Below, piece by piece: positions 1 through 64,000 of a DNA stretch of 64,000 nucleotides (positions within the stretch are counted from its first letter, which is position 1; every line of letters begins with the position of its first letter). Origin of the DNA: Nereocystis luetkeana (Eukaryota > Sar > Phaeophyceae > Laminariales > Laminariaceae); assembly GCA_031213475.1 (NCBI GenBank), contig JARUPZ010000004.1:5155169-5219168 (forward strand), written 5' to 3'. The position numbers and the translations under genes are program-made. Under the pieces are notes generated by a model. The model did not search any database, was not told the DNA's origin, and saw nothing but the letters and a program-made list of their open reading frames with translations.

Positions 1-3000
1 CAAAGTACGCACCGTTGGAATAAACAATGTTGCGTTTCAAGAAGGGTCAAAGGCAATAGTTGTTTTAAGTGAATAACGGATTGGCAACGAATTTACAGAG
101 AATGATTTGCAGGAGTCGAGGTATTGTAGCGTGTGACATTCCCTGAGCTCAGTGGTTTTGTAGCGGAGTTTGTATATTTTATGTGATACATTGCCCGAGA
201 GGTGTTAGGGTGTGGGCTGGGACGATGGGCACATGAAACGTTTCGCTGCTGTTCGGAAGAGGTCCTGACTAATTCATCCAATACAGGCTGCACACCGGGC
301 CTATTCAGGAGATCTAGATTTCGAGCGAAGGAAAAGCTCAACTAGGAGCCAACGTTTAGGTATGTTGTCGAAGGTATTTTAATGTTTTTCTCCGAAAGCA
401 GTGTGTGACGGAGGCGTTTTCGCATCACCGGAGGGCGGCACGTGGGGCATATGTGTCGCGTATCTGTCCACTGCGTCTTGATCTACCACCGTTGTGTTGT
501 TATCAAAAGTAGCTGTCCATTCCCACTGTAGGTGTTCTAACCCAATGCTCAAAATGGTCTGGCTTACTGAGCTTCCCATGTGAGAAACCATCAGTATACC
601 GGTTAGTATTTTTTGTGCTATACGGGTAGCATGCGTATTCCCTTCCAAGCTGCTAGCGCATACAAACGTTGGTCGGGTTGCGGGCAGAGTTGTTTTTGAC
701 ATCTCAGGTATTTGGTACGATATTGATCTCCTCGTGCAAGGACTGCATAAAGGGGGGCACCCTGCTCTACCATGGCATGCTTCCGCAGGGTCTTACAATG
801 TGTCCACCATTTACAGGCTGTCTTAGGTATCTATGAAATGCGTTTGTTTCAGTGGTTCTGGAAGTATGTCGCTCAGAGTCATCTACGTGGTGCCGATACT
901 TTGTTCGTGTGGTTATGGACCGCCATCCCAAAACCTTGGGTAGGGTGTTGCTTCACCCCAATTCTACAGTAGTATACCGGTAGGTGTGTCAATGTTGCAG
1001 AAGCTGTAATCGTATTACATTGTGAATTATGTTTTGGTTTTGTTCAACCGCCCCGCTGACGGTCGACGACAGATACATGTTGTTTAGGGTGCCGGTTTGA
1101 CGTTTTCGCGAAATATTGTGTTTTTGTATTCGTCATGCGCTGGCGCTGCGGGTACTACAGAGGTGATCGGCTAAGGGCTCGAGCCACGGTCGTCTGAAAA
1201 AACATCGTTTCGTCTACGCCCGTCGGGGTACTGCACAAGTTCTCCCTTGCCAAAGGTGTGGAATTTTGGACGTAGTCGAGTCAACGATAGAGGGGACAGA
1301 ACGCAATGCCCCCACTACATTTTTTGTTCGTAGCCGGGATGAGTATCTCGCACGGGGGGCTGCCATCCAAGCGTTTTGTTTCGCGATATGGTCTATTTTT
1401 CTCAAGGCTGTACTATACGTCGTTCGGGATTTTCGTCGACGGGCGGATATCAACTACAGACGGCGTGTGATGGTCCCGGCAGCAATGGAGCCGGATGTGT
1501 ACACTCTAAGCGTACCTATTTCACTTCTTCAATTCAAAGGAATGACGCACTGTACCGGGCTCGGCATGGGATGCCGTCATTCACCGCAACGCACGGGCCG
1601 CGGAGGCGGGGAGAAGTGAAATATATATTATTCTATGGGATATAGTTCAAATTTATTACAAACCGGTGCTTTTAGTAGGCAACCCCGACCGTTGGCAAGT
1701 TGGCAGATGTTCAGCATTGTACTTACAGACTCTTTGTTCGTATGCGATAAAAAATACACTAAGAAAACGAGATGCGAAGCGATTGTGCGTAGAGTTACAG
1801 CGAGCGGCGCCAGGGTGAGAGTTTATACCGTTGCGATTGTCGTGAACAGTGCTATGAGGGAGATACTACTACGGTGCGAAACAACTGCCGTGTTCAGGGT
1901 CACGCGTCGGGCCTATTCGATAGACCGAAGGCAAGCTTTAGTGGGCTCCTCTGGGCGAATCGTATAGGGGCACAGAGGATCTCCCGTGTGGGAACGCCTT
2001 CGGGCTCGGGTGCAAAGCTATAGTAGTAACGAGGTTCCGGGATCACCCGGTGTCTACTAAACACCACCACGTTAAGCGTAAGATAGCGAAAGCCAAGTGA
2101 TCTGTGATACTTATTCTATCGACCCCCAGTCGCTTGGGTTCTGCCTTGCCCGTCGTGCCCGTTATTATTGTTATTGTGGCGCTACGTTGGTTGCTCACTC
2201 TAGCTGCTTGCAACCACCGCATTGCATCGATTCCCTTTTTGCGTGACCCAATCACTGCAGCACCGAGTCATTTTAAAAACAAAATTTATCAACAGGTGTG
2301 CCGGCCTCGGATGTTTAACAAGCGCACGTTCGTTTGTGGGCCTGAGAGCTGTACCTTGTTGTATCATGGTCAAACCCGGGGAGATCGAACTGGGTCGCAG
2401 GTGATCAAAGTGTATGCAAAGCGTGTAAAGGAGTTCGGAGTGTTTGCGAAACTGTGAAATAATGCTATCGTGTTCGTTGCAAAATCTCTTGTTCGATCTT
2501 GCAGAGTATTTTATGCCATACCTGGCCGGTAATCGGTATAAGCATACATCCACATGTTATCGTTGTTATCTGCCTTGTATGATGGCTATACGCGCAATAT
2601 GCTGCTGGGTATTCACGCTACCAATGGTTCTCTGCCTGCTAGTTTCGTAAGTCTTTGAAGATACGTTTGTGGTCGATAGAGGCAGGCATATTCGTTGCTC
2701 GTGTACCGTTTGCCTGTTGCTTGTGCTAATTAATCTGTTCGCTCCTTGCTCATGATCACGAAACACATGCATATTCGTTATCAAATGACTGCATACTATT
2801 GACCACATATTTTCATTCAAGAGCAAATGCAACCGACATGCATCGATACAAGCTAAAGATGCCGTACGTACTAATAGATCCATGTTCTAGAGTGACAATT
2901 GCCCGGTTAGGTGGCACCGGAAGCTAACAGTGTTGAGCCTTACGCCGTTCGGGTGTACGCAACCCTATATAACGATGAGCATCTCGACAACACTGCTGTG

Positions 3001-3962
3001 CATTCTCGGCTGGCAAACACGGAAATCTTGAGAATAACACGCGCCTTTTGGGGCTTAGTATTCTTGCTGAGATGCTTAGACTACATCCGTAGTAACACAC
3101 CAATCGTCGTAGATATAGTTGTGTATGTGAAGGAAGACCGCGACATGGTTGTGCTTGCGCTATGTTAGACTCTCGATGGTTGTCGAGGGGAATATAGGCG
3201 GTGGTGGAGGGATTTTGCGGCGGCGGTGGTGGTTATTCTACTGCCACTGGCTGCTAGTCGATCAACCCCGCCCGTGAGACTGGCATCGATGGCGTCCGCG
3301 CCGGTCAGGCCAAAGATGTTAAGAGACATGAACTTCACCCTGCGAAAGACACAAACTTTGCCTCGTGACGTGTTTAAACTACTCTTAATAGGTATAGCGT
3401 GGACCACTCGGCCGTGTATCCTTGACAGCAACGGTTTTGCGTCTCACTTGATAACATGTCACCTGACATCTTTGTGGGCCACGCCAGTAGTGGTGTCGCC
3501 GTGAGTTGAGTAGTGTCTGTGCTGTGGCAGGTGTTGCGGGTGGAGGTATGAAGCATGGAGGTTCATTAAAAGAACGAAAAAAAAAGACAACAACAACACC
3601 AGGTATATACCACTTTACTTGCTACTTGGTAGCAATTTTTTTATATTTTCATTTGTTTCGTCATTTTGGTCCTTGCTTTCATTTCAATGTTAAAGAACGA
3701 AGTTCAACCAGCTGCTGATCATCAACACCAGAACATTATGTGCAGAAGAAAAAAGTAAATGTGGTGCGGAGCAACTTCATGTGATGTACCTGGTACTATT
3801 ATACTGCAAGATTCAAATGTTAAAATTTGGTCAATAGCTAGCTGTGAGTTCGGGTGGTTGATTGAATAGCTGATACTACAGAAGCACTCAAGTTCTCAAG
3901 CTGTGTAATATACTCCTCTATTCCTACAATCGTCTGTTTATTACGTATTTCATTCATAAGAG
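1..3962. other. Intergenic, no gene recognised
   Basis: Nothing here resembles a known protein in any frame. The open frames are short, overlap on both strands and lack a domain or a consistent splice structure. The missing last exon of the neighbouring minus-strand LRR gene could in principle lie in the lower-coordinate flank, but I found no candidate. A near-palindromic TACCTGGTA-type motif occurs at about 3,598 (reverse orientation) and 3,787. Confidence 0.5.
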
Positions 3963-4073
3963 TACTACGGGGGACCAAAGTATATCGGACCAAATGTTGT
4001 TAAGAAAAATGACGAAATATATAGTTTTTAGTCTGGACCGTAGTTCCTGTTTAGTATGATCCCCCGCAAAATA
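3963..4073. mobile_element. MITE copy 1 (diverged ends)
   Basis: This is a short element of about 110 bp. Its left end reads TACTACGGGGGACCA and its right end reads GATCCCCCGCAAAATA, so the termini are imperfect inverted repeats with a G5/C5 core. It shares its termini and length with the much better preserved copy at 56,759-56,867. Its A/T-rich interior, including a GACGAAATATATAGTTTTTAGT-like stretch, matches the partial copy near 56,105-56,167 in opposite orientation. It has no coding capacity, so it is a non-autonomous DNA transposon, older than the 56.8-kb copy. Confidence 0.6.
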
Positions 4074-4217
4074 GTGCACAACTTATGACACCATGTTTTT
4101 ACAAAAGTATTTGTACTGAATATCGGTACAACCCGAAAGTTTTCGATTAATGTCGTAATTGGTGGTGGGAATGGACGGGAACAGACGACCACGAATCAAT
4201 CTCGCAGGGAAAGAGGC

Positions 4218-4435
4218 AAATTATGTCTGCCGGAGGCCCTGATACGAGGGGACTTGACGATAGTTTCCAACGGGAGAGATACTATCGGCGGGACGGGACG
4301 GTAATTTTGCGGTATCACGGCGGGACGGAGGCTAAGTTTTATGTGTCGCCTCGGGACGGGACGATCGTTGTTCGGTGTGACGGCGGGACGGTACGGTATT
4401 TTTATTGTGTCACGGGGGGACGGGACAATAATGGT
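4218..4435. repeat. GGGACGG-rich degenerate repeat
   Basis: The heptamer GGGACGG and close variants (CGGGACGGGACGG, GGCGGGACGG) recur at irregular intervals of about 30-60 bp, usually after GGTATCACGGC- or GTGTGACGGC-like lead-ins. The pattern looks like a decayed short tandem repeat. An 81-codon frame spans it, but its product is only a translation of the repeat, so I do not call a gene. Confidence 0.5.
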
Positions 4436-4584
4436 TCAATCCCACATCACAAGGAGGTTTATCGATAGGGGTTGGCGCGCTTCGGTGTAAGAGGGCATAC
4501 TTCGATTCCTTCTGTTCTTTGCTTTAGTCATAGGGGGGGTTTCCCTCTTCTGGAGTTTGGCTGGATTTCGCGCTCTGCCCATAC

Positions 4585-5290
4585 ATAAGAGGCGGGAGCC
4601 ACCTGGTCGAGATCGCAACCGGGGAGGACCTGTGGATAGGCCGGGCGGTAGGCGTCCAAGAAGTTCCTAATCTTGTAAGGGCGTCAGTAGGGAGGGGCAT
4701 GAGTGGGAAGTCTAGGCAAAGGGTGTTGTATCCGTTCAAAGGCGGGCTTTGCCCTACTCAGGGCGGTTGATATAGTGTAGGTCGGATCCACCGCTAGCGA
4801 TATCGCTCGACTGCCCTTGTCCCACCAATCAACTTGGAAGGATGTCACAGCGGATTTGCTAAGTACCCGAATATTTCCACAGGAATGGCTTGGCCTCTAG
4901 GTTCGATCCGTTGTTAATTTTCTTGACCGTGTTTCCGAAATTATTGAGTTTACCGATGTTAACTGGATTCCGTGCTGTGTCACTACACGAAGGCGGGAGC
5001 CCCCCGTTTATCATCGCAACCTGGAGGGCTCCGCAGAGAGCGTCCGGGAAGGTCGGAAATATCGAAGGGCGCCCCGTTCATGGCGTTAGCGAGAAAGGCG
5101 GCGCATGAGTGTGCGTGCTGACGACGAGGTTTCGTAAAGAAACGCCGGTATTTCTCTCTCCAGTTTTGTTGGCATACTGTATCACGGCCCCACCGCTTGG
5201 GAAATCGCATGACTGTCCTTGTCCGGCCAATCAGCGGGAGCGTGATGTGACAGCCGCTCTTCCAACGATCCGAAGGTTGCCAGAGAAATA
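4585..5290. repeat. Diverged direct duplication, period about 401 bp
   Basis: Two stretches, about 4,585-4,885 and 4,986-5,290, carry the same landmarks in the same order at a nearly constant offset of 401 bp: AGGCGGGAGCC, ATCGCAACC, GCATGAGTG, CACCGCT, CTTGTCC..CCAATCA, GATGT.ACAGC and CCGAA..TT.CCA. Between landmarks the copies are strongly diverged, so the duplication is old. No open frame is shared, so it is probably the remains of a tandemly duplicated non-coding element. Confidence 0.55.
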
Positions 5291-7197
5291 GATGGGCGAA
5301 GTATATCGGAGTGTGTGATTTGACCAAGCCCGGATAAAAACGCCTGCCCGCACGTAAGGATTAGCGGCCGATGCATGCCACAACATCCCGTAGCTCCCTA
5401 CGTAGCCTTGCCCATCACCTTCCGCGCTATACTACACCAAACGAGAAGCAGTCAGGGCAGCGCTTACGATGATTGATCAAGAAGGACCGCGGGCTGCGTG
5501 ATACAATGGTCAGTCTACGCATGAACACCGGCAGAGTGTGAGCATAGCATGCACTCCCAGCATAGACGGGGCTGAACACCAAGGAAACAATTCAAATCAT
5601 CGTGTTAAGCCAGGCGCTTGTTTTTCGTGCCGGAAGGATCCCGAAGCGGTAGCTCTTGTCATGAGTTCTTTACAGGCAGGAATTGTGATTTCTCTCTCAG
5701 AACTGATACATGCGCGCCACGTGACTGTGACGTTCCTTGCACCATTCCTCGATGAACAAAATGCCAAGCACTTTCCGACAGACGGGAAACAAATACCTGG
5801 ACCCACTTCCATGATGAAAAATTAACATTGACTCGCATCGTTACCGTCAAATTATTTGTCCTGTCAACCTGCAAAATGGGCATGCAGACGTTTGTAGGCC
5901 AGAAATGGCAGAAACGTTCGTCCGACTAAGGGTACCACCAGGAGATTTATATGCTTTTCGCCTGCTTAGCAACGCAGGGTCGCCGTGATTAGAGGTTTTA
6001 CTCCCCCGAAGCCCATGCTCCATTGTTTGTTTTGGGCCCACACGATGGGCGCAGGGCCAAGTCGTAGCCATAGGCGAATCAGTATTTCAACCATGGACAT
6101 CCACCCCCCACACAAACCCATGCAGATCTCGATCTGGACCGTTATTTGTCGGAGCCAAACCAAGAACGTAAAGAATGCCGCCGTCGGGGAGCTACCTATG
6201 ACTATGATCCAACGGAAAACATGAAACGCAGGTTTGCGAGAATTGCACCTCTGCCCAAACACGACTCCGCGAACTACTATACCCGCAACTCAGAGTCGTT
6301 ACATGGAGTTATTGGTCGGGTCAGCAGGCCACTCAAGTAAGAAACGTCTGAGCGGATACCCCCTGCCCTCCACGTTGTGTCACCCCATACATACTGTACA
6401 CGGAGTATTCACCCATAAGACTGTATTTTCCCAACCACCATAATTTGGCGGATAGACGGCAGTCCAGTTGCTACGTCCATCTCTGCATGCTCTGAAGGTG
6501 GCGACCATGCCATGGGTGGTTCTCGTAGTCCTGAACGGCGAATCCGCCCTTAGATGCGGTTCGTGTTGGCAGGAAAACGTATGTCGAAAGGTCCGGCGAC
6601 GCGGTCTGCAGGGCATAACGGAGAACGTAGGGCGTATTTCATCATTACAACTGGGGGCCTCGTGAGGTGTAAACCTGAGGAGGCGTATCTAAGTAGAATA
6701 CAGGTTGGGGCAATGAAAAAGATAATCTACGCCTTTGAATTTGGTTTCATTTGGTTCGCAATGGATATGAACCCTGGACGGTATTCCGAATGATTTATTG
6801 CACAACCCCCTTTCGAAAATATGCTCCGTTCTTGGAACTTGTTCCATGTATTGCAAGGGTTTTCGATCTTGTAATGGCGGCGTCCTTCTTACATATGTCC
6901 AGGCAACCTGGGTACTATCCCCGAACAAAGGTTGCACAACATTATCAGACCTAAGATATCGATGGGGGACATCTTCAGTGTACGTAGCTCCTCTAAATAG
7001 CAAGACGATAGGACGGTTCTTTAGTAAAGAACGCTAAGTGACTGCCGCCAATATCTCTGCCTAATCCTATAATCTAGAGCTTCCAGGGGCTCGATAGTAT
7101 TTTGACGGGAACATAGTAACAGGTATTGCAAACACACCCATAATGTTGATGAACAACCGCTGTGAACCAGTTTTGACTATTAGTAGTATATACTCAC
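5291..7197. other. No gene recognised (3' flank of the LRR gene)
   Basis: This stretch lies just downstream of the last identified exon of the minus-strand LRR gene, whose donor at 7,197 (GTGAGTA on the minus strand) demands at least one more exon. I scanned the minus strand for an acceptor followed by a frame entering with two bases, but nothing was convincing. No other domain was seen. Confidence 0.4.
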
Positions 7198-8088
7198 AGC
7201 TCTCTTGCGTGCCGCGGATGGCCTCCATGCCGTTCATAATAGTATGGCCGCCGGCGTCCACTGTGGGGACAAACGTCTCCCCAAGAATTCCTGTGGCATA
7301 TCCGCTGATGCCGTGATGGTCGATCGCCAAGTTCATCTGCCACGTGAGATGATCAGGAAGGTCGTACTGGTCGGTGGGGTCTCGCATGGCGACTTGGTGC
7401 AGTTTTCCGTGGCTGACGCGAACCGTGGCGGTTGGGGTTGAAATCTTGAAGGAGGCGTGTTCGGACTGGTGAGAGAAAAGCCCTCCGTCAGTAGTCATGG
7501 ACTTCGCCACGTAGGCAGCGCATTCCATCATGTTCGTGGCAGTGGGGTCGTCAAGAATCCACTCGCTCATGGTCTGGGTGGCCTGCACTAGTGGGGTGTC
7601 AGTGATCAATTCGGCCGTGTTCTGCGACTCAGAACCGCCGCCTTGACCAACGCGGACTTGTTCAAGAAGCTTCCTCTCCCAGTACTTCTCGAACCCAAAC
7701 GACCTGCACGCCCCTGGAAGGTTAACGGCGGAGACCTCGACGCCTGGACCTGGCACAGCTGTGCCGGGTGTAGCAAGGGCGGTTTCTCCGTCGACGATAA
7801 CGGTCAGCGCGCCGTCGGCCAGGCAAGTGGACAACCCTGAAGGACAGGCGCTGTCTAAGCTGTGCGGGGTGTTCACAGAAACGGCGATACTGTGTTCGAT
7901 ACCATCCGTCCCGATGGTCATCAGGGATATGCCGGTAATGTAGGTGATCTCGGGTACATCGGTAACAGAAGCCGTTACTCGCATGTTCAAATGCAACGAA
8001 GGCAAATCTGAGATCAAGGCGTACCACCCCCCACTCTCGCCCGTGAAGTCAAACTTCTGTCCGTGGAAGCCCGTCATGTGTGGGTCAC
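7198..8088 (-). CDS. Exon 25: large C-terminal DPHMTG domain (vWFD / root-cap-like)
   Basis: The 891-nt exon follows acceptor CGTTAG and runs about 297 codons to donor GTGAGTA at 7,197. It starts G-DPHMTGFHGQKFDFTGESGG, followed by WYALISDLPSLHLNMRV, and later contains SFGFEKYWERKLLEQ, HASFKISTPTATVRVSHGKL, MRDPTDQYDLPDHLTWQMN and MEAIRGTQES. The DP.(MF).G..G..F.F.G...Y.L.SD..LH.N.R pattern recalls the von Willebrand D fold and the plant root-cap/LEA-like family. I recognise it as a recurrent C-terminal domain in brown-algal LRR proteins; its biochemical role is not known to me. The donor leaves one base (T), so a last exon starting with two bases is required. If this intron were retained, translation would stop at 7,067. 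Confidence 0.85.
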
Positions 8089-11000
8089 CTAACGTTCGTG
8101 AAACACGAGGCCATGAAGAAGCTGATGTTAAGGCAGGAGGCACTGAGCCATGGGTTAACTAACACCCAAAGCAGCATCCAACTCGTGTCCAGTACCTAGC
8201 TTCCCGTTGCCCGTACAGATAACTGGTTGCTCCGAACATGCTGTGTAAGTGGTAACCCGTGAACCAAGCGTACCCGTCAAGCCCCGCCCCTGTTTTCACC
8301 ACTGGTAAAATAAATGTGTTTACTCTACGTCGTGCTATGTGCAAACATATGGTTTCAATATACCGGAGATGGTTCAGTCACGTGATCATATTAGTGCTAA
8401 CCTGCTGGCCGCCAAGCCCAAGACTACATACAAGCCGTGTCATAGCTCTCTCTCGCTTACCGCAGGCGCTCAAGACGCCTCCAAGAAGTAGCTCGCACGT
8501 TTGCGAGGCCGGGCAACAGACTTCGCTATCTGCACACTGTTCATCACTTGTGCAATCGGCTGTTAATCCGCGGCGAACGAACGGCCAGCAAAGAAAACGG
8601 CGACAATCAAACACGTGCCGCCACCATACGAATGTTCATGACATCCGACGGTGGTCAACCCACGGGCCACTACAGTAGAGTTTGAAACTCTACCCTGCGA
8701 GCCAGGGGCAGATGTCCAAATGGCCTACACTATTACCAGGGTATGAGGCAACATCAATCGTGCTATCGGTTTCATGCACCATGTGTTCACCACTCAGCTC
8801 TGGGCTTCGATATCACCGCATGACCTGTTAGCTCTGGGCTTCGACACCATCTAGCTCGTTTTGTGGTAGTCGAAGTGCTGCAAACACCGGCAAGACGGTT
8901 TCTGGATTAACAATATCCCCCTACCGTGTCATGGCTCGGTACCATGGCGCGTCTGCTGAGGGTGTACCTACGCTACGATTGATTTTAGTTTCGAAACACG
9001 TATTTGTCATCCGTGACCATGTTGGTTCTGCAGTGTGTCCTAGACAAAGAATCGCTGCACATTATTACCGCTCGGTTACCACCAGAGCGTGAACTTTGTA
9101 TTTTGAGGCTACTAACACTCACCGAAAGCTGGACACGATAGCGCCTTGATCGTCTCGGTAGTAGATCCACCTGTGAACGCCGAAGACACACATATAGAGG
9201 GACGCATGTAAATTCGTAAGAATATGAGTGGAAGGTGCGCAGGGATATCGCTCTGGATAAACTCCTCCGAGGGATATGTGCGGGTTCCCTCCCACTCGTT
9301 CCGATGCAATTGCCGGTCCATAGGCACACGACGCGTGACTACAGGGTACCCTGATTACGACTCATTGCGCTGAATGACTGTATCACACTGTACATCTATG
9401 TTGTGCTACATTTGATCACTGTTTCGAGACCATCATTCATGTCAGCAAATCAATGTAAGACAAAGTCCCGGTACTTGTTTTCACGACTTTGAGTTTTGTA
9501 AAATAGGTGTAAGGATTATGGGAGAAACAGACGAGGTCTCCAGAGAGGGGGGTGCTACAACGTCAATGTCGACAACACGGTCTGTGCTCATGAGTAGCGT
9601 ATTGCTGCGATTGCGACCCGGAGCCCAACGCTATCGCCTAGAGTACACACGGCTCTTAGGGGTCAGGAATGGATTGCCAATTTCGATATTTTGTAAACCT
9701 CAAACAACGTAACGAGTTCAACCACAAACCGCAGCCGACAACCGTTATGAAAAGCAAAATTCTTCATCTGTGAAGGTGAGGCAGTAATGCGTAATAAGCG
9801 GGGTTTAGGATCGCGACACCGATACCGCGTATGCTGTTCACCACGTTCAAATTGAAACACACACCGCAGCTGTAGCCAGCTATGCCAGGCTGACACTCGC
9901 AAGGAGTACCATCTTCGCTGCACACGGGGTCTTCCGGGCACCCTGCGCAAGCGGGCAACGTTGACCAGAACGAGGTCGATCTCTTCAGCAACAGACTCTA
10001 ACGGAGCCAGGCAAAATAAACTGTCTCGCACATACTGTGGACAACTTGGTATCGCTTCTCGACGTACGAGGGGAACCCTGAAGCTACGAAGCACAGTACA
10101 TGTTCCCGAATGTTCCGAAAAGTGGGCAACATTCTCTGACATAATTCCTAGAGACAAACTGGCAGCAAGCGCAGAACAAAATCGAGTGCCCATAAGATCT
10201 CCTGCCGCCAGCGAAGGAATACGGCAGCCGTTCGCCGAGCAAGGACACAGAGGACACCATGCACCAAACTTGCAATACATGCAGTGCCTACTGCGTCTAT
10301 GCCACGTTCAGAAACACACCATTTTGACAACAGCATACCCGCTACCGTAGTCCCAGTTGGAGTGTATTTCCTGTACATTGCGTACGAACCCAGAGAGTGT
10401 GTGAACCAGCCAAACCAGGTGCCGTCGGCAGCTTATCGACAAACGTGCTGTATTTCTCAAACCGACAAACAATCAAATTTGTCGTTGGTGCCTCATCGCG
10501 TCTTGAGCAGATGCGAGCTCAGTGGGCGACCCTTAAACCCCGGTTTGAAGCTCGCCCGAAATATACACAGCTGAAGTATTCTGCATCTTCAAAAGGGTGC
10601 ATATGTTTGCCTACAATATGATGGTTTGCCACTTACCGCATAAGGTTGTCTCGGCGAACGCTTCCGGAAGGGTCACCATCTCGGCGTCTCTTTCGATGGG
10701 CGTAGCCCACAGGTGTGCGGTAAAACCCGTTTCCGATACAATGGGCATCGCGGGTTAGCGAATAATATTCCGTAAAAAAGAGGTAGGGAACAGGTGGCTC
10801 CGCCGACAAACCCCCCGCGTTATGTGTACCATTAGGCTCTATATCTCATCGTTCATGATCTCATACGAACGCTCCGACGAGGGTAAGTGGACTAGGCTGC
10901 AACTGCACTGATCCAACCGAAACCAGATTACGCAAAATTTGTAAATTTCTTGGGTGTCTGGGACGTCTTGCTGTGTGCGCGGTTAAAAAGCCCGGAAGAC

Positions 11001-14000
11001 GGCAAACGTGTTCAAGCAGAAATATAGTAGTGGCAAGGTCGGCCCAAAAAGTGAGTTGGCCGAACCCCTGGAAATCGTTCTACACCGAATACACCGAAGA
11101 TTTTAAAGATACTGGGGGCCGGGGAATCTTCGACGATATTCCAATCCAATGCAACGCTACGTTCAATATGGCTCACGTGGTAGGAAGGCATTGGAGATCA
11201 TCGTTGTCGTCCAAGTCCCTGCGAGAGAGAAAGCACATCAGGATATTTGCCCGGACGAAAAATGGCCTAAATCGATCTTCGACCACATACCAGAGGATGT
11301 CTTTGTTGAGGACTGTGGGCGTTATCAGCGCGCCTGCTGCAAAACAAGGGGACAAAGACTTCGGCCTATTCCAGATATGAGCTTGCGTCATTAGAAAAAT
11401 CATATATACTAGTTGAACTCGTTGCGCAAGATTAATGAACCTCCTGATAGTCTAGTCGGACGCTCGCGGGAGGCTGAACAAATCAGTTCCGGCCCAGGAC
11501 AGGTCATCCATTATACACAATATTGCCGGCTATATCTACTTCATGCATAGACACAGCATATTGTGCACAATGGTGTTCCACATGCATATATCCATGGGTG
11601 CCCATCGTTCTGAGAGTTAGGCTTAGGCTAGAAAGGCACAATTGTTGCATGTAGTTCTGAGAGTTAGGCTTAAGCTAGAAAGGCACAATTGTTGCATGTA
11701 GAACAGAAAGGTAATTCCCGCTAGAGGTATAACTGGCTAAAGCATATTCATCGGTCGCCCGACTATCGCGTGTACCCCAGTCAGGGACAACGCAATCCGG
11801 CAGACAACGGAGAGTAGCCTACCCCCCACGAGATACCACTCAACGTGGCCAACACAAGCGTTACACGTACTACAGTAGTGGACAGCAGGGTTGGTCTCTT
11901 ACAAATCCTGAAGTGACGGAAGCCCATCGAACAACCCGGCGGGCAGGGTAGAAAAGTCGTTGCCATCCAGAGACCTTGATGCGGAACGCCGAATCAGAGC
12001 GTCACCCGTTCAGTGACGCATGACTGGATATCACAGCACGGCTGAAGGACCACCTATTAAAAGTCAAAATCCTGTTCTATTATAGATACCGCAACATGTA
12101 CGAACACGAACGGACCAGGTATGTATGGATCGACGAAGAGGATTAACAGGAAGCTCAAGGCGTTTTTTTTAGCCGGAAAACGGGGGCCACTATCAACAGT
12201 CATGAATATTCTCGCGGTTTGGTGTTCTATTGGACGTTGCACGGCCCTTGTCTCATTCCCAAAACATGAAAACGGTCATCGTTACACAAAAATCGCGGTA
12301 ATCAAGTCCCGCCCTTGGGATCCTTTCGAAAACACTGGACCGAGCTCAGACCGTAAGCCATATAGATGCATCTCTGACATGGAACGCGAAGTTCCAAGGC
12401 ATGAATTGGCTATTCATGAGCGCATGCATACACGGGATCTGAAATTCTGAAGACGTCAACAGCTGCAAGAACCCCAGGCAATCCTGCGTTCATTGCGTCG
12501 CAGATTGGCACTTGACATGTGGAACTGATTGCAGCGCATCTAGGTTGTAGGCAAGTCAACGTGGTATACACCAAGGCTAGACGTAACGTTGCTCCACGGA
12601 CAAGTACAAACACAACATATGCCCTGACAACACATACGTAGAAGCATAGGCACGCACTCAGCCAAGAAAACGTATGCCAAGCCTTGCTCGAGACAGTGTA
12701 GTATTACTCATGTAGGCGTTCACCCAGGTTTTGAGCCAAGTCACCTCGTGGGTGGGCAGGGTTGTTGTTGTTGTTGCTCATACACGCACCCACCATACAA
12801 CAGAGCCACCGAGTGCCACGTAGGTTTGGCAACAGCTGACCGCTCTGCCACCCTCGAAGATCCCCGATAGTCGTAACAACAGAAGATACAGCGGGTCTGC
12901 CGGGCTACGAAACTATTTGGCAATACCCGGGGGCCTATCGGGGTCCCGTAAAAAAAAAATCGCCATACTTTATCGAAGCGCTAGAGAGAAAAGGGTGAGG
13001 TGGACGGTGCCAGAGAGATTACATTTGCCTCGAAGGGCATCGAGATTTTTTTGGCGTGCTATAACACATAGGGGGATACTCTCTAGGTATCGTTCTACCG
13101 CTGGGGGAACCGTTCTACGATACAGGTTGACCTTGCTCTTTCAAAGGCTCCTACGAATTTTGAACCCGGGGCCCTGCGGAATTCAACGGAGACGAACACA
13201 TCAATACGATCAACGTTGCACGCACCTTGCGCGTGAGCGTATGCAACATGCCCAACAATGTAGAGCACAATATGCATTATCATTCTTCAACTCGCGCCCG
13301 GCAAGGACGCCGTGGTGGCTCAGAAACGTGTTTTTTCCAGTTGTGATGCATCTATCGTTGAATGCCTCGTGTATCAATCTAGAACACTTCTCTATTGCAT
13401 CTGCGACGCGTACACACATTCATCAGCACGGTGATGGTGTACCCGGTGCATACGACGCAGATGACGATAAGCTGCGCACAGTACTGAAAAACGCTAGTGC
13501 ACTCGATACTAACAATTCTAGAAGGGAGACCAGGCCATCAAAAGTTTCCGTTGGCAGAGCGGCGAGCTTGTTGTTGCTGATCAACCTGCGTATTAAGCAT
13601 GCACAGTGACGACATTAAACAGGTGCGCAACTGACAAGAGGGGGGACGCCAGATGAGGTTGATCTCGAGATGCGTGAAAAATACCCGCAGCACATGAACG
13701 ATACGAGACGGCGCACCGGACGAGATCTTGCTAAGACAAATCACGCTGTTTCACAAACGTGAAAAGTACCGTCGGTGGAGCCAGTCTATACGGCGAGGCA
13801 ACTATCGAAATCCATACAAAAAGCATGCATTCGACTCAAAGATCTTGCTACGATCTTCACTTGAAGTTCGTCCGTCTATGATATATAGTAGGGCGTCAAA
13901 TGTGCAAACCCGCGTTATGGAACGAGGTATCTTGACCCCACGATTAGGATAGGCCGGTTCAAGAACCGACGTGTTCAATAGCACAGTCTTACCCCGCTTC

Positions 14001-17000
14001 ACTAGCTAATTGATGAAGGTGCCACCGTGGGTGCCAAACACATGTGCCCGAATACCTTCGGTGAACGCACAACTCGACACCGTTCAGCATTTCACACATG
14101 TAGCATCAAGCTCGCTCTATGCCAGGCTTGCACTCGCCTACCACAGATTGAGGCCGAGGCTTTAAGACGGAGTGACCGGATGAGAAAGAAAAATGTTCGG
14201 CCGCAAACAGGAAAAAAAGGATCAACGCATGTCAAGATTTAATGCGTGATATATACTAGCACGGCCACAGCCAACAACGCATCTGAACGTGCTGTCACGA
14301 CAATAGAGGCGTCTTGTAGTCGGGTGGATTTTGAATCCGCCCGATGTATTTACCAAGGGTCTAAACGTCGCAGCGGTGGTGATGGGGGAAGGGTTAGAAA
14401 CACTGTCTAGCGATGACGGCTGAAGACGTGTAAAAGGGTAGGGTTTGGCACAGAGTACTTACACGGGACTGCGGACAGCAGGGCACATCCGTGGTTGTTG
14501 ACGTACCATAACGACGATATTCTACGAGGCAGGCCGTTACTCTACCTCTCACCATACCAGACTAGCGCCATCCTGCTCACCCCATGCGCGCATCCGTTCC
14601 TATGTGTCGCTGGATACTCGAGACATCAACGCGTGTCACGGACCTAGGTGTTCGTTCTTGCGATTGGATAAGTGTTACAACCCTTGAAAAATTTAGTTTC
14701 CCGCATTTCAGATATAGTACAAATCGAAGCTGTAGGGTGAGGAAACGACGATAGAACTTGTTTGCAATATATACAATTGAGGATATGTGTGTGTTGTAGA
14801 AAACGGTTCTGAACAATGATTCGCCTGCTCACTCTCAGTAGACAAATTGTGACACCAACCTCGGCCTCAATCTATGACACTTACAACTGCTGCAGCGACG
14901 TCAAGCCACCAAAAACCTTGGCGGGCACCGTGGTCAACTTGTTGAATCTCAGACTCCTGCACGCCGAGGAAGTAACGGGATTGAGACGGACAACGTGCGA
15001 TATTTGTTACCTGGAGGACGGCGGCAATGTAGGTCGAGTTCATGACCTGAAGCGGATGACATCGGAACGCCGGCAAGTGCTCAGCTTGGCCGGCTAGATG
15101 CCTGCCCGCCACGCGTTGGGCTGCACACAGGTCGCTCCGCAAAGGTGTTTACACCGTAGCCTTCGTGCAGTCTTTATGTTTTCGTGTACGGTCGAGGTAA
15201 GTCTATATCGGCGGAGCGGGACCATTTGGCAGGGAACGAACCGTTAACAAAGCAGACAATACTCTACACCCTACTGCGTTTAAACGGTGACGCGATTATT
15301 AAATGGGACTACTACTACTTTTTCTCACAAGGTTTCCAACCCCGGCGTGCCTTGGAAAGTCCCTGCCTCCAGGGTTCTCAACGAGTTGGAGCAAAGTGTC
15401 CTGATGTAGAACGAGCAACGGCAGAACGCCGAGGATGGTATGGGTATTTAGGTCAGATGCCTACTCGACGTTGTACTCGTTCACAATAAATTACGTGTAT
15501 GTGTTTTGACGTGATGAAACATCTATAGCACAAAAAACACGATAAATATACATCACTGTTGGTTTTATGGAATTACCATCAACCAAGTAGCACCTTCAAA
15601 GCCTCGAAGACATACGTATCCACTCACGTCTAGACGGACGAAGCAGTACGTGAGACGCCGAAATTCCTGTGTGTTTCACAATTTCCTCCCTTGACGTAGA
15701 ACGTGATCCCATGACACTACAACAATATGTTGCTTCTTCAAATATGATCAAAGCACCGATAAACTTCGTTCACAGCGCAATCGCTGAATGTGACTGAAGG
15801 CGGGCACGGACGGACGCAACCTCCCCCCCCAACGCCTTGCGATCGGGGTGCCCTATAGCTAGAAACGACCTTGTTGGTGAATCCTTGTCCTCGAAAATCG
15901 AGGTCACAGATATTTGCGCTAATGCAACACGGTTCATCTCGTATTACTCACAACCACGTGAGGGACTCCAGATCGTCGAAGATTCCCGTTGGCAACACAG
16001 ATAAGTCGTTGCCCTCTATGTTCCTGATTTGTATAATCAAACAACATGGAAGTGGCGTAATCGAGGAGCGCGAGGAGCGGAGAGGGTTGGCGTGGCTGTT
16101 GTGTCCTTTGCAGAAATTGGTCAGTGATACTAAAGCATCGCAACAGTAGACAACACCAGCTAAACACGACGAGCTGATCGGGCGTAGGTTCGACGAGCCC
16201 CGTCGGTTAGTGGGCATGCAGAACTCGGCGGCAACCACGTCTGCACACCAAAACGAGTCCTTACGACGACATGACATATCAGTGGCAGTGACGTGTGCTA
16301 CGGTAAGATACTCTCATGTTCACTAGACAATCCCGGCAGTCGGGCGACTGGCTCTGAGTCTCACCCAGTGGTGGGCGCCGAAAATATTTGTGGGCGCAGA
16401 GCAGCAAAACAGTCCAAGGCTGTGCATGCTGCCAACCGGAAAAGCTCAAGTTTTGAAAAATTCCAAGGGATCACGAGGTCACTTGGCCGAGGAACACTAG
16501 TCGTCTGAACAACCGCATAAATGAAGCGCCCTCCCTACCGTAGCATCCGTCCGACGTGGATTTCACGACAACGAAAATAATCAAGGAATACGGAATTCAC
16601 GATGCCGGAAACAGGCAGCAGAAACCAAGGTATGTCGTGGTACCGAATACATGGCAAAGTCCATGTCTGAAAAATCAGCAACACCGTAAGTTTTTGTCCG
16701 TCATCAGCTCTCCCCGTCGACTGGAATATTCGAGTTCCGCGTTGCGGTTGGTGAGTAACACATCTCCTAAAGTATCGTATTGATCAGCTATAGTGGAGCT
16801 CGCATTCAATGGTGCATGTACGAAGGTTTGTAAGTCCGCCCTGATGAACACATTTACGTACGTACTAGCATGGGTCCCAGGAGCCTACACAGCCTGACAG
16901 CTTTTGTTGTCGACTGGTGTGTAATGATCGTTCCTGTCGTTTGCAGACTTTTTTATTGGAAACGCACAACACCTCGAAACGCCAAAAACGTTGTCCCCTT

Positions 17001-20000
17001 TCGGTTTGGCGCTTAGACTGCGGTCGGTCATCGCATTGCCCATGTAGGTCGTGCGGCCAAAGCTAGCTGAACGCGTGGCACCTACATCAAACGTCTACGA
17101 CCAGTCGACTGCTACAGGATAGGTTACCGAACCTCTCATTGTGCTGCATTCACCAGTGAAAATAACACCTAGGAGGATAGCTACAAGAGGCGTCAATTGC
17201 GACAATGCACACGGTCTCACAGTCTCTCCAACAAGGAAGCACCCTGGAAGTGGTCAGCCAGTAGCAGCAGGGGGTCGTTGAAGGCAAGGTTCCTGATTCA
17301 ACGTTGCAAGGGCGCTCGACCGTCAGCCCGGATCAAGCAGTTACGGGGACTGGCCATTGCGGCAGCATTCAGCCAGATAAAACATTTGCCTATTGACCCG
17401 GCACGTACACAAGAAGCAACAATTTATACGTTAAGATCAGCGACAATACATTCGTCAAACACACGGCGACTGTGTCGTCCGTACCTGAGCGGTGGGTTTA
17501 CGAAATGTGCCCGCCAAAGGCGTTTTTGTGTACCCTGCGATACGGGTGGCGGCTGGCTTCTCTAATAGTCCCCCGTGGAGGAGCTCTCACTACACGTTTC
17601 GATTGGAACATGTACCAAACAACTTTGATAATATGATAAAAATAACACGCAAGCATGTGAAGCCCGGTGCGCAGTCCCCTGGGTTAGGTGCACCTGACGA
17701 ATGAGTAAGACATGATACTCGAATTCAACAACAATTGGGCGTAGCTCTCCTGTCAATATGTATATTCCATCCGTGCGCAAAGTCTGGCGTCACAAAAAAA
17801 AACCCTACTCAGGCGTTCTACGACAAAGGTTCAACAATAAATGTTTTAGGCTCCTCACGTGAAGAGCTCCATGTGATTGGTAAATCACCCGATCAATGAC
17901 TCCAGTAACAATCATATGGCACGCCGATGAATCATCCCATGTCCCATGTATACGAAAACGTCATTTTTCGGCACAAGGTTGGCATTCGTACTATTTAGGG
18001 CTAAGGAACCGCGTCATTTAGAAACCATTTTAACGGGAAAGAGCTACCTCTATCTTAGAACGCGTCTACTGCAGGAAGAGTATTTTTCTGACATGTTTTT
18101 TCTATCAACGTGAAAATACAACCAAGCACCACCGAGTTTTTGCATACGTCGGATACATCATCAACCCCACAAAATGATTTACATTGTTCAAACCCGGGCC
18201 ATTCCCGGTGTAGTACGATCCAGGTCGTGGTTCCGGGTTCGAATGTCTATTATCAGCAACGCCAGGGACATATTTTCCGAGTAAACGATTTACTATGCAT
18301 ATGCTCAATATCCTCGATTTCAACAATAGGCGAGGAATGGGATGGTGTATTTTACATCATGATGTATCCAATGTGTGCGCGCTTTTAGACAAATACGCCA
18401 CGTCACCGTTAACAGGCCAAACATCGACGCTTGAACGACCGCAACACGGTCGGTTTCCACAGCCCTCATACTCGAGAGATGTAAACTATGAGGCTGCAAA
18501 CACTGGCGGCATGAACATGTGGGCCGACGCCTATTCTGACCGATGCTATCTAAGAGGTTGAGGACTAACCGGGATAGAACAAACATCTCCACGTAACTAT
18601 GAACACCCAAGGAAACTGAAATATGCGCGGAATTCTAAGCTAAGACACGGAAGGAAATATATCGCAAATCACGCTCGGCTAGGGACGCAGCCTGAGGCTC
18701 ATGATGGCTCACCCCAAATACTTTTTCATTCGGACTCGCCGCTTATCTCTTAGACCTGACTCACAGTGATCGTAGCGATGTCAAACCGTCAAAAACGCCC
18801 ACAGGCAACTCATTGACGATGCTGAACGACAGGTCTCTGTAGCCATTCATTATTGCGTCGAGGACAAGCGTTACACGAGCGACAGCGGAGGGTGTTCGAC
18901 ACGATCATTGGTGTGGTGCTTGTGCTGGACAAGCCTTCATGAGAGGTGTTCCCAAATTATCCTCATCATATGTTCTGGGACGGAACCACAGTGCGTTTTG
19001 CCACCGATGCGAAATATCGTCGCTGGATGCTGCACAGACGTGGAGCGTGGTATGTGGCTCCCTCGCAACTAGTAACATTTTCCGACGCCATTTCCGACTA
19101 GGAAGCAGCCTCGAGCACAACCCCCGAATACGCAATATGCATCAACATAGAAATTGACGGGGCTACCATCGGAACCCAGAGAGCACCTTCTGTTCTTCGC
19201 AGCTATAATCAGGCTTGGGCCACATAGAGCGTCCTTCAATCGACTTATCATCAACCCCTCGCTTACAGTTCCTTCAATGACGTGGCACCCTCGAAGTCGT
19301 CGACCTTCACGGTCAGGTCATTAAATCCAAGATTCCTGTATAGCCGTTGCAGTTGGGTAGCAGTCAGGATTGCGACAGTGGTAAACTAAACAAAATATTT
19401 CGGCCCCATTCAATCGAATGCAGCGTTCTCGTATACCCGGCATTTCAACCAACCTACACCGTTCACGGAACAAAGCTAGCCTACCATTTATGACTCACCC
19501 TAGTCACCTATTTGGAAAGATATACCAGATACGATACACATGGTAGCTTCAGATGACACTCACAGAATCTCGAGTGATGGGAAGTCTTCGAAGACGTGGA
19601 CAGGGACCGCGGTAAGCTCGTTGAAGCGAAGACTCCTGTGTGGCATCAACATACAGGCAACGGATTGGTCGACGGTAAAAAAAATGTGAAGAGGAACCAC
19701 CACGAAAATCGGCAAACGTGCATGGAGGCCATCAATTGGAATGCGTGCTGCACCTGGAGTGTGTAGATCAGTCGGAGTAAGCACACGTGTTTTTGTTGTT
19801 GTCGGACTGCGAAGTGGCTACGATACGGGTTGCCCATAACCTAACGCACTATATATATTTCTTGGTGTAGAGAAATACGTAGACATCCAACCTCTTTTCC
19901 GGAATCCCATCTCTCGGTCATAAATTCCTTCCTCGCACGGGCGGGTAGGAGCGTCATCGTTTCTAGGCTTTGAATGAACGGGCACCCCACGTTCTAATCA

Positions 20001-23000
20001 ATCGGACGCATTTGTTGTAGATGGGCACGGAAGGTTTGCCTATTTCGTTGTCTGCCATTCCTGTCTGGGCTAGGAGCCATGTAAGATCGGAACTTTGCTT
20101 TCTTCCTTGGGCAATCGATCAACAGAGATATGACAAGAAGTGTTCAATCACATTTGGCGTTCGTCATAAACCGCAAAGTATTGCAATATAATGGCACAGA
20201 TGGTTAATACGAATGAAGCTGGGTAGATCGTAGCAGCACTCACAATTCCCTGAGGGTTCCCGCAATGCCGTCCAACGAGCCAGAGGGAAAATCGCTGAAG
20301 TCGTTGCTGGATAAATCTCTGCATCCATAATCGTGGAGGAGAAACGGCAACGACAGTAAGCGGCTCCTCCTCTTCCGGACACGTTGCCTTAAGTGTCGTA
20401 CAACTGAGCACCGAACGAGGGAGCATCTCCCACGCTCCCACGATCGCAAGAATCCGATTGGAACACATCAGGGCTTCAATTTTACATGGGTGAAGAACCG
20501 TGGATATGACCACAATGAGGGAGGCGACAAAGGTTTACTGTAGTGAGGCGAAAGAGTTCATTTTCCCAACCCCTTTGCACCGCTGAATCGCGAACGCTGT
20601 CGCAATATACTATTGAGATTTATCCTACATTCTCACGGCTGAACGGGATCATATCCTGTCCCGGCAGAACAGGCCAATACCGTAGTTCCTGATTGCAAAG
20701 ATGTGTATGCTCCTCCTCCAGTCAAGGGAAAACAACGAACTGCCCGCTCTTTGTTTCAAGCAGTGTTGCACGTAGCTACGACCGCTTTTTTCGTAGGTAT
20801 CTTAGTAAACTCACAGGAACTCCAACGCAGGCGTTCCGTCGAAGGTCCCTGCTTCTAGAGTAGCCAGTCGATGGTCGTTCAGCCACCTGTTTTGCAGCCG
20901 GGGAAGGTCGTAAGTAAAAACAACGTATTGGCTGCGCAACGTTTGACTGTACATCGGACACGTTAGTGTCTTCCAGGAACGACACATACGACACGAACTG
21001 GTTGAATACTTGAGTAAATACGACTACAAGTTCCCCGCCGGCACAGTCCATATTCTCAGCGAAACGTCACTAATGTACTCAATGCCGCCGCCACATGGAA
21101 ACCAGAAAAAATCACATTGGGTAAATCCCGAAGCAAGCGGATAGTTGACGATTTTACGAGGAGTTATTGAGGTTATCCCGGTGTGCATTTGCCCCTGGAA
21201 CGTGGGATAGTGCCGCTGTCCCCAGACAGCCACGACACGGACCGGACGCTCAAGAACAAGTAGTGGAGTCCCGCTAGACGGATCAAGGCGCATGTCGTCC
21301 AGTGTCGTGCGAAAGCCGTCCGCTTCCTCGCCGGTACCCCGTAAACTGCAGTGCCCCGTGTCTTCACTACTCGCTCTTCTACCATACGGGCACACATCCA
21401 CCGTTCGGGTCAAACACATCCTTGCTGCTCGTTTTTCTTAGACGACTTGTATACACGTAGGCGATGAAGGGACGTGGCGGAATAAGGTGTGACTCACAAA
21501 GTCGTGAGGGACGTCAAACCATCCAATAAACCGGCTGGCCAGGTGTCAAATCTATTTCTGGAAGTTTTCCTGGTGCGGCACGGCAGCGGTAGGAAAATCA
21601 CCAAAAGGGAGAGTCAGCGAATGGGAAACGTTGCGTTTTGAATTGAAGCGATACAGGAGTGACGCGCCTGACTGGAGTATTCGACGAATTGTTTCGTCCC
21701 AACATTCTTGGTAATCCTATGGGAACGTGAAGTGAACACGACTTGCGGACACTATTGCAGTGGACCATAGTGAAGAAAACCAGATATTGTTGGTAAAAAC
21801 AGCGAAATATACAGGTTTGTGTGCGTCTACCGTAGGTCCTATTCAATATGGCCCCCCGTACTACCAATATAGTGTTACAGCTAACGTGCAAACTAGTTGC
21901 ATGGTGATCACAAGCATGGGGCAGGGGTTTCCAAGCCAACACCACTCGGCCACACGTCTGCGCCGGACGTGCGCTTTTGGAGTTTATTTTCAGCATCTAG
22001 GCGTTAATTTGAACCTATATGTCTCCACGTCGTCCATAAGAGAGATATCAGACCGAGACTACGTGTCTACAGTAGTGCTGGCACAAACTACAATCTAGAG
22101 GTAGTCCATATGCCCCTGAGGTGGGCAGTCGTGCCAGCCCGATAGCCGCTGTCAAGAGATCACCGGGATGCTGTTTCATTGGGGCTACACTGAGCATGTC
22201 CCGAAAAAACACTTGTTGTCGAATCTTCACTGGGTGCCTCATCCGAGGAGCTGGAGTATGCGTTACTCGACAACGGTGACACCACCCCCTAACAACCGAT
22301 ATATCGTGAAACACCACCCAAAAAAACATGGCAAGGGTGTTGTGTGGTTCTCGGGACATTTTTTGTATCGTCAATGGAGAAAAGCGCCAAACACACAACA
22401 GACACTGAGATTTGTATACATCAGCCCAGGAAGAAATACAAGAGTTCAAACACACCAGGAATTTGAGAAGAGCACTTAGCGTGAAGGTTGAACCTTGCTG
22501 CGTAGATACGGCAACGACAGAGTTATATGGCAGTTCGCTGATTTACCTCGTTTTAAAACCAATTGAACTTACTCATTTATCACTTACGGGAACCCGAGAC
22601 GAACTTAGTGACCGCACATGACTACTTAATGTAGCGTTGGCAAGTTTTCAAAGAAGACGGGAGTTTATCGGACAATCAAAACGTTGCAAGCAATCAGGGG
22701 CCTCTGCTGGACGCGTAGAAACGATATATATACCAAACATACGAGAGCGCTCAACAGTCCCCGAAAACGCGTCACGTCGACTAAAACGGCCAGAATGCCC
22801 CCTAGATTGCTTGGCGACACTGCCTCTTTCACAAGTAGGGGAAAATATTCCAGGTAAACTCTTCACTAATATATACCTCTGTCACAGCTTAGCTTGCTCC
22901 ATGTGTCGGCTCACTCACAGCTCAAGAAGGTTCGACATCTTGCTGAAGATGCCGTCCGGCAAGGAGGAAATACGATTATCCGAAATATCTCTGATTGGAC

Positions 23001-26000
23001 AATGCACGAGAGACGACGAAATACCAAGAAAGGGCAGTGAGGTATCTCTGTTACGAGTTGCAAGTACCCGGCAGACGAAGTATACCGAAAAACATCCAGG
23101 TTATTTCTGATTTATGTCGGTTGCTGTAATTGCGCCTGGTAGTGAGTTCGTTCATATACAACCGATTCAAGACGAAGACCAACAACAGTGCTTACATCCC
23201 ACTGCAAGTTTGACGGCTACCCGAGATACACATATTATTTATTAATATATACCTGGTATATATCATCCATACTTTTTAGCTGTTGAAGGTAATATCCCAT
23301 CGATCTTCTGGAAGACCGGTGGTGAAAGGTGTCTCAACGTCTCCGCCCCGGTACGTGCCCTCATTGTTATCTCGCACATGTGTCAGTGCTCCTACTACTA
23401 CTGCAGGTCGATGCTCATCAAATGGAGGTCACTCTCGCTCTGGCGGAAGACCAGTGGTGAAGGGTGTCTCAACGTCTCCGCCCCGGTACGTGCCCTCATT
23501 GTTATCTCGCACAGGTAGGTGTCAGAACTCCTACTGAAGGTCGATGTTCGTCGAATGGAGGTGACTCTCGCTCTCGCGCTTTCCCGCCAATCATTTTTGA
23601 TGTGGAAAAACGACCTCACGACTATGCATTCGGTGAGAATCGAACCTACCTATGAAGATGATATTAATAGGCGCGCGGACCGTCAACTAAGCCACCAAGG
23701 GCTCCGGCGAGATGCAAGGAGCTGAACATGTTACTCCGACATCAACGTAAACTTGCAGCCGTACCAAGGCGCCGAGCGAGGCGATCAGACTGGCGTACGG
23801 GATCAGCCCTTGTGTTGTTTAAAAACCCACTCACAGTGTCTGGAGGACTGGCACGTCATCGAAGATATCGACTGGCAAGGTGGTGAACCGATTATCGGAA
23901 ATTTTCCTGTTTTTTAGTCAAACAGCACGAGGCGACGACCAGGAAACACTGAAAACCCGGTCGAAGACATTAGAGCAGTCGCCGGAGAGAACATTATACG
24001 TTGTATTGTTTTCAGTGAAATCACAAGCAATTCGCAGCTACCGTACTCGGAATGCGTTCATACTGGCGTTTTCGTTTTTTTCCGCACGTCAACACGTACG
24101 TGCGTACTCCCTCATCATTCGACGGACACACACGAGAAACACATGTTGAGAAATGCGCTCATAACCAATGCACGCATGAGGGAGCTGCTTGTGACAACTG
24201 ACCTAGCGTGAAGTACGTCTTCATGGGCCGCCAAAAACGTGTTGATGGGTACGTAATGTCACGGTAAAAATGGACAGCAGCCGACATGCACCGCCAATTG
24301 CCGACGGCATGCATGCTGACATATAAATGCTGCATAAATCAGACCTTTACCGTCAATACGGTATACGTCTATAGGTTGGTTGTTCATTTGAGACTCTAAT
24401 CGAATTGGTGAGGTTGTGCTTTTTTATTTCATCCTCTGGGGAATTGGAAACGACAAAGCACAACCTCATCACACTTCCACGTTCTCGTGTCGTGTGTCAA
24501 TTTTACTTGCAGCTCTCGTCGTGAATGGAGGGTCCACTTACAATTTGAGCAAGGAATCCAGACCCTCGAAGACACCAGATGGAAGACTCTCCGAGCCAGT
24601 GTTGTTGAAGATGCTATTGCAGTCAACAAATATGTCGTTAGGGAATTGGTGCGGTGGCGAAGAGCATAATGTCACGAACTTGTTCTATACGTTGCTTCAA
24701 CCAAGATAGACATTGCAGCCGAGGGATAATGACCAAAATTTCCATCACAGGCTGAGCAGGCCTATTTTTTCTTCCCCGAGTTCAACTCCGCCGCGGAGCC
24801 AGCCTCAAAGTTATTAGATCGGATCGTACGCAAAACGCAAACGTGCCTTGCCTCGATTAAACTGTTTTTCACTTACGGATTCCGAAACGTATGACGCAAC
24901 AAGTAAGCAAGTGTGAACTCTACCGTACGTGATCAAGATTCTGTAAATCTATTATAAATCAACACTTTGTTTGCTTACAGCACTTCCAAGGAGGTGGCTT
25001 GTACGAAGTCGCCGCTGGCCAGTTCCATACCGTTACCATGAAGGTTCCTGGTTTGCCATGGCAGGGGCAAGCGTGGCACAACACAACGGAGAGTCGGCTC
25101 ACTCCACTCACTGCTGTCTTCGAAAATATGGCAGTTGCTGAGCATATCACAGAATTCGAAGCGGAGCCTTTGAGCCTAGTCCTGATGAACATCAACGCTG
25201 CCCACACAACACGAAACGCATCGTAAGTAAGTGGTATGCTAACTGTTATTGTTTTCTGGCTGCATACTTCGATTACCGTCCTGTATCGCGGCCGTTTCTG
25301 TTTGAAAGGATGGCATTCGTTTGGTACATTCTGCAACAATCAACCGTCAGACTACCATAATATGTAGGTGGTAACCCCACTGCTTGAGATGCCTGGCCAC
25401 TATGAGTAACGGGGGCTGGAGACGCAATATTGTTAGCACCAAGACGAATCATGAAGATATGTTTACGATACCAGGGGTCTCGATACTGCATCGGTATCAT
25501 CCTTTCCAGACTAAACATATACATCCTCGTGCTCACAGTTCGCGTAGAGACTCCATACCCTCGAAGAAACCAGATGGCAAGGTGTCGAGCTTGTTCCGAG
25601 TGAGGATTCTGTTGAAGGTCATTGCAACCGCCACCGTTAGACCGGAACGAAGCGACAACGATAAATGCATGAGAGGAGGGCGACGGTACGCTGTCACCAC
25701 CACGCGAAACGTTTTTCGTCCTACTCTGTAATGATCGGGTTTGCCTGGTGTGTTTCTAGAGATGCATGCGCAGCAAAGTCTTCCGATGAACAAAGTCTCC
25801 TTACATTGAAACGGATAACTACGGACCGTGGGGCAATCTCGCACATCACTTTTACTCCGGTAAAGAAATAGTATTCACATACATACGACACACGAACTAC
25901 GTTGCTCAAGCAAACGTTGGCCTCATAGCCGTGGTGGAAATCCTCCAACTAACCGTTCTGCTACGCCAACAGCAGCGAACAGCATTCTTCGCCGGAGCAC

Positions 26001-29000
26001 TGGCAAGTTAGCTCGCACTCGAAGTGTCTCACTCACAGTGAATCCAAAGCGCTGAGACCCCGGAAGGTGCCGGCTTGTGGAATCAACTCATTGAAGTCCA
26101 AGTTCCTGCATCACCGTTGTCGCAGATGAAGGAAACTGTTACAATATGTACAGCACTGAAATCGTAGCGTCCGGGGGGTTACAAATACTTCGCGTGTAGT
26201 GTCAATTGTTTATTATTGGCAGGTTTTTGATAGTGTACGAAGAACTCTGCCACAATCTGGAACGCCAGGGATAATCAATAGACGCCCGCCGGAGGCGAAC
26301 CACACGTACATACAATCTTAAACACACACCTGGTGTTGCTGGCAGTCATAACATTATTATTTTGTCACAACAGAGGGTATGGCGGCGGACAGGATTTCTA
26401 CTGGGGTCGTGGGCATCAGAGCGCGTCAGAGCACGATTGAGCACCGCTTTAATGGCAGACCATCGTCGGCATTAACGTTGTCATCGGACAACCTCAATCC
26501 CGACTGTACGGATGTGCCGAAGGTATGAAATACCCGAGGTATGCCGGTATGTCGCTGATACGAGATACCAGCTTTAACGTTACCGAGCATTCCAGGACCT
26601 CAAAACTGGGACTTAATACAATAGCACTAATCATCCAGTTCAAATTCGACACGTAAGGAACAATGGCTTCACTCACAACTCAACAAGAGCGTCGAAGCCG
26701 TCGAAGAAGCCCACTGGGATGTTGACGAGGTCATTCCTGCGTAGGTTCCTGGGTAAAAGCGCCGACACCATCGGGGTGGGTAAGAGGAGAGACAAACGCC
26801 AGCAGAAAAGCGAGTGGTTTTGACATTCTCCATTCGTGGGCACGCGGACGAGGAACAAATCTCCCAACTCGCAGGAACAAACCGAACGATACATACATGT
26901 TGAACATCTGCTGGGTGATAATGCGCCAATAATATCACATGTGATGTGTTTGTTTTAGCCCTGTAGCCGTACCATACGTCGCTGTGTCCTTCCAGAAGGA
27001 CGCTAAATTTCTGTGCTCCGGTCTGCCTGTTATTTTACCTTGTTCCTAGTAATCATCTGTTTATATTTTGTGGTAGGGTTTGTTTCGCTTATACTGCATT
27101 CTCTGCCTCATCTGCGGGGGGGGAACGACACAGTGAAATACTTTCCGTGTTCTTTTAGTTGTACTTTATCATTTTTTTGTGTGTGTGTTGCATTCGTCGT
27201 ATCCAGGGCGGTTGTTTGATTTGGCAATGTCTAGTCTGCTGAGCAACAACTGCGTAAAGGGAGAAAACATCCAAGAATATGCATTCGCTCTGTATATGCA
27301 TCGTACGCGCGCTAACTGCGACCAAAAATAAACTTCAAATACCTTCGAGGTGGTGGTGATGGGGGGGAGTGGGAGTGTATATAGGGTGGTTTGCATCCGC
27401 AGTCTATGGTATCGAGCAAGCACGATTACCTTCATGATGGGCTCCATTGCCAGAGGGCGACGACAGTTTTTGGTATTCTACGGCTTTGGTTACTGTTCGA
27501 TAACTTATACCCTTTCACGATTCAAACTTTGCGCTCACGGTGTCCGGTGGATCCTGCCGAGGGTTAATTATATTTCTGCCCATCGCGGGTGTGAGCAGGG
27601 TGCCTAAAAGGATCACATCAGGGTGGGATCAAACTAGCCAAGCAGCGGCCTGTTTTGTTTTCTAGCTTTTGTTTAGAGGAATTTCCCAGAACGTTAGCTA
27701 TCTACAACATGGAAAACTCACTCTGCTTTGCTGCATTTCAATTGAGTACCTGCTGTATCGCGGTTGCGTTACCACAGCCCTCGTGTTTCCAGTGGATTGA
27801 ACATTCGGCACGGACACTAGTTGTGCTGGATGTCGACGGGTAGAAAGAACGGTAAAATGTGAAGAACAAACACAAAGACGTCAATCAGTTGCTCACACCT
27901 AGGTAGGTGATGAATATTTGCCGCTTCCAAATACATATTTGGAAGGTACCTACCTGTCGAATTCCCGATCTGCCCCAGCCGGGCGGCTAAGTGTCGACGG
28001 TACATATGGATGGTGACGTATTGATGAAATATACACACGTTCGACCCGAGCCCAACGTCTACCAGCCAGGACATTTGCACGCTCGCGGTCATGCATTACT
28101 CACAGGTACTCGATGTTACTGCGCCCGACATTGTCGAAGCACGCCGCAAGATCAGCTAAATCTTCGTCGGCGAATGCGCATATGTCAAGCTCCCTTGAAA
28201 CATAAAAGAGCGCGAAGGGTTGAATGTTTATCGTTAGTAGGCAAGATTACGATTTATGCTCGTACAGTAGAATACATGTACGGTATGGTGTGGTATACGA
28301 TTCAGGTTTAACCAAGAGGGTAAACTGTCGGCCGGAACGAGGAAACTGGAATACCCCCAGAGACCGTCTCCAACAAATCTGATTTTTATGAACTCCTGTT
28401 TTATTTCTACACCGTTATGGGCTAACCTGTCAGCGAGGAACACACGACGGGGCCTTCGGATAAATGGTCTGCTTCCGAGGATGAGCTGCGCTGTTCCGGT
28501 TGACAGATTGCGTTGCCATTGTAAAAGGTTTTGTCAGCGGCCCACTTGGAATCGGCGAGGGCACGTCACGCTGAATATTCTGTCTAACGTGTACACATAA
28601 CATGACGGTTTCTCCAGCACGCTGGATACAGAGACTTTGCAGTGGTAGTAGAGAAAGCAATAAACTACTGGTGTAGTATGTTTTTCACAACGGTGAATGA
28701 TGGTACTCGGCCAAACACACGTATTGCACATTTCATTAGCAAGAAGCGAAAATGCATTCCAAGAGGGGATGTACAAGGTTTGACTTCTTCTTGTTACGAT
28801 GACAACACTGCCTGCCGAACTACGGGGAGAGAAGCACCATGGTGTTCTTTGAAAAGTATCTCCCGGATAAAAAACCATATATATAACCGCTCGATACGCG
28901 CCATATATATGTGCCATGTCAAGGTTTCATGCCGTAGATTCCAAGTACTTACACGGTAGTAAGTCCAGTGGCGCACGAATCTTGTAAACGGCATCGGCTT

Positions 29001-29410
29001 TGACCTGTAGCAGGACCAGAGAAGCTAAAACGTTCGAATCATCCAGGAACGTGTTTAGAGTAAATTACATGCACGTACTGAAAGTGGGATTCTCCAAACG
29101 AATGGGGGGAGGGTTATCTCAGGCACGCCAAGCAGAAAGTTTGGATGCTCCATGTTAACGGCCGGAGCGGCCATCCTTGAGGTGTAGCCATCTCAAGGTT
29201 TCCATTCAACAACACATTCGTTACGCGAGAGGGCAGTAAAACCAATAAATATCGCCAGTACAATTCACGTGCGCTTGGTTGGTTCAAGGTGCAACATTCA
29301 ATACATCACTCTGCAGGAATACACGTTGATACCGGGTAGGTGTGAGCACATTGGTCCTCACCATTCACGGCCACCGCAAGAAGTAAGAGTACCAGAAATT
29401 TGCCGAACAT
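7198..29410 (-). CDS. Secreted multi-exon LRR protein with C-terminal DPHMTG/vWFD-like domain (25 exons, last exon missing)
   Basis: I rebuilt this gene from splice sites. Exons: 29362-29410, 28953-29004, 28104-28193, seventeen single-LRR exons between 26748 and 11903, then 11177-11218, 10637-10689, 9865-9942, 8461-8559 and 7198-8088. All introns are GT-AG, all phases join, and the 857 codons contain no stop. The product starts with a hydrophobic leader (MFGKFLVLLLLAVAV), then a cap segment with LDICAFADEDLADLAACF, 17 LRRs of 23-25 residues, a Cys-containing end cap, two Cys-rich modules and a domain of about 297 residues starting DPHMTGFHGQKFDF. It should be secreted or cell-surface, since I see no membrane segment in the known part. 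LRR proteins of this kind bind ligands; a role as a recognition receptor is inference from brown-algal LRR families. The protein looks intact; only the C-terminal end is unknown. Additional cassettes in the larger introns cannot be excluded. Confidence 0.85.
8461..8559 (-). CDS. Exon 24: second Cys-rich module
   Basis: The 99-nt exon, acceptor AACAG and donor GTAAGC, begins A-DCTSDEQCADSEVCCPASQT and continues through a CELLLGG segment to SAC-G. Six Cys residues in about 33 residues, with a CC pair, suggest a small disulphide-bonded module, different in pattern from exon 23. It is phase 1 on both sides and joins the C-terminal domain exon through a Gly codon. Confidence 0.8.
8793..8858. repeat. 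Short direct repeat in an intron
   Basis: TAGCTCTGGGCTTCGA-type sequence occurs twice about 36 bp apart (CAGCTCTGGGCTTCGATATC and TAGCTCTGGGCTTCGACACC) within the intron between exons 23 and 24. It is a simple local duplication. Confidence 0.6.
9865..9942 (-). CDS. Exon 23: EGF-like Cys-rich module
   Basis: The 78-nt exon, acceptor GCGCAG and donor GTGTGT, reads G-CPEDPVCSEDGTPCECQPG-IAGYSC-G. The Cys pattern CxxxxxCxxxxxxCxCxxGxxGxxC is that of a short EGF-like repeat. It begins and ends in phase 1, so it could also be duplicated or skipped without a frame change. It directly follows the LRR cap, a common place for a Cys-rich stalk. Confidence 0.8.
10637..10689 (-). CDS. Exon 22: linker exon, phase switch from 2 to 1
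   Basis: The 53-nt exon reads T-DAEMVTLPEAFAETTLC-G. It joins the previous exon through AC plus A (Thr) and ends one base into a Gly codon at donor GTAAGT. Together with exon 21 it forms the C-terminal LRR cap. It is the only exon here that changes intron phase from 2 (LRR array) to 1 (all following exons), so it marks the border between two modular blocks. Confidence 0.78.
11177..11218 (-). CDS. Exon 21: half-repeat closing the LRR array
   Basis: The 42-nt exon follows acceptor TCGCAG and encodes L-DLDDNDDLQCLPT, ending AC before donor GTGAGC. It has the first half of an LRR (DLDDN) and then diverts into DLQCLP. A final partial repeat with a Cys is the usual start of a C-terminal LRR cap. 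It keeps the phase-2/phase-2 pattern of the cassettes. Confidence 0.8.
11607..11700. repeat. 47-bp tandem duplication in an intron
   Basis: Two adjacent copies, 11,607-11,653 and 11,654-11,700, start GTTCTGAGAGTTAGGCTTA and end GTTGCATGTA, differing at about one base. The near identity means it is a recent duplication in the intron between exons 20 and 21. Confidence 0.85.
11903..26748 (-). CDS. Exons 4-20: seventeen single-LRR cassette exons
   Basis: In gene order the exons are 26677-26748, 26037-26105, 25537-25608, 24979-25047, 24542-24613, 23835-23906, 22919-22990, 21498-21569, 20815-20886, 20244-20318, 19564-19635, 19267-19335, 18765-18836, 17221-17292, 15952-16023, 14885-14956 and 11903-11974. 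Thirteen are 72 nt, three are 69 nt (26037, 24979, 19267) and one is 75 nt (20244). Each starts one base into a codon and ends two bases into one (phase-2 introns both sides). Each encodes one LRR of the form xLxxNxLxxLPxxxFxxxxSLxxL, for example SLDGNDFSTLPAGLFDGLPS at 11,974. Donors are GTGAG or GTAAG; acceptors are mostly CAG. Cassettes at 23,906 and 22,990 are similar in DNA as well as protein (KISDNRF..LP and DISDNRI..LP), which suggests a local duplication. The repeats should form a curved ligand-binding solenoid. Confidence 0.88.
11975..14884. other. Largest interior intron of the LRR gene (about 2.9 kb)
   Basis: This intron separates the last two full LRR cassettes. I searched the minus strand for further 69-75-nt cassettes with the donor/acceptor pattern and found none. 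A plus-strand frame of 230 codons (12,917-13,609) is open but has no recognisable domain, is very rich in Arg and His, and is treated as chance. Confidence 0.55.
23290..23712 (-). mobile_element. tRNA-headed SINE-like element with tandemly duplicated body
   Basis: The element lies in the intron between exons 9 and 10. Read on the minus strand it begins with a tRNA-like head: an A-box-like TGGCTTAGTTGACGG (reverse of 23,680-23,694) and a B box GGTTCGATTCTC (reverse of 23,635-23,646), spaced as in a tRNA. The body then contains a unit of about 135 bp present twice (offset 135 bp, units starting near 23,310 and 23,445 on the plus strand) with the core AATGAGGGCACGTACCGG. The core recurs, diverged, in the tRNA-headed repeat at 48.7-49.0 kb, which supports a real SINE family. 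The exact 3' end and target duplication were not determined. Confidence 0.6.
28104..28193 (-). CDS. Exon 3: N-terminal cap of the LRR array
   Basis: The 90-nt exon encodes V-ELDICAFADEDLADLAACF followed by a short segment ending SNIEYL. The acidic helix-like segment with two Cys before the first LRR is typical of an N-terminal cap, and I recall similar starts in brown-algal LRR proteins. It enters with one base, leaves with two bases (CT plus G completes Leu) and ends at donor GTGAGT. The join continues directly into the first LRR exon at 26,748. Confidence 0.8.
28953..29004 (-). CDS. Exon 2: short Cys-containing adaptor exon
   Basis: The 52-nt exon follows a good pyrimidine tract and CTACAG acceptor and ends at donor GTAAGT. 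Entered with two bases after exon 1, it reads G-QSRCRLQDSCATGLTT-V. Two Cys residues follow the signal peptide. It enters in phase 1 and leaves in phase 2, so it converts the leader phase into the phase used by every LRR exon. Another frame of the same stretch looks hydrophobic (SNVLASLVLLQVKADA), but that frame lacks a Met and breaks phase with both neighbours. Confidence 0.7.
29362..29410 (-). CDS. Exon 1: start codon and signal peptide
   Basis: The ATG is at 29410-29408 on the minus strand. The exon encodes MFGKFLVLLLLAVAVN plus one base of the next codon and ends at donor GTGAGG (phase 1). The Lys followed by a run of Leu, Ala and Val is a classical secretion signal, with likely cleavage near the N-G-Q junction made with exon 2. 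I chose this start because it is the only upstream Met that gives a leader and a phase that fits exon 2. Confidence 0.75.
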
Positions 29411-29879
29411 TGCGCGTCAGGCTGCGACCTTGGCGAAGACTTCTAGGGCAGATGGCGACGAGAGCACGAACCAGTATCCACCTTCAATCACTGTCCGCTT
29501 CGTTTTTAATGGCGGGGAAAAAAAACAACGCGGCCGGCTGTCAGGTCAACTCCCGTGCGTGTGTTCGTCACACAACAAAGGTTTTTCTACCGGTTTCTAT
29601 ACCTGGTGTAGCACAACACGTGTCCGCGCCGATTTTTCATTCATAGAGAGATACAAGCACCGTCGTGACAGACGCACGCCACGCCACACAGTATTACATT
29701 GTTACCTGGGCATGTAGTAAGCAAAGTAGACAAGCGCAGTGCTTTGTCTACGTGCTGGATACGACAGGAACGACGTACATATTCTTGAAGAAAGAATCAT
29801 TCTAAAATGAAACCAAGTGCAACACCGAAGGCAGTAGGAAAAAAGGAGGAGGGAACACGGTCGTGTCCCCATGTAGCGA

Positions 29880-30135
29880 ATGTGTCAGACTACAGAGAAC
29901 GAGCGAAGAAAAAACATCACTGCATGGAAACAGAGCGTGACTACAGCAAGGATCAAGGGAAACAACAGGCAAACCGAGGTACTTGGAACAAAAACACCCT
30001 TCCGGCAGCCGCGGCAGTTTGTGGTGCAAGTAGCGTCAGTAGGTTCTAGATGCCCGTCGGCCTGGTACCTTGCCCTTCTGCCGTCCGTCTCCGCCCTGCT
30101 TTCGTGCTATACGATCACTGCAACCCTCATCTAAC
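29880..30135 (+). repeat. Dispersed repeat, copy A
   Basis: This stretch shares ordered blocks with 50,535-50,765: an AAGAAAA..ACATCAC-like start, CAAGGGAA, CAACCGAGG, then GGCAGCCGCGGCAGTTTGTG against GGCCGCAGCAGTTTGCGG, then a pyrimidine-rich CTTGCCCTTCTGCC..TCTCCG block. The copies are diverged and non-coding. The family was not identified. Confidence 0.45.
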
Positions 30136-31269
30136 TACGACGCAGACATACCGCCGATATTGTTGCAAGAGAGCGGACAACGCAATACCTTGTGATGTTG
30201 ATGGATGCAACAGGCACACAAAGCAAGAACCACCAACCAATAACACTGACGGGAAACGCAGCAATCAAAAGAACAAGGGATAAGTCCGAGCAGCCGAGTA
30301 CAACCCCCATCGAAAGCGCAATTAGTCGTCAGCGTCTGATGAAACTCACGTGAAGTTTTGTTTGAAAAAAGTGAAAAAAGCTGCTGAAACCATTGACTAA
30401 GCGGTGTGTCATTGTGGTACATTACCGAATGTATTTTACGTATACGAACAATGAAGACCAAGCATTGCTCGTCGGGCCGCAAGTTGTTCTCGTCAGTCTG
30501 TCGGCTGCGGGGTAACCACGAGGCTCGCGTGTACACGCGTTTCACGTTTTGACCTCGGACCATGGCGCGTGCTCCGGGGGTTCAAAGTCGCGGACAACAG
30601 CAAATTCCTACGGAATGAGTTTCCTACCTACTAGAGCCAAGCAGGCCCTTGGCAAACCCCGACATGGCCATAGTGTGCATGCAAAAACGTATTTCAAGAT
30701 TTTGCTTTCTTTCCCCAGAATCAAGTGGACTCCCTTCCCCATCACAAGCTTGGTGTGGATTGCCGACGAGGCAAGAAAAAATCCTCACGCGGCACCTCCA
30801 AGAACGAGGATGGTTATGGGAATTTGCGGCGACGCGGCAAAACAAAAAACAAAGCGCGAGTAGCAAAGTCGGCCCGGCAACAGTGTCGGTGGCCGAGTCG
30901 ACCGCGGTCCCACCCCTGCCATCCCACGACTGCAAGCAGCAGCACAGGAATTGACAGCTAGATACCCCTAGCCGCATCTAGAGGAAGCATAACTTCGAGC
31001 GCCAAAGCGACACAGCATCATCTGTACCAGCGTTTATTCGTCGAGGGTTGCTCCTGCGCTTTTCGCTCCGACGCAGCCGCACCCGTTGCTGGCGCAGCTG
31101 CTGCTGCCGCTGCTGCTGCTTCTGCCACCGCCGCATAGTGGGATTGAACTGATTCGCGAACTGCCATGCTGTCGCGCTCTACAAGCGAGGAGGTACGAGC
31201 ACGAGCACGAGTATTTTGTGGACGACGTATCCCCTACGACACGAATCGCGCGCAAGCGTATACCGTAGC

Positions 31270-31291
31270 AGCGGGCCGCCGGCGGCCCGCT
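31270..31291. repeat. Perfect 22-bp GC palindrome
   Basis: The sequence starts AGCGGGCCGCC and continues with its exact reverse complement (GGCGGCCCGCT), with no loop. It could extrude a cruciform or be a dyad binding site. No gene end is adjacent, so I do not call a terminator. Confidence 0.7.
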
Positions 31292-33299
31292 GGCTCAACC
31301 TAACTTCGCCCGCCCGCGTTGTATTTCAGATACACCTCTCGAGCCTCCGAGCTCCCAGCGGTTGTCGTATTGTGTTCAGCAAGCAGGCAGGAGGATGCGT
31401 GGAGGCATGGAAGATGCCCAGTTTTTGTCTTTTAATATACTATTTGCGTCGGGAAAATGCATGGTGCTTGAAGGTCTATGAAACAGAAACAAATTTTACC
31501 GCAATTTTCGATCAAATTCTACCGTTCGTAGAGTACGTTTTTGTTGTTTTCTTCGATAAAGGCCACAGGGAATTTTTTGGAGAAGTTGTTTTTGTTTTTC
31601 TCGCAAACACTCCAAGGTCATGGGGATCCTAGCTCCCCATTAAGTGTGAGTGGTCTGATTGAAAAAACACTAATAATTGTCAAATGGCTGTCAAAGGCAT
31701 GAATGCGTGACAAGGTACCACCTGCTCAATATATAACGGCAGTGCCAACGTGTCAAACCTGTACCGGGCTATGTACCCGGTAACGAATGGCACTTGAAAA
31801 AAGGCGCACACAAAACAACGTCACTTGATTTGAACCTCTTAGTTGTTGTGAAGCACAAGAAGATAACGCTTAAAATATGAGTGCGTTTTCTGGAAGAATC
31901 CCGAGGTTGGTGAAATCGAGGTAGACCAACGACAACGGATTTACGAGTGGGGACTAAACAGTGGCAAAATCACAATATGAAAGACCAGGTCCCAGAGTAA
32001 TCGAATGGCGTTTTTCGGTTATTCATGACGTACAAACCGCGTTATGGACACGGGATTTTTCTCATTATACCAACCTCGTGGTGAAGTCCCGTGGTCATAA
32101 CGTGGTTCGTACTTCAGTACCACATAAGACCTTCATTCAATTCTTCTTGGCTTGGTGATTCTTAGAGTGGTTTTGCCATTAATATATATTCCTCATTCGT
32201 CACTCTGTTGTCGTGGATATACCGCGACCCAACGTAGCTGGTGGATGTACCGCGGTTAGAGGAAGCATGGGATTATTCCCGTAGCATGTTTTGAATGATA
32301 TTGTTCGTATTCTCTGTCTTGTTAGCATTGCTATCTAGATTGATATAATATGTGAAGTGACATATATATGTAGAGAATCATTAAACGGTTGACATTAGAA
32401 TTGGGACAATTATTTCTGGAATAATTCGCAAACAGCCAGCACTCTCCGGACATGAAGGGAGAACGACCGAGGCTTTTCCCGGCGGAGTCAGGAGAGGCGA
32501 GGAGGGAGAGGCCCAAACAGAAAACACTGCACGGATTGGTGCACCTCACTTTCGAGCAATACCAACTGACAAATGACGTAAAACGAATCCGATCGAAATA
32601 GCACCCTTGGATTGATGACAAACGACGTCAGTCAAATTCATATATGTGTGTACTGAAAACGTGAGCACACATCGAAAATGTCAAATTGTATCATAGCATG
32701 GCACCCATCACCGTGTATACCGCAAAGCGGCAGGACCTATGTAGCTCGTGAGGGAAACGTTGGGGCCTGAGACAGGAATCATTCAGGGTCCGTGTGGATC
32801 ACGCGACAAACAGAAAATCAGTGAAACGGGCGGGTTGGTTCCGCGGGCTTTGTGCGCCGGTTTCCGCCTCTATGACCGTTTTCGCATCGATAATGAGGGC
32901 GTGGGAGTTCACCTCGGTAATAATAGGTAAAAAAATTAAAAAACCAAATCCCCTACCGTACGGTACCGAGTATATAATATTTCAACACAACACAACAGAA
33001 ATATTTTTCGCTTTTTTTCTTTATTCTCCCTCGTTTTTCTCGTTTCCTCTTTTTCATGGAATACGAATGTCGCGCCTGTCGCATCCCACACGATCAGATG
33101 ACCTTGAATTGTCTACTCTGTTGTGTCGCTAGACCGTCGCAGGTCTTGGCGGATTCCCTCGGCCCACCCCAAGGACGGTGTAGGCCGAAGAAGAGTTGCG
33201 AAGGGAGAAGCGGACTGTAGAGTAAACCCACACAACTCGCCACGCCTGCGAGTATGACAAGATCGGTTACCATGTTCACATGCAGAACACGACATGTTT

Positions 33300-33490
33300 G
33301 TTGGTTTTCTTATCCGTCGACATCCAGCGCTACCGGTGTCCGTGCCGACGCTTCAGTCCTTGGGAGGTCCAACCTAGGTGGTCATATATCCTTAGCTAGC
33401 TTCGGAGTGGGTATGGAGATTGAACCTTGCGCGTTCTGGTTGGCGGTCTGCTCACTTCAAAACCGCGTGTTGTGGTGGTGCTGTTTTATC
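33300..33490 (-). mobile_element. Possible second SINE-like family (tRNA-like head plus core)
   Basis: On the minus strand there is a tRNA-like stretch with a GCGG/CCGC D-arm-like stem and a B box GGTTCAATCTCC (reverse of 33,416-33,426). About 70-85 nt further comes the motif TCGGCACGGACACCGG (reverse of 33,333-33,348). The same core recurs at 29,619, 37,791 and 41,303 in the same orientation. Head and core are in the order expected for a SINE, but only this copy shows a head. Confidence 0.4.
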
Positions 33491-35279
33491 GTTTGGTACT
33501 AGAGTCCCGTTTCGCGGACTGAGTGCTTGGAATGTGAGTGGATTGGGGTTATAACGCGACTGCAGTCCTGAAAGCGAGGGGGTATATTCCTGGCGCAGGG
33601 GTGAGACCGCCAAATGGGCAGTCAGGCGCGTGGAGAGGCTGACCACGGCATGGGTACGCCTACACAACCGGACGGATGCGAGTCCCGGCGTTGACTGATG
33701 TGGCTGCACGCAGCCAACGGATACCAAGACGCCTACCGGTCTTGGAAGCAAACAGCCACATTTATTTGTCACAACACAAAATATGAACAACATGAGCAAG
33801 CAAGAAGGGGGGGACGAGCCTCGCGTCGGCTGACAAAGAAAGCAGAACGCAAGGCTCTCGAAAAACAGAACTTGACAATTGTGGCGGTAGCGACGTACGA
33901 TTCAAGCGGGTACATACGAAGAGCCAGCAACTCGGCTGTGGCTTCGTCGGTCCGCAGAAAACTCGTAGGAGAATCAGCGCGACGTTCCCGCCCACAGGGT
34001 ATCGCGTTTTCTGTTCATCTCAGGTACAAAAGGCCACGATAGAGGTGCTGCATAGAGCAGGACTAGCTGTTAAGGAATCGTTATGAAGTAAGTCTGTGTA
34101 TACTCACCAGTTCGGTGACGAAGGGCTTACGTCTATGCGGTATGAGATGGCCGGAAACGAGATAGGGTTAGCTACGTTGTGACGTATTCTCCGACAGATT
34201 GTACCAAGAACCCCGAGCAGAAACGTAATACGAGTACGAGTATTTAGGAGAAGTTGGAGGACGTAGAACATATCCAACGAAAGAGCGCTTGCTTGTATTG
34301 ATCGATACCAACTTGCGACTTGGGAAGAGGATCGAAGGGTGCCGCGTTTATGGAAGCAGAGTGCTTGGAGGATACGGACGTACTGTTCGTAACAATAACA
34401 GCAAACGGCTCTGTCGTTCGCCAGTAATTTTTATCCTAATTCTCACCAACACATTTTTCAGCAAATTCAATGGTAAAATATCGCATACACTCCACGGTAA
34501 ACGCGCGAATGACCGTAAGCGAATCGAGCACGTCCTAGACCGGGAAGTCCATGGACGCAGTAGGCATGTGGTCAAAGTCGCCCCACTGTCTCCACAAGCT
34601 ATGGCCGACCCATATCCCACCAATTTGTTCCAAAAGTCTAGAAAAATCAGGGTTTGTCACGCAGCTTGAGATATCCGAGGAAACGTATCATCGACGAATA
34701 GTGACGAGAGTCGTTGCCACGTCAGGCATGGTTGAGTCTGTCACCACGTTTATGTTTGACGTCATCGGAAACGAAGTACTACCCCCTCAACGTCGCCACC
34801 ATATACATGGATAGTGTGAGTCCGCCAAAACCTTGGTCGCATTCCAAATAGCATGTACAGGTCGGTAGAATGCGCGACAAATCTTCAGTGCCCACCTGCG
34901 GGATGTAGGACCTCTTGCAAAACACCGATGTCTGCATGTGTGTATCTGGAGGAAGTGAATTGCACAGGATTAGAAGAATAACTCGCCAAAACGGAACGAC
35001 ATACATATAGTGACAAACGACCAGGGAGTGGATTTCACACACACTTGGAGAGCACGGTGCGGTTACGAGGGAACCCAGATAGTAACGAAAAGATAATTAT
35101 GGACGAGGATAGAACGCTGTTGCTGGAAATGGTGGGATATCCCGAACGATAGTTGGGGTGTCCGAAACTCGATCCCACGAGAATCTACGTATTTCTCTGC
35201 CGTGACCGTTCAAACCACTGTCTCTCGGACCCGAACCACCCATGGGCGGGGGGAGGGAACCTCTTGAGGGCATGCCAAC

Positions 35280-35995
35280 TTTGAACGCTGTTGGGCTATA
35301 CGACCTCTCGGCCAAACTCCTCAAAATGGACCATCCCGCACTCGCCCAATGCTTTCAGAAAATCCGAGCGAACGTTTGGTTAACAGGAGAAGCCCTCCTG
35401 GCATGAAAATATGCCATCATCGACGTCCTCACAAAACGAAGGACCGAAAAAAATATAACAACTACCTACATATTCCTCTCGTTGCCCAAAGAGGCAAAAT
35501 CTTGTTAAAAAAATCGTCGCGTCTTATTTTAGCAACTTCTGCAAGACCGATGGAATACACCCGGAGGTACACTGCCATGGACGATCGACGACCGATATAT
35601 ATTATGTCCTTCGTCGTGTGAAGATTGCAAGATCTCGGACGACAACAGGACGTACCCTGTGCGTGTCTTCTGTCGATGAGCAAAGCACGTACGACGCTGT
35701 CGACCGAGAGCTGTTGTGGGAGGTGCTCACACGATCTGGCGTACCAACTAAAATGCACCCAGTTGTCCGTGCTTTCCACTGAAGCATGCGGTCTTGCGTA
35801 CGTACTAAGAGCGGCAGTACACTCGCTTTGATAGGACGCCACTTAGAGGCTGCTCCAAAGCTGCGTCCCAACTGAGATTCAGTCAAATCTCGACAATTTC
35901 CACAAAAAAATGCGACCTCGCCTACGTACTGAGGCCGGCAATGCACTCTAAATAGTTGGACGACAAGCAGGGGCTGTTGCGAAGCTGCGTGCTAT
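35280..35995 (+). mobile_element. Old LINE reverse-transcriptase remnant
   Basis: Translation in shifting frames recovers a LINE reverse transcriptase colinear with the better copy at 38.2-40.3 kb: AVGLYDLSAKLLKMDHPA, YNNY..IPLVAQRGKILLKK, STYDAVDRELLWEVL (catalytic Asp region A) and GVPTKMHPVVRAFH. Stops and frame changes occur every 50-150 bp, so it is a dead copy, older than and a different subfamily from the one downstream. Its end includes a diverged duplication (about 35,783-35,868 and 35,911-35,995) of the stretch that follows the FH motif. Confidence 0.7.
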
Positions 35996-36868
35996 CACCG
36001 ACGTGTTAAGGGGTAGTCGTGGCAGTAGAGTTGGGTTGTAAGTGATACCTGGTACATCAGGAACGGGCACCTTCGATTCGCGCCTTTTTTGTCAGCAGCG
36101 GCAGACAAGTACGATGCTCAATCCAGGTGTCGGTGCGTGGAGGCAAGCGCCACCACAGGCCGAGCTACGGCAGTCGAACTGCGCCGGCAGGAGACTAGAT
36201 TCAACGATAAATGAGGAGCGTCGACGAGCCAGGAAGACATGGATTAAACCTCACCTTGCCGGAAGAATGTTGGTTTTCGGGGTACGAACCGCAAGTGCGA
36301 AGATCATAGCGCACGAAGGGCGGGGGGGAAGGGGAACCGACTAGATGGGGGTGGCAACGAGAGCACGTGCGAAGGAGCAGGCCGATTAGGCAAAGGCAAT
36401 AAGCTGGCCACATAGAACGGCAGGAGGACGGCACAGGGAGACCCACGATCGGCGCGCACACTACCGCTAGAGCAGCGCTTTCTATTTGTTCTAGTTTTTT
36501 TTTGCACGAGGCAGTAGTGTGTACCAGGTACATTTTGTTAACAGTCACCGGTATTTGCAGTGTTGTCGACTTTGTTACCCTTCATGAAAAATGAACCACG
36601 TAAGTATCAAGGATGTGCTGACGTGGTATACTAGTTGCGCTGCACCTTGTGTCACAGAGGCGGGAAAAATGTGGCGATCACTGATGTATGTATGGTGCTC
36701 TTTGGTTCGACTGCTCTCCTTTTACCGCATGACCGTGAGCCGCTACTCTGACAGCATCCTATTAATAGACAGTAGAGAAAGGGATTTCGTGCCCGCAGTT
36801 TTCTGATTGGTCAATTTGTTTGGATGGAATTTTTTTTTGGTGGAAAATCCTTGGTCGACATTTAAAAA

Positions 36869-37326
36869 ACAACATATTCGCCTGATTGAGAGCATAGTAT
36901 CTGATTGAGAGCGAGATTGCGCGATACGCTGTAGCCGGACTACCGCTGAGTAGCTTGAATAGAAGGGCTAGCCCGTAGCTTCACGCCGCTACCCTGGTCA
37001 TCGTGTGGGAGTCTCTCGTTGTGGAGCTACAACCGGGAGCAGAAGCTACAGTAGAGCCCACCGCCCGAGGCGAAACAGTTTGAGGCAGGAATAGCCAATC
37101 TGGGGAAATCTAGCAACTTGTCTAGCTCCTAGCTGCAGCGTCCGATGACGATGACACGCATATGCTCGCGACGCTGCTGACGAGACGTTCAATTTGCGCC
37201 GCTTCTTGGAATAGCCCGTCCCCTACTTACCAAGAAATGGCAAGAGGCGTCTGGACCCGAAATTTCAATTTATTGGGCTCTCGCTCTCAATCAGATACTT
37301 CGCTCTCAATCAGGCGAATATGTTGT
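36869..37326. mobile_element. Small DNA transposon with compound terminal inverted repeats
   Basis: The ends, 36,869-36,915 and 37,280-37,326, are inverted copies of about 47 bp with very few differences. Each starts ACAACATATTCGCC and contains CTGATTGAGAGC twice, separated by an AGTAT spacer, so the terminal repeat itself holds a direct repeat. The 360-bp interior has no coding potential. This is a non-autonomous element of about 458 bp. No target duplication is obvious, so the superfamily is open; subrepeats in the ends recall foldback-type elements. Confidence 0.75.
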
Positions 37327-37879
37327 GTTTGTCCTCATCAGGAATCGTGACGTCACTTTTCGGAAAAGATAAAAACTTGGAAAAGTGGCCGTGGATGATG
37401 ACGTTAGTCAACTTTTTTTGGAAAATTGACCGGAAAAAGTTGCGGAACATGTTTTATTTCGACAATTCTTTTTATCAAAGAAGGAAAAGTAGAAGAATGG
37501 ATGAAATATCTAGAGTTTGGCGGATCGGAGAAAGAAATATTGGGGAAATCGTCGATAGACTCTGTAATAACGCGTTCTATACTAAAATCAAGTTTTTATT
37601 TTTCATTTTTTTTAATAAGCTACCGTGCGTTGCGTCAAGTGCAGGCAGCACTCTAGACAGCAACCGCTGTAGAGTCAGGAGCCGCGGGTTTGTTGGTTGT
37701 GGGAACCGGTAAGAACTCTCAGTATGTTGTAGTTGAGCGCGTCTTTGTCACACTAGACCGCTCTTTGTAGCCGTCGACATGCAGCACAAAACCGTGTCCG
37801 TGCCGATTCCTGGATAACAAGTGGCCAACACCGGGTATACCCGGTGCTTCCGGGGCCAAAGTCGAGTACGTTTTTTTTT

Positions 37880-40776
37880 CATTGACCGCGACGGCCACAG
37901 GACGACATCTCATTGATTGGTCGAAGCCGACCATCACCCGATGTTGGTCACATTTGCGCGAGGTATCCCGGACTCGTCTACTTACCCCCCAAGAGATAGA
38001 TGAATGTTGTACCCACCTGCCCGAAAATGGGCGTACTAAATCGACCACAAATAAAACACACTTCCTCCGGGTTCATGGCTCTCGTCCCGACAAAGACGGG
38101 CAAATGCCATCTGATCTGCGCGATGTTCATTGTTAGGCTCTAGGTGGGTTAATTCGCGTCCTCTCTGCTGCAGTACAGTACGTCCGTCAACTCGAAAGGC
38201 GTATCCAAGAAGGTGATCAGTTTGGGTTACAAGATGAATGTGGAAGGAAAGAGGAGTTTCCATTCGCAGTACATCAGGGACGAGGAACGTAGATTACTAC
38301 GAGACATAGGCCTCATCCGGGAACGATGGGTAAGGTGGTTCCATAAGCTGCTAAACCCAAGGTCATCGACCCTCGACCCGACTATCGTCGATGAGCTCAA
38401 GGTCTGGCCCTCGTGCAGTCCGCTGGACGACGTCCCGTCTAGATACGAGGTGGAAGACGCGATCAGGGCAATGGCGAACCGCAAGGCGGTTGGGCCCTAT
38501 TGGTCTCCCAGCTGAACTTCTGAAGGTCCTGGCCGACGAGGGAGACTCGGACACCTTGGAAAGCTTCTACGAGATTATCGTCGCTGTGTGGAGGGGAGGG
38601 GTCGTGCCGCAGCAATGGAAGGATGCAACGATTAAGGTGCTGCACAAGAAAAAAGACACGACGGAGTGTGGTAACTATCGTGGCATTTCCCTAGTCGCGC
38701 ATGCCGGCAAAGTGCTCCTCAAAGTCATCGCGCGCCGACTCAGCGACTATTGCGAACGGGAAGGCATCCTGCCGGAGGAGCAGTGTGGCTTTAGGCCCGA
38801 ACGATCGACGGTCGACATGATGTTCGTGGTGCGACGCTTGCAGGAATTGGCAAGGAAGAAGGACACTCCGCTCTTTATGTGTTTTGTCGACCTCACCAAA
38901 GCCTATGACTCCGTCGACCGAACCCTCCTGTGGGCTGTCTTGGCTCGCTTTGGGGTGCCACCTAGAATGCTCACCGTTATCCGCTAATTCCACGACGGCA
39001 TGCGAGCATGCGTGCGGCTGGATGACGGCGAGTGCTCAGATATGTTCGACGTGAAACAGGGCCTACGGCAAGGGTGTGTGCTCGCGCCATTGTTGTTCAA
39101 CATGTTTTTTACAGCGGTGCTGCGTGTGGCGGAGAAACGTTTCGCTGCTGATAAAGCCATCACGGACAGCTTGGTGCAACTCCAACAAAAGCAGGAGAAG
39201 AAGAAAAAGAAGAGGGGGAAGGCACGGGTCGGGCACGCCGACGGACAGGGGAATGATAAAGAGGCCCAGACACTGTGAGCTATGCTCTATGCCGACGATG
39301 CAGGCATAGTATCGAGATCACCCAACGGCCTGGAGAGGATGATGACGGTGATCGTGTCTGCATGTGCCGCTTTCGGCCTGACGGTCTCGGAGGCCAAGAC
39401 GGAGATAATGTGTCTGCAAACGAAAGATGGGGGGAACGTGCCGTTCACCGTCACCGCCGCCGGCCAAGTGTACAAACAAACGACCGAGTTTGTGTATCTG
39501 GGCGGGGCTATCAGCGCAGATTGGACGGGCAGAAGTGTCGAGGTAACTCGTCGACTCCAGAGGGCATGGGCATGCTTCGGACGGTATAAGATGGAAATTT
39601 ATGACCGCCCGGGTGTGCGCCTACGACTGAAGGTGCGAATGCTGAGAGCCGAGGTGATCGAAACGTTACTCTACGGTTGCGTTACTTGGAGCCCGAGCAA
39701 GACTGATTACGGTAGGCTACGGGAGGTCCACCACAAGATGCTCCTCCGATGCATCGGGTGGCGAAAACGAAAGCGCGAAGACCACATTCTATCCTATGCT
39801 AGCGCGCTTCTCAGGACAACAACTGAATGCGTTGAGACGACGGTACGCAGACGTAGGCTCTTGTTTGCGGGCTTTGTGACACGAATGGGAGAGGAGCGTC
39901 TGCCGAAGAGGGTGATGTTTGGGGAGATGGTTGGGGGTAAGGGTTACTCCGGAGGACAGGAGTGGGACTGGATGAGTTACCTTGAGGAGGACCTCAAGGA
40001 GTTCGGCATCAAGCTCGAAGGGTGGCGCGAGGCAGCACCGAAAGCCGGCAGATGGCTCCGACGGGTCGAGGAAGAGGCGGAGGCCTTCATGCGGAAATGG
40101 CATACAGATGAGAAGGAGGCATCGGCAGAACGGCATAGAATAGCTGCAACCACGACCACAGCCGTTGACGCCAACGCGAGTGTGCAGAATGGCAGGGAAG
40201 AGGGGGGGGGCGAAAGGGAGACGAGGGGGAATGGCGGGGGGGGGGAGGGGAGGCGGTCTGCCCAACAGACTGAAGCCTGGTTATGGCCATCATCGTCATG
40301 ATGCACTCCTTTCTTTGGGACCCAAGTAACTAGCATGGTGCCATCTGGGCAACGTTGCGTGTCTGAATGCTCCAGTGCCTGCCTTTGGTATTTTCTTTCC
40401 CCCCCGCCCGTGATTATCGCTTTTTTGTCCCTTTTTTTTCATTTTTCTTTCATTCCCGTTTGTACCTCTTTGTGTCTTTGTTAGTATGGTCCGTTTTGCC
40501 TTTTTTTTGCGTTTTGCTATCTGCGTCTGTTTTAGTTTAGTTTTAGTTTTTCTTTTCTTCGCATCATCTTCTTTTTTCAGGTTTTTGTCTGCTATTAGTA
40601 GTCTCCTTTTTGCTTCCCTGGTGTCGGCAGTGGTGGAGTGCGTATGCTTGTTTTTTGTTTTTTGCCTCTGTTTTTACTTGAGGTATTTCTTCCACTACAG
40701 AGTTATTGGAGCCTGTCCTGCGACCACGGACTGCATTAAATTGTGAGTTAATGTGAGAACAACAACAACAACAACC
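37880..40776 (+). mobile_element. LINE (RTE-like) non-LTR retrotransposon, 5'-truncated and broken
   Basis: A reverse-transcriptase polyprotein extends from about 38,213 to 40,301. Visible in order: MANRKAVGP near 38,470-38,500, [62 protein letters not shown] (motif A), [16 protein letters not shown] (motif B), MLYADDAG (motif C, YADD at about 39,288) and a post-RT region with RRRLLFAGFVTRMGEERLPK. The frame changes near 38,500, and in-frame stops occur at 38,985 (TAA) and 39,276 (TGA, where the family would have Trp before AMLYADD). No apurinic endonuclease is recognisable upstream. A pyrimidine-rich 3' UTR (40,390-40,720) ends in a short AAC repeat at 40,757-40,776, the kind of microsatellite tail RTE elements carry. 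It cannot be active. Confidence 0.85.
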
Positions 40777-41762
40777 AACCACACACAAAAACCTCCAGCC
40801 CACATCCCCTTCTCTCCTCTCCCGGACAAAGTGCGCAGAGCCCTCTCCCTTCCCTTTCTTCCCCAATCAAAAGCAACCTATGCACACCAGTAATAATAGA
40901 GAAATCACAAGAGAGCCAGCGTATATCGCTGTTTGCGCCCACCCGAAGGCACGAGATGGAGCATGACCGTTCTGACGAGCTCCTCTCACAGGGCTGACCA
41001 AGGGGTTTCGCAGGATCATTTTGGTTATCTGATACACCACATGGTTCTGGAGATACGGCTTGGTTCTCAATTTAGGCTTCGTTCCCATTTTTCCGATTTG
41101 TCTGTTTAATGTTAACAGTGGCATATCACGGGCCATCCTACCAACTTCGTGGCAAATGACGTGTTAGAAAGACAAAAATGGTGGGCATCGCCATTATTAT
41201 TAATAAGCACCATCGCTTCTTCTTTTAGGCCACGCTGGAATAATTGTGAGTGTGTTCTTCACATTATTAGCCCATTCTTTCTACCTTTCAACATCAAGCA
41301 AAACCGGTGTCCGCGCCGATTATTCAATCCTGGAGATAAATAGGTTATTTGCCCACAAAACTACGTGATAGAGATACTGCGTTGTTACGTACCTGGAACC
41401 TGGTGTGCAGCAAGCACAGCAGCGGAAATGCAATGCCATGTCCTCGTACTAAACATGACAGCTACACATCCTATAATTATCAAAGGGAGAACACGAAAGA
41501 AAACAAAGACAAAATATAAACAAATAAAAATAGAAAAATATGTAGGGCAGGGTGTGTCCCCCGCTATTTGAAGTACAGAAACAAGGTTTTTTGTTTTGGT
41601 CCAGCCCACGGGCCTGAAATTCTCTACAGACCAAAGACAAATTCGTAAGGGTATATTTATGTCGCGTTGTTGTCATCATGCATCTTTCTGGCAAATCATA
41701 GGCGCCAGGTTTTGTTCGGTGTATTGGTATATCATACGTATCTGCAAAAAATGCACTGATAT
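40777..41762. other. Intergenic, no gene recognised
   Basis: A stretch of nearly 1 kb between the LINE tail and the 5' LTR with no domain in any frame. It contains a GTGTCCGCGCCGATT motif at 41,303 shared with three other places in the window. Confidence 0.5.
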
Positions 41763-42163
41763 GTGTTACTGTCAGGTCCCCTGTACCAACATTCCACACA
41801 TAAATGTGGAAACCCCTTGGTTCGACGTCACCGGAGCCCAAGGCGTCCGTCCCCTCAAAAGGGACTCGCGTCCCCCGACAGGGCTAAAACACCCCGACGG
41901 GCTTTTGTCCTTGTCTCTTTATCCGCTTAGGGCGTGGTGTCCCCTACTATACCGCGGACCACCATGTCGACGCACTGAGACGGCGGGCGGGTGTGCTCGT
42001 TCACACCCCCCTCGTCACTCTTTGTCTGTCTCGTCCTGTTGTCCGAGCTACACAGCTTGCCCCTCCTTTTGCAGTTTACACGAGTTGCCCTCGGCGCGTA
42101 ACGCTGAAGGCCGTGGTGCTCGTAACACCCGCGCAGCATATAAAAGCTTAGGCCCTACTAAGA
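41763..42163 (+). repeat. 5' LTR
   Basis: About 401 bp from TGTTACTGTCAGG to GGCCCTACTAAGA, matching 49,941-50,355. It contains a TATAAAAG promoter-like box near 42,139, shortly before its end. Confidence 0.9.
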
Positions 42164-42214
42164 TTGGCGTCGACGGTCTCGATTTATCGAACCTCTTGTC
42201 CCTAAGCTTCCAAG

Positions 42215-43660
42215 ATGCAAAGCGATAACTCGAGCGGAGTCGAAGAATCGAAAAACTCCGAACCCAAAAACAACAACAACAACAACAACGACATCCCGGA
42301 TGCCCCCAACGACGACACCCCAGACACCCCTGCCGAAAACGACATGGAGCTAGCGAGTCGCTATGCCGACTCCGTGGCCGACTCCGTGGCCGAATCTTCC
42401 GTCATCGACCTGTCGTCCACGACAGTAAAGCTCCAACGCCTGGTGGAGAAGGAGCTGGACAAGCTCATGAGTGGCGAGATCGCGGTGCTTTCTTCTCAGA
42501 CTAATGTGCTGATGGAGCGTCTGGTGAGCATGTCTAGTTCGTTGTCGAGTGCGAACTCTGTCACCCAAGCGTCGAGTTTGTCTTCTCGTTCCAACCCCCT
42601 GTCCTTCGCGCAAGTAGCCGCAAGCCCTAAAGTCACAGCACTCACAGCTAGCGATGTACGCCGGCTGCCCCGTCTCGATGGTAGTTCTGATGTCGATGTC
42701 GCAGCCGTCCTGTCCCAGTACCGCTTGGTCGCTGGGTTCAAAGCGAAGACTGTCCGTCCCAACGACGAACTCTACGCAGACTCACTTGCTTTCGAGTACT
42801 TGTCACTGATTTGCGATGGTCCTGTCCTGGCTCAATACCAGCAACTGTCAGCTGGTGCCATCGACTGGCGTGTAGCCGGTGCTTCGAGTGAAGCCTCCAC
42901 TAGCACTGTCGTGTCGTTCATACCCCCAGAGACGTGGGCCGAGCTCAGCTCGGCCCTCCTCGACCTGCTCATGCCTTCCAACAGTGTCGAAGAATGTGCA
43001 CTAAAACTCGCTAGTTTTAAGCAAGGCGCAACCGAGTCTGTCAGCGAGTATGCGCTTCGGTTCCGCACGACCACTCAAAGGTTTGAGTCAGCTGTCGAGC
43101 GCCAGACCCACGGTCGTACGCCGTGGGCCGCGTTCTCTGTCACCCTGTTTCAACACGGTCTTATCCCGGCTATCCAGTGCCTACAACTGTCCGACAAACC
43201 TGTCACTTCGCTCCGCGAAGCTTTTGACCGTGCACGTCGCCACGAAGCCGCCAACCTTGCCGGCGGCACTGTCAGTGCTATGTCATTCACTCCTGTCCCG
43301 AACCGTGCTGCTGTCGCCCAGGCCCAGTATGCCCAGCACACGTCCGGCCGCCCCAAGCATGCTCAGCGTGCCACACGTCAACCCTCCCACCCCCGCGGAG
43401 CCGTTGGATCGCGTCACACCAACCGTGCGGACGCCTCCAACAGCCGCAGCACCGCCGGACCGCGCGCCGAAAGGCCGAGGTGCGGACACCCCGGGTGCCG
43501 CAAGCCGGTCGGTCACACGACCGATCAGTGTTTCCAGCGCCGCCGCGAGGAAAAAGAAAAGGAGAAAGAGAGGGAGAAGGAGGCGAAGCGCCCTCGCAAC
43601 GGCAAGGGCCGAGCCAAGGGGAAGAAGAGAGACGAATCCAGCGACGAGGAGGATCCGTGA
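42215..43660 (+). mobile_element. Gag region of the Ty3/gypsy element
   Basis: Fossil gag of about 480 codons beginning shortly after the 5' LTR. It has an acidic, Asn-rich N-terminus, a central retrotransposon-Gag-like region (KLASFKQGATESVSEYALRF) and a C-terminal zinc-knuckle variant CxxxxCxxxxxHxxxxC in CGHPGCRKPVGHTTDQCF, followed by a Lys/Glu-rich basic tail. The knuckle would bind the element's RNA. It is the best preserved part of the element. Confidence 0.8.
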
Positions 43661-46600
43661 GGAGGCCCAGCTGAGCTACCGTCTGGGTCAGTTGGGATGC
43701 CGGTTTCCCGAAAAGGCGTGAAGAGGAAACCCCTCTCCACGTCAGTAGCTACAGGTACTTCTCCTTTTGTCGCAGTACCTGGTGTCCCTGTTTCCGCGGT
43801 TTTTAGAGAGGAAAATTGTCTTTCGAGTGATGGTCTGTCTGATTGTCCCGTACCGGTTTTAGATGTTGTCCGTACCGAGGCTCCACTAAAGCGAGTAACG
43901 TTTATGGACCAAGCCCCGTGTGCGTTGTCTCATGTTTCGAGTACCAGTACGGCACGGCGGCCTACCCGCTCCTGTTTGCGTTCGGGGACCAAGAGTGGTT
44001 CCCCGGTGGAAATTAATAAAGACCAAGTGTGGTACAACTCCGCGTTGACACATAAAATATCCTTTTTCTCTTTCTTTTTCGTCTCGACGAGTCCGTGTGG
44101 ACGGCTCTGTCGAAGGCTACGCTGTGAATGTCACAGTGGATACAGCTACTGATGTATCAGTTGTCTCGCTCTCATGGTTGAAAAGTCACCCTTCCTTGCG
44201 ATCGACCACATTAAACCCGGTCCCGCCGTCGGCCGTGTCTTTACGTGCCGCCAACGGCCTACCCATCCATGTTCTGGGATTTATTGCTTTTCCCCTTACT
44301 CTTGGTGGTATTACGTGCACAGTTAATGCACTTGTAGTCCCGTCCCTCGGCCCCGATTCTTTATTACTAGATAATAATGTCATGTCAGAATTCGGGGCGG
44401 TATTAGACTGGGACCACCAAACTCTGTCATTTTCATCTACTGGTTCCAGTATACCAGCTGTCCACCGTGTTCACAACCGTGCCCCGTCCAATGACTCTTG
44501 CCCCTCGATGTCCGATGACGCACAGCCTTCTGTCGCTGCTGTCCACCGTGACGCCCAAGCAACCCCTGTCCGTTTGCGCGAGCGTGTAGACCTAAAACCT
44601 TTACACGAAGCACTTGTCGTCGTTTTTTCTGACCATCCCCCACAGCAAGATTGTACTGTAGTTGTCGAACCGAAAATAGTGTCGGCGGAAGATATCGCGG
44701 CGGACAAAGGTCTCGCCGCATTCGAAAAAAAACTTGTCGCGCGAACGTTGGCCACCTGGAGTGCTACTGATGGTTCAGTAGTAGTCCAAGTCGCCAACCC
44801 ATCCTCGGATGGTGTCGCCTTACCAGTCCACTTGTGCCTGGGCTCTGTCGTTTCCGTATCAATCGTGTCCCCCGACCAACTACATGTGAACGCTGTCGCG
44901 CATTCCCCCACGTCACCCTCTGAGATCCACAGCGCAAAATCTGAGCTGGAAGGTCCGTTGTCAAAAGCGTTCGAAAATACAACGCTCACCCCTGTCCAAA
45001 AAGACGATGTTCTCACACTGTGCGCAAGATATCGTCCTGTTTTTTCCCTGTCATTGTCAGAGCTAGGCCGCTGTACCACTGCGGAAGCAACCTTTCCGCC
45101 CCCCACTAATACCCGAGCCGTAGACCGGCCCCCGTACCGTTCCAACCCTCGTACGTCCGGCGTCATTGAAAAATGTGTACATGACATGCTCGAGTGGGGC
45201 ATCATCGAAAAACGTCCCAGCCCCTGGGAAAGTCCGGTCACGATAGTCGCGAGGAAAAGTGGCAGTCCACGTTTCTGCGTCGACTACCGCCACACCCTCA
45301 ACCGCCACATCGTCCGGAAGAGCTGGCCCCTGCCGAACCTCGAAACCTGTCTGGACGCCGTAGGCACCGCCGCTTTCATCTCTGTCGCGGACATCCTCAG
45401 CGCGTTCTGGCAGCTCCCCGTGGATGAAGATCACATCGAATGGACGGCATTCGTGACACCCAGCGGCAAGTACTGTTTTCTTCGTATGCCATTTGGAGTA
45501 TGTAACGCCCCTTGGCTATTTCAACATATGATGTCTCTGACTTTAGGTCATCTGGGTCCCGATACAGGTATTCTCTCATACATGGACGATATCATTGTCT
45601 TAAATTCAACGTTCGAAACCCACCTCGCGTCTCTTGAACAACTGTTCGCAGCATTGCAAGCAGCTGGCCTCACACTAAAACCGTCTAAAGTTCAGTTTGG
45701 TCAGAAATAAATCGAATATCTGGGCCACGTCATTTCAGCGAAAGGTATTTCAGTAAGTACCGACCGCATTCAGGCAATAACTCAGTTGCCGACGCCCACA
45801 TGCATCAAAGACCTTCGGTCAGTCCTCGGCATGGTCAATTTTGTCCGGCGTTTTATCAAAGATTATGCGGAAATCACCGCACCCCTAGTACTACTCACTG
45901 GGAAAGATTTTGTCCTAAAAAGCCGATTTAAAAAAGCTTGGAGCACTGAACAAGATATTGGTAATGCTTTCGAACGCATCAAACGCGTTCTGTCTTCAGC
46001 CTCTGTCCTCCACTTCCCCGATTTTTCGCGGGAGTTTGTTGTCCATACCGATGCCTCTGAACTTGGCGTTGGCGCTTTCCTTGCACAGCCCACCCCCGAC
46101 GGAAAAGATTTATAGATTATCGCGTATTACAGTCACCGGTTTTCTAAATGCCAACGCCATTATAGCGCAACAATGAAAGAATGCTGCGCGGTTGTCTGGG
46201 CGTTTGTCCACTGGCGTCCGTACCTCTGGGGACGACACTTTACATGTTGCACCGACCACCAAGTGCTAGTCTACTTGTACCAAATGCAAGACACCAGCAA
46301 TATGTTAACACGCTGGTCAATAGCCCTTCAAAACTACGACTTTACCGTGCAACACGTCCCAGGACGACTCAACGTCGTCCCGGACGCCCTGTCTCGCCTA
46401 TTTAGCGAAGTCGGCGGAGAACACATCCCTTCCGAACCCCGACTTGCCGCGATCTGTCGGAATGTGCCGGATAACCAGTCATTCCACCCACCCGCCCCTC
46501 GCGATTACGAAGTGTCCGCGCGCAACCTAGACGAAATAGCACCCGTAGAAAGTGATCGCGAATTATTCGCGAGTGCGGTGTCTGTCTTCCCAACTATCGA

Positions 46601-48203
46601 TGTCCCTGAGCTACTGGAAGCTCAAACAGAAGAATTTGGACCGTACTTTGATTATCTCAAACTACCAAAATCAGCACCAGTCCCGTCAAAACAATCGGAG
46701 CATACCATGAGCCATTTCTTCCTCCAAGAGGAACTACTTTACCGTTCGTACCTTCCCGGTCACCTACGTAGACGTAGTGACTTTCGGGATCAACTTGTCG
46801 TACCTACGTCACTCCGAAAATTGGTAGTAAATTCTTGTCATGACCTTCCCGCGTCGGGTGGTCATTTAGCTTTCAAGGGCACCTTTGACAAGGTCCGTGA
46901 CCGGTTCTGGTGGCCCACCATGCACGCCGACGTGCAGAAACATGTCGATAGCTGCTTGTCTTGTCAACACCGCAAAACGTCCCGGCGTCCCCCCAAATTA
47001 CCTGTCGGAACCCGGCCAGTAACACGTTCTTTCCAATGCGTCGAAGTTGATCTAGTGGAATACAAGTCTATGTCGGAAGGTAACCGATATATCCTCTCGG
47101 TGATCGATCATCTCACCCGTTTTGTCATTTTGATAGCTATCAAAAATAAAGAGGCCACCACGATCGCAAGAAATCTTGTCGAACGTGTGTTTTCTGTATT
47201 CGGTCCCCCAGAAACGTCACATAGCGACCAAGGCCTCGAGTTCGAGAACCGCCTTGTTAAAGAGTTGCAAAAGGTTTTTGGATACAAGAAAACTTGCACC
47301 GCCGCCTACCGTCCCCAAGGAAATTCTGTCCTAGAGCGCGTGCACAGTACGGTTCATAATATGGTAGCTATATATAGCACATTAACATGTGTCAATTGGG
47401 CAGAGCTGCTACCGTTTGTCCAGCTCGCCCATAACACGGCGTACTCTTCCACACTCGAAGAGACCCCCCATTATCTCATGTTCGGACGCGCCGCCGTACT
47501 ACCTGTCGATCTCATTCTGGGCGTGCCAGCCACGACCCTTCCCCAGTCCCAACTCGATTACTCACGCCGCACGGTCGAAACCTTACAGCTGGCATACGAG
47601 TTGGCCCGCCGTAATCTCAAAGAACGAGCGGATAAGCAAGCAACATCGAATGAGAAATTGTCATTCCCGAGTTTCACCACCGGCGACCAAGTCTTAATAC
47701 ATCGCCCGTATCACGAAACCGACGGCCCTAATCCCAAGTTATATAGCCCTTGGCACGGCCCTTACACTGTCAGAACAAAGCTTTCTCCCGTCATATACCG
47801 GGTCACCAAAGATGGTGCAACCACGGAAACCACTGTCCATCTAGGTCGTATGAAAAAATACATTGTCCCTGCCTCGTCCCCTGTCCCGGACCTGGATGCT
47901 CTTGACGATATGTTCCTCGGAACACAACTCCCTATCCCCGATCTAGAAGGCTCAGTGACCAAAGTGTCTATCGGACCGTTCACTGTGGAGGAAATAGACG
48001 GGCATAAACGAGGAGTAGGAGCCGCTTCGCTTGCAAATTTTCAATATCACCTCAAGCTGAAAGACTACCCCCCTCAGCTGGGTGTGTGGCGTCATTTTAG
48101 GGTAATCCCACAATGTCGGGAAATGGTACCATCTTACCGCGCTGTACTCTTGTCTCAGAATCCAGCAGCTTTCGACCCACCTAAAAGACAGCCACGTCCG
48201 TAG
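43660..48203 (+). mobile_element. Pol region of the Ty3/gypsy element (protease, RT, RNase H, integrase)
   Basis: Fossil pol. Recognisable in order: an aspartic-protease-like start (VDTATDVSVVSLSWL), reverse transcriptase with RFCVDYR and YMDDIIV motifs near 45.3-45.6 kb, RNase H with HTDASELGVGAFLAQP near 46.0-46.1 kb and a CCTDHQVL segment, the HHCC zinc finger of integrase near 46.85-46.98 kb, and the integrase core with HSDQGLEFENRL near 47.2 kb. The region ends at about 48.2 kb with a GPYTVRTKLSPVIY..HLGRMKKY type C-terminal segment. It is broken about two times and not functional as it stands. Confidence 0.85.
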
Positions 48204-49940
48204 CCACATTGTCACCGAACACTGATTTTATGTTATCAAATTGGGCCTGTCCTGTGCACACATTTTTATCTTTTTAATCTGTCCCCGTCAGTTTTCGCAA
48301 CCACTGACCTAAGCCCGTGTTCCGTTCTATCTATAGTCACGTCACTTTTACCAGCATGCAGTGACCCTAGTGTGTTGTCCTACGCCGTTGTCCTATTTTT
48401 TAATATTGGTTTTCTGTATTTTTTATGTCGTGTAGACGTGTCTCTCCACGTCGGGCTCCGATACCCACATGGCTAGAGGGCTCAGTACCAAGCACCTCCC
48501 CCTCTATTTTCGTACATACTACGCCCCTATTATTCACCACGGGCGCATATATATATATATATACCTGGTACATATCACTTTGTTTTTGTATGCGTTGTAC
48601 ACACACACGTTGTGTTTTCTGTCAAGATTTGACCCAGTGATATTAACGACCTCACTGTATCTAAGTGCGCAACATTTTTTTTTTTTTTTTTTTCCATCCC
48701 ATTCAATATCTTCGCACATCTTCTTCTCTCTCTCCTTCCAACTCGTAACTCAGATCCGGGGTCACATAGCAGGCTCTTCTACCCCCTTCCCGCTACGGTA
48801 CGTGCCTTCATTTTTTATCGCGAGAAGATTTCAGCCTTTTCTTCCCTCGTCGACTCGCATCGAATTGTGCCTACCCACGCTGCAAGGCGCTCTCAACAAT
48901 TGAATCCCTTTTTTTATTTTTGCAAATAAAGTCAAAGTCCGACCCTCCTAGGGCTCGAACCCAGGACTCAAACAAGTAGAATTCGAGGTTAACCACTTGA
49001 ACCACCGGGGCGACCGGCTGTTCATATAATACACCGTCCCGGTAACCCACACCACTCGTCACGGAAGCGCACAAGTCAAACTAATAATTAACGTCGCTAT
49101 TTCAGTCCTATTTTCTTCGACTGTTTCAGTCGTCCATTTAATTCTCGGAGCAGACCTCTACGCTATACAGCCTCCGATAGAGCGACGTGTACCCGCTCGA
49201 GATAGCATGACCACGGATTCGTCTCGACAACCATCCGGAAGCATACTCCCTCGACTAGGGGTACTCATATACACCATACAATCTGTCCACTCACATTGTC
49301 CCGTCGTTCGCCCTCGATAAAATATACTTGTGTATATTTTAAGTCCACGACGGCTGAGTGCCAGCCATTTTTTTTGTCTCAAATACCGCGCCGTTCGGCA
49401 CACGCGCCTGTATGACCGTGCTTTGTCGGTTAGCATCAAAATGTCGGCCACGATGCCACCCCCAGTTGCCAAGCACTCCCAATGTCAGGATTACCACCAT
49501 GAAGTTCAGGCCATGACCAGTACGCGATTTTTTTTTTTTTTTGTCTGTCACATATATCTCGAGCCCTGCAGGCCGCAGCGCACCAACAATGTCAGAGCGC
49601 TGCCGCGTTTCGTTGCCGCAATACCTGCGAAGTGAGCATATATAACTGTCAATGTCCACAGTCCATCCCGACCCACCTCGTGTGACCTAAAAAACCTGAG
49701 CACGTAAAGCCTATATTGGTTTATTTTATTTTTCCTGTCAATGGTACATGTCACATTCGGTTATTACACGAATGTCTTGCAATAGTTATAGTGTGATGGG
49801 CATGCTATACGTTGCACTTGTCCTCCTCGTTGTCATTGTCGGAGCTTATCACACAATGTTAGATCCAGGGCAACTACCCTCCTGTCACGTTACTTAAGTT
49901 TCGCGGAGTAGTATTCGACACCACAAAAACTGGGGGGTGA
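48204..49940 (+). other. 3' non-coding region of the Ty3/gypsy element
   Basis: About 1.7 kb between the end of pol and the 3' LTR with no supported gene. It holds a TATACCTGGTACATAT motif at about 48,562, a T-rich run at 48,675-48,692, a tRNA-headed SINE-like repeat at 48.7-49.0 kb and a T-run at 49,527-49,542. Part of it is foreign (the SINE-like insert); the rest may be a native long 3' UTR. Confidence 0.55.
48760..49022 (-). mobile_element. tRNA-headed SINE-like repeat nested in the LTR element
   Basis: On the minus strand the sequence starts with a tRNA-like head: A-box-like TGGTTCAAGTGGTTAACC, an arm that can fold around a 7-base loop (TCTACTT), and a T-arm CTGGG-TTCGAGC-CCTAG containing the B box GGTTCGAGCCC near 48,954-48,964. 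The acceptor stem does not pair properly, so it is not a working tRNA gene. The body has AATGAAGGCACGTACCG (reverse of about 48,791-48,812), matching the AATGAGGGCACGTACCG core of the intronic element at 23.3-23.7 kb. Confidence 0.55.
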
Positions 49941-50355
49941 TGTTACTGTCAGGTCCCCTGTACCAACATTCCACACCTATATGTGGAAATCCCTTGGTTC
50001 GACGTCACCGGAGCCCAAGGCGTCCGTCCCCTCAAAAGGGACTCGCGTCCCCCGACAGGGCTAAAACACCCCGACAGGCTTTTGTCCTTGTCTCTTTATC
50101 CGCTTAGGGCGTAGTGTCCCTTACTATACCGCGGACCACTATACCGCGGACCACCATGTCGACGCACTGAGACGGCGGGCGGATGTGCTCGTTCACACCC
50201 CCCTCGTCACTCTTTGTCTGTCTCGTCCTGTTGTCCGAGCTACACCGCTTGCCCATCCTTTTGCTGTTTACACGAGTTGCCCTCGGCGCGTAACGCCGAA
50301 GGCCGTGGTGCTCGTAACACCCGCGCAGCATATAGAAGCCTAGGCCCTACTAAGA
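49941..50355 (+). repeat. 3' LTR
   Basis: About 415 bp matching the 5' LTR. The length difference is explained by a tandem duplication of a 15-bp unit, ACTATACCGCGGACC, near 50,125-50,155. Confidence 0.9.
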
Positions 50356-50534
50356 GATGGTAATAATAAAAAATGTGGTCACAAAACTAGTCCACACAGA
50401 GAAACGACATTGTTGCGTATCAGTAAGTGAACACAATGAAATCCATGTATCACACGGAAACCATCAGGCGATAACAGACCAAGGAATAATCAAAGAAAAA
50501 GACGTTGGGTTTCTCCGCGGGGGATGTGGTGGAC

Positions 50535-50765
50535 ACGTGGAAGGAACAAGAAAAGAAACAGCACCACTTATGAACTAAGTAAGACAAGAACCAAGGGAAG
50601 AAATGAAGTCAACCGGAGGCGCAAAGCACCCTCCAGGTGGCCGCAGCAGTTTGCGGTACGAGTGGCATATATCGAGGTTTTCCTTGCTAATAGAAGTAAC
50701 CTAGTCCCTTGCTGCTCTGTCTGCTATCTCCGTCGTGCGGTTTTCACCTATCTATCCGCGGCAAT
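50535..50765 (+). repeat. Dispersed repeat, copy B
   Basis: This diverged non-coding repeat shares ordered sequence blocks with 29,880-30,135, the clearest being GGCCGCAGCAGTTTGCGG. It lies about 180 bp beyond the 3' LTR, so the LTR element may have inserted into or next to it. Confidence 0.45.
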
Positions 50766-51100
50766 GTTAGTTCAGGTCGCACATTGATTTCGTTTCGTGT
50801 ATGTATGTATGTATGTGTTCCATGTGTATGCTATGTGTGTGGGCCCTTTTCGCCTTGTGCAGATTGTTTAGTATCGTCCTTCGAAGCAGAAATTTAATTT
50901 TTACCGTCCTTCGGAAAATCCTAGGGCTAGCACTTCGGCCCTCATCACCTCTGTTGTGTGACCGCACACTCCTTGATATAAATATTTTATATATTTCTGA
51001 CTGCAGTCCCACCAACTGAGTCGCCATGATGGGGACAGTCTGCTCATATTCACAAAAAAAAGTAGTTCATCCCAGAGCGGGTTGACAGAGTCCTAAAAAG

Positions 51101-51361
<261 letters not shown>

Positions 51362-52990
51362 GCACCAGCTGCACGAAGAACTTGAAATAATTGACGCAGT
51401 TCGAAAAATAACACATACATGGCAGCTATTTAATTAATTTCACAGCCCCCCCATTCGCCACCTCTCACATGTTCTCTGGGAAAAACACGTGCTGACACTT
51501 GGTCGCCACAAGTTGGAAATTCGAAAAAAGGCCCCGGCGAAAAAATACGTATCCCGTGCAAATACCTCGCTCAAGCGCAGCCACGCGAAGCGATAAGGTA
51601 CTTCCCACAGCCAGCCGTGCAAGCGGGGCGAACCGCGTCCTCTTAGTGCACAGCTATGAAGGGCTGGTATAGCGGGTTAGGGTACCGGATTGCCTCAAGT
51701 TAGTTCGTTTTTGATGAGTGGAACTGGGTGAAGTGTGATACTGGTGTGGGCAGTAGTGCAGCAGTTTCGCAGCAGGACAGCAGAAGTGGTCCCGTCCCAC
51801 CAGCCTGACGCCATTCGTACGTACTCACGAACGGGTATTCACGGATCCTGGATGAGATGGAGGGTAGAAGGAACGGGTTAATGTGAAGAATACACACAAT
51901 CGTATTTTCAATACAATAGCTCAAAAGGTTCGATAATATTATCGAGTTCGTAAATATTTATGATATATACCCCGACGGATTTAGGTGCGATACTCGATCA
52001 AACGACGGATTAACATGGGCGTTTGGAAATGTAAATATATCTCTTATTTTACTAAACGCACCAAATTATCGGAATTCATGTAGACTAGCCAGACCGGCAG
52101 ACCGGGATCCAAACCAACTATCATCATCGTATTCTAATACCTACCAGGGTATCATCGTATTTTTTCAACAGTTAGTTCAAATGTCGTCCCGTAAGATATC
52201 TAAGGGTCGGGCTGTTGGTGTCTCGAGGACTATGAACTTTGAAACGAAATCCTGCAGCTCGCAGCAATTCGAGATATCAGGGTATTCTACGGAGGACTCG
52301 ATCCTAACCCTAACCCTACCCTGACAATGCTACCCCCACCCCTGACCGCAAACCGGACGGGACCCGGCCAAAAAACACGTAAAAAAACAAAGCTTCGCCG
52401 CTTTACTTTTTTCAAATTTTGCGACCCGACGGACAACGATTTCCCTGATCACACTAACTGTTTACATGTTTAGGTTCCACTACACTACGTGAGCTCGTGC
52501 TTGTAATTTCCCGTGCAACTTCCCGGTATCCCACAGTAGTAATGAATATCACGTAAATAAATAGAGTACTCCTATGTCGTACCGGCACGTATCTGTAATC
52601 TGAAGAAATGTAAGAGCGGTATAGAAGTGCATTGTTTAAAAAAATATCAATCCGACAGTAGTATGCAATTCTGCCGTCAATCGATATGAACCCATACCAC
52701 TTACTACTATTAACAGGCCGTAAGTCCAACTGGGAAATCGAGCGTAGAGAGGTATTAGGCCGGCCGCAAGGCGAAAAACATGGATTAAGTTGTGCGAAAT
52801 TCATTTATTTGTCTTGAGTGCCGATTAATATGAATAGTTTGTCCAGGAACGTCTAAGCTTTTCTTCATTTTTTTGCAGTACTAAAACAGAGCATTCTGTC
52901 GAAAGAAATCAGTCTCGCGTATCTCAGTATGGTACGGGTACAACAGCAATTATTAATACAGAAAGCACTGCTGTACTAATCACGCGAAAT
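51362..52990. other. Intergenic, no gene recognised
   Basis: No domain in any frame. A short telomere-like tract CCTAACCCTAACCCTACCCT lies at 52,302-52,321. Confidence 0.5.
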
Positions 52991-53049
52991 GTCAACTAGC
53001 AACGCGCGTCGCCTGCACCACCTGTACCCGCCCAGGCGAATGACTCCCT

Positions 53050-55230
53050 GTCTACGGAAAAGGGGGGTCCGAGGCTGACGACGTTAGCACGTCAGATCGA
53101 GGTGGTTGGAGGGTGGTGAATGAGCTGGACGACGGTCTGGCTCACTTGAACGACCTCGACGTGACGTGGGGTTTTGACCTGGGCGCGTTTATGCAGGAGC
53201 GCATACATCAGGCACCTGTCGCCGGCGAAGCCGGCGTCGAAACAGCCGAGACGATGGGTTCGTCTCAAGGGGGCGCCGTGGACGCCTCCTCGGTCCCGCC
53301 AGGCAGGGCCGAAAGCGACCCGGGTGCAGCATCCGTCTCCGACACCGGCCAAGGGAACGGTGAGGGCCCTCCTGCGATCCTGTCGGGCAGGCCATCACAC
53401 GAGCTCAGCAGCTGGGGACGGCTCCCTCCAACAGAACAGGGCCAGACCCGGGGTCAGAGCCAACGCCTGGAGGGTGAACCTGCTGTGAACCAGCTAAGGA
53501 TGGGCAGAGGAGTCGCAGACGCGCTGCTTGCGGCAGCGTGCGAGTGGTGGACGACGCCTGCGAGTATCCTGAATCGTACGTCATGGACGACGGAGGACGC
53601 AGTGGCCTTGATGGCCGGAGGACCTGCCGTGGAGAATAAAGGGGAGTTGAGCGTGTGCATGCCGAGTGGTTTCCTGGAAGACGTAGAACCGCCCCCGAAG
53701 TCCGTAGCAGATGTAGAGCGTTCCCGATATAAAGCGGCGTGGCACGAGGCCATGCAAACTGAGTTGGACGGTCACAAAACGACCGGTACATATGAAGCCG
53801 CGACACCGCCACGAGGGCGGAAACCTGTAGGCGCGAAGTGGGTGTTCACCTACAAGACGGATAAGGATGGTATGATAGTGAAGACAAATGCCATAATTGT
53901 GGCTAAGGGTTTTAGCCAGGTACAGGACGTAGATTACTTTCGAACGTTTGCACCAACTCCTTCGTCAGCGTCAGTTAAAATTCTGGCGGCTGTTGCCAAC
54001 AAATATGGTCTGAAGATTTTTCATCTAGACGTCGCGCAAGCTTTTGTTCGCGCGAACCTCGACGCCGAGATATACATGAAACTACCCGGTGGGTGTGGTG
54101 ACATGTCAGGAAGGATCGTCCGCTTGAACAGATCACTGTATGGTCTAAAGCAGAGCGGACGGCAGTGGGCCGGATTATTGGTGGAAACCGTGGTAAAGTA
54201 CGGTATAGAGCAGTGTAGGTCTGACCCGTGTGTTTTTCGCATGGTTGTGGACGGCAAGGTAGAACTGATAATAGCCGTCCATGTAGATTAGATGACATCG
54301 TGATCGCAGGATCGGACGCGACATTCCTGGAATTTCCATGCCGCGCTAGTTACGAAATTCCCCACATGTAACCTCGGCGAACTGACTTGGTATACTGGTT
54401 GTGCTTTCAAACGCGACTGGGAGTTGAGAACATTGGAGATTACGCAGAAGGCGTTTATAGAGAGCATGCTGAGTCGTTTTGGTGTTAACTCATCCTCTGA
54501 CATCCCCGCGACCCCCGGTGTGGAACTAGGTCCAAGAGAGGAGGGCGAAATTGGAGGAGACTGGCCATACAGGGAGGCTGTGGGCAGCTTGATGTGGCTG
54601 TCGACCATGACGAGGCCGGACATCTCGAACGCTGTGCGTGCTGTGGCGCGCCAACGGAGAGGCACTGGAAGGCAGTTTTGAACATTATGGCTTACCTCCA
54701 TGGAACCAGGTTTATGGGATTGACTTTTGTGCGAGGTTCGGGATTGGATTTGACAGCGTATAGCGATGCTGATTACGCCGGGTAGTCGAACGATAGTCGC
54801 TCGGTATCGGGGACGGTAAATACCCTAGGAGGTGCGGCCGTCAGTAGGGCAAGTAGCACGCAGAGGTGTGTTAGGTTGTCGACGGCAGAAGCAGAGTATG
54901 TCGCCCTGGGTGAAGGGGTGAAGGAATGTTTGTTTACGGGCGCGGGGTTGTCGTTTATTTGTCCAAAGCTAAGCGGATCATGTGTTCGGGTTTTCGAGGA
55001 TAACCAGATGGCCATAGCGTTCGCTGAGAAACCTCTTAGTTCTGCGCAGAGCAGGCATATTGACGTGAGCTTTTATTTTATCAGAGAGCTACTTCGTGCT
55101 AAGAAGATCGACATTCAGTTCGTAGCGTCGGAAGAGCAGCACGCGGATATTTTGACTAAATCCCTTGCTGCGACCCCTTTTAAGTCTCATCGTAGGTTCT
55201 TGTTGAATATGCCCTTGGACGGCGAATAAG
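53050..55230 (+). mobile_element. Ty1/copia element, 3' part of pol only
   Basis: Fossil copia pol on the plus strand. A spacer-like N-terminal region (from about 53,113) leads into reverse transcriptase with PVGAKWVFTYKTDKDG, FRTFAPTPSSASVK, HLDVAQAFVRANLDAEIYMK and NRSLYGLKQSGRQW, then RNase H with STMTRPDISNAVRAVAR, STAEAEYVALGEGVKE and ADILTKSL, ending near 55,230 before a G-rich polypurine-like tract (TAAGGGGGTATGGG). Gag and integrase are absent, so the copy is 5'-truncated; no LTR pair was found. It is broken in about three places and is dead. Confidence 0.85.
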
Positions 55231-56104
55231 GGGGTATGGGCATTGTTCGATGTGTACCATATTTGAGTGATGCGAGGAATAATTTGTCAGGTCGCCAACC
55301 CTGCGCTACTTTGAGGGGCATGGGGGAGTAGGGCACAGCTTGGCATTTTATTTTCTGGCCATGGTCATCGTTTGGAATGCGGCCGTTGTTCAATTGCAAT
55401 GGTTTGGAGTATATGTGTTATACAGGGGTGTTTTACCCGGTGGCCGGGTTTCCTCCTGCGGGACTGTCGTTGGCTGTTCTTAGGTCCTAGCAAGTCTTTA
55501 ATGTCTCTTCGGTCTCGTCACTGCTGTGAAGAGCCAGGGAGGGTGTTCGTTTGGAGCGTTCCAGCAGCGACGGTTACAAGTTGTAGAGGGTTGCGTATAT
55601 CTTCGCGGGCGTTATTGTGAATTTTGCCGGGTGTTCATGAGGAGAGTTCGAGCACTCCGTTCTCCGCTCTCCCCTCCGAGCTACGAGCTAGGCCCCGCTC
55701 TCTCTCCTCCTCTGTCCTCTAATACAACGACTATAAAAAATATCATCAGACCACGTGGTGGTCAGGGCATCCAGGTTTGGACTCTACGAACAAGGGTCCC
55801 TTGTGGCCGTCGTTACGGCCGACGTAAGCCGAGCAGAATTCTTCGTTGATATTTAGCAAGGGGATGCTAGTCTCAGACTGACTCTGTGGGGCCCATGTTG
55901 GTGCCCAGAGTCTCCGACGAATTACGTACCTCCCGATAGGTTTTTTCCCAAGGACGGGTCTGCACCTCAATGACGTCAGACCGCTCGAGACCCGAGATTA
56001 TGATATTACTTGATCGGTGACGTGTCCTTCGCGCGTGCGTGTTACGAGATCTACGATATCTCCGACCCTGCCTTCCACAATTCTATAGGTTTATATTATC
56101 TACG
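55231..56104. other. Possible 3' end of the copia element, then unassigned sequence
   Basis: After RNase H there is about 870 bp without a domain. Part may be the 3' LTR of the copia copy, but with no 5' LTR to compare I cannot place its limits. Confidence 0.35.
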
Positions 56105-56167
56105 ATACATACAAAAACTAATATATTTCGCAATTTTCATTACGTATACTTGGCCCCCCGCAATATA
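56105..56167. mobile_element. MITE copy 2 (partial)
   Basis: The right end TTGGCCCCCCGCAATATA and the A/T-rich stretch before it (ACTAATATATTTCGCAATTTT) match the reverse complement of the left half of MITE copy 1. The opposite terminus is not recognisable, so only about 63 bp are supported. Confidence 0.45.
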
Positions 56168-56758
56168 GTCAAATTCGAAGTAGTTTGTCTCCCAAACGGG
56201 ACCGCAGTAGTATTACGGTGTCTATAGTAAAAACGACCGGATGTTGTCACTACCTGTGGTTGTACTGATGCATCCACGGTGTAAGCAAACCAACCAACGC
56301 ATTGTGTATTAACCACTACCCGGTATAATAGGATTTTTAAACCTTCGACCGGTACGGCAATTAGTTTTTGAAAATTATAGAGCCCCAACGAAACCGAAAC
56401 TACCCACGGAGCACAGACGAAAGAGAGCGGCAGTTAGTTGCCCTATATATTAGGTATTAGGCGCCCCAAAAAAACTATTATGCTACTGGTACCGCTGCTC
56501 AACGGTATATGGAGTAGCACAAGGAAAACAGAGAAAACAGATAAAATGAACAGCAGCAGTAGTATGAGTAGTCGCCCTAAACTCTACGATCAACATTGTT
56601 TTTTGCAATATGCATTATACCTGGTACATATTATGACGACGAACTTAACAACCAACACAATCCACCACGAACTAGAACGAAAGAGGAAGTGGTAATCCAA
56701 AGGCAGGAAGAAACGCATGACGGCCCGAAAATAAAGGCTTGAATGAGACAAGATGAAG

Positions 56759-56867
56759 TATTACGGGGGACCATAGTTAATAGGACCTATGGTATACATA
56801 AAAACATATATATTTAGCCATTTTTGCTAACAATATTTAGTCCTATTAACTATGGTCCCCCGTAATA
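56759..56867. mobile_element. MITE copy 3 with near-perfect terminal inverted repeats
   Basis: The element begins TATTACGGGGGACCATAG and ends with its reverse complement, CTATGGTCCCCCGTAATA. The inverted repeats extend about 28 bp with no mismatch seen, and the A/T-rich loop is about 50 bp. The outermost TA on each side can be read as a TA target duplication, which is the Tc1/mariner signature. It is the youngest of three copies in the window. Confidence 0.8.
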
Positions 56868-57059
56868 GTAGTCGATTCAGATTATTCGATCTCCTCGTGA
56901 GATGGGTTGCCTCGGTTACGAGAGGCAGTGGGTGAACCTGGTGTAGTGTATTAGAAACCACAAAAAAAAGCTGAAGGGGGCTATCCCTTTGTCCCAGGAT
57001 ACCACAAAGGTATCCACATGATATTTATATCAAAACCCATTCGGGAAATCTAAAACCCC

Positions 57060-57120
57060 GCAGCAATTTTCAAGTTACACAAGCCACACGTATCCGCTCG
57101 ATCAGACTAGAGTTGCACCC
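57060..57120. repeat. Outlying unit of the GATCAGAC repeat
   Basis: ACACAAGCCACACGTATCCGC followed by TCGATCAGAC matches the units at 57,728-57,860, about 650 bp away, which suggests the GGTACCC array lies between pieces of one older repeat. Confidence 0.4.
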
Positions 57121-57139
57121 CGTCTGACTGAGAACCGGC

Positions 57140-57665
57140 TACTCGGTGGCGGGTACCCGGAACCGTCGGAACCAGAACCGTCCCGGTCCAACTCACAGAG
57201 CCGCGGGCATATGTACGCCAGGTACCCGGGTATTCGGGTACCCGTCAATTGTGATATACAAGGGCCACACGACTGGGGTATACGTTGATTTCATCTCCAG
57301 CGGCTGTGCCTTTAGACTCTCGCCCCTCGCCCCTTCAGACTACGGATCGAGAGTTTACAATACCCCTATTAATGCCTGCCTTGCCTACCACGCCGCCGCT
57401 CCAAAGCTACAAGGGGAGGATATATATAGCGTACGGTAACCCGGTCACCCGGGTACCCGTGTCCGCCTTACCACGCCGCAGCTCAAACGCACAAGGGGGA
57501 GCGAATATTGTACGGTAACCCGTGTACTCGGGTACACGGGTACTCAGATACCCGTGTCCGTCTCATCCGTCGCCCCTCAAACGATAAAAGGGGAGCAAAT
57601 AGTGGGTGGTAACCCGGATAGCCGGGTACCCGTGTCTGCCGGGACCCGGGTACCCGGTTCCGGTT
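57140..57665. repeat. Degenerate tandem array rich in GGTAACCCGG / CGGGTACCCG
   Basis: Units of roughly 80-105 bp contain GGTAACCCG, one or more GGGTACCC palindromes, CCCGTGTCCG, a CGCC..TCAAACG segment and AAGGGGAG. Units begin near 57,436, 57,514 and 57,609, and a more diverged one lies upstream near 57,230. The array is non-coding. Confidence 0.65.
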
Positions 57666-57727
57666 CCGCCTCAACCTCCCCCCACCCGACACCCGGTTCT
57701 AAAGTTTGAGCCCGGGGTGTAATTCTA

Positions 57728-57860
57728 GATCAGACACATCAGCCTGGCGGAATACTCACTTTCACAATGCACATGTATCCGCACGATCAGACACGTCAAC
57801 CGGGCGGAATATTCCCTTACACAAATCACACGTATCCACGATCAGACCCGTCAGACATCA
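57728..57860. repeat. Diverged tandem repeat, unit about 60 bp
   Basis: Two and a half units each contain GATCAGACACRTCA, C.GGCGGAATA, CTCACTTTCACA or CCCTTACACAA and CA..TGTATCC.CACGATCAG. A related piece lies at 57,060-57,120. Confidence 0.6.
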
Positions 57861-58429
57861 GTGCGACTTATGACGAAGGGTTAGGACCAATGGCCGCCCT
57901 AGTCGCAGCACACAATCGTGATGATAGTGTCTATATACCGTACTCCAAATTGGTCCACAATCATCAAACACACAAACAAATCCTCTTGTCGTGACACTAA
58001 AAGTAGTACTGCTGTGGTGCTTTATTACTCCAAACACAGAAATTAAAAAACAACAACAACAACAACAACAACAGCCGCCTCCCTGCAGTGAAATCCGAAA
58101 CATCTAAAATCAGTGTAAAAAACAACAACCTAAAATCCGAAAATACAAATTAGTGTCGAAAAACAAAGCTCAAACCAGAAAAAAACAAATCAGCATATTT
58201 TATCCACCAAAAAATATCTACATGTTCATTGCCAGACGACGGTGAAACTCAAAAGAGCCCCGCGGTAAAGCTTAGATTAAAACATCCGCATGCTGGTAAT
58301 GAGAAGGTACGCGGATGATGGGTATGTATTTCCTTCCCACCAGTTCCAGGAGAAAATGGTGCCGTACGTCAATGTATGTGCTGAGAGTTGGTGTTGGTGA
58401 TAGGATTCTGCGTATGCCGCACCGCACCA
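57861..58429. other. Intergenic, no gene recognised
   Basis: About 570 bp without a domain. A short CAA microsatellite lies at about 58,050-58,072. Confidence 0.5.
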
Positions 58430-61400
58430 TGATTATCCTTCAACACCGGTATGTATGCAGGTCACGCCGACACCAGGCAACACGAAACACCAAACCTGCC
58501 TCAAAAACAACACTTCTTCATGAATGACGTCTGCAAGCGCCACGTACTCTGCCTCCGTCGTAAAGAGTGCGACGCATATCTGTGTTATATAAACCCAAGA
58601 CACAAATACACTCCCGCACATAACTAACCCCCCCTGAAACTGATCTCCTGTCAGCTGCCACACTTGCGTAGTCTGCGTCAGCAAACACCTGCCAGCTCGG
58701 ACCCCCTGCCGTACCTTTCAGAAATGTAATCCACAAGGCACTAGTCCGTCCCACATACCCGAAAATACGAGGTGCTGCCCTCCAGTGAACCAACTTACGC
58801 GTAGGGAAGTACCTAGCCACCGCTCCTCCTGCGTTTCAGATTTCTGGCCGAGTCTGGGTTGAAAGCCACATCAGTGAACCTACCAACTCACAAAACATGC
58901 AGTTTTGCTGGTACTTCGTTTTTGTCAACTTCCGCAATTCTCGTGCGAAATAACAGCGCAACAATCTTCCCAATCTCTATCCCGTGCTCGTCCGCCAACT
59001 GTGTAGTGAATGTTTGCTGGGAAATCTTCAAACCTCCCTCTTTCCAATCCCTCTCATAGTAACGCCCCTCACACCACCGCAACTCTCTCAAGTTTTTGAC
59101 CGAAACGATCTGGTCCAATTTCTTTCCAATCTGGTCACCCCTGGCTTTCTCCCCTACCGCAAATATGTCATCTACGTGTACCACTATAGCCATCACAAAA
59201 CTCCCCTACTCGATCAAACGAAGCATGCACGCATTAGCCAGGAACTGATTAAAATCCAACGACAGTAAACACCTACTACTGGTAAGATGCGCATGCCGTT
59301 GCCTTGATGCCTGCTTCAAGGTGTACAAACTCCTGTTCAGCCTTGGTATCCTTCCCGACAACCCACCGAAAGCCTGAGGCAAATAAATGCATGTACGCGT
59401 TTTCCTCGAGATCAGATTGCACGAACGCCTGTTCAACATCAAAATGCCAAACAAAGTCAAAATCCAGTTCACAGGCCATCGCAGACAACAAACTAACACC
59501 AGAAACAGCACTAGTAGGCGCAAACACTTCTCCGAAACTTATAATAGTTCGCCTTCGTTTTCGTAGGATAGCCGTAGTCATAGGCTTTCCAATCAAACAC
59601 CCACATTTTACTCATGTAGTTGTCCACTGATTGCTACCCCGGCACAAACTTCCCCACATCCAGCAACCCGTAAAACTTCCGCCCCACCAAATCCTACCAA
59701 AGATGTCCGTGCTCCGACTGCATGGCTTCGCTGTGGCTCAGGTGGGCCTTGAGGAAAGAGGCGTAGCAATTCGGCAAATTCGGGGGCTTGTAGGGCGGCC
59801 GCTGGTCGCCCAGGTCGCCGTTGGTGTCCTCTCGAGTGGCAAGCAGTGCCGTCAAGGCACACGGTATTCTCCCGGCCCCCCCAGTAGACCATGTTCGCTC
59901 TCGGTCCCCAACAGTGAGTGACGGCTCCCCGTGACCCCCAACACTCGGCGACTCCCTGGAGCACCCGGCGTCGACGTCCCCATGCGTGGTCAACATCGAC
60001 AGAAGCCCCGTCTTGTCCATCATCGACAGGAGTCCGACGTTAAGGTTGAATCCCTGGCCGATTTTCGGAGGTTCTTCATGCGTGGCTGAGAGCTGGGCTG
60101 CCAGCGTGTCGGAGAATTGGACCACCTTCGAACGGGTACGCCCTGGTATCGGTTGCGACTCGATGTGTGGTCGTGGCAAAGCGTCGAAGAGGGACGATGG
60201 TGGGTTCTCGGGTGGTGGCGCTAGCGGTGACGAGGGCTGAAGCGGCGGTGTCGATGGCGGAATCGGCAGTGGCGACGACGGTGACTCGATCGGCAGTGGC
60301 GGCGGTGGTGACTGGAGCGTCGGTGGCTACTGCACGTAGCTGGTGCTGAAGCCCTGCGTTGCCGGCGCGGTGGCGTCCACTAACCCCCCCGCGCCCGCCG
60401 GTGCCGGAAATGGCAGCACGGGGGTACAGTCGACCGTCTACACCACGTCACTGGTGTACCATACGCCCCCCGTCGAGGCCTTGATCACCTTTACGGCGTA
60501 TGAGGGGTGGTTATAGGTGTTGTTCAGAGAGCAGCTCGGCTCCGATTGGACATCAAAGATCGTGCTGCGGTCTTCACGCATTATTCCTTCCCGGAAGTAC
60601 GGTAACCCCTACAGGTCCGGACGCCTCGAGGAGAACACCTCGTGCGGCGATCTCCAACCGACTTTGGCCTTGGTCGCCGAGCGGTTGAAGCAGTCGGCAG
60701 CCCAAAGGACAGCCTCCGGCCACAAGCGGTTACCGCTGGCGCTGAGGTTCGGGATTCGGCCAAGGTCGACGCTCGTGAAAAGTAGCTGAGTTCTCGCGAC
60801 GAGCCGTAAATCCCCCCTTCATGGCGAGCCAAACCGCACTCTCGACAACAGCGTTCTGTTTCAGCTTAACTGGGGCTGTGTGTCCGCGGCGGATCCCAGC
60901 GGGGTCGCAGAATTCGTTGTAGCTGTGGCTGCAGAACTCCCCACCGTTGTCCACGATGAAGCAGAGCGGCGGCCCCACGTGGTTCATGTCGGCAATTAAC
61001 TTCTTGACGTACGCGCCGGTCTCCGATGTCTTCTTCATTATATACGGCCGCATACACGTTGAGGCACTGGCGACGAACAAGATTACGTGAACGAAACAGG
61101 CCTATAGACGCCTCGTAGAGGCCGGCTAGATCAATACGCATGGCCTCCTTGGGCCTCCGCGCACGCGATGGCATCCTCCGTGGCACCCCAGCTACCACAC
61201 CCTTGGCCTCCAAACGTCCACCACATGGCTGCAGTACTCCCGTCGAGGTGATATCGGGCTGCGGCGTCCTTTCCCTGAACAAACGGACGTTTAGGTGACC
61301 GGAGAAAAATTGAAGGTGGTTAATATTAATATTATCGGCATGTTTTCCACCCGTAAACGGACTCCTATCCGGAGCGAGGACAGCTGCAGCAGTCATTCCT

Positions 61401-63650
61401 ACGTTCCCAACGTGAAACCCATTCCGATCTGACTCTGTTCTGGCTTGCGCTGCCGCAAGCTTGAGGGGGTTAGGAATACATTCCGTGTACACAGTGTCAT
61501 CGTAAACCATCCCTAAGTCTAAAGCACAAAAAAACGATCATATATGTCTCTTGCGTGTCGGGGGCAGCGACAAGAGGCCTAGTCCGTATCACTCAATGCT
61601 ATTTTGGTAGGGACGACACAGGGGGCGGCTCTATCGGTAGCAGGGCCGATGGTACTACACGAACTTGACCTGAAGCCGTGAGCGGGAAATCAATATCCCC
61701 AGGCACTCCGCCTCTAGAGGCGGGCATGAAACCACTATCCGCAGGGACTACCCCTTTTATCCTAAGGAGGGAAAGGGGGTGGGAACTATCATCCGTAGAT
61801 ATTACACCTTTAGAGGCGAGCGGAGAACCATTTTCCGCAGAAACTACCCCTCCTATACTAAGGGGGATAGGGGGTGGGAAAGAAGCACCAAGAGCCCTGC
61901 CCCACCTACATATCAAAGGGGGGGGTAGAGATTCAAGGGGAAAACAAAACGGAAATCAGGCACAACATGTTCATGAAGGGCGGAGGGGGAAACACCAGAC
62001 AAAGCAGAGATAGCCATAAGTCCTGTAGTTGGGGTTGGCTTCATGCGAGTCGCATGCTAACTTAACCCAGTCGCGTCACCAGGGAAAGTGAGATGGTTAT
62101 GGAACAAGTGTGCGCTATCCTTGTCAATGGTGATGGATTATCTGGCTTGTGCATCATGGAGGAAAACCAGGTTGATTCCGATCCCCTCCGTCACGTACAC
62201 GTCATTTAACTTGACATTAAAATCAGTTTTGGATTACATCTCCGGATTGATTGAGGCTATCTACCCTTAGCACTCGCATCGCCTTTCTATCGCCTATCAA
62301 AACCCTATCTTTACTACGAGGGCTCTAGCACTCGTCAAAGATGTTACGCGAGCTGCTGGTAAGGTAGGTGGCCGTCTCGTTATCAGAAACCCAAAACTCA
62401 CTATCCGCTGGGCCTACCCCACGGCCCCCGACTCTCTCACTCAGAGACTAACTGGTAAGCCCCAACCCAGCTCTAACACCATCCAAACTATAGCCATCTC
62501 ACCTTGTGGGGCTGAACGTGCCATGAGTAGGTGCAGAGCTCTCTGGGGAGACAATTATGCTCCGGGAGAAGGCGAAAAGGAAGAGGACGGGGCCTGGCAA
62601 GGGAGGTTAAGAGTTGGTGGGCCGGCGGCGGTGGCGGCGGTCGATGTTGTTGTAGGTAAAGCGCACAAACTGCTACTGATGCGGCGACGGCGGTGGTGGC
62701 GGTGCCTGGTACTGCTGCGAAGGTGGTGGCTGATACGTCTGCGAAGGGGACAGTTGTTTCTGCTGCTGCTCTTTTTCGTAGTAGTAGTCACCGTAGTCGT
62801 CGTAGTAGTAGCTGCCGTCGTCGGCGGCGGCCGTAATGTTTGTACTATAGGCGTGACCATAGGCGGCGGCAGAAGCGGAGGTGGCGGCGACGGTAGCAAC
62901 GTCTTCTTGACCGTACGAGTGTGGCGCGACTTCTGCCGGCCAGGTGTTGCAAACGAGAAGTTGGAGGCCCCTCCGCGGGCGGTACGCCCGGGGATAGGTG
63001 ACGCGGATTCGGCGGGGTGAGGGTGCCCTGGAGGATCCGCTAGCCACGCGCAATACTGGTGCACGTGGCCCAACTCGTTGCAGTTGTGGCATTTCTTGGG
63101 AGGGTCCGCCCCATGCCCTGGCGGCTGATTACCAAATGGGCGGGGAAGGTTCGGTGGGTATCGAGACTAGTCGTAGCTGCCGAGGGGGGGTTGTATGATG
63201 GCAGAGCACCTGCCCCTACCCCCGACCGCTTGGCCACGACCGCCCACATACCTTTCCCTGCCTCACCTGCCCCCGGCTCCATATCCTCGAAGGCCCCACG
63301 GGTGTGGTGCTCCGCTCAACCAGCCACCACCGCTACCGATGACGTGCTGCTGTTGCAGGTGTTGCTGCTACTGTTACTCCGGCTGATGTTGTTGCTGCCG
63401 CTGTTGCTGCTGCTGCCCGCCCCCTATTGTCCATTTTCTCATTCCTACCTCGTCCGCCGCGTCCTCCTTTCCCGCCATGTTGCACGTCCCCGTCGCCGCG
63501 GCGAGACCAGTCGAAACCAACGAGGGCGTGTCCGGTCCCAGTCCTCTTTTCCTTCACCCTCGCCATCTCCATCTCGACATGAGCGCTGAGCACCACATCT
63601 TCAAGGACTTCGTAAGTCAACCCTGCATTCGTGAGGATCGAAGGTGAAGG
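58430..63650 (-). mobile_element. Decayed Ty1/copia element on the minus strand, interrupted by an insert
   Basis: Fossil copia element read from high to low coordinates: a Gag end with an Ala/Thr-rich low-complexity part and a CCHC knuckle (KKCHNCNELGHVHQYCAW) near 63.0-63.1 kb, integrase (GPPLCFIVDNGGEFC) near 60.9-61.1 kb, reverse transcriptase (FGEVFAPTSAVSGVS, WHFDVEQAFVQSDLEENAYM) near 59.3-59.6 kb, IVVHVDDIFAVGE near 59.15 kb, and RNase H with TTEAEYVALADVIHEE near 58.5 kb. The integrase-RT-RNase H order defines Ty1/copia. It is broken at least half a dozen times and is much older than the 42-50 kb element. The 5' LTR, if present, lies near or beyond the window edge. Confidence 0.8.
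61560..62560 (+). other. Unclassified insert with coding-like repeats, inside the minus-strand copia
   Basis: The stretch lies where copia protease would be expected but shows no copia motif. On the plus strand a frame contains a repeated peptide: TPPLEAGMKPLSAGTTPFIL and TPLEASGEPFSAETTPPIL, corresponding to a DNA unit of about 105 bp repeated at about 61,710-61,915. Further on, another frame reads EMVMEQVCAILVNGDGLSGL, and a third reads ALALVKDVTRAAGKVGGRLV, RNPKLTIRWAYPTAPDSL and CGAERAMSRCRALWGDNYAP. The composition looks protein-coding, but I recognise no family and the frame is not continuous. It may be an insertion of another element. Confidence 0.4.
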
Positions 63651-64000
63651 TCAAAATGTTGGTTACCATCTACTTTAGAGAATACCACCGCATGAAAAGC
63701 AACCCGGTTTCTAAGAACACTACCTCTCGCAAAGTACTCATTGGGGGGTTCGTTCTCCTCGGTACTACGCTTGAGTCAGCCTGAGCTTCTCGGCAGCAGG
63801 TTGAGAAAAGAAAAAAAAATCGTGACAAAATTCCAACCCTCACGTGGGCTATCAGCGGCCCCAATCAGGTTCAGTATGGGCAAGTACGTAATCTGGTTGA
63901 TCGGTATTATTTATTCTACCCGTGCACTGGCTACCGTCTCCGCCCCAGTTTCTCTATTTAGGGCCTCAATGTTGGCCCCGCCAATCCTTTTGAACTAGGA
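63651..64000. other. Window edge, no gene assigned
   Basis: The last 350 bp show no domain in any frame. Given the orientation of the copia element, its 5' leader or LTR may be here, but there is no second copy to compare. Confidence 0.35.

Follow-up and report, generated by a model that had tools for sequence, protein, structure and literature searches.

In a window of 64,000 nucleotides from the brown alga Nereocystis luetkeana (the whole stretch of DNA analyzed), our results revealed a gene, here called gene A, whose product is probably a soluble, secreted protein composed, in this order, of a signal peptide, an N-terminal LRR cap, 19 LRRs, an LRRCT-like end, an EGF-like linker, Cys-rich modules, and a C-terminal GDPH module. 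On the reading that we favor, the LRR array would bind molecules that lie within the extracellular matrix or on its surface, while the GDPH module, by analogy with GDPH/VWD proteins of diatoms and animals, would mature via Asp-Pro self-cleavage and serve assembly or anchoring in a secreted matrix or mucilage. Single cassettes would come and go, arising by local duplication and being lost when their splice sites or frame decay, and the family would diversify in this way and not through wholesale reordering; point change at exposed LRR sites would add further diversity.

As far as our searches show, the secreted LRR-GDPH combination, the turnover of its cassettes, and the joining of GDPH to a second exon array are new. 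Exon shuffling is credited with diversifying the candidate immune receptors of brown algae, on the evidence of ROCO (LRR) and NB-TPR genes. The family described herein is a secreted counterpart whose cassettes can be matched to their orthologs individually, making shuffling testable against birth and death in a fixed order, and the two closest genes, A and its paralog B, favor the latter. Further, it suggests that a GDPH domain, described as specific to diatoms, is present in a second photosynthetic lineage. Brown-algal LRR-ROCO genes were reportedly studied by Zambounis in 2012, and GDPH/VWD secreted proteins of diatoms are said to have been the subject of a 2019 study by Lachnit.

Gene structure and predicted secretion

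Gene A lies on the minus strand (29410..6550) and comprises 28 exons whose joined frame is intact (923 aa), with splicing inferred from splice sites, from this uninterrupted frame, and from two paralogs, B and C, in which the structure is conserved. An earlier note on this DNA had counted 25 exons, 17 of them encoding LRRs, and had ended the gene at position 7198. That position is a splice donor (GAGCT before the junction, GTGAGT after it), and the gene reaches 6550 through a terminal exon beyond it, YRVAGPFDIRFPANTNRI (6605..6550), which ends in TAA and is kept in both paralogs; the LRR exons number 19. The central observation of that note, namely separate exons of 69, 72, or 75 nt that each encode one LRR between phase-2 introns, was confirmed on the minus strand, as were its Cys-rich modules and (G)DPHMTG domain.

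At the 5' end, exon 1 (29362..29410) supplies the ATG and the predicted signal peptide, MFGKFLVLLLLAVAV, and is followed by a phase 1 intron; similar first exons were placed in B and C. Exon 2 (28953..29004; phase 1 to 2) encodes an N-terminal Cys segment, QSRCRLQDSCATGLTT, to which B is 84% identical over 19 aa, and exon 3 (28104..28193; 90 nt) encodes an LRRNT-like cap, ELDICAFADEDLADLAACFDNVGRSNIEY, with identities of 87% in B and 52% in C. The 19 cassettes follow, every one phase 2-2 and 72 nt long (15 of them) unless stated otherwise. Cassettes 1 to 7 lie at 26677..26748, 26037..26105 (69 nt), 25537..25608, 24979..25047 (69 nt), 24542..24613, 23835..23906, and 22919..22990; cassettes 8 to 13 at 21498..21569, 20815..20886, 20244..20318 (75 nt), 19564..19635, 19267..19335 (69 nt), and 18765..18836; and cassettes 14 to 19 at 17221..17292, 15952..16023, 15329..15400, 14885..14956, 13514..13585, and 11903..11974. 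The cap exon and a 42-nt exon holding the last repeat and the LRRCT-like start, LDLDDNDDLQCLPT (11177..11218; kept in B and C), are likewise phase 2-2. A 53-nt exon, DAEMVTLPEAFAETTLC (10637..10689; acceptor ending AAG; kept in B and C), shifts the phase from 2 to 1, and the three exons behind it are phase 1-1: an EGF-like Cys exon, CPEDPVCSEDGTPCECQPGIAGYSC (9865..9942; 78 nt; over 30 aa, 80% identity in B and 83% in C), a Cys-rich exon with DCTSDEQCADSEVCCPASQTCE (8461..8559; 99 nt), and the GDPH (VWD-like) exon, which encodes GDPHMTGF (7198..8088; 891 nt). The EGF-like label was given by eye, with no Pfam match to that exon.

The LRR motif runs across exon borders, so that no single exon carried it whole in a motif scan. 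Scanning positions 6501-29500 for cassettes instead returned 16 on the gene strand and 0 on the opposite strand, relative to a chance level of 0.125 on average and 2 at most (40 first-order Markov resamplings), and a stricter cassette scan returned 15 inside gene A and 0 in the rest of the window on both strands. The Pfam model LRR_8 matched the cap and first 10 repeats at E 2.6e-40, so that the tandem LRR motifs are recognized.

The hydrophobic N-terminus that had been noted earlier was recovered in gene A. Maximal hydrophobicity over 12 N-terminal residues was 2.88 in A, 2.47 in B, and 2.19 in C, this short hydrophobic stretch, a candidate signal peptide, being clear by eye; over 19 residues, the N-terminus of C is less hydrophobic than the other two (1.15, versus 1.59 in A and 1.44 in B), which counts against the reading we favor. 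No membrane segment was found, with Kyte-Doolittle 19-residue maxima after residue 30 of 1.36 (A), 1.24 (B), and 1.47 (C). The earlier receptor-like label is therefore unsupported, as the product has neither a membrane anchor by this measure nor a recognized signaling domain.

Cassette turnover among paralogs

The two paralogs, B (946 aa) and C (1066 aa), lie on the same contig as gene A, match it in exon types, and have intact frames. Cassette number is 19 in A, 20 or 22 in B, and 25 in C, in agreement with the proposed gain and loss of cassettes, and their proposed frame neutrality was borne out as well: when any two of the 64 cassettes from the three genes are joined, the split codon encodes Leu in 3961 of 4032 ordered pairs. 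Given this near-universal joint between frame-neutral cassettes, gain, loss, or skipping would preserve both the frame and the repeat. The swapping or reordering that had also been proposed found no support in A and B: of their 19 and 22 cassettes, 15 pair as reciprocal best matches, with 0 order inversions out of 105, and free shuffling is rejected for this pair only. Cassette-order alignment scored 446 for A-B (200 shuffles of the order reached 255 at most), 252 for A-C (shuffle maximum, 172), and 182 for B-C (149). For C, we counted 12/66 inversions against A and 16/78 against B, with none among pairs scoring at least 30. These A-C and B-C inversions are confined to weak matches, an observation that weighs against the favored reading.

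Cassettes in this family are duplicated locally and lost, and dead copies lie in introns. Specifically, the introns of B hold three extra cassettes, of which two are open and the third has lost its donor, and C holds one 71-nt frame-broken copy adjoining its cassette C8 (73% identity between the two over 169 nt, intron flanks included); the introns of A contain no extra cassette copies.

Evolutionary rates

LRRs evolve fast beside a slow GDPH module, with an A-B dN/dS of 0.45 for the cassettes versus 0.16 for GDPH at similar dS (0.66 and 0.71). At concave LRR sites, dN/dS was 0.68 (A-B), 0.73 (A-C), and 0.40 (B-C), relative to 0.39, 0.23, and 0.27 elsewhere, and it reached 0.87 in the first 10 A-B cassettes alone. 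The comparison of exposed LRR positions that the earlier note had proposed thus gives a mixed picture: concave sites exceed the rest in all three pairs, but no pair among A, B, and C had a concave dN/dS above 1. Compared with other non-consensus sites, the concave difference gave p = 0.24 for A-B and p = 0.017 for A-C. The A-B concave excess is thus not significant relative to other variable sites, which also counts against the favored reading.

Inherited layout or immune repertoire

One alternative, which we consider unlikely but deserving of serious weight, is that the exon layout was inherited from ancient exon duplication and has no present functional meaning, with gene A encoding an ordinary matrix or adhesion protein. 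Similar layouts are described in animals: LRR modules are confined to exons, all phase 2, in gonadotropin receptors (cited in PMC11378527), and most NOD and NLRC genes carry one LRR per exon, whereas NLRP exons, unlike those of gene A, carry two each (PMC6642158). Unlike gene A, all of these encode animal receptors of the membrane or cytosol, and we assume that their arrays are independent in origin from it. The conserved A-B order would also suit such a history, as would the best within-gene match of a cassette, which is only 38-68% identical. However, cassette number still differs among the paralogs, broken copies lie in introns, and the LRRs outpace the GDPH module. A comparable array in Tetrahymena shares phase-2 introns and variable copy number but is built of 90-bp exons with clonal expansions and scrambled order (PMC6564038), whereas the cassettes herein are 66-75 nt and collinear between A and B.

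A close parallel lies in brown algae themselves. A phase-2 layout of one LRR per exon is already published for LRR-ROCO genes (Teng 2024, PMC11378527), which resemble gene A in their 72-nt exons, variable repeat number, and fastest change at concave positions, and for whose LRR exons alternative splicing and positive selection have been reported. By extension, the cassettes of gene A could be combined through exon shuffling and alternative splicing into a repertoire of many immune specificities against microbes, which we judge to be quite improbable. Cassettes that keep the frame and almost always restore Leu where they join, a cassette number that varies among clustered paralogs, and the faster change of concave positions would all be expected of such a repertoire; yet, unlike in LRR-ROCO, the A-B order is conserved and dN/dS stays below 1, the product is without a membrane anchor or recognized signaling domain, and of the four extra copies in introns two are broken, indicating loss rather than a reserve. 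Further, LRR-ROCO proteins are LRR-ROC-COR GTPases, whereas gene A is predicted to be secreted, and in A, B, and C no ROC-COR follows the LRRs, its place being taken by Cys modules and GDPH. A genome search with COR-A (PF16095) gave no match at E 0.001, with one candidate scored by a search that may be insensitive. Outside ROCO genes, 72-bp LRR exons are also known from Saccharina japonica (15 sequences; PMC11378527), where most of the arrays are said to consist of LRRs alone and to be a potential reservoir; the array of gene A, in contrast, sits in a complete secreted multidomain gene.

The GDPH module

In support of the favored matrix-binding, self-cleaving protein, an alignment of 24 GDPH copies retained G, D, and H in 24/24 and P in 23/24, followed by the pattern F-x-G-x-x-F-D-F-x-G, as in VWD domains. 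This same combination of GDPH and pattern is seen in the VWD domains of FCGBP, MUC2, MUC5AC, MUC4, and RGMB, and Asp-Pro self-cleavage in FCGBP is lost when D or H is altered (PMC10880436). The rest of the 297-aa domain herein, unlike those proteins, matches no VWD model. In the PDB, a GDPH profile matched two chains of FCGBP best (E 3.7e-6 and 1.5e-4 once the repeated matches to the motif are summed), but each repeat is matched over only ~18-22 residues, with a best independent E of 5.8 and no single stretch significant, which argues against our reading, as does the low confidence of a single-sequence AlphaFold model of the domain (pLDDT 34.7). Pfam VWD matched none of the 24 copies at E 1, another point against, and the window copy hit no Pfam family. 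Cleavage in FCGBP is aided by a Gln located 14 residues downstream of D (domain position 16), in whose place the copies herein have T, A, or V, which likewise counts against our reading. Some FCGBP repeats also have a Cys behind the motif (domain position 19), where 24/24 copies lack one.

Diatoms offer a second comparison, as the GDPH domain occurs there in an expanded family of secreted, presumed adhesive proteins, and that diatom has tandem LRR genes too (PMC7335047). The domain is reported as diatom-specific, whereas here a domain with the GDPH motif, and thus a putative relative, lies behind an array of LRR exons in a brown-alga genome. No GDPH relatives were confirmed in viral contigs or in bacterial and archaeal genomes.

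Within the genome, about 80 near-complete GDPH copies were counted by hand, and a second array of single-module exons, phase 1-1 "CEC" Cys modules, is likewise found joined to GDPH. A single conserved GDPH chassis might carry interchangeable LRR or CEC exon arrays that expand and contract as cassettes are born and die, possibly chosen by splicing, and cleavage between GD and PH might free the array with a C-terminal Asp, perhaps fixed covalently to matrix polysaccharide, a proposal that we regard as speculative and doubtful. In inter-alpha-inhibitor heavy chains, the C termini are esterified to chondroitin sulfate.

Finally, that a pseudogene or an assembly artefact mimics a gene is highly improbable and is rejected, for although stops interrupt some genomic GDPH copies and some loci occur as two copies with 100% identity, the frame of gene A is intact over 28 exons, as are those of B and C, the GDPH exon is under purifying selection, and a 3.3-kb piece of gene A matches the assembly over its full length only once.

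Single-LRR exons and their setting

The gene under study (A) runs on the minus strand from 29410 to 6550, where 28 joined exons give an open frame of 923 aa. The window is C4:5155169-5219168 of the searched assembly (465 Mb, 1987 contigs). The exons of A were placed from splice sites and then checked by comparison with two paralogs that also lie on C4, namely B (C4:5260758-5292515, 29 exons, 946 aa, with a GC donor used once) and C (C4:5431367-5467698, 34 exons, 1066 aa). The genome is photosynthetic, with 68 matches to chlorophyll a/b-binding proteins; its size, the intron-rich gene and the phase-2 LRR exons would suit a brown alga. The earlier note had ended the gene at 7198, which proved to be a splice donor; all three genes share a conserved terminal exon, which in A lies at 6605..6550. 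Its layout of one LRR per exon with phase-2 flanks is real, and its counts of 25 exons and 17 such cassettes are to be replaced by 28 and 19. Specifically, A holds 19 cassettes (15 of 72, three of 69 and one of 75 nt), B holds 20, and C holds 25, including one of 66 nt. All of these are of phase 2-2, as are the LRRNT-like exon (90 nt) and the LRRCT-like exon (42, 39 and 42 nt in the three genes); phase 1-1 is seen in the EGF-like, Cys and GDPH exons. The array is not a product of chance: the cassette scan gave 16 matches in the region of A, against a mean of 0.125 and a maximum of 2 in 40 resampled sequences, none on the opposite strand, and, in a stricter version over the rest of the window, no cassettes outside the gene. 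Across the three genes, the 64 cassettes end in CT (40) or TT (24) and begin mostly with G (50, with 11 A, 2 C and 1 T), so that Leu stands at the joint in 3961 of 4032 ordered two-cassette joins.

This kind of layout is already known. Brown-algal ROCO genes are described as carrying a single LRR per 72-bp phase-2 exon, with shuffling, alternative splicing and positive selection published for these exons, and 15 non-ROCO sequences with 72-bp LRR exons are reported from Saccharina (PMC11378527); layouts comparable to that of A are described in Tetrahymena (PMC6564038) and in animals (PMC6642158). The LRR-GDPH protein represents a new version of this layout; no such protein appeared among the titles and abstracts that the literature searches listed, which is weak evidence of absence given the thin coverage of subscription literature.

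Cassette order, turnover and selection

The earlier note had described A as a receptor-like gene whose cassettes could be shuffled; cassette order in the two closest genes, A and B, does not favor shuffling. Cassette-series alignments, in which B was entered with 20 cassettes, scored 446 for A-B, 252 for A-C and 182 for B-C, against maxima of 255, 172 and 149, respectively, in 200 order shuffles. Among reciprocal-best cassettes, for which B was entered with 22, order inversions numbered 0 of 105 in A-B (15 pairs), 12 of 66 in A-C (12 pairs) and 16 of 78 in B-C (13 pairs), and none occurred at a match score of at least 30 (12, 5 and 2 pairs, respectively). One-to-one pairing of A and B covers cassettes 1-10 and the last two, while the middle of the array differs.

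A profile of the 64 cassettes revealed four extra intronic copies, of which B holds three and C one; the introns of A gave no extra copy. B may have 22 cassettes in total, because two of its extra copies, each 69 nt long, are open and have good splice sites; the third has lost its donor. The extra copy in C, at 71 nt, would disrupt the frame, and it shares 73% identity with cassette 8 of C over 169 nt, intron flanks included. From these intronic copies and the likeness to cassette 8, cassettes appear to be born by local duplication and lost by decay. Within A, cassettes are at most 61% identical to one another, which argues against recent duplication there. Overall, A is better viewed as a secreted matrix or adhesion protein of LRR-GDPH type, whose cassettes are born and lost, than as a receptor assembled by exon shuffling. 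Similarity between A and B is almost confined to exons and their splice sites (21 blastn matches, E 1e-5), and part of the A-C matches at the same threshold are intron repeats. Two repeats lie in introns of A: a 47-bp unit in two head-to-tail copies with 2 mismatches (11609-11702, in the intron that separates cassette 19 from the LRRCT-like exon) and a dispersed repeat of about 195 bp (13175-13370), for which 40 of 338 candidates were scored and at least 40 further matches, of 71-81% identity, were listed.

The proposal of excess change at exposed LRR positions held in part. By simple counting on the aligned cassette pairs judged surest (12 of 16 in A-B, 11 of 15 in A-C and 7 of 16 in B-C), and with concave sites placed according to the general architecture of LRR folds, dN/dS was 0.45 in A-B (concave 0.68, rest 0.39), 0.31 in A-C (0.73, 0.23) and 0.31 in B-C (0.40, 0.27), ratios that are rough because dS is 0.66-1.6; the GDPH exon gave 0.16 in all three comparisons. 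The excess of change at concave positions over other non-consensus positions was significant in A-C (41/55 versus 39/73, p = 0.017) and not significant in A-B (35/60 versus 39/81, p = 0.24). The presumed binding face evolves fast, which does not prove positive selection.

The GDPH domain

The 891-nt C-terminal GDPH exon of A (7198..8088, minus strand) has at least 122 matches in the genome; among the matches listed, 79 by hand count are near full query length and without a stop, identical duplicates included. We left out six of 30 copies (three had a stop, one was partial, and one contig copy and one tandem copy were identical duplicates) and aligned the other 24. These share 49-79% identity with the window copy, and all 24 keep the G, D and H of GDPH as well as four invariant Cys. 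The window copy fits no Pfam family; across copies, Pfam gave three families, one copy each, at E 0.035-0.21, VWD not among them. In the PDB, the GDPH profile best matched two chains of FCGBP, at E 3.7e-6 and 1.5e-4 for the whole chain with repeats summed; the alignment was limited to the GDPH motif, and no stretch was significant alone. A single-sequence AlphaFold model was unusable (pLDDT 34.7).

In VWD domains, GDPH is reported to be cut autocatalytically between Asp and Pro, a cut abolished when the D or H is altered, and GDPH is also present in ITIH3, 5 and 6 (PMC10880436). A diatom is reported to have 61 VWD proteins with a "diatom-specific GDPH domain" and a proposed role in adhesion (PMC7335047). 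In inter-alpha-inhibitor, the C termini of the heavy chains are described as ester-linked to chondroitin sulfate (PMC7170535); that the window-type domain might be ester-linked likewise is speculation by analogy. Two GDPH loci occur as 100% identical pairs, one on two contigs (C39 and C339, over 3855 bp) and one in tandem 8 kb apart on C26 (L014/L015, over 2416 bp); these would be either recent copies or assembly duplicates.

Related loci and mobile elements

Five further GDPH loci (L048-L052) were scanned over 10 kb upstream for phase-2 LRR exons. L048 has five candidates, of which four measure 72 nt and one 81 nt, and L051 has two (72 and 81 nt); L049, L050 and L052 have none in that span. 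In L050:1-10000 with L024 (G000:C30:3436718-3450593), six exons of 93-108 nt, each built on a CEC...C core, form a row upstream of the GDPH exon; L049 with L025 has a like row of three (93-96 nt). All are open and of phase 1 on each side, with the acceptor 47 or 50 nt upstream of the core if the longest candidate is taken. The remaining CEC-like stretches in the two loci gave no such exon, save one short candidate of another type in L049. The CEC row gives this C-terminal domain a second type of array with one module per exon. In L052 with L036 (G000:C9:3581369-3595211), a subtilase-like fragment, GTSAAAP, precedes the GDPH exon (PF00082 E 0.001, below cut-off), which suggests a protease fused to the GDPH domain.

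On C4, weak LRRNT and cassette matches (E 4e-4 to 0.03) lie at 4905630-4988121, 5534016 and 5582382, with no GDPH exon among the matches listed at 4.91-4.99, 5.53 and 5.58 Mb. LRR arrays lacking the GDPH domain may also occur, and related LRR genes are perhaps clustered over about 0.7 Mb near the window. Elsewhere, one LRR stretch (L002-L006) recurs with identical scores on five contigs (C8, C1485, C1646, C1705 and C1743); L002, L003 and L004, the three compared, are 100% identical over 3186 bp.

The window also contains mobile elements. These are a reverse transcriptase ORF at 39279-40301 (PF00078 E 5e-7), of LINE type by reading of the sequence; a Ty3-like retrotransposon at 42206-48203, classed by its domain order of RT, RNase H and integrase, which are carried by ORFs at 44049-45710 and 46116-48203; and a Copia-type reverse transcriptase at 53044-55229, with PF07727 (E 4.9e-37) in the ORF at 53044-54291.
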